From Betaproteobacteria bacterium (GTDB lineage Bacteria > Pseudomonadota > Gammaproteobacteria > Burkholderiales > Rhodocyclaceae): DNA of 33,674 nt. The position numbers and the translations under genes are program-made. The notes beneath the pieces are model-generated. The model was not told the DNA's origin and searched no databases. It worked only from the letters and a program-made list of their open reading frames with translations. Positions 1 to 33,674 of this stretch are shown in pieces. Positions within the stretch are counted from its first letter, which is position 1; each line of letters begins with the position of its first letter. The DNA is taken from positions 1 through 33,674 of the forward strand of contig JAGVUA010000027.1 of the NCBI GenBank assembly GCA_019136545.1, in the 5' to 3' direction.

Positions 1-473
1 CCCATCGACACGGCCGTGATGTCGAATACCTTGTCGTTGACGCGCAGCGGTTGCACGACATCGCTGCTGTCGCTCTCGAACGGCACCTCGTCGGGCATCA
101 GCCGCGGCACGCCCATGTCGACCGTTACCTGGCCGTCGTCTTCGAGCCGCGGCGCGATGATCCCCGACTTGGTCTCGACGCGAATTTCGCGCTTGTCGGT
201 CAGGCCGCGATCGCGCACGAATCGCGCGAAGCAGCGCGCGCCGTTGCCGCACTGCTCAACTTCGCCGCCGTCGGCATTGAAAATGCGGTAGCGGAAATCG
301 ACGCCGGGCCGGGTCGGCGCCTCGACCACCAGCACCTGGTCGCAGCCGACGCCGAAGTGGCGGTCGGCCAGAAAGCGCGCCTGCGCCGCGCTGGGCACGA
401 AATGCTGATGGACGGCATCGAGCACGACGAAGTCGTTGCCCAGCCCGTGCATCTTGGTAAATCGGATGTTCAT
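1..473 (-). CDS. dapF: Diaminopimelate epimerase, 3' part missing
   Basis: DapF interconverts LL- and meso-diaminopimelate in the cytoplasm, giving the precursor of lysine and of the peptidoglycan cross-link. About 157 N-terminal residues are visible; the family is usually about 275, so the C-terminal half lies beyond the window edge. The start [15 protein letters not shown] is the classic DapF N-terminus. Cys75, within QCGNGARC, is the first of the two catalytic cysteines; the second lies outside. The start codon overlaps the stop of the upstream CoA-binding protein gene by four bases (ATGA), so the two are probably translationally coupled. Identity is secure. Confidence 0.95.
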
Positions 474-907
474 GCCGATGGCGCGCCAGGTGCGGCGGGC
501 GGATTGGCCTGGTATTCCTTCCAGAGGCAGCGGTCCATCACCACCGTGATGCCCGCGGCGTGCGCCTGCTCGGCGGCGGCCTCGTTCACCACGCCTTCCT
601 GCAGCCAGAGCCGCTTGACGCCCTTGGCGATGCATTCGTCCACGATGCCCGGTATGTGTTCGGCGGCGCGAAACACATCGACGAGATCGGGAACGCCGGG
701 AACCTCGGCCAGGGTGGCGAAGGCGGGGGCTCCCAGAACCTCGCGCTGGCCCGGCCGCACCGGGATGATGCGATAGCCCAGCGCCTGCATGGCCTGGGCG
801 ACCCGGAAGCTCGGCCGCTCGGGATTGTCGGAAAGACCGAGCACGGCGATGGTCTTGATTTCGCCCAGCAGGGCGCGGATTTCTTCGGCGGAAGGATTGG
901 CGAACAT
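470..907 (-). CDS. CoA-binding protein (YccU type)
   Basis: This is a 145-residue protein made of a single Rossmann-like CoA-binding domain. The segment [18 protein letters not shown] (about residues 17-34) is the nucleotide-binding turn, and [20 protein letters not shown] is the second family signature. Relatives are small cytoplasmic proteins that resemble the N-terminal domain of the succinyl-CoA synthetase alpha subunit; their physiological role is not established. It overlaps dapF by four bases and lies 40 bases after the acyltransferase gene, so all four minus-strand genes probably form one operon. No strong Shine-Dalgarno sequence precedes the ATG. Confidence 0.85.
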
Positions 908-947
908 GGGACGATCTTATCTGATCAAGAAGGGACGGGAAGAGACA

Positions 948-1859
948 TTATCGCTGGTAGAAGCGTTTTTCTCCGGGCGGCCGCGTCTTGAAGCGCTTGT
1001 GCACCCAGTAGTACTGATCGGGCATGTTCACGATCTCCGACTCCAGCCAGGCATTCATCCTGCGGGTGTCGCTTTCGACGTCCTCGGCGCGCGTGCCGGA
1101 GGGAAAATCCGCCCAGGGTGCGCCCACCTCGACGCGGTAGCCGTCGTTGTCCATGCGGGCGATCACCGGCACCACCGCCGCGCCGGTCATGCTCGCCAGC
1201 CGCGACAGGCCGGTGATGGTGGCGGCAGGCACGCCGAAGAACGGGACAAAGATGGTGTCGTGCTTGCCATAGTCCATGTCTGGCAGGTAAAAGAACGGCA
1301 TGCCGGCCTTCATGGCCTTGATGCCCTTGCGCAGGCTGTCCTGGCGCGAGAGCATCACCGGATTGCTGAATCGCTTGCGCCCCTTGTAAAGGGCGGCGTC
1401 GAACACGGGATTTTTCTGGCGCGAATAGATGCCGGCCATGTCGTAGTCCATGCTCAGGCGGGTAACGGCCACATCGAGTCCGACGAAATGCGGCACCAGC
1501 AGCAGTACTGGCCGTTCGGCCCGCGCGGCGTCCAGATGTTGCTTGCCCTCGAGCCGGATCAAGCGGCGCAGGCGCGCTTCCGAGGCCCACCAGAGCAAGC
1601 CGCGCTCGAGAAAACTGCGCGCGACGAAACCGAACAGCCGGCGCGCGATGCCGATCCTCTCCGTCTCCGACAGGCCGGGGAAGCACAACCGCAGATTGGT
1701 CAGGGCAACTTGCCGTCGCTCGCGCCCGAACAAGTAGAGCAGCCGGCCCAGCCCGCCGCCGATTGCCGCCTGCACCGGCAAAGGCAACCAGTGCAGCAGC
1801 CACATGACGAACAGGCCAAGCCGCGTCATGCCGTTCATCATGCCCGCGACGCGGCTCAT
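948..1859 (-). CDS. LpxL/HtrB-type lipid A acyltransferase, second of two tandem copies
   Basis: This 303-residue inner-membrane acyltransferase should transfer an acyl chain from acyl-ACP to a lipid A precursor, or in more distant relatives to another lipid. The catalytic HX4D motif is at His124-Asp129 in PHFVGLDVAV. A hydrophobic N-terminal segment (about residues 14-33) anchors it in the membrane, and the C-terminus ends in the usual YYWVHKRFKTRP block. I chose the ATG at 1859 because it overlaps the upstream stop codon as ATGA; an in-frame start further upstream would run deep into the preceding gene. Whether it adds the first or second secondary acyl chain cannot be told from the sequence. 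Confidence 0.9.
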   Translation of the reverse strand: MSRVAGMMNGMTRLGLFVMWLLHWLPLPVQAAIGGGLGRLLYLFGRERRQVALTNLRLCFPGLSETERIGIARRLFGFVARSFLERGLLWWASEARLRRLIRLEGKQHLDAARAERPVLLLVPHFVGLDVAVTRLSMDYDMAGIYSRQKNPVFDAALYKGRKRFSNPVMLSRQDSLRKGIKAMKAGMPFFYLPDMDYGKHDTIFVPFFGVPAATITGLSRLASMTGAAVVPVIARMDNDGYRVEVGAPWADFPSGTRAEDVESDTRRMNAWLESEIVNMPDQYYWVHKRFKTRPPGEKRFYQR

Positions 1860-2683
1860 GCGGGGGCCGGCACGCCGCGGGGGCGCTTGTAGCGGTGGTA
1901 ACCCCACAGGTACTGCTCGGGCCACTGCCTGATCAGCGCTTCCAATTCATGGTTGATCTGCGCCGAGCGCGCCGCGAGATCGCCCGCCAAGGGCTGCGAC
2001 AGCGGCTGGAAGCGCACGTGGTAGCCGGCGCCGTAGTGCAAGCGCTCGGCGAAGACCAGCAGCGGCGTGGCGTTCTCGGCCATGCGCGCGGCCAGCGTCA
2101 TGGTGTAGGCCGGTTTGCCGAAGAACGGCGCCCACACTCCCTCTCCGTTGCGAGGGATCTGGTCGGGCAGCATGCCCACCGCCTCGCCCTGCCGGAGCGC
2201 CTTCATCAGCCGCCGGACGCCGGACAGATCGGCCGGCGCCAGTTTCAGGGCGGCGCCGCGCCCGGCTTCCATCAGCGGCACCAGCCATGCGTGCTTCGAG
2301 CGGCGATACAAGACCGTCAATGGCATCGCCGTGGCAATGTACTGGGCCGTGATTTCGAAACATCCGAGATGCGGCGTCAGGAAAACGATACCCCGCCCTG
2401 AGGCGACGGCCTCTTCGACATGAGACCAGCCGGTGACGCGCGCCACCCGCCCCACCACCTCGGCGTGGGGCCTGGCCCAGAGTTTGGGGAGTTCGAAAAT
2501 CGTCTTGCCCGCTTCGGCGATCGCGCCCCACCGCGCGTCGCCCACCCCGGCCAGCGCCATGTTTTCGCGCATGTGGCGACGGTAAACCGGCGAAGCCAGC
2601 CAATGCAGCCAGCCGAACAGGGCGCCCAGATTGTGCAGCAGCGGCAGAGGCAAGCGCGAGAGCAGGCGGAACAGAAAAGCCAT
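1856..2683 (-). CDS. LpxL/HtrB-type lipid A acyltransferase, first of two tandem copies
   Basis: This is a 275-residue acyltransferase of the same family as the following gene, with the HX4E motif at His115-Glu120 in PHLGCFEITA. The N-terminus MAFLFRLLSRLPLPLLHNLG is a typical membrane anchor, and QYLWGYHRYKRP closes the domain. An in-frame TTG at 2716 would add 11 residues but would place the start inside the metK promoter region, so I prefer the ATG at 2683. The gene diverges from metK, an arrangement common in Betaproteobacteria. Two adjacent paralogs probably add different secondary acyl chains to lipid A; the division of labour is inferred. Confidence 0.88.
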   Translation of the reverse strand: MAFLFRLLSRLPLPLLHNLGALFGWLHWLASPVYRRHMRENMALAGVGDARWGAIAEAGKTIFELPKLWARPHAEVVGRVARVTGWSHVEEAVASGRGIVFLTPHLGCFEITAQYIATAMPLTVLYRRSKHAWLVPLMEAGRGAALKLAPADLSGVRRLMKALRQGEAVGMLPDQIPRNGEGVWAPFFGKPAYTMTLAARMAENATPLLVFAERLHYGAGYHVRFQPLSQPLAGDLAARSAQINHELEALIRQWPEQYLWGYHRYKRPRGVPAPA

Positions 2684-2696
2684 GATGCCGTCGGGT

Positions 2697-2724
2697 TTGA
2701 CCAATTTCCTGAACAAAGTAGAAT
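2697..2724 (+). promoter_or_regulatory. Sigma-70-type promoter of metK
   Basis: TTGACC (2697-2702) and TAGAAT (2719-2724) are separated by 16 bases, each one mismatch from the consensus hexamers. Transcription would start near 2731, just before the first stem of the riboswitch candidate. The spacing and fit are good, but this is a prediction. Confidence 0.6.
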
Positions 2725-2734
2725 TATCGCCTGA

Positions 2735-2820
2735 TCCGCTGAGTTAACCAGACAACTTGCGAGGCGGAGAAGGTCGGAAGGGTAGCTTGCCCGCCGGCCG
2801 GCAAATAAATCTCGCTAAAG
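2735..2820 (+). promoter_or_regulatory. SAM-II-like riboswitch candidate in the metK leader
   Basis: The leader matches the SAM-II pseudoknot plan. P1 is TCCGCT (2735-2740) with GGCGGA (2763-2768). Its loop holds GAGTTAACC (2741-2749), close to the conserved loop of SAM-II. GCGAG (2759-2763) can pair with CTCGC (2811-2815) to form the pseudoknot stem. AATAAAT (2804-2810) and GCTAAAG (2814-2820) match the conserved 3' loop and tail of the class. Between P1 and that loop sits an extra stable hairpin: GGTCGG (2772-2777) with CCGGCC (2794-2799), and inside it GGGT (2780-2783) with GCCC (2789-2792). SAM-II is best known from Alphaproteobacteria, usually without such an insert. The metK context, SAM being its product, supports negative feedback. 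Confidence 0.62.
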
Positions 2821-2833
2821 CGTCGCCTGCTCC

Positions 2834-2875
2834 GCCCCGCAGCCGGCTTCGCCAGGATGTGGGGCTTTTTGTTTT
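2834..2875 (+). terminator. Intrinsic terminator in the metK leader, with competing antiterminator
   Basis: GCCCCGCA (2834-2841) pairs with TGTGGGGC (2858-2865), capped by an inner GGC-TTC-GCC hairpin and followed by TTTTTGTTTT (2866-2875). It lies 11 bases before the metK start, with only the Shine-Dalgarno AGGAG (2876-2880) between. CTCCGCC (2830-2836) is fully complementary to GGCGGAG (2763-2769), the 3' strand of riboswitch stem P1. If P1 forms, the terminator is free to form; if P1 is open, an antiterminator can form. This is a complete transcriptional off-switch on paper. Confidence 0.75.
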
Positions 2876-2886
2876 AGGAGCACGCC

Positions 2887-4053
<1,167 letters not shown>

Positions 4054-4066
4054 GTCTTTCCTGCCG

Positions 4067-4137
4067 CCCCGAGGAGCGCTGCAGCAGTGGCGACACTGTC
4101 AGGCTCGGGGCAGCGGTTCATGTAGCAACGGCGCTCC
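4067..4137 (+). promoter_or_regulatory. S-adenosylhomocysteine riboswitch upstream of ahcY
   Basis: The segment fits the SAH riboswitch. P1 is CCCCGAG (4067-4073) with CTCGGGG (4104-4110). It encloses the conserved GAGGAGCGCTGC run (4071-4082) and a short hairpin CAGTG (4085-4089) with CACTG (4094-4098). The pseudoknot GAGCGC is formed by 4074-4079 region bases pairing with GCGCTC (4131-4136). This class is known from Beta- and Gammaproteobacteria, lies in front of ahcY and methionine-cycle genes, and raises expression when SAH accumulates. The 3' pseudoknot strand ends about nine bases before the ahcY Shine-Dalgarno GGAGA (4146-4150), so control of ribosome access is plausible. Confidence 0.9.
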
Positions 4138-4155
4138 TCATCATTGGAGAAAACC

Positions 4156-5547
<1,392 letters not shown>

Positions 5548-5569
5548 GCATACGTAAAAGGGAGGCGCC

Positions 5570-5917
5570 ATGATCCGCCTGCTGATCGGCTGGCTGCTCA
5601 ACGCCATCGCCCTGCTGGCGGTGGCTTACCTGATGCCGTCCATCCACGTGGCCTCGATGGGCACCGCCCTGGTTGCCGCGCTGGTGCTCGGCCTGGTCAA
5701 CACGCTGGTGCGGCCCATCCTGGTCATCCTGACGCTGCCGGTGACGCTGCTGACGCTCGGCCTGTTCCTGCTGGTCATCAACGGCCTGCTGTTCTGGGCC
5801 GTCGGCAACTTCCTCGACGGCTTCACGGTAGCGAGCTTCTGGTCGGGCTTTTTCGGCGCCATGCTCTACAGCCTGATCAGCTGGGCGCTGGCGGCCCTCC
5901 TGAAACCCCAGGCGTGA
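5570..5917 (+). CDS. Small membrane protein, phage-holin family 4 / YvlD type
   Basis: This is a 115-residue, almost wholly hydrophobic protein with about four membrane segments (roughly residues 5-22, 30-48, 54-76 and 88-110). The pattern LVNTLVRPILVILTLPVT is diagnostic of the YvlD/phage-holin-4 family (PF04020). The family name comes from similarity only; there is no phage gene nearby, and the function of chromosomal members is unknown. A strong Shine-Dalgarno GGGAGG precedes the ATG. In Betaproteobacteria this gene commonly lies between ahcY and tlyA, so it is probably part of the same operon. Confidence 0.85.
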   Translation: MIRLLIGWLLNAIALLAVAYLMPSIHVASMGTALVAALVLGLVNTLVRPILVILTLPVTLLTLGLFLLVINGLLFWAVGNFLDGFTVASFWSGFFGAMLYSLISWALAALLKPQA

Positions 5918-6735
5918 AGTCATTTCATCGACGAAGCTCGCGACCGGCGGCATCGCCGGCACCGGTTGTGGCAGTGCGATCGGCAGTCCAGCGCGACGGC
6001 CTGCGTGCCGACCAGCTGCTGGTCGAGCGCGGCCTGGCCCCTTCGCGCACCATGGCGCAGCGGCTGATCGAAGCGGGGCGGGTGTCGTGGCCCGAAGGCG
6101 TGATCGCCAAGCCTTCCGTCCTGCTGCCGGCGACGGCGGAACTGGCGGTGAGGGACGATGATGCCGACCGCTGCGACCGCTATGTTTCGCGCGGCGGCAT
6201 CAAGCTGGCGGGCGCGCTGGCGCGCACGAAGCTCGACGTGCGCGGCAAGGCCTGCCTCGATGTCGGCCAGAGCACCGGCGGCTTCACGGACTGTTTGCTG
6301 CAAGCCGGCGCGGCCGGCGTGGTCGGCATCGACGTCGGCCACAGCCAGCTGCATGTTCGTCTGAGGAACGATCCCCGCGTCACCTGCCTCGAGGGCGTCA
6401 ATGCCCGCGATCTCTCAAAGTCAGCCGTGGCAGCACGCCGTTTCGACCTGATCGTCGGCGATCTCAGCTTCATCTCGCTGACGCTGGTGCTGTCGTCACT
6501 GCCGGCGTTGCTGGCCGATGATGGCGACATGCTGCTGCTGGTCAAGCCGCAGTTCGAAGTCGGGCCCGAGAACGTCGGCAAGGGCGGCATCGTGCGCGAC
6601 GCGTCGCTTTACCCTCAGGTTGAAACCAAACTCCGTCAGGCTGCCGAAGCGGCTGGTCTGACGGTCGTTGATTATTTCGAAAGCCCGATCGCCGGCACCG
6701 ACGGCAATCGCGAATTCTTCATCTGGACGAAATGA
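5914..6735 (+). CDS. tlyA: TlyA-family rRNA methyltransferase (hemolysin A family)
   Basis: TlyA homologs combine an S4 RNA-binding domain with an FtsJ-like SAM-dependent methyltransferase and 2'-O-methylate ribosomal RNA. Here the S4 domain is at about residues 29-90 (LRADQLLVERGLAPSRTMAQ), and the SAM-binding loop is CLDVGQSTGGFTDCLL near residues 115-130. FDLIVGDLSFISL and LLVKPQFEVG are further signatures. The GTG at 5914 overlaps the upstream stop as GTGA, but it leaves a basic N-terminal extension of about 28 residues; a GTG near 5968 is an alternative start. It sits beside SAM-cycle genes. Its C-terminal half contains a copy of the dispersed repeat at 6417-6442. Confidence 0.9.
   Translation: MKSFHRRSSRPAASPAPVVAVRSAVQRDGLRADQLLVERGLAPSRTMAQRLIEAGRVSWPEGVIAKPSVLLPATAELAVRDDDADRCDRYVSRGGIKLAGALARTKLDVRGKACLDVGQSTGGFTDCLLQAGAAGVVGIDVGHSQLHVRLRNDPRVTCLEGVNARDLSKSAVAARRFDLIVGDLSFISLTLVLSSLPALLADDGDMLLLVKPQFEVGPENVGKGGIVRDASLYPQVETKLRQAAEAAGLTVVDYFESPIAGTDGNREFFIWTK
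6417..6442 (+). repeat. Dispersed short repeat, copy 1 (inside tlyA)
   Basis: AAAGTCAGCCG is followed by TGGCAGCACGCCG. It is read in the frame SKSAVAARR within TlyA, just before the conserved FDLIVGD segment. See the finding on the repeat family. Confidence 0.7.
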
Positions 6736-6779
6736 ACGCCCCCCACTCCCCGACCCCCGCCCCGAGGGCGAAGGTGACG

Positions 6780-6853
6780 ACGGTTCAGCCGCGCGTGCGC
6801 GGCTACCGTGTTTCTGATTCGCTGCCTCCTTGGGGCGGCCCTACGGAGGCAGC
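6780..6853 (+). promoter_or_regulatory. Structured leader of metF with sequestered ribosome binding site
   Basis: Two hairpins fill the end of the tlyA-metF gap. The first pairs ACGGT (6780-6784) with ACCGT (6805-6809), then AGCCGCGC (6787-6794) with GCGCGGCT (6797-6804), with a two-base bulge. The second is a perfect nine-base stem, GCTGCCTCC (6821-6829) with GGAGGCAGC (6845-6853). Its 3' strand contains the metF Shine-Dalgarno GGAGG and ends one base before the ATG. The loop can form a smaller GGG/CCC hairpin. It looks like a translational control element, but I do not recognise a known riboswitch class. Confidence 0.6.
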
Positions 6854-7681
6854 ATGAGCATCGAACTATCCGTCGAGTTTTTTCCGCCGCAGACGCCCGA
6901 AGGCGCCGAGAAGCTGCGCGCCACGTGGACGAAGCTGGCGACGCTGAAACCGGCCTTCTTCTCCGTCACCTTCGGCGCCGGCGGCTCGACGCAGGACCGC
7001 ACCTTCGACACCGTCGCCGAGATCCGCGCCGCCGGCCTGCCCGCCGCACCGCACCTCTCCTGCATCGGCTCGACCCGGGGGCGCGTCCGCGAAATTCTCC
7101 AGCGCTACCGCGATGTCGGCATCCGGCGCATCGTCGCCCTGCGCGGCGATCTGCCATCGGGCATGGCCGAGCCGGGCGAACTGCGCCACGCCAACGAGCT
7201 GGTGGACTTCATCCGCACCGAGACCGGCGACTGGTTCGAGATCGAAGTCGCCGCCTATCCGGAGTACCACCCGCAGTCGAAGAACCCGCGCGACGACCTG
7301 CTCAACTTCAAGCGCAAGGCCGACGCGGGCGCCGACTCGGCCATCACCCAGTTCTTCTACAACGCCGACGCCTACGAGCATTTCGTCGCCGAAGCGCGCG
7401 GCGCCGGCGTGACGATCCCGATCATCCCCGGCGTCATGCCCATCGCCAGCTTCAGCAAGCTCGCGCGCTTCGCCGATGCCTGCGGCGCCGAGATTCCGCG
7501 CTGGATGCGCAGGAAGTTCGAAAGCTACGGCGACGACACCGCCTCGATCCGCGCCTACGGCCTCGACGTCGTCACCCAGCTTTGCGAGCGCCTGATCGCG
7601 GCCGGCGCTCCCGGCCTGCACTTCTACACGCTCAACCAGGCGAGCTTGACGATGGAAATCGCCAAGCGCCTGGCGTTGTGA
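6854..7681 (+). CDS. metF: Methylenetetrahydrofolate reductase
   Basis: MetF reduces 5,10-methylene-tetrahydrofolate to 5-methyl-tetrahydrofolate with bound FAD, supplying the methyl group for methionine synthesis. The 275 residues match a bacterial MetF TIM barrel. Signatures are SVEFFPPQTPEGAEKL at the N-terminus, SVTFGAGGSTQ near residues 36-46, IVALRGD near 93-99, and AITQFFYNAD near 161-170. The start is the ATG at 6854, directly after GGAGGCAGC. It follows tlyA by 118 bases and closes the SAM-cycle block. Because its ribosome binding site is buried in a perfect stem, regulation at translation initiation is likely. Confidence 0.95.
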   Translation: MSIELSVEFFPPQTPEGAEKLRATWTKLATLKPAFFSVTFGAGGSTQDRTFDTVAEIRAAGLPAAPHLSCIGSTRGRVREILQRYRDVGIRRIVALRGDLPSGMAEPGELRHANELVDFIRTETGDWFEIEVAAYPEYHPQSKNPRDDLLNFKRKADAGADSAITQFFYNADAYEHFVAEARGAGVTIPIIPGVMPIASFSKLARFADACGAEIPRWMRRKFESYGDDTASIRAYGLDVVTQLCERLIAAGAPGLHFYTLNQASLTMEIAKRLAL

Positions 7682-7724
7682 ACCATCAAGCCTGGCGAAG
7701 CGGCCGCACCGCGAACGGTAGTCG

Positions 7725-7750
7725 AAAGTCAGCCGCCCCGGTACCTCGGC
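7725..7750 (+). repeat. Dispersed short repeat, copy 2 (after metF)
   Basis: AAAGTCAGCCG is followed by CCCCGGTACCTCGG; the right half is the most diverged of the eight copies. It lies in the 85-base convergent gap between metF and the isochorismatase-fold gene. Confidence 0.65.
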
Positions 7751-7766
7751 TCGATCGTCGGCCGCG

Positions 7767-8489
7767 TTATCTGGCCATGGCGGCGACGGCGGCGTCGGTG
7801 TTCCAGACAGCGTTGGCGATCAAGCCGTAATTGAGCACCGCCGCCTTGTAGGCGTCGGCGCCCGGCGCGCCGACCGCATCCTTGACGACCACGACCTTGA
7901 AGCCGTGCTCGACCAGTTCACGCAGGTGCGAATCGGTACACAGGTTGGCCGCCAAGCCGGCCAGCACTACGGTGTCGACACCGCGGTTGCGCAACTGCAG
8001 CGCCAGGTCGTTGCTGTCGGGGCCGTAGATCTTGTGCGGGCTGGTGATCACGGTCTTGCCGTCGAGGATGTAGGGCTTGTAGCGGCCGAGGAAGTCGGCG
8101 CCGCTGCCTTTGAGGTCGCTGGCATAGGCCGAATCCTTGCGGGCGAACACCTTGAGTTGCAGCAGCTGCTTTTGCAGCGCGCCCGGATTTTCCCATTCGT
8201 TGTCCTGCGGGAAATAGCCATGCGGGCTGACGAAGACCGGCAGGCCATTCTGCTTGGCGGCCTTGAACAGCCGCTCCATGTTGTCGATGGCATTCAGCTC
8301 CTTCAGGTTGTCGGCGAACAGGCCGTAGGCGGCGCCCTTGGGATCGAGAAAGTCGTTCTGGGGATCGGTCACCACCAGCGCCGTGCGGCCCTTGGCCAGC
8401 GCGAACTGCGGCGCATCGTCCGCCTGGGCCTGGGCGGAGAACATCATGGGAATCGCCATCATCATGGCAAGCACTGTCTTTTTCATCAT
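7767..8489 (-). CDS. Exported isochorismatase-family cysteine hydrolase
   Basis: This 240-residue protein of the isochorismatase/nicotinamidase superfamily carries a signal peptide: MMKKT followed by a hydrophobic stretch and a probable cut after AQA at about residue 23. Asp42 (VTDPQNDF) and Cys184 (AANLCTDSH) are the expected catalytic Asp and Cys; the lysine is probably Lys153 or Lys145. Members hydrolyse amides or vinyl ethers, and the substrate here is unknown. A periplasmic location is less common for this fold. GAGG precedes the tandem ATGs. A TGTAAC-N4-GTTACA palindrome lies about 100 bases upstream, next to a Crp/Fnr regulator gene on the same strand. Confidence 0.85.
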   Translation of the reverse strand: MMKKTVLAMMMAIPMMFSAQAQADDAPQFALAKGRTALVVTDPQNDFLDPKGAAYGLFADNLKELNAIDNMERLFKAAKQNGLPVFVSPHGYFPQDNEWENPGALQKQLLQLKVFARKDSAYASDLKGSGADFLGRYKPYILDGKTVITSPHKIYGPDSNDLALQLRNRGVDTVVLAGLAANLCTDSHLRELVEHGFKVVVVKDAVGAPGADAYKAAVLNYGLIANAVWNTDAAVAAMAR

Positions 8490-8544
8490 CGACCTCGCAT
8501 GTCGGAACGGTTAAGAGAACCGTCGACCCGCACGGGGCAAGGTT

Positions 8545-8578
8545 GACGGTGCCGCACATTCTTGGCGGCACCGCCGTC
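8545..8578. other. Strong inverted repeat between Crp/Fnr gene and hydrolase gene
   Basis: GGTGCCGC (8548-8555) and GCGGCACC (8565-8572) form a perfect eight-base stem with a nine-base loop, extendable by GAC/GTC across one bulged base. No T-run follows on either strand, so it is not a classical terminator. A second small inverted repeat, ACGGTT-AAGAG-AACCGT, lies at 8507-8523. Confidence 0.5.
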
Positions 8579-8584
8579 GGGGTC

Positions 8585-8600
8585 TGTAACAGTTGTTACA
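8585..8600. promoter_or_regulatory. Candidate Crp/Fnr-family operator TGTAAC-N4-GTTACA
   Basis: This is a perfect six-base inverted repeat with a four-base spacer, placed just beyond the stop codon of the adjacent Crp/Fnr regulator and upstream of the hydrolase gene. Crp/Fnr proteins bind such two-fold symmetric sites. The sequence differs from the classic FNR/DNR half-site TTGAT, so recognition by this particular regulator is inferred from proximity. Confidence 0.45.
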
Positions 8601-8609
8601 CAGCGGGCA

Positions 8610-9275
8610 TCAGGCGGATGCGGCGATCAGGCGGGCCAGCCCGTCGGCGTTCTTGATGCGCGTCACGCCGCGACCGGTCTCGACGTAACCTTGCGCGACG
8701 AATTCGCGTATCAGGCGCGCGACCACCTCGCGCGTGGTGCCGAGGTGCGCCGCCATCCGCTGCTGCGTCATCGCCAGTTCGCCGGCGGCGGAGGCATGAA
8801 TCAGCAACAGGTTGGCGAGCCGCTGGTCGAGCTTGTAGGCGTGGACCTCCTCGAGTTCCTCCATCAGACGGAACACCAGCGTGGACAGCGCCCGCACGGT
8901 GACATCCTGGATGGAAGGTTCCTTCTGGAACAGTTCGCGGAACACCGGACCGGGAATCAGCGCCACGGTGGTGCCCGCCTCCGCCTGCACCCAGGCGGGG
9001 TAGCGCAGGTCGTTGAACAGGCTGTTGAGCGCGAAGACGCAGGTCTCGCCTGGGCTGATGAAGTAGAGCGTCGCCTCGGTGCCGTCCGGCGCGATGGCAT
9101 AGACGCGCAAGCGGCCCCGCACCACGAAGTAGGCGCCGGAAATGGATTGACCGGGTTGCAGGATGGGTGCCGGCGGACCGCACTGGACCAGCACGGCGCC
9201 CCGCCGCAACAGCTTGCGGCTGCCCTCCGAAAGTTGCCGGAAGGGTCCGAGGGATTCCAGGGAGGACGACGTCAT
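8610..9275 (-). CDS. Crp/Fnr-family transcriptional regulator
   Basis: This 221-residue regulator has a cyclic-nucleotide-binding-like sensor domain (about residues 10-125: ISGAYFVVRGRLRVYAIAPDG, then TLYFISPGETCVFALNSLF) and a C-terminal winged helix-turn-helix (about 168-205: MTQQRMAAHLGTTREVVARL). Only two cysteines (32 and 79) are visible, so an FNR-type iron-sulfur cluster is unlikely; haem, cyclic nucleotide or redox sensing remain open. I start at the ATG at 9275, as the upstream extension runs through the divergent intergenic region. It diverges from a cytochrome c peroxidase and reads toward an exported hydrolase, both candidate targets. Confidence 0.87.
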   Translation of the reverse strand: MTSSSLESLGPFRQLSEGSRKLLRRGAVLVQCGPPAPILQPGQSISGAYFVVRGRLRVYAIAPDGTEATLYFISPGETCVFALNSLFNDLRYPAWVQAEAGTTVALIPGPVFRELFQKEPSIQDVTVRALSTLVFRLMEELEEVHAYKLDQRLANLLLIHASAAGELAMTQQRMAAHLGTTREVVARLIREFVAQGYVETGRGVTRIKNADGLARLIAASA

Positions 9276-9293
9276 GGCCGGCGATTCTACTGC

Positions 9294-9311
9294 TGTGTAG
9301 CTTTTGGTACA
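9294..9311. promoter_or_regulatory. Weak candidate operator between regulator and peroxidase genes
   Basis: TGTGTA (9294-9299) and GGTACA (9306-9311) form an imperfect TGT...ACA dyad in the divergent 98-base gap. It resembles the perfect TGTAAC-N4-GTTACA site at 8585 only loosely. Confidence 0.25.
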
Positions 9312-9373
9312 GACCGCCGAGCGGCAGAAGCCTAGGCTTTTCCTGCGCCGCATATTTTTTGTGGAGAAACACC

Positions 9374-10759
9374 ATGAGCAAGGAAAACCTCGACTTTTTC
9401 ACGGTCGGCGTCATCGCTGTGCTGGCCGGCGCCGGCATCGTCGTGATGCTGATAAAAACCGAACTGGCGCGGGCGTCGGGCGTCAAGAGCGGCGGCAGGC
9501 TATTCCTCGCCGCTGCGCTCGGCATGGGCATAGTCGCCTTCACCATCAAGCTCACCACCTTCATGTTGATGGCGATGCTGCCCAAGCAGATCATCAACCC
9601 GCTGATGGTCGAGCGCCGTTTCGTGGAAATCCTGCCGGCCGATTGGTCGAAGATGCCGTACATCCGGCGTAACGACGGTCCGTACCGGTGGCAGGCGCTG
9701 CCGTTGCAGGCACCGGCACCGGCCGCCAATCCGACCACGCCGGAAAAGACGGCCCTGGGCAAGCGGCTGTTCTTCGATCCCGATCTGTCGCTGACGCGCG
9801 ACGTGTCCTGCGCCTCCTGCCACGACGTCAGCGGCGGCTCGGGCGTCGACGGACGTCGCACCTCGAAAGGCATCCGCGGCCAGCTCGGCGGCCGCAACGC
9901 ACCCACCGTCTGGAACGCCGCCTTCCAGGCCGTGCTGTTCTGGGACGGCCGCGCGTCCTCGCTCGAGGAGCAGGCCAAGGGTCCGCCGCTCAATCCGATC
10001 GAAATGGGCATGCCCTCCGGGGATGCCGTCGCGCAGCGCGTGCGCGAGAGCGCCGGCTACCGCGAGGACTTCGACCGCGCCTTCGGCAAGGGCGCGGAGA
10101 TCACCTTCGACCGCATCGCCATGGCCATCGCCGCCTACGAGCGTACCCTGATCACGCCGAACACGGCCTACGACCGCTTCGTGCGCGGCGACCGCAATGC
10201 GCTGAGTCCAGCGCAGATGCGCGGCATGGCGCTATTCCAGTCCATCGGCTGCATCGCCTGCCATTTCGGCGCCAACTTCAGCGGCGCCAGCTTTGCCAAC
10301 CTCGCCGCCGGCGACCTGCCGGCCGCCGTCGCCACCGATAACGGCCGCTTCCGCATGTTTCCGGGCAATGACACGCCCTACATCCAGCGCTACGATCTGG
10401 TCGCCGACAAAGGGGCCGCCGGCCCCGGCAGCGACCGCGGCATCTGGCGCATCCCGTCGCTGCGCAACGTCGCCATCACCGGCCCCTGGCTGCACAACGG
10501 CTCGGTGGACAAGCTCGAGGAAGTCGTGCGCATCATGGCCACCTCGCAACTGGCCGCCAGCGTCGACACGGTGCCGCAACCGGGCCGGACCATCTTCTGG
10601 TCGCCCGCCGACCACAGCGTCAGCAAGGTCGACCGGCCGGTGCTGAGCAATGCCGACATCAAGGACATCGTCGCCTTCCTCTGGGCGATCACCGACGACG
10701 AACTGGCGACCAAAGTCAGCCGTCGCGGCACGCCGCCGGTGAAACCGACCAAAGGCTAG
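9374..10759 (+). CDS. Membrane-anchored di-haem cytochrome c peroxidase
   Basis: Family members reduce hydrogen peroxide to water with electrons from the respiratory chain, facing the periplasm. The 461-residue protein has two N-terminal hydrophobic segments (about residues 9-27 and 40-64) in place of a simple cleavable signal, so it should be membrane-tethered. Two c-type haem motifs are visible: CASCH at 146-150 and CIACH at 293-297. The C-terminal signature WRIPSLRNVAITGPWLHNG is typical of the CcpA/MauG superfamily. GGAG lies seven bases before the ATG. It diverges from a Crp/Fnr regulator. The last residues, including KVSRRGTPP, come from a dispersed-repeat copy. Confidence 0.9.
   Translation: MSKENLDFFTVGVIAVLAGAGIVVMLIKTELARASGVKSGGRLFLAAALGMGIVAFTIKLTTFMLMAMLPKQIINPLMVERRFVEILPADWSKMPYIRRNDGPYRWQALPLQAPAPAANPTTPEKTALGKRLFFDPDLSLTRDVSCASCHDVSGGSGVDGRRTSKGIRGQLGGRNAPTVWNAAFQAVLFWDGRASSLEEQAKGPPLNPIEMGMPSGDAVAQRVRESAGYREDFDRAFGKGAEITFDRIAMAIAAYERTLITPNTAYDRFVRGDRNALSPAQMRGMALFQSIGCIACHFGANFSGASFANLAAGDLPAAVATDNGRFRMFPGNDTPYIQRYDLVADKGAAGPGSDRGIWRIPSLRNVAITGPWLHNGSVDKLEEVVRIMATSQLAASVDTVPQPGRTIFWSPADHSVSKVDRPVLSNADIKDIVAFLWAITDDELATKVSRRGTPPVKPTKG
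10712..10737 (+). repeat. Dispersed short repeat, copy 3 (3' end of the peroxidase gene)
   Basis: AAAGTCAGCCG is followed by TCGCGGCACGCCGCC, essentially the consensus. It encodes KVSRRGTPP in the C-terminal tail of the peroxidase. Confidence 0.75.
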
Positions 10760-10819
10760 CCCGCCGCCGGCTTGCGGCGACTTGGCCGCCGACTGCGCCG
10801 GCATCGACGGGGGCAACCC

Positions 10820-10881
10820 GGAAATATTTCCTCACCATTTCCCGCTGACGGCAGCGCCGGTTCCCTTTACTCTTGGTAAAG
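10820..10881. promoter_or_regulatory. Two dyads upstream of the RND efflux operon
   Basis: In the 143-base gap before the adaptor gene, GGAAATATTTCC (10820-10831) is a perfect 12-base palindrome. CTTTAC (10865-10870) and GTAAAG (10876-10881) form a six-base dyad around five bases. These AT-rich sites stand out from the GC-rich background and are plausible operator positions. No dedicated regulator gene adjoins the operon. Confidence 0.4.
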
Positions 10882-10902
10882 TTTCCCGGAATTTCCGCCG
10901 CC

Positions 10903-12225
10903 ATGACCATTTTTTCTCCCCTCGCCCGTTTGACGGGTTCGTTGCGCCGCCATCCGTGGCGTGCCTTCCTGCTCCTCCTGGCGCTGGCCGGCGCCGCGAC
11001 CGGCGTGTACTTCCTTCGCGGGTCCGATCCCGGCGCCGCGGAGGCGCCAAGCGCCCCTCGGGCGGGCGGCCGGGGCTTCGGCCCCGGCGGACCACAGCCG
11101 ATCACGGTTGCCGAAGTGGCGGTCAAGGATGTGCCGATCTGGCTGTCGGCCATCGGCAGCGCCGTGCCGCGCAATCTGGTGACAGTCCGCGCGCGCGTCG
11201 ATGGCCTGCTGCTCAGGGTGCATTTCACCGAAGGACAGACGGTGAAGGCGGGACAACTGCTGGCGGAAATCGACCCGGCGCCGTTCCAGGCGCAATTGGC
11301 GCAGGCCGACGGCCAGCTGGCGCGCGACACGGCCCAGTTGAACAACGCCCGCCTCGACCTGGCGCGCTACCGCGATCTCTGGGCCAAGGATTCCATCGCC
11401 AAGCAGCAGCTCGACACCCAGGAGGCTCTCGTCCGGCAGTATGAGGGCGCCGTCCAAAACGATCGCGGCGTGGTCGACAACGCCAAACTGCAACTGGGCT
11501 ACACGCGCGTCACCGCGCCCGCATCCGGCCGCATCGGCCTGCGTCAGGTCGACCCCGGCAACCAGATCCACGCCGCCGACGCCAACGGCCTCGCCTCCAT
11601 CGCCCAGATGCAACCGATGACCGTCGTCTTCGCGGTGCCGGAAATCCAGTTGCCGCGCATCAGCCGGCGCCTGGCCGACGGCGACGTCCTGACGGTGGAA
11701 GCCTGGGACCGCGAGCAGAAGAACCTGCTGGCCAAAGGGCGGCTGCTCACCACCGACAACCAGATCGATGCCGCCACCGGCACCATCAAGCTGAAGGCCG
11801 AGTTCGCCAATGCCGACCACCAGCTCTTCCCGAACCAGTTCGTCAATGCCCGGCTGCTGCTCGGCATGCGCAAGGACGCGACGGTGGTGCCGGCGGCCGC
11901 CGTGCTGCGCGGCAGTCAGGGTTCGTTCGTCTATACGGTCGATGGCGAAAGCACGGTCAAGTCGGTGCCGGTAACGCCGGGGGTCGCCGATGGCGACATC
12001 GTCGCCGTCGCCGGCGCCCTGAAGCCGGGCGACAAGGTCGTCCTCGACGGCGGCGACAAATTGCGCGACGGCGCCAAGGTCGAAGTCGTCTCCGCGGAGC
12101 AGCGCCGGCAAGGCCAGGCACCGGCGGAAGGCAAGCCCGGCGGCCGCGGCAAGTGGCGCAAGGACGGCGCCCCTGGCATGGGAGAAGCCCCGGGCGGCAG
12201 CCCCGGCAACGGACGTCACCCCTGA
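10903..12225 (+). CDS. mdtA: RND efflux periplasmic adaptor, MdtA type
   Basis: This 440-residue membrane-fusion protein should link the inner-membrane pumps to the outer-membrane channel. It has an N-terminal membrane anchor (about residues 20-38), then [26 protein letters not shown] (first lipoyl half), a coiled-coil hairpin with [24 protein letters not shown], and [20 protein letters not shown] (second lipoyl half and barrel). The tail is rich in Gly, Pro and Lys. An in-frame TTG at 10873 would add ten residues but overlaps the dyad region, so I use the ATG at 10903. It heads a four-gene operon. Confidence 0.9.
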
Positions 12226-12238
12226 GCCCGCGCCGCCG

Positions 12239-15200
12239 ATGAACCCGTCGCGTCTCTTCATCCTGCGGCCGGTCGCCACCTCGCTGCTGATGGTGGCGAT
12301 CCTGCTGGTCGGGCTGGTGGCCTACCGCTTCCTGCCGATCTCGGCACTGCCCGAAGTCGACTACCCGACCATCCAGGTCATGGCGCTCTATCCCGGCGCC
12401 AGCCCGGAAGTCGTCACCTCGTCGATCACGGCGCCCCTGGAGCGGCAGTTCGGCCAGATGCCGGGGCTGGCCCAGATGTCCTCGGCCAGCTCCGGCGGCG
12501 CCTCGGTCATCACCCTGCGTTTCAGCCTCAACCTCACGCTCGACGTCGCCGAACAGGAAGTGCAGGCGGCCATCAACGCCGCCGGCAACCTGCTGCCCAC
12601 CGACATGCCGCTGCCGCCGGTGTACAGCAAGGTCAATCCGGCCGACGCGCCCATCCTGACCCTGGCGGTCACCTCGCCGATGCTGCCGGTACCGCGCATG
12701 CACGACCTCGTCGAATCGCGCGTAGCGATGAAAATCTCGCAGATTCCCGGCGTCGGCATGGTCAGCATCGCCGGCGGCCGGCGGCCGGCGGTGCGCATCC
12801 AGGCCAACCCGGCGGCGCTGGCCAACCTCGGCCTGTCGCTCGACGACCTGCGGACAGCCGTCGGCGCCGCCAACGTCAACAGCGCCAAGGGCAGCTTCGA
12901 CGGCGCGCTGCGCGCCTCGACCATCGACGCCAACGACCAGCTGAAATCGCCCGCCGACTACGCGGCGCTGGTCGTCGCCTACAAGAACGGCGCGCCGATC
13001 CGCCTGCGCGACGTTGCCGACGTCGTCGAGGACGCTGAAAACACCCGTCTGGCCGCCTGGTCGGACACGCGGGAAGCGGTCATCCTGAACATCCAGCGCC
13101 AACCGGGCGCCAACGTCATCGAAGTGGCCGATCGCGTCAAGCAGGCCCTGCCGCAGTTGCGCACCAGCCTGCCGGGCAGCATCGACGTCGCCATCCTGAC
13201 CGACCGCACCACCACCATCCGCGCCTCGGTGGCCGACGTCCAGTTCGAACTGGTGCTGGCGGTGGCGCTGGTCGTCATGGTGATCTTCCTGTTCCTGCGC
13301 ACGCTGTCGGGCACGCTCATTCCGGCCCTGGCGGTGCCGCTGTCGCTGGTCGGCACCTTCGGCTTCATGTACCTGGCCGGCTTCTCCATCAACAACCTGA
13401 CGCTGATGGCGCTGACCATCTCGACCGGCTTCGTCGTGGACGACGCCATCGTCATGATCGAGAATATCGCCCGCTATGTCGAGGACGGCGAAGCGCCGCT
13501 CGCCGCAGCGCTGAAAGGCGCCCGGCAGATCGGTTTCACGATCATCTCGCTGACGGTTTCCCTGATCGCCGTGCTGATCCCGCTGCTGTTCATGGGCGAC
13601 GTAGTCGGCCGCCTGTTCCACGAGTTCGCCATTACCTTGTCGGTCGCCATCCTGATCTCCGCCTTCGTGTCGCTGACGCTGACGCCCATGCTCTGCGCCC
13701 GTTTGCTGGAGCACGTACCGGCAGAAAAACAGGGCCGCTTCTACCACTGGAGCGGCCGCTGGTTCGATCGCATCATCGCCCGCTACGGCAAAATGCTGCA
13801 ATGGGTGCTGGCGCGCCAGCCGGTGACGCTGGCCGTGGCCATCGCCACGCTGGTCCTGACCGTCCTTCTGTACCTCTGGATTCCCAAGGGCTTCTTCCCG
13901 GTGCAGGACACCGGCGTCATTCAGGCGATCACCGAGGCGCCGCAGTCGATTTCGTTCGCCGCCATGGCCGACCGTCAGCAAGCGCTGGCCGAAAGCCTGC
14001 TGCAGGACCCGGCGGTGGCGAGCCTGTCGTCCTTCATCGGCGTCGACGGCACCAACACCACGCTGAACAGCGGCCGCATGCTGATCAACCTGAAGCCGCT
14101 GGCGCAGCGGCCGCGCGCGCCACAGGTGATCCGCGACCTGGCCGAACGCGCCCGCGGCGTCGCCGGCATCACGCTCTACATGCAGCCCGTGCAGGACCTG
14201 ACGGTCGAGGACCGGGTGTCGCGCACCCAATACCAGTTCATGCTCTCGACGCCGGACATGGCGCTGCTCGGCAAGACCGTGCCGGCCCTGGTCGAGCGCT
14301 TGCGGCAGGTTCCCGAACTGATCGACGTCACCTCGGACCTGCAGGACCAGGGCTTGCAGGCCTTCGTCGAGGTGGACCGCAACGCTGCCGGCAAGCTGGG
14401 CGTCACCGTCGCCGCGATCGACAACGCCCTCTACAACGCCTTCGGCCAGCGCCTGATCTCGACCATCTTCACGCAATCCAACCAGTATCGCGTCGTCCTC
14501 GAAGTCAAGCCCGAGTTCAAGCTCGGGCCCGAAGCCCTGGCCAGCCTCTACGTACCGGGCGCCAACAGCGTGCAGGTGCCGCTGTCCTCGGTGGTCCGCA
14601 TCATCGAACGGCCCACTGCCCTGGCCATCAACCACGTCGGCCAGTTCCCCGCCGCCACCGTCAGTTTCAACCTCGCCCCCGGCGCCTCGCTGGGCAAGGC
14701 GGTGGAGGCGATCAAGGCGGCAGAGGCGGAATTGAACCTGCCTGCCGCCATCGAGACGAGCTTCCAGGGCGCCGCGCTGGCCTTCCAGTCCTCGCTGATC
14801 AACACCCTGCTGCTGGTGCTGGCGGCGGTGGTCACGGTCTACATCGTGCTCGGCGTCCTTTATGAAAGCTACATCCATCCGGTCACCATCCTGTCCACGC
14901 TGCCGTCCGCCGGCGTCGGCGCGCTGCTGGCGCTGTGGCTGACCGGCTCGGGCCTCGACGTGATCGGCATCATCGGCATCGTCCTGCTGATCGGCATCGT
15001 CAAGAAGAACGCCATCATGATGATCGACTTCGCGCTGGAGGCACAGCGCGAACAGGGCCTGCCCGCGCACGAGGCGATCTACCAGGCCAGCCTGCTGCGC
15101 TTCCGGCCGATCCTGATGACGACCCTGTCGGCGCTGTTCGGCGCACTGCCGTTGATGATGGGCGGCGGCTTCGGCGCCGAGTTGCGCCAGCCGCTGGGTT

Positions 15201-15319
15201 ACGCGCTGGTCGGCGGCCTGCTGGTCAGCCAGGTACTGACGCTGTTCACCACGCCGGTGATCTATCTCTACTTCGACCGCCTGGCCGAGCGCATCGCTCG
15301 CCGCGCGGCGACGCCTTGA
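12239..15319 (+). CDS. mdtB: RND efflux permease, MdtB type
   Basis: This 1026-residue inner-membrane proton-driven drug exporter of the HAE1/RND family would have twelve membrane helices and two large periplasmic loops. The N-terminus [20 protein letters not shown] and [10 protein letters not shown] are hallmark sequences. The proton-relay pair Asp401-Asp402 lies in [15 protein letters not shown], and the partner lysine lies in [13 protein letters not shown]. It starts 13 bases after the adaptor gene without a clear Shine-Dalgarno. It is directly followed by a second, different RND permease, as in MdtBC, where the two form a mixed trimer. Confidence 0.92.
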
Positions 15320-15326
15320 ACCGGCC

Positions 15327-18300
15327 GTGAACATTTCGCGTCCTTTCATCGAGCGGCCGGTCGCCACCACCCTGCTGACCCTGGGCATCTTGCTGGCCGG
15401 CACCATCGCCTTCTTCCGGCTGCCCGTCGCGCCGCTGCCGCAGGTGGATTTCCCGACCATTTCCGTGCAGGCGTCCCTGCCCGGCGCCAGCCCGGAAACC
15501 ATGGCGGCCACCGTGGCCACGCCGCTGGAACGGACGCTGGGGCGGATCGCCGGCGTCACCGAGATCACGTCGACCAGTTCCCTGGGATCGGCGCGCGTCA
15601 TCATCCAGTTCGACCTCGACCGCAACATCGACGGCGCCGCGCGCGACGTGCAGGCGGCGATCAACGCCGCCCGGCCGCTGCTGCCGTCGGGCATGCCGAG
15701 CATGCCGACTTACCGCAAGATCAACCCGGCCGACATGCCGGTGATGATCCTGTCGCTCACCTCCGACATCTACTCGCGTGGCCAGATGTACGACGCCGCC
15801 TCGACCATCCTCGCGCAGCGACTGTCGCAGGTCGAAGGCATCGGCCAGGTGTCGGTGAGCGGCAGCGCGCTGCCGGCCGTGCGCGTCGAGATCGACCCGC
15901 AGCGCCTGTCCAGTCTCGGCGTCGGGCTGGAGGACGTCCGCAACGCCATCGTCGCCACCAACGCCAATCGGCCGCTGGGCGCCGTCGAACGCGGCGACCG
16001 CTACTGGCAGATCGGCGCCAACGACCAGGCCAAGACTGCCGCCGAGTACCGGCCCCTGATCGTGCGCTGGCAGAACGGCGCCGGCCTGCGCCTGGGCGAC
16101 GTCGCCGAGGTCGTCGATTCCGTGCAGGACGTGCGCAACTACGGCGCCGCCAACGGCAAGCCGGCCATCCTGCTCATCCTCTCCCGTCAGCCCGGCGCCA
16201 ACATCATCGAAACGGTCGACCGCGTGCGGGCGCTGCTGCCGCACCTGCGCGCGATGATTCCCCCGGCCATCGACCTCAACGTGGTCATGGACCGCACGCC
16301 GACCATCCGCGGTTCGCTGCGCGAAGTCGAGCGCACCCTGATCTTCTCGGTGGCGCTGGTGATCCTGGTGGTGTTCCTCTTCCTGCGCCGGGCGCGGGCG
16401 GCGCTGATTCCGAGCGTCGCGGTGCCGGTGTCGCTGGTCGGCACCTTCGGCATCATGTATCTGTGCAACTACAGCCTCGACAACCTGTCGCTGATGGCGC
16501 TAACCATCGCCACGGGCTTCGTCGTCGACGATGCCATCGTCGTGCTGGAGAACATCGTCCGCCACATCGAGGCCGGGCAGCCGCCGCGCGCCGCCGCCCT
16601 GCTCGGCGCGCGCCAGATCGGCTTCACCGTCGTTTCCATCAGCCTCTCGCTGGTCGCCGTCTTCATTCCCGTGCTGCTGATGGGCGGCATCGTCGGCCGG
16701 CTGTTCCGCGAATTCGCCGTCACGCTGTCGGCGGCCATCCTGGTGTCGATGGTGGTGTCGCTGACGGCGACGCCGATGATGGCCGCCCATCTGCTGCCGC
16801 CGCGCCAACGGAGCGCGCCGGGCCGCTGGGAACGCTGGGCCGGACGCGTCCACGACCGGCTGATGCGCGGCTACCGCCGCAGCCTGGCCTGGTCGCTGCG
16901 CCACTGGCCGGTCATCCTCTGCCTGCTGTTCGTCGTCATCGGCCTCAACGTCTTCCTCTACTACCGCATCAGCAAGGGCTTCTTCCCGCAGCAGGACACC
17001 GGCCGCATCATGGGCAACATCCAGGCCGACCAGAGCATTTCCTTCCAGGCGATGGAGGAGAAGATGCGGCGCTTCATGGCCATCGTCGCCGCCGATCCCG
17101 CCGTCGACAACGTCGTCGGCTTCACCGGCGGCGGCCAGCGCAACGCCGGCAACCTGTTCATCTCGCTCAAGCCCCTGCGCGAGCGGCAACTGTCCGTCGA
17201 TCGGGTCATCGGCCGCTTGCGCGGCAAGCTCGCCCACGAACCCGGCGCCAACCTGTTCCTGGTCGCCGCCCAGGAGGTGCGCATCGGCGGCCGGCAAAGC
17301 AATGCCGCCTTCCAATACACCTTGCAGGCCGACGAGCTCGACGACCTGCGTCACTGGGAACCGATCATCCGACGCACGCTGGCCAACCTGAAGGAGCTGG
17401 CGGACGTCAATACCGACCAGCAGGACAAGGGGCTGCAGACTTCCCTGGTCATCGATCGCGACGCCGCCTCGCGCCTGGGCCTCAGCATGCGCACCATCGA
17501 CGCGACGCTCAACGACGCCTTCGGGCAGCGCCAGGTATCGACCATCTACAACCCGCTCAACCAGTACCGTGTGGTCATGGAGCTGGCGCCGCCCTGGCTG
17601 CAGAATCCGGCCACGCTGGAAACCCTGCAATTCAGCAGCGCCAACGGCGGCCAGGTGCCGCTCAAGGCCTTCGCCCGGCTGGAAACCACCAACACGCCGC
17701 TGGCGGTGAATCACCAGAGCGGTTTCCCCGCCTCGACGATCAGCTTCAATCTCCCCGAAGGCGTCACGCTCGGCCAGGCGTCGGCGGCGCTGGAGCGGGC
17801 CTTGGCGGCGCAAGGCGTGCCGACGGCCATCCACGGCAGTTTTCAGGGAACGGCCAAGGCCTTCCAGCAATCGCTGGCCAGCCAGCCGCTGCTGATCCTG
17901 GCCGCCATCGTCGCCATCTACCTCGTGCTCGGCATGCTCTACGAGAGCCTGGTGCATCCGCTGACCATTCTCTCGACGCTGCCCTCGGCCGGCGTCGGCG
18001 CCCTGCTCGGCCTGATGGCCTTCAACACCGAGTTCAGCATCATCGCCCTGATCGGCGTGCTGCTGCTGATCGGCATCGTCAAGAAGAACGCCATCATGAT
18101 GATCGACTTCGCCATCGAGCGGCAGCGGCGGCTGCGCACCAGCGCCGGCGATGCCATCTACCGCGCCTGCCTGCTGCGCTTCCGCCCCATCATGATGACG
18201 ACGCTGGCCGCCGTCTGCGGCGCCGTGCCGCTGGCGATCGGCAGCGGCGACGGCGCCGAGCTGCGCAACCCGCTCGGCATCTCCATCGTCGGCGGCCTGC

Positions 18301-18425
18301 TGGTCAGCCAGGTGCTGACGCTCTACACCACGCCGGCGGTCTATGTCGCACTCGACCGCCTGCGCGCCCGCTGGGCGCGTCGGCGCGCCGCCCGGCGGGC
18401 CGTCCGCCCGGCATTCACCGCATGA
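15327..18425 (+). CDS. mdtC: RND efflux permease, MdtC type
   Basis: This is the second RND permease of the operon, 1032 residues, starting at a GTG seven bases after the previous stop codon. [19 protein letters not shown] and [10 protein letters not shown] mark the N-terminus. Asp401-Asp402 in [15 protein letters not shown] and the lysine of [13 protein letters not shown] are intact, so both subunits keep the proton relay. The side-by-side arrangement of two unlike permeases matches MdtB and MdtC of the B2C heterotrimer, and the heteromeric assembly is inferred from that. Its stop overlaps the start of the outer-membrane factor gene as ATGA. Confidence 0.92.
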
Positions 18426-19831
18426 AGGCCCACGCCATGAACCGTCCCTGTCTGTTGCTGCCGCTGCTGCTCGGCGCCTGCAGCCTGATGCCCGACTACC
18501 AGCGCCCGCCGCTGGAGGTGCCGTCCGCCTATCGGGAGGCCGGCGCCTGGCAAAGGGCGGCGCAAAGCTTCGCGGTGCCGGAACGCTGGTGGCAGGCCTT
18601 CGGCGATCCGGTACTCGACGCCCTGGAAGCGCAGCTGGTGGTGGATAACCAGAACATCAAGCTGGCCGAAGCGCAATACCGCGCCGCTCGCGCCGCGGTG
18701 GACGGCGCCCGCGCCGGCCTGTGGCCCAGCCTCGGTCTCAACGCCGGCGCCAGCCGCGGCGCCAGCGCCACGACCGGCTCGGGTTCGGCGATCGCCAATC
18801 TCTATACGCTCTCCGCGCAATCCTCGTGGGAAGTGGATCTCTGGGGCCGGGTGCGCAGCGGCGTTGCCACCGCCGCGGGGAAAGAAGAAGCCGCCGAAGC
18901 CGCCGTCGGCGCCGCGCGCCTGTCGGCACAGGCCCTGCTGGCGCAGACGTACTTCCAGCTGCGCACCGCCGAGGCGCAGGCGGCGCTGTTCACGCGCAGC
19001 GTCGCCGCCTACGAGCGCTTCCTGCAACTGACGCGCAACCGGCGCGAGGCCGGCGTCGCCTCGACGCTCGACGTCGCCCAGGCCGAGACGCAGCTCAACA
19101 GCGCCCGCTCGGCGCTGGCCGAAGCGCAACTGCAGCGCGCGCAAGCCGAGCACGCGCTGGCGACGCTGCTGGGCAAGCCGCCGGCGGCGGTGAGCATTCC
19201 CGCCGCGGCCGAACGACTCGCTGAGGTACCGCCGGTGCCGGCGCTGCTGCCGTCGACGACCCTGGAGCGGCGTTACGACATCTACGCCGCCGAGCGCCAG
19301 GTGGCGGCCGCCAACGCCCAGATCGGCGTCGCCCGCGCCGCCTGGTTTCCGGTGCTCGACCTTGCCGCCAGCGGCGGTTATCGGAACGACGCCATCGCCC
19401 ACCTGATCAGCCTGCCCAACCGCATCTGGTCGATCGGCCCCGCGCTCGCCCTGTCCCTGTTCGACGGCGGCGCCCGCTCGGCGGCGCTCGAACAGGCGCA
19501 GGCCGGCGTCGACCAGGCGGCGGCGGCCTACCGGCAGACCGTGCTCGCCGCCTTCCAGGAGGTCGAGGACAATCTCGCCGCCGCCCGCCTGCTGGCCGAG
19601 GAGGCCGCCAGCCAGGACGCCGCGCTGGCCGCGGCGCGCAAGGCGCGCGAGATCGCCGAGAACCAGTACCGCGCCGGCATCGTCGCCGCCCTCAACGTCA
19701 TCACTGCGCAGACCAGCGAGCTCAATGCGGAAAACGCTGCGCTCTCGCTGTGGAGCCGGCGCATGGCGGCCGCCACGCAGTTGCTCAAGAACACCGGCGG
19801 CCGGGCATGGCCGGGCCGGCCGACGGAGTAA
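18422..19831 (+). CDS. Outer-membrane efflux lipoprotein, NodT family
   Basis: This 469-residue TolC-like channel of the NodT lipoprotein type completes the efflux complex. The lipobox is LLLGAC with Cys20 as the acylated residue, followed by [18 protein letters not shown]. Two TolC repeats are recognisable, with [14 protein letters not shown] in the first and [20 protein letters not shown] in the second. I list the ATG at 18422, which overlaps the mdtC stop; the ATG at 18437 (MNRPCLLLP) is an equally good start and has AAGG upstream. The stop codon TAA at 19829-19831 is partly formed by a dispersed-repeat copy, so the natural end may once have been different. Confidence 0.9.
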
Positions 19832-19855
19832 AGTCAGCCGTCGCGGTACGCCATC
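19830..19855 (+). repeat. Dispersed short repeat, copy 4 (overlaps stop of the efflux lipoprotein gene)
   Basis: AAAGTCAGCCG is followed by TCGCGGTACGCCATC. The first two bases supply the end of the TAA stop codon. It is one base off copy 3 over 23 bases. Confidence 0.75.
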
Positions 19856-19859
19856 TGCG

Positions 19860-20501
19860 CTACCAGCGCAACAGCCTGGGCCCGAGCAGGGCGCCTGCCA
19901 CCGTTGGAATCAGCATGCCGGCGAGGTACCAGGTGGCGAGGAATGGTGCCGCCATCTCGGGGCAGTGCAGCGCATAGACCGCCGTCGCCACCGCGCCGGC
20001 CAGGAGACCCGCCGCAGCACCCGCCAGGATGGGCTGCGTGGGCGCCAGCCCCTTCATCGCCCACAAGGTGCCGACTAGCACCGGCAGCGAGAGCAGCGCG
20101 ATCAACCCTGGGCACACGGTCCAGGTCTGGCCCAGCAACAGCGCTCCGCGTGCGTCCGGCGCCGCGGTCGCCAGCGCGTAGGCCGCCATCGCCCAGACCA
20201 CGGCGATCGGTGCGACCAGCGCCAACGGCGTCTGCCCGAGCCGCGCGCCGGGGCGCGCCAGGCGTGTCGCGGCGACGAACGCCGCCCCGGCCAGGCAGAC
20301 CGGAAACGCCAGTTTCAGCCAGAACATCGGTAGGCGCACCGCGTCGGCGATGTCGGCGCGCACACCGAGGAAGATCGCCATCAACAGCATCGCGCCCATG
20401 CCGCCCCAGCCGATCGCCAGTGCGTGACGGCGTGCCGTTGTGCCTGACTCCACGGCGCCGCCGCCGGCGGCCAGCAGCGACACGAATTCGTCAGTTTTCA
20501 T
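19860..20501 (-). CDS. NrsF-type membrane anti-sigma factor (DUF1109)
   Basis: This 213-residue protein has about six membrane segments and a short cytoplasmic N-terminus that would hold the cognate sigma factor. It matches the NrsF/DUF1109 family, whose members inhibit SigF-like ECF sigma factors until a metal or redox signal arrives. Two Cys-Pro pairs, Cys130 (TVCPGL) and Cys180 (LHCPEM), lie at the spacing of the cysteine pair reported as important in the Caulobacter homolog. The start overlaps the sigma gene stop as ATGA, the usual coupling for sigma/anti-sigma pairs. Its stop lies close to the efflux lipoprotein gene, which converges on it. Confidence 0.87.
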
Positions 20502-21052
20502 GGTGCGCCTCCTATCATCTTCGCCAGCGCCTTGAGGCCGCGATGCACGCCGACCTTGACCGCCGACTCGCTCATGCCGGCCATGCGCGCCGCCTCGACC
20601 ACCGACAGACCTTCGAGTTTCATCAGCCGGATCGGCAGTCGCTGCTTCTCCGGCAGCGCGTCGAGCAGCTTCAGCACGTCGCGGCGGGCATCGGCGGCTT
20701 CATGGTCACTGGCGGCGAACACCGCCAGTTCATCGTCAAGCGGTTCGTGCAGCGCTTCGCGGTCGGCGCGCCGACGCAGCAAGTCAACCAGCTTGTAGCG
20801 GGCGATGGCATATGCCCAGGGCGTCAGCGGCTGGTCGGCCTCGAAGGTATAGCGCTGGTTATGCACCGCCAGCAGGGTCTCTTGCACCAGGTCCTCCACG
20901 TCGTCGGGCAGCCGCGTCAGCCGCCGCCGGAAATACGCACGCAGGTACGCACTCAGCTCATCGAGAAAGCGGTGATACGCAGCGGCGTCGCCGGCCATGC
21001 CCTCCAGCAGCAGCCTGCGCAGGCGCGCTTCGATCGCGCTGTTCTCGCTCAT
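20498..21052 (-). CDS. ECF sigma factor, SigF-like
   Basis: This 184-residue extracytoplasmic-function sigma factor has region 2 at about residues 25-92 ([21 protein letters not shown], then [17 protein letters not shown]) and region 4 at about 125-180 ([42 protein letters not shown]). It is paired with an NrsF anti-sigma factor. Upstream on its own strand is GTAACC-N16-CGAA, the same element found in front of the divergent hvf operon, so it probably activates itself and that operon. The predicted transcription start leaves almost no leader before the ATG. Confidence 0.92.
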
Positions 21053-21060
21053 CCTGCGTA

Positions 21061-21086
21061 TTCGTCCATTCGCCGCATTCGGTTAC
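21061..21086 (-). promoter_or_regulatory. ECF (SigF-type) promoter of the sigma/anti-sigma operon
   Basis: Read on the minus strand, GTAACC (21086-21081), 16 bases and CGAA (21064-21061) match the element on the opposite side exactly in both boxes and in spacing. The start codon lies only about eight bases after CGAA, so the transcript would be nearly leaderless. Confidence 0.8.
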
Positions 21087-21111
21087 ATCGTCCGAAAAAT
21101 ATTCTTCGAGT

Positions 21112-21137
21112 GTAACCGGCAATCGATCCTCGGCGAA
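21112..21137 (+). promoter_or_regulatory. ECF (SigF-type) promoter of the hvf operon
   Basis: GTAACC (21112-21117), 16 bases and CGAA (21134-21137) are identical in boxes and spacing to the divergent promoter 25 bases away. This is the SigF/NrsF-type promoter architecture. Transcription would begin near 21144 and leave a leader of about 55 bases before hvfA. Confidence 0.82.
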
Positions 21138-21199
21138 CTAGCCGGTACATCGGTCGCACGGTGCGCTCGATGATCCAACCCAGAGACAGGAGATTGACC

Positions 21200-21514
21200 A
21201 TGACCCGCAAGACCCAACTCGCCATCGCCCTCGCTTCCAACCTCGTCGTGGGCGCCGGCGCCGTCCACGCCAATCCGTTCACGCTGAAGTCGCTCGATGC
21301 TGGCTATCAGCTCGCGCAAGCCGACACCAAGCAGAAGGACGGCAAATGCGGCGAAGCCAAGTGCGGCGCCAACAAGAAGGTGAAGGAGGGCAACTGCAGC
21401 GCCGACAAGAAAGCCAAGGAGGGTTCCTGCGGCGCGGACAAGAAAACCAAGGAAGGCAATTGCGGTGCCGAAAAGAAGATGGGCGACGGCAACTGCGGCG
21501 CCAACAAGAGGTAG
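21200..21514 (+). CDS. hvfA: HvfA-like RiPP precursor (oxazolone/thioamide metallophore type)
   Basis: This is a 104-residue precursor with a Sec signal peptide (cut likely after AVHA, residue 24), a short spacer and a charged, lysine-rich core. The core holds six cysteines at 50, 55, 66, 77, 88 and 99, each in a version of EGxCG: DGKCG, EAKCG, EGNCS, EGSCG, EGNCG, DGNCG. From Cys55 on they recur exactly every 11 residues. In HvfA of Haemophilus, the EGKCG cysteines become copper-binding oxazolone/thioamide groups through HvfB and HvfC; the same genes follow here. The start is fixed by AGGAG seven bases before the ATG at 21200. The modified product should act in the periplasm. Confidence 0.88.
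   Translation: MTRKTQLAIALASNLVVGAGAVHANPFTLKSLDAGYQLAQADTKQKDGKCGEAKCGANKKVKEGNCSADKKAKEGSCGADKKTKEGNCGAEKKMGDGNCGANKR
21386..21511 (+). repeat. 33-base tandem repeat encoding the 11-residue core unit of HvfA
   Basis: Residues 63-104 form three full 11-residue units and a shortened fourth: EGNCSADKKAK, EGSCGADKKTK, EGNCGAEKKMG and DGNCGANKR. The DNA units differ at several positions, so the array is not freshly duplicated. Confidence 0.85.
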
Positions 21515-21527
21515 TCATCGTTAGGCC

Positions 21528-21549
21528 GGGGAACGCATGGGCGCTCCCC
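21528..21549 (+). other. Hairpin between hvfA and hvfB
   Basis: GGGGA (21528-21532) pairs with TCCCC (21545-21549), extended inside by CGC/GCG after one mismatch. No T-run follows. It could lower read-through or protect the hvfA transcript 3' end, so that precursor outnumbers enzyme, a common pattern in RiPP operons. Confidence 0.5.
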
Positions 21550-21567
21550 GAAATCCGGAGCAAGTAC

Positions 21568-22410
21568 ATGAACCCTCGATATCCGCAACACACTGGTCTC
21601 GGCTTCCGCCGCGAACTCATTACCGTGCTCGATGCGGGCGTCCCCGAAGCGATCCAGTTCTTCGAGTTGGCGCCGGAAAACTGGGCCGGCGTCGGTGGCC
21701 GTTCGGCGAAGCAATTGCGCAGCTACACGGAACGCTATCCCTTCGTCTGCCACGGCCTGTCACTCTCGCTGGGCGGACCGACGCTGCTCGACGAAAGCCT
21801 GCTGCGGACCATCAAGGCCTTCATGGCCGAACACGGCATGGCGCTCTACACCGAGCATCTCGCTTGGTGCTCGGACGATAGTCATCTCTACAACCTGCTG
21901 CCGATTCCTTTCACCGAAGAGGCGGTGCACTGGACGGCGGCGCGCATCCGCCGCACGCAGGACATCCTGGGGATGCAGATCGGCCTGGAGAACGCTTCGT
22001 ATTACGTGGCGCCGCCCGGCGCGGAGATGAGTGAAGCCGACTTCATCAACGCCGTCATTGCCGAGGCCGACTGCCTGCTGCACCTCGACGTGAACAACAT
22101 CTACGTCAATAGCCGCAACTTCGGCTTCGCCGCGCTGGACTTCATGCAGGCGCTGCCGCTCGAACGCACCTGCTACATCCACGTGGCCGGGCACCATACC
22201 GAACCCGACGGCCTGCTGATCGACACCCACGGCGCTGGCGTCGTCGACCCGGTCTGGGCACTGCTCGAAGCGGCCTACGCACGGACCGGCCCGGTGCCGA
22301 CATGCCTGGAGCGCGACTTCAACATTCCGGACCTGGGTGCGCTGACTGCGGAAGTTGAGATCATCGAGCGCATCCAGGCACCCTTCCGCCGCGAGAGGAA
22401 GGTCGCATGA
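21568..22410 (+). CDS. hvfB: MNIO-family RiPP maturase (DUF692), HvfB type
   Basis: This 280-residue multinuclear non-haem iron-dependent oxidative enzyme has a TIM-barrel fold. Family members modify cysteines in partner peptides. Conserved metal-site regions are visible: FFELAPENW (31-39), His62 in CHGLSLSLGG, Glu96-His97 in YTEHLAW, Glu141-Asn142 in GLENASYY, His172/Asp174/Asn176 in LHLDVNNIYV, His205 and His209 in YIHVAGHH, Asp219/His221 in DTHGAG, and Glu248 in CLERD. GGAG lies seven bases before the ATG. It follows the HvfA-like precursor and overlaps hvfC by four bases, so the substrate is almost certainly HvfA. Confidence 0.92.
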   Translation: MNPRYPQHTGLGFRRELITVLDAGVPEAIQFFELAPENWAGVGGRSAKQLRSYTERYPFVCHGLSLSLGGPTLLDESLLRTIKAFMAEHGMALYTEHLAWCSDDSHLYNLLPIPFTEEAVHWTAARIRRTQDILGMQIGLENASYYVAPPGAEMSEADFINAVIAEADCLLHLDVNNIYVNSRNFGFAALDFMQALPLERTCYIHVAGHHTEPDGLLIDTHGAGVVDPVWALLEAAYARTGPVPTCLERDFNIPDLGALTAEVEIIERIQAPFRRERKVA

Positions 22411-23147
22411 ACGCACCGCTGCGCAGCTTCCAACAGTTCCAGATGGCCTTCGGCCGCCGCTGCCGCGATCCGCGCGCCGCGCGCCCGCCCGGCGTGTCGG
22501 CACGACGCATGGCGGTCTACGAGGCGCTGCTGTTCAACAATATCACCGGCTTTCTGGACACCTGCTTCCCGCTCTGCCGCGAACTGATCGGCGGTGCGCG
22601 CTGGCGGCATCTCAACCGCGCCTTCTTCCGCGACTGGCGCAGTCACACCCCCATCTTCCGCGAGATCCCGCACGAGTTCCTGCGCTACCTGAAATCAGCC
22701 CGGCAGCCGCTGCCGGCCTGGTTCCGCGAACTCGCGCACTACGAATGGGTGGAACTGGCGGTGGGAACAAGCGCGGCATCCTGTCCGTCGCACGACGTGG
22801 ACGGCGACCTCATGCAAGGCCGGCCGCTCGTCAATCCGACGCTGCTGAACCTCGCCTACGACTGGCCCGTGCATCGCATCGGCCCCGGCTGGCGACCCCG
22901 CAAGCCCGCCGCGACGCATCTGCTGGTGTTCCGCAACCGGGACGACGAGGTTCGCTTCGTCGAGGCAAACGCCACGACGGCGCAGCTGGTGGCGCGCCTC
23001 GTGGAATCGGATATCTCAGGGGCGCTAGCCATCGAGCGGTTCGCTGGCGAACTCGATGAAAAGTCAGCCGCGGCGGTACGCCACCATGGCCCTGCCATTC
23101 TTGATGGCCTGCGCCACCAGGGCGCCATTTCCGGAATACGCATATGA
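22407..23147 (+). CDS. hvfC: HvfC/BufC-type partner protein (DUF2063)
   Basis: This is a 246-residue protein with the DUF2063 N-terminal domain (about residues 5-100: [48 protein letters not shown]). In known systems the partner binds the precursor and presents it to the MNIO enzyme; it is itself not known to be catalytic. It overlaps hvfB and hvfX by four bases each (ATGA), consistent with a coupled operon. A dispersed-repeat copy is embedded near its C-terminus and encodes EKSAAAVRH. That region may therefore be recently altered. Confidence 0.88.
23060..23085 (+). repeat. Dispersed short repeat, copy 5 (inside hvfC)
   Basis: AAAGTCAGCCG is followed by CGGCGGTACGCCACC, read in the frame KSAAAVRH. 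Copies 4 and 5 also share a looser CTGCGCYACCAG match further downstream, at different distances. Confidence 0.72.
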
Positions 23148-23755
23148 GAACCTTCATCGCCAGAAATCTCGAACGACTCGACACGGTCGGACTCTGGCTA
23201 GGCCTCCTGAGCCTGCGGCTGCTGCTCGGCTGGGACTTTTTCGAGTCGGGTCTGGAGAAGTTCCGCGGCGAAAACTGGTTTGCCGAGATCGCCGACAAGT
23301 TCCCCTTCCCGTTCAATGTCGTGCCGGTCGACTTCAGCTGGCAGTTGTCGACCTGGTTCGAACTGGTCGGCGCGGTCGCGCTCGTCGTCGGCCTCGGTAC
23401 GCGTTTCTTCGCGGCCTCTTTGTTCATCCTGACCGTCGTCGCCATCACCAGCGTGCATTGGCCGGACTCGTGGTCGACGCTCGGCGACCTCATGCTGGGC
23501 TACGTGTTCACCGACCAGGGTCACGGCAACTTCAAGCTGCCTGCGCTCTTTCTCGGCATGCTCTTGCCGCTGATATTGATGGGGCCGGGCCGATTGAGCC
23601 TGGACGCGCTGCTCCGCTCACGCCTTGCCGCGGCTGACGATCACCACGCCGGCGACGACCAGCGCGGCGCCGGCAAGCTGCCAGGCCGAGATCGCTTCGC
23701 CCAGCAGCCACCAGCCGAGCACAATGGTCATCAGCGGCCCGACGGTGCCGATTAG
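23144..23755 (+). CDS. hvfX: DoxX-family membrane protein, HvfX type
   Basis: This is a small membrane protein with about four membrane helices ([59 protein letters not shown]), matching the DoxX/HvfX proteins that commonly end hvf and buf operons. The role is thought to be membrane-linked maturation or metal/redox handling, not proven. The recognisable protein ends near residue 160 (GRLSLDALL). The frame then continues about 40 residues to 203, antisense through the 3' end of the convergent transporter gene, giving a hydrophilic low-complexity tail. The ancestral stop has probably been lost. Confidence 0.82.
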
Positions 23756-24499
23756 CGCCGCGCGGCCGCTGCCGATGCGGCGGATCGCCGCCGACTGGGC
23801 AAAGACCGGGATGACGGTGGAGAGCAAGGCCATCGCCAGCGCATAGAGGTAAACCGGCGGCGGCTGGATCAGCGCCGACAGCGGCTGGGTGGCGGCGAAA
23901 TGCGCGAGCGTCGCCGCGGTCGACACCAGCATCGCCAGGGCGGTAAATCGCGCAACGCCTGTTCGCGCCAGCATCGCGCCGCTGCCCGTAAGGTAAAGGG
24001 CGTAACAAATCGAGGAAACGAAGACCAGGCTGGCGCCGATCCACACCGCCGAGGTTTTCGCCGACATGTCGAGATCGTGGGCGAACGCGGCGGCGACGCC
24101 GAGATAGCACAGCGCCACCGCCGCCCATTCGCGGCGGGTGATGGGCTGGCGATACAGCATGGCGCCGAACAGCAGCGTCAGGGTGGGATAAGTGAACAGG
24201 ATCAGCCGCTCGAGGCCGGCGGTGATGTACTGCAGGCCGAGGAAGTCGAGGATGCTGGCGCCGTAGTAGCCGAGCAGGCCGAGCACGACGGTTGCGGCCC
24301 AGTCGGAACGCGTCAATGGCGGCGCGTTGCGCGATTCGCGCAGGCCGATCCAGAGGAACACCGGCAATGAAAACGCCATGCGCAGGGCCAGCAGCGTTAC
24401 CGCCTCGACCGGCGCGGCGGCATACGCCAGCTTGACGAAGATCGCCTTGGCGGAAAAGCCTAAGGCGGCGAAAACCGCCAGCCAGACGCCGGTGTTCAG
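23618..24499 (-). CDS. EamA/DMT-family transporter with apparent CTG start
   Basis: This drug/metabolite-transporter family protein has ten predicted membrane helices and two EamA repeats; the substrate is unknown. The first ATG in frame (24379) would cut off most of the first helix and leave 253 residues. Translating upstream gives an intact helix, [20 protein letters not shown], beginning at a CTG at 24499-24497 that overlaps the upstream TGA as CTGA. From there the protein has 293 residues, the normal family length. No ATG, GTG or TTG is available in between. Its 3' end overlaps the extended hvfX frame. Confidence 0.75.
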
Positions 24500-26034
24500 C
24501 GCTTGCGCCCGCCGAGAATGGAACCGAGCACGCCGCGGATGATCTCGCGGCCGACCTGCGAGCCCATGGCCCGCGCCGCGCTTTTCGCCGCCGATTCGAT
24601 GATGCCCGGATGGTGGCCGCCGCGCGGACCGGTGCTGCCGCCGAGAATGCCGCCGAGCGCGCTGCCCAGGCCGCCGAACATGCCGCCGGAGGATTCCTCG
24701 TCCGGCGCTGCCGCCGGCGTGCCGCCGCTACTGACTTTCGCGCCGCCGTTGCTCCCATTGTTCCCGTTGCCCTTGAGCTTCTCATAGGCCGACTCGCGGT
24801 CGACGCCCTGCTCGTAATGGCCGTAGATCGTCGAGCCCTGGATGGCGGCGGTGCGCTCTTCCGGCGTCAGCGGGCCGATGCGCGAACCGGGCGCCAGCAC
24901 GAAGGCGCGTTCGACCACTTGCGGCGTGCCCTTCTCGTCGAGGAAGGAAATCAGCGCCTCGCCGACGCCGAGCTCCATGATCGCCTTCTCGGCGTCGAAC
25001 TTGGGATTGGCGCGCAGCGTCTGCGCCGCCGTCTGCACGGCCTTCTGGTCGCGCGGCGTGAAGGCGCGCAGGGCGTGCTGGACGCGGTTGCCGAGCTGGG
25101 CCAGCACCTTGTCCGGCACGTCGAGCGGATTCTGGGTGACGAAGTAGATGCCGACGCCCTTGGAGCGGATCAGCCGCACGACCTGCTCGATCTTCTCGAG
25201 CAGCGCCGGCGGCGCCTCGTTGAACAGCAGGTGCGCCTCGTCGAAGAAGAACACCAGCTTGGGCTTGTCCAGGTCGCCGGCCTCGGGCAGCTGCTCGAAG
25301 AGCTCCGCCATCAGCCAAAGCAGGAAGGTGGCGTAGGTCTGCGGCGAAGTCATCAGCTTGTCGGCGGCGAGGATGTTCACCACGCCGCGGCCGGCCTCGG
25401 CCTGCATCAGGTCGTTGATGTCGAGCATCGGCTCGCCGAAGAACTTGGCGCCGCCCTGCTGCTCCAGCGTCAGCAGGCCGCGCTGAATGGCGCCGATGGA
25501 AGCAGCGGAGATGTTGCCGTATTCGGTGGTGAACTGCTTGGCGTTGTCGCCGACGTGCTGGACCATGGCGCGCAGGTCCTTCAGATCCAGCAGCAGCAGG
25601 CCGTTGTCGTCGGCGATCTTGAACACCAGCTGCAGCACGCCGCCTTGCACGTCGTTGAGGCCGAGCAGGCGCGAGAACAGCAGCGGCCCCATGTCGGAGA
25701 CGGTGGCGCGCACGGGGTGGCCCGCCTCGCCGAACACGTCCCAGAATACCGCCGGATTCTTCACCGGCGCCCAGTCCTTGACGCCAAGCTTGTCCAGCCG
25801 CGCCGCCAGCTTGTCGGATTTCACGCCCGCCGCGGCGATGCCGGAAAGGTCGCCCTTGACGTCGGCCAGGAACACCGGCACGCCAATGGCGGAAAACTGC
25901 TCGGCCAGCCTTTGCAGGGTGACGGTCTTGCCGGTACCGGTGGCGCCGGTGATCAGGCCGTGGCGATTGGCGAGCGCCGGCAGCAGGCAGATTTCAGTAT
26001 CGCCGGCCTTGGCGATGGGCAAGGGACGAGACAT
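24496..26034 (-). CDS. HerA-like ATPase, DUF853/YjgR family
   Basis: This 512-residue P-loop ATPase is related to HerA/FtsK-type translocases. Walker A is GATGTGKT at 30-37, and Walker B is [12 protein letters not shown] near 258-269. The C-terminal third is rich in Gly, Ser and Asn ([25 protein letters not shown]) and looks disordered before a short basic end, LGGRKR. Members are widespread and uncharacterised; a DNA-related function is only inferred from the ATPase class. A dispersed-repeat copy encodes [10 protein letters not shown] inside the flexible tail. It probably shares a transcript with the transporter that follows. Confidence 0.88.
24713..24738 (-). repeat. Dispersed short repeat, copy 6 (inside the HerA-like gene)
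   Basis: On the minus strand, AAAGTCAG is followed by TAGCGGCGGCACGCCGG. It lies in the sense orientation of the gene and encodes KVSSGGTPA in a low-complexity linker. Confidence 0.7.
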
Positions 26035-26053
26035 GGCGGGCACTCCCCGAATG

Positions 26054-26073
26054 GTAAAATCCGACCATTTTAC
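26054..26073. promoter_or_regulatory. Dyad with back-to-back TAAAAT boxes between the HerA-like gene and yebC
   Basis: GTAAAAT (26054-26060) and ATTTTAC (26067-26073) are perfect inverted repeats around six bases, in the 55-base divergent gap. Each arm reads TAAAAT in its own direction, so the dyad may be two overlapping -10 elements or an operator covering both promoters. Convincing -35 boxes were not seen. Confidence 0.45.
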
Positions 26074-26089
26074 GCATAAGGAATCCGCC

Positions 26090-26821
26090 ATGGCCGGTCA
26101 CAGCAAATGGGCCAATATCCAGCACCGCAAGGGGCGCCAGGACGAAAAGCGCGGCGCCGCTTTTTCCAAGGTTGCCAAGGAAATCACCGTCGCGGCGAAG
26201 ATGGGTGGCGGCGACCCGGGCTTCAACCCGCGCCTGCGCCTGGCGGTGGACAAGGCCAAAGCCATCAACATGCCCAAGGACAAGATCGAGAACGCCATCA
26301 AGAAGGGTACCGGCGAACTCGAGGGCGTGAATTACGAGGAACTGCGCTACGAGGGCTACGGCATCGCCGGCGCGGCAGTGATGGTGGATTGCCTGACCGA
26401 CAACAAGACGCGCACCGTCGCCGAAGTGCGCCATGCCTTCAGCAAGCACGGCGGCAACCTGGGCACCGACGGTTCGGTGGCCTTCATGTTCAAGCATTGC
26501 GGGCAGATCGTCTTCGCGCCGGGCGTCTCCGAGGACAAGGTGATGGACGCCGCCATCGAGGCCGGCGCCGAGGACGTGTCGACCAGCGACGATGGTTCCA
26601 TTGAAGTCATTACCGGCCCCGGCGATTTCCTGGCCGTCAAGGACGCGCTGGCCAAGGCCGGGCTGACGCCGGAATTCGCCGAGGTGACCATGAAGCCGCA
26701 GAGCGAGAGCGAATTGGCCGGCGACGACGCCGCCAGGATGCAAAAGCTGCTGGATGCGCTCGAAGGCCTCGACGATGTGCAGGAGGTCTACACTACCGCC
26801 GTGATGGAGGCATCGCCGTAA
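26090..26821 (+). CDS. yebC: YebC/PmpR family protein
   Basis: This 243-residue YebC/TACO1-family protein begins with the diagnostic [18 protein letters not shown]. Further family blocks are [29 protein letters not shown] in the N-terminal half and [20 protein letters not shown] in the centre. Members have been described as DNA-binding regulators and, more recently, as helpers of translation through difficult stretches. AAGGAA lies six bases before the ATG at 26090. In many Betaproteobacteria yebC directly precedes ruvC; here two genes intervene. A palindrome GGCGGCGCGCCGCC at 26850-26863 follows the stop codon. Confidence 0.95.
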
Positions 26822-26849
26822 GGAGACGCGCAGCCATGCGCTTCCCCGA

Positions 26850-26875
26850 GGCGGCGCGCCGCCACCGCTGACTTT
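26850..26875 (-). repeat. Dispersed short repeat, copy 7 (between yebC and the DMT gene)
   Basis: On the minus strand, AAAGTCAGCGG is followed by TGGCGGCGCGCCGCC. It is the only copy that opposes the neighbouring genes. Its right half coincides with a 14-base perfect palindrome that could form a hairpin after yebC. Confidence 0.65.
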
Positions 26876-26899
26876 CGTTTGCCGGGAGGCACGTCGCCC

Positions 26900-27745
26900 G
26901 TGGCTCGCTTTGCCCCCTTCCTGTTCGTCTTCCTCTGGAGCACCGGTTTTCTCGGCGCCAAGTTCGGCCTGCCGCATGCGGCGCCGCTGGCTTTCCTGTC
27001 CGTCCGTTATCTGCTGGTGCTGGCGCTGATGACCACCCTGGCGCTCGCCTTCCGCGCGCCCTGGCCGCGCGACGGCCGCCAGTGGTTTCACATCGGCGTC
27101 GCCGGCCTGCTGGTGCACGGTGTCTATCTAGGCGGCGTCTTTGTGGCGATCAGCATGAAGTTGCCGGCTGGCGTCGCCAGCCTGATCGTCGGCCTGCAGC
27201 CGCTGCTCACCGCCACCGTCGCCGGCCGCCTGCTCGGCGAGAACGTCGCACCCCGCCAATGGTTCGGCCTGCTGCTCGGCTTTGTCGGCGTGGCCCTCGT
27301 GCTGTCGAACAAGCTCGGCGCCGGCTTTGGCGTCGAGGCGCTCTGGCCGGCCCTCGCCGCCCTGCTCGGCATCACCGCCGGCACGCTCTACCAGAAGCGG
27401 TTCTGCCCGCATTTCGACTGGCGTACCGGCGCAGTGGCGCAGTTCCTGCCGACCACCCTGGTCACCACCGCAATCATGCTGGCGCTAGGCGATTTCCGGA
27501 TCGACTGGACGCGCGAATTCGTCTTCGCCCTCGGCTGGCTGGTGCTGGTGTTGTCGCTCGGCGCCATCTCGCTGCTCAACTGGCTGATCCGCCATGCCAG
27601 CGCAGTCAACGTCGCCAGCCTCTTCTATCTCACGCCACCGACCACCGCGCTGCTCGCCTGGCTGCTGTTCGGCGAAACCCTGACCGGACTGGCGCTGGCC
27701 GGCATGGCGATCGCCGTATGGGGCGTGTATCTTTCGCGGCGATGA
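26900..27745 (+). CDS. EamA/DMT-family transporter
   Basis: This second drug/metabolite-transporter family protein in the window has 281 residues and about ten membrane helices. Both EamA halves are visible: FLFVFLWSTGFLGAKFGLPHA at the start, with VASLIVGLQPLLTATVAGRLLGE closing the first half, and ASLFYLTPPTTALLAWLLFGE in the second. The start is taken as the GTG at 26900 (MARFAPFLFV) with GGGAGG upstream; a TTG at 26879 would add seven residues and include that Shine-Dalgarno. It is only distantly like the transporter at 23618-24499. The substrate is unknown. Confidence 0.85.
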   Translation: MARFAPFLFVFLWSTGFLGAKFGLPHAAPLAFLSVRYLLVLALMTTLALAFRAPWPRDGRQWFHIGVAGLLVHGVYLGGVFVAISMKLPAGVASLIVGLQPLLTATVAGRLLGENVAPRQWFGLLLGFVGVALVLSNKLGAGFGVEALWPALAALLGITAGTLYQKRFCPHFDWRTGAVAQFLPTTLVTTAIMLALGDFRIDWTREFVFALGWLVLVLSLGAISLLNWLIRHASAVNVASLFYLTPPTTALLAWLLFGETLTGLALAGMAIAVWGVYLSRR

Positions 27746-27834
27746 AAACTCGAAAACAATCCCGCTCGTGATCCGTAGCAAGTCAGCGCATCACAGCCGT
27801 AAGCACCATCGGTCCCGTACTCTTCTCATCAGAA

Positions 27835-30800
27835 ATGGCGGCTTCACGAAATCAGCGATGCCCCTGCGGAAGCGGGATGCGCATCAAGCACTGCTGCGGC
27901 AGCATGGGTGCCGCATCGACCGCCATGCATGTGGACCCGCTGCATGCCGCACTATCGTGCCAAAAGGCAGGGCGACTCGCCGACGCGGAGCGCCTATACA
28001 AGGAAGCCCTGTCGATCACGCCGGAAGATCCGAATGCACTGGACATGCTCGGCGTCATCTGCTTTACCGAGCTTCGCTATCAGGAGGCATTGCATTTCGG
28101 CTTCAGAGCCGCGCGCGCGACCCAATGGCGCGTTAGCCAAATCCGGCACAATCTCGCATTAACGTGTGGGCGCCTGCTCGGGGCGCAATCCAATCGATTG
28201 CGTTCGGAATCCTTGCGAGAGTTCATCCTGTGGCGCAACGCTCAAGTAAAACGCACACCGCCGGATTCTCTCGTAAGCGTCGTCATCCCCAGTTACAACC
28301 ACGCCGCATATCTCCGTCAGGCCTTGGAAAGCGTTTTTGCTCAGACGTACCGGAATATTGAGCTTGTGGTGATTGACGACGGTTCCAGCGACGGATCCGC
28401 ACCGCTACTCGAACGCCTGTTGGAACGATGCCCCTTCCCCACCAAGTGGGTGGCGCGCGAAAACCGTGGTGCACCGGCAACAATCAATGAGGGCATTGGT
28501 CTTGCCCGAGGCGACTACATCAACATCCTGAACTCCGACGACTACTTTGCGCCCAATCGGATCGCGCGAATGCTTGAAGAGGTCGCGTCGAGGAACGTCG
28601 CTTGGGGTTTCAGCAAGGTCGCGTTATTTCCCACCGGCGGCGACGCGAGCCTTGGGTTTACGGCCGGGCAAGCGCGCATCCAAGCCCAGGTTGAAAGTGC
28701 CGCGCATATCCTGGGAAAGACATCGAACAGCATGTCCTTCGTGGAATTCAATTCCGCGATCTCGACGGGAAACTTGTTCTTCCATCGCGACCTTTATCAG
28801 CGCCTCGGCGGCTTCAGAAACTATAAGTACAACCACGACTGGGATTTCTGCCTTCGCGCCAGCTGCCTTGCCGAGCCTTGGTATGTTGACGAACCGCTGT
28901 ACTTCTACCGAGTTCACCATAGCAATACCATTCTTGGCAGCGGCTCCGCCGCTCTGGCCGAGGTCATCGAGATATTCCACGATGTTCTCTTCAGCGAACA
29001 AGCGGACGCATCCATTGAACCCAATCCCTTGTCCCCGGTATCCGATCGCTACAAAGCGCTCACCCATGGAATGGTGCTCCATTCGGGAGCGAATAGCGTC
29101 ATGCCGATCGATCGTCTTAAGGCGATCGTCGATGCGCTGGTCCAGGCTCATCCGCCTGCCCCCCTTGAATCCTCCTCGATCAGCGCTCCAGATCCAGAAA
29201 GGAAAGTGGCGATCGTCGTCTTGGGGATGCATCGGAGCGGCACCTCGGCAATGTCAAGAGTGCTCAATCTGGCGGGCGCCCAGCTGCCCGACAACCTGCG
29301 GCCGGCCAAGCTGGGCAACAATGAGCGCGGCTTTTGGGAACCGGAGGAAGTCGTCCAGCTGAACGAGTGGCTGCTGGCCGCTCTGAAGGGAAGCTGGATG
29401 CGGCCGCCCGATTCGGCAAAGCTCTCCGATGATCTGCGCGCCACCTTCCTCCGCGCGGCGACCAATCTCCTGGATGCCGAATACAAGCGCGCCAGCCTGA
29501 TTCTGTTAAAGGATCCTCGAATATGCCTGTTTATCGAACCTTGGCACATGGCCCTGGAATCTGCAGGATACGACGTGCGCTACGTACACGTCATCAGACC
29601 CCCTTCCGAAGTCGCCAAATCGCTACTGGCGCGAGACGCGATGCCGGAAGACATGGCTGCCGGATTGTGGCTGCATTACAACCAGGAAGCGGAGCGCGCC
29701 ACACGCACGCATCTTCGGGTCTTCGTTGCCTATCATGACCTCCTCGACGACTGGACAAGGGAACTGAGACGGATCTCGGCCACCTTGAGGATCCCGCTCG
29801 ACCTCGATCGATGCGCCGATGGCATTGCGTCATTCCTGAGCAGGGACCTGCATCATCATCGCGCCGCGACGGCTGCTCCGGACACGACCGGGGTGCTACA
29901 GAAAGCCCGGGGGTATTACGAACATCTTGACGGACTGGGCACGGTCGACACGTTGCGCAAGCGTCGCATCCTGGTCGCCGCCATCGGCCTAAGCCCCAAT
30001 GGCGGCTTGTTTCGATTTGCACGGGTCGCTCGCCTATTGCGGCAGGACGGACATGAAGTTTGCTTCGCGAATCTCGGGCACATGGAACATGCGGCATTCC
30101 ATGAGTTCCCGATACTGGATCTGGCGTCGGCTCAAAAGCGGCAATGGGATGCGACGGTACTTCCCGGCGCCGGTTTCCCGTCGGACGCCATGCACATCTT
30201 CCGGTCGCTATCCTCGACCGGCTTCGGCAAACGCATCCTTGCCATCTTGAATGACACGAGCCGCAGAGAAAAGTATTTGGCTGCCGCAAGCCATTTCCGT
30301 CCGCATGCCTTGCTATTCAACAATAGGCACTGGCAGGAAAGCGACTTGACAGGAGCGCTTGACCTGCCCGCTCGGTGGATTGTCGGCGCCGTCGATACTC
30401 AGGTGTTTGCGCCGGATGCCGACATGCCGAGGGCTGACGCCACTCGTGTCGGACTTCAAGCCAAGACGCTGCCCGACATTCTGCCTCTCATCCAGGACTT
30501 TCCCGAAATTCAGCAGTGGCATGTCTTCGGGGTCCCCCCTGAACGCCTGTCGCTGCCGCCGGAGCTTGGCAACCGGTTGTTCTTTCACGGCATCCTGAAC
30601 GACCAGCAACTTTGTCGTTTTTACAATAAAGTCGATGTCGTGATTGCAGCCGAACACCACGCAGGATGGTGTAACGTCGCCGCGGAGGCGATGGCTTGCG
30701 GTCGTCCGGTGATCTGCACGGCGGCCGGCACACTCGATTTCGCCGTGAATGGCGTCAATGCTCTTGTCGTTCCTTCGGTAACAGCAACGCATCTCGGCCA

Positions 30801-30990
30801 TGCGCTCCGCGTGTTGATGACATCCTTTGATCTGCGTTCCAAACTTAGCGAAAATGGTCCGGCAGCAGTGGCGGCGATGGATTGGCACCGCTGGGCGGGG
30901 GATTTCCTCTCTTTCTGCCTGGCTGACGAGGCCGGCAACACCCGACGCAATCGTTCAAATACCTTGCCGAACGTTCAGGAATTACGTTGA
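27835..30990 (+). CDS. SEC-C/TPR/GT2 glycosyltransferase-sulfotransferase-GT4 fusion protein
   Basis: This 1051-residue multidomain protein contains, in order: a SEC-C zinc-binding motif (CPCGSG...HCCG, residues 9-22); TPR-like helices (about 34-100); a GT-A family 2 glycosyltransferase (about 147-400, with [25 protein letters not shown] and the DXD-like SDD at 234-236); a sulfotransferase-like domain (about 457-680) with P-loop GMHRSGTSA at 464-472 binding the phosphosulfate donor; and a GT-B family 4 domain (about 711-1035, with [20 protein letters not shown] near 941). No membrane segment or signal is seen. It would build or decorate a surface glycan, possibly sulfated; the acceptor is unknown. 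Codon use looks less GC-biased than its neighbours, suggesting acquisition by transfer. The Shine-Dalgarno is weak. Confidence 0.82.
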
Positions 30991-31036
30991 AATCTTCGTG
31001 CAACCTGCCAACAGGCTCCGGCGCATGTCTTGCGCA

Positions 31037-31576
31037 ATGAGTATCGTCCGGACCATCCGCATCCTCGGCATCGATCCCGGCCTGCGCGTCACCGGATTCG
31101 GCGTCATCGACAAGGCCGGCCAAAAGCTCGCCTACGTGACCAGCGGCTGCGTCAAGACGAAAGACAGCGACAGCCTGCCGGACCGCGTGAAGACCCTTCT
31201 GGAAGGCATCGCCGAAGTCATCGCCACACATGGGCCGGCGGAAGCGGCGGTGGAGAAAGTGTTCGTGAACGTCAATCCGCAGTCGACGCTGCTGCTCGGC
31301 CAGGCGCGCGGCGCGGCGATCTCGGCGTTGGTCGGGGCCGGACTGCCGGTAGCCGAATACACGGCGCTGCAAGTGAAGCAGGCGGTGGTCGGCCACGGCA
31401 AGGCGGCCAAGGAGCAGGTACAGCAGATGGTCATGCGCCTGCTTAGCCTGCCGGGCGCACCCTCGGCCGACGCCGCCGACGCGCTGGCCTGCGCCATCTG
31501 CCACGCCCACGGCGGCCAGGGTCTGGGCAACATCGCAACGCGCGGCTTCAGGGTACGCAAGGGGAGACTCGTATGA
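31037..31576 (+). CDS. ruvC: Holliday junction endonuclease RuvC
   Basis: RuvC cuts Holliday junctions symmetrically, working with the RuvAB motor. At 179 residues it has normal length. [17 protein letters not shown] carries the first catalytic aspartate (Asp13), [24 protein letters not shown] the catalytic glutamate, and [14 protein letters not shown] the C-terminal aspartates. An ATG at 31025 adds four residues and is an alternative start. It overlaps ruvA by four bases. Confidence 0.95.
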
Positions 31577-32160
31577 TAGGACGCATCGCCGGCACGCTGG
31601 TCGAGAAGAATCCGCCGCAGATCACGGTCGACGTCGGCGGTGTCGGCTACGAACTCGAAGTGCCGATGAGCACGTTCTACAACTTGCCCGCGCTCGGCGA
31701 GCCGGTGGCGCTGGTCACGCACCTGGTGGTGCGCGAAGATGCCCATTGCCTGTACGGCTTCGGGGCGGATGACGAGCGCACCGTCTTCCGGCAGCTCATC
31801 AGGATTTCCGGCATTGGCGCGCGTACGGCGCTGGCCTTGCTCTCCGGTCTGTCGGTCAACGAGCTGGCGCAGGCGGTGGCCTTGCAGGAATCCGGACGGC
31901 TGGTGAAAATCCCCGGGATCGGCAAGAAGACCGCCGAGCGCCTGCTGCTCGAACTCAAGGACAAGCTGAAGGTCACCGGGCTTGCCGCCAAAGTCAGCCG
32001 CGGCAGCACGCCGCCCGATGCCAGTGCCGACATCCTCAACGCCCTGCTGGCGCTCGGCTACAACGAGCGGGAAGCGCTGGGGGCCATGAAGCAACTGCCT
32101 ACGGACATTGCCGTATCCGAAGGCATTCGCCAGGCGCTGAAGTCGCTGTCGAAAGGCTGA
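31573..32160 (+). CDS. ruvA: Holliday junction DNA-binding protein RuvA
   Basis: RuvA (195 residues) binds the four-way junction and loads RuvB. The OB-fold N-terminus [28 protein letters not shown], the helix-hairpin-helix segments [18 protein letters not shown] and [23 protein letters not shown], and the C-terminal RuvB-contacting domain ([14 protein letters not shown]) are all present. The acidic/flexible linker between domains II and III contains [15 protein letters not shown], which is encoded by a dispersed-repeat copy. The start overlaps the ruvC stop as ATGA. Confidence 0.95.
31990..32015 (+). repeat. Dispersed short repeat, copy 8 (inside ruvA)
   Basis: AAAGTCAGCCG is followed by CGGCAGCACGCCGCC. 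It encodes KVSRGSTPP in the interdomain linker of RuvA, in the same frame as the copies in the peroxidase and the HerA-like gene. Confidence 0.72.
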
Positions 32161-32167
32161 GCGACGC

Positions 32168-32655
32168 ATGAGCACCCCCAGCCGCGCGCGCCTTTCGGTC
32201 GGACTGTTCCGGGTCGGCATCAACCTGTGGCCGCCCTTCGTCGGTGCCGGCATCCATGTCACGGCGATTGCGCCCGACTTCCGCTCGGTCACGGTGCGCC
32301 TGCGCCACGGCCTGCTCAACCGCAACCATTTCGGCACCCACTACGGCGGCTCGCTGTTCTCGATGACCGATCCGTTCTACGCGCTCATGCTGCTGCACAA
32401 CCTGCCGCGCGGCTACGTGGTCTGGGACAAGGCGGCCAGCATCGAATTCAGGGAGCCGGGGCGCGGCGACGTCTTCGCCCATTTTCGGCTCACCGAGACG
32501 CAGATTGCCGACGTGATCGCGCATACCGACGGTGGCGACAAGTACGAGCCGACCTGGAGGGTGGACGTCGTCGATCGCGACGCGCGACTGATCGCCAGTG
32601 TCGCCAAGACCCTCTATATCCGGCGCAAGCGGGGGTCGGATACACTGGCGGGCTA

Positions 32656-32656
<1 letters not shown>
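32168..32656 (+). CDS. Hotdog-fold protein, DUF4442 (thioesterase-like)
   Basis: This 162-residue protein resembles the DUF4442 hotdog-fold family, which is related to acyl-CoA thioesterases. The segment [24 protein letters not shown] resembles the hotdog helix that carries the active-site residues in relatives. No specific substrate can be assigned. It is wedged between ruvA (7 bases before) and ruvB (its TAA overlaps the ruvB ATG), so it is transcribed with the Holliday-junction genes although a functional link is not evident. Confidence 0.8.

Positions 32657-33674
<1,018 letters not shown>

Follow-up and report, generated by a model that had tools for sequence, protein, structure and literature searches.

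The stretch of DNA analysed here (the window, 33,674 nt) carries eight copies of a 24-bp bipartite repeat that most likely represents a DNA uptake sequence, a reading to which we give a probability of roughly 0.7 and in which we infer uptake itself from the sequence pattern. The repeat is over-represented on both strands of its genome, is better conserved than its flanks in the relatives that bear it, differs between genera in the manner of dialects and has a patchy presence among related genomes.

Copies of the repeat in the window

The repeat had been proposed in a first-pass annotation of the window and is confirmed as real. Its octamer, AAAGTCAG, occurs eight times, whereas 100 dinucleotide-preserving shuffles averaged 0.40 occurrences and never exceeded 3; the plus-strand octamers start at 6417, 7725, 10712, 19830, 23060 and 31990, and the two on the minus strand have their 5' ends at 24738 and 26875, all as originally reported. 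The complete motif consists of the AAAGTCAG core, a semi-conserved middle and a CG(C/G)CG block. A hairpin reading of CGTG-GCGA-CACG was dropped upon inspection of the consensus because the middle bases vary.

On the plus strand, the copy at 6417..6440 lies in a TlyA/FtsJ-like methyltransferase gene (ORF 5914-6735; codon 168, frame 2) and that at 10712..10735 near the C-terminal end of an ORF (9167-10759; codon 516 of 530) for a MauG/di-haem cytochrome c peroxidase. The copy at 19830..19853 begins within the stop codon that closes an ORF for an outer-membrane efflux protein (16463-19831) and is identical to the preceding one at 22 of 23 bases, as had been noted. The copy at 23060..23083 falls in a DUF2063/NGO1945 gene (22407-23147; codon 218) and is shared with G004, a relative of the same genus. 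The last one, at 31990..32013, is found at codon 140 of ruvA (31573-32160), in the linker preceding the C-terminal domain; it is common to the same-genus relatives G001 and G004, and their congener G003 lacks it without any gap. On the minus strand, the copy at 24715..24738 occupies a low-complexity linker (codon 452) of a HerA-like helicase gene (24496-26091, minus), the same linker carrying a copy in G001. The two other copies are intergenic according to the gene caller used: the one at 26852..26875 (minus), with copies at the aligned site in G001 and G004, has one core mismatch in its right half (GCGCC for ACGCC), and the weak one at 7725..7748 (plus) combines a perfect octamer with a poor right half (ACCTC). 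Because of these two, with a good right half in 6 of 8 copies, the initial description of a right half shared by all eight was slightly generous.

Abundance and dialects in related genomes

In the source genome (G000, genus g1), the genome-wide scan that had been suggested as a check returned 351 matches to AAAGTCAG-N10-ACGCC (172 plus, 179 minus) and a single one for the reversed control. Hundreds of copies were also found in three of five same-genus relatives (G001, 290; G002, 357; G004, 377, among G001 to G005). In a second genus, g11, which carries a dialect of the motif, a broader pattern gave 378, 323 and 315 copies in G015, G101 and G148, respectively, three of four genomes, with none for the reversed control in each; G015 was also counted at 412 matches versus 0 for the control, equally distributed between strands (203/209). 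In a third genus, 59 copies occur in one of two genomes. The g1 and g11 consensus sequences are identical at motif positions 0-7, 18-20 and 22-23 and differ at positions 8, 10, 11 and 21.

The most over-represented 8-mer in samples of G000, G015 and G101 is AAAGTCAG or its one-base-shifted overlap, with observed/(expected+1) values of about 19, 16 and 10, respectively, of which only that of G101 comes from stretches chosen regardless of copies. The G000 stretches, the G015 stretches L154-L157 and nine of ten among G015 L134-L143 were picked near listed copies, so their densities and word counts are biased upward, while L214-L220 and the G101 stretches were picked by position. In smaller samples of G005, G010, G016, G020, G024, G028 and G181, the top word reached values of ca. 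3.7 to 5.4. As for a phage origin, a viral collection contained the g1 pattern in one contig (L292, one copy) and the g11 pattern in none, and a plasmid search with the ruv region as query added nothing.

Copies arise by substitution at the sites aligned

Orthologous sites without the motif reveal base substitutions and not a missing block of 23-25 bp. Clean insertions were found at none of 15 sites when G015 was compared with G181, at none of 6 when G101 and G148 were compared with G181 (sites partly the same as in the previous test), at none of 4 between G000 and G003 or G005, and at none of 6 between G000 and other genera. These samples are small, since for 56 of 71 copies in G015 and 86 of 90 in G000 the motif-poor sequence compared contained no orthologue across the site. 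Short gaps occur in some of the alignments (4/15, 2/6, 2/4 and 4/6, respectively) and only two alignments were split, differing by 67 and -12 bases rather than by about 24. One strong copy (L135:3090) is made by synonymous changes only, with GAA AGT CAG TTG facing GAG AGC CAG CTT and an identical peptide; in a second fully synonymous case (L154:17333) the right half is poor, so that this case counts for the octamer only. Copies therefore arise by substitution at alignable sites.

The possibility that the bases are shared merely through protein conservation, raised by the first-pass annotation as grounds for abandoning the repeat, was rejected after the codons of 13 pairs aligned without gaps had been compared: a relative with the same amino acids uses other codons, so that this explanation fails for the copies compared. 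Among relatives that bear the motif, the octamer is kept at 23 of 35 aligned copies within the genus of the source genome, versus 5.3 expected from flank identity, and at 18 of 25 in g11, versus 7.3 expected, both expectations treating bases as independent.

Placement relative to genes and chromosome

Placement was analysed with a purpose-made codon-usage gene caller; as in the insertion tests, a copy counted if its octamer was perfect and its right half reached a minimum score of 6 or 7 of 10. The preference for the direction of the neighbouring gene, seen in the window, disappears in these larger samples: coding copies follow the gene in 35 cases and oppose it in 24 in G000 (348 kb), versus 23 and 30 in G015 (420 kb), and no strand or gene-direction rule was found in either sample. 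The proposed tendency towards 3' ends is likewise weak or absent, with 8, 12, 9, 15 and 15 copies in successive fifths of genes in G000 and 9, 10, 10, 16 and 8 in G015. In G000, 59 of 82 copies lie within called genes, on both strands, and four more overlap a gene end. Intergenic copies are somewhat enriched (19/82 against 11% non-coding sequence in G000; 14/71 against 13.5% in G015), an excess that would also be expected of a regulatory site.

Inverted pairs within 150 bp were absent among the 82 sampled copies of G000 and the 71 of G015, the latter including one same-strand pair within this distance. Outside the G000 sample, one inverted pair was observed (C39:11017 minus and 11129 plus). 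Close neighbours are depleted in G000, in which 12% of spacings are below 1 kb versus 25% in simulations (p 0.005), this analysis treating as unselected a set of stretches that is not fully so; the depletion is not significant in G015 (p 0.25), nor is the spread of spacings (CV) in G000 or G015 (p 0.09). On the complete chromosome of G015, the 100 plus copies listed, out of 203, are evenly spread and fall in the first 53%, and no replichore polarity was seen in the strand totals or in these plus copies.

Reading as an uptake sequence and comparison with known systems

Among the interpretations offered by the first-pass annotation, a DNA uptake signal fits best. A DNA receptor at the cell surface, part of the competence/type IV pilus apparatus and possibly a ComP-family minor pilin, would recognise the motif during uptake of free DNA, and fragments carrying it would have an advantage in import and recombination. 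Because of this bias, base changes improving the match would spread by molecular drive, a process that could generate copies in the hundreds through substitutions that the protein sequence tolerates and leave each lineage with a slightly different consensus, or dialect.

In the portions of the literature consulted, uptake sequences are named for two families, the Pasteurellaceae and the Neisseriaceae. The DUS of Neisseriaceae, whose reader is the minor pilin ComP, is similarly abundant on both strands, and a ComP_DUS-family pilin is present here too; the family differs, however, and the DUS spans 10-12 bp as opposed to the 24 bp in two blocks described here. The reverse strand of the repeat, CTGACTTT, contains the CTG found at +6 to +8 of the DUS but has a C after CTGA where the DUS has an A at +10, and the repeat does not conform to the DUS definition (10-12 bp, CTG at +6 to +8, A at +10). 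As described in PMC3630211, DUS form lineage dialects around a fixed core and some Neisseriaceae have no obvious DUS. The USS of Pasteurellaceae, according to PMC1626085, combines a strong short core with conserved flanking segments, exists in two subclade types and, in an insertion test with the same outcome as ours, arises within genes by substitution and not by insertion. Its cores, AAGTGCGGT and ACAAGCGGT, are distinct from AAAGTCAG, its extension is AT-rich whereas that of the present repeat is GC-rich, and the bacterial class differs; the repeat does not conform to the USS type. The general traits of uptake sequences are present, namely over-representation on both strands, origin by substitution (in small numbers) and dialects with a conserved core, together with type IV pilus and ComEC genes, which do not discriminate.

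The repeat may well belong to a third lineage of self-specific DNA uptake that evolved independently among environmental Rhodocyclaceae (Betaproteobacteria), with a 24-bp two-block signal, genus dialects, a receptor that could be a diverged ComP-family minor pilin, and gain and loss within the family. No report of uptake sequences in Rhodocyclaceae or its genera was found among the literature matches listed, nor did a search on the bare octamer AAAGTCAG yield anything on such a signal among those listed. Known uptake families serve as replicates for asking whether selfish drive or mate choice is at work. If the reading is true, it would add a third case among free-living bacteria of the environment, in which a single genus includes both motif-rich and motif-poor species; drive and mate choice could be tested directly by comparison, and the gain and loss of the signal within the family would allow on/off switching of uptake specificity to be studied between sister species. 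The motif would also be an indicator, readable from genomes, of natural competence in uncultured lineages from groundwater and fens. This 24-letter word of some water and soil bacteria resembles the "self" label by which a few other bacteria select the stray DNA they take up.

Alternative explanations

The motif could instead be bound by an intracellular protein acting chromosome-wide (nucleoid organiser, segregation or repair), with selection site by site. Its sharp, bipartite, recognition-like form, the conservation of orthologous sites in bearing relatives, the depletion of close pairs in G000 and some intergenic enrichment all agree with such a role, which we nonetheless regard as unlikely: strand totals in G015 are equal and the plus copies listed show no regional clustering, regulatory sites seldom exist in hundreds of near-perfect copies (as PMC1626085 notes for the USS), and selection at hundreds of unrelated single loci is less economical than drive. 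Equal strand totals in G000 and G015, and the even spread of the plus copies listed in the latter, also disfavour the polar chromosome-organising signal suggested at first and make a Chi-like recombination signal or KOPS-like loading signal very improbable. Like Chi and KOPS, the octamer core is an over-represented word, and its copies lie mostly within genes; no chromosome polarity is seen here, and Chi is 8 bp long, far shorter than the 24-bp bipartite motif.

Equally improbable is a modification or self-marking site (methylation or another epigenetic tag, HIP1-like) accumulated by some process; genus-level presence and absence and the dialects could follow a modifying enzyme, but the motif is non-palindromic and its 8 + 5 conserved bases exceed the length typical of bipartite Type I sites. 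Small dispersed repeats, of which cyanobacterial SDRs and Rickettsia palindromic elements are examples, deserve mention since sharp ends, a strong consensus and presence in three genera with close relatives nearly devoid of copies are compatible with insertion or template copying. The SDRs, of ca. 20-25 bp and dispersed in genes, are alike in length and location but are insertions, whereas clean presence or absence of a unit was seen at none of the orthologous sites compared here or within the split alignments, and one strong copy was created synonymously. The evidence thus speaks strongly against a copied repeat, which is already contradicted at the sites aligned and to which we accord hardly any probability. 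The terminator or RNA element of the first-pass annotation is disfavoured by the location of most sampled G000 copies in genes, on both strands, and by the lack of inverted pairs in that sample.

Competence machinery and candidate receptor

Returning to the uptake reading, ComEC was detected in 10 of 12 genomes, the exceptions being two incomplete MAGs, the motif-poor G003 and the motif-bearing G004 (85% complete), and pilins in all 12. Since the motif-poor G181 and G005 possess both ComEC and a ComP_DUS pilin, while the motif-bearing G004 showed no ComEC, presence of the motif is not matched by presence of the machinery. Identifying the receptor by correlation was rejected, as neither ComEC nor ComP_DUS pilins nor pilin identities separate bearing from non-bearing genomes. 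Each of the 22 genomes analysed, those free of the motif among them, encodes a pilin of the ComP_DUS family (PF16732 above cut-off), located at G000:C4 and at G101:C1:313 kb in two of the motif-bearing genomes. Pilin identity is 71% between G000 and G101 and 69% between the motif-bearing G002 and the motif-free G024.

Structure of the motif and its occurrence in the source genome

The octamer AAAGTCAG had been described in the first-pass annotation as occurring eight times in the window, each time followed by a shared right half. All eight octamers were recovered (6417, 7725, 10712, 19830, 23060 and 31990 on the plus strand, 24738 and 26875 on the minus strand); 100 shuffles gave 0.40 on average and never more than 3. 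The right half is well formed in six copies, differs at one core base at 26875 and is poor at 7725. In the source genome, G000 (3.40 Mb, 162 contigs), AAAGTCAG-N10-ACGCC has 351 matches (172 forward, 179 reverse) and the backwards pattern only one.

In a logo of 161 distinct copies, the element spans 24-25 bases with sharp boundaries and unconserved flanks. Conservation is highest at positions 0-7 (AAAGTCAG) and 19-23 (CG, C or G, C, G), position 18 is an A in 70% and 93% of sites in the sets from two genomes (G000/G015), and the middle is semi-conserved. Since these 161 copies had been picked by the pattern itself, the motif was re-examined with fewer constraints. The right block was recovered again when the octamer alone was fixed, and an iterated weight matrix, seeded from octamer copies without requiring the octamer, gave 94 sites in 348 kb of G000 (82 with a perfect octamer) and 90 sites in 420 kb of G015, a member of a second genus (71 with a perfect octamer), versus 1 in simulated sequence in each case. 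With these matrices, G181 yielded 0-1 sites (120 kb scanned), G005 yielded 2 (110 kb) and G028 one (80 kb).

Distribution among relatives

The pattern of the source genus has at least one match in 16 of 61 genomes, G000 included. Besides G000, hundreds of matches occur only in the same-genus G001 (290), G002 (357) and G004 (377), with few in the same-genus G003 (2) and G005 (4) and in the family members G015 (20) and G028 (9), and a single match in each of the remaining eight. Near-exact copies were found in 73 stretches of the named collection, all from four Rhodocyclales/Rhodocyclaceae MAGs (JACRIZ, JACRIX, JAEHDA, PMIH) and one Zoogloeaceae MAG contributing one copy. A broader pattern, run on 199 family genomes (a set without G005) with only 2 matches summed over all reversed controls, revealed a dialect in the second genus (G015, 378; G101, 323; G148, 315; just 3 in G181). 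In a third genus G028 has 59 matches and G112 has 1; elsewhere outside the source genus, G194 has 5 and all others at most 3.

The top over-represented 8-mer of G000, G015 and G101 is AAAGTCAG or a one-base-shifted overlap, with observed/(expected+1) of ca. 19, 16 and 10, versus ca. 3.7-5.4 for the top 8-mers of G005, G010, G016, G020, G024, G028 and G181, in samples of unequal size (80-348 kb) of which those of G000 and most G015 stretches, unlike that of G101, were picked near copies.

The close relatives G003, G005 and G181 nearly lack the motif (2, 4 and 3 matches), although ComEC is retained in G005 and G181 and a ComP-family pilin in all three; they may have lost or replaced the specificity, or may never have acquired it. 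A single copy of the source-genus type lies on a 7.5-kb viral-collection contig (L292:2340-2362), which may be prophage or host DNA. Two G015 segments of ca. 100 bp (L155:12598-12720 and 14077-14192) have matches at numerous positions on either strand of G148 and perhaps represent a separate dispersed repeat.

Placement, strand and spacing

Among 82 copies in G000, 59 lie within called genes (35 in the direction of the gene, 24 opposed to it), 4 across a gene end and 19 in intergenic regions; the corresponding figures for 71 copies in G015 are 53 (23 in the gene's direction, 30 opposed), 4 and 14. Of the sequence from G000 and G015, 11% and 13.5% is non-coding, respectively. Antisense copies in G000 are unevenly distributed over the frames (f1, 1; f0, 4; f2, 19), and one of the three antisense frames would meet a stop in the consensus. 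Spacings below 1 kb are depleted in G000 (12% vs 25% simulated, p 0.005), a depletion that is not significant in G015 (p 0.25). Neither genome reaches significance for the coefficient of variation of spacing (p 0.09). The complete G015 chromosome carries 203 plus and 209 minus copies of the strict dialect motif, and the plus copies are evenly spread (100 of 203 lie before the 1.66-Mb mark of 3.15 Mb), so that no replichore polarity is seen in G015, as judged from the places of plus copies only. Two opposite-facing copies lie ca. 110 bp apart on one G000 contig (C39:11017-11039, minus; 11129-11151, plus); no other close pair of this kind was noticed in that genome.

Substitution, insertion and conservation

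The insertion test applied here is the one published for the Pasteurellaceae USS, with gaps in 24% of alignments in that study (excerpts of PMC1626085). None of the 15 G015 copies (of 71) that could be aligned across the site with motif-poor G181 is a clean insertion: 11 show no gap within the motif or next to it, short gaps occur in 4, and the octamer is retained by G181 at only one. Nor was a clean insertion found in six sites of G101/G148 versus G181 (of 33 copies, sites partly shared with G015; 2 gapped), in four of G000 versus G003/G005 (of 90; 2 gapped) or in six of G000 versus other genera (of 90; 4 gapped). Because an alignment may break in two at a long gap, pairs of matches flanking a site were also looked for. 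Two turned up, differing in length by 67 and -12, neither of them close to 24. Both species have the peptide AESQLLRDAG at L135:3090, encoded in part by GAA AGT CAG TTG in G015 versus GAG AGC CAG CTT in G181, which shows a change at the DNA level. Of 13 ungapped pairs compared by codon, 2 are purely synonymous, the second (L154:17333) having a poor right half, and 11 carry amino-acid changes.

Among motif-bearing genomes of the source genus, the octamer is whole at 23 of 35 aligned copies (5/7, 10/16 and 8/12 by relative, 90 copies tested each) versus 5.3 predicted from a flank identity of 0.79; in the second genus it is whole at 18 of 25 versus 7.3 expected, and comparing in the other direction gives 22 of 29. 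Gaps fall within the motif in 12 of the 35 same-genus alignments, one of which, with G004, contains 18 gap columns over a region with a displaced copy. Conserved copies in the window include those of ruvA, DUF2063 and the HerA linker. G004 displays a species-level flavour with a T-rich middle, GGTACGCC. Its ruvA copy (window site 31990) has this T-rich middle, frequent among the G004 copies listed, which, judged by eye, suggests that each copy conforms to the dialect of the genome carrying it, hinting at concerted evolution.

Relation to DNA uptake sequences

Taken together, the many copies on both strands, their gain by substitution and strong conservation, and the dialects and patchy occurrence of the motif fit, in our analysis, the pattern of DNA uptake sequences, and a putative role in DNA uptake is proposed here. 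For such sequences, biased uptake followed by recombination has been proposed as the force that brings sites closer to the uptake preference (PMC1939737), and many recent DUS seemingly arise by recombination (PMC2397512), both as stated in the available excerpts. The Rhodocyclaceae motif resembles DUS and USS in kind but is neither by sequence: its reverse strand reads CTGAC, whereas DUS dialects retain CTG at +6 to +8 and A at +10 (excerpts of PMC3630211), and USS was rejected on the cores given in the excerpts of PMC1626085. Independent origins are held for USS and DUS (excerpts of PMC12616744). No report of uptake sequences in Rhodocyclaceae or its genera was found in the open-licence literature.

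ComEC was detected in 10 of 12 genomes, type IV pilins in 12 of 12 and a Pfam ComP_DUS pilin above cut-off in 22 of 22; this presence is non-discriminating because motif-poor and motif-free genomes also have them. Pilin identity is 71% across genera (G000-G101) and 69% between motif-bearing G002 and motif-free G024. No ComP by name was found among solved structures, where a search with the G000 pilin sequence returned 21 general pilins (best E 7e-10). Pilin-like genes lie in small clusters, two or three genes side by side, in G028 (L272/L281), G001 (L277), G002 (L289), G101 (L270) and G005 (L291).
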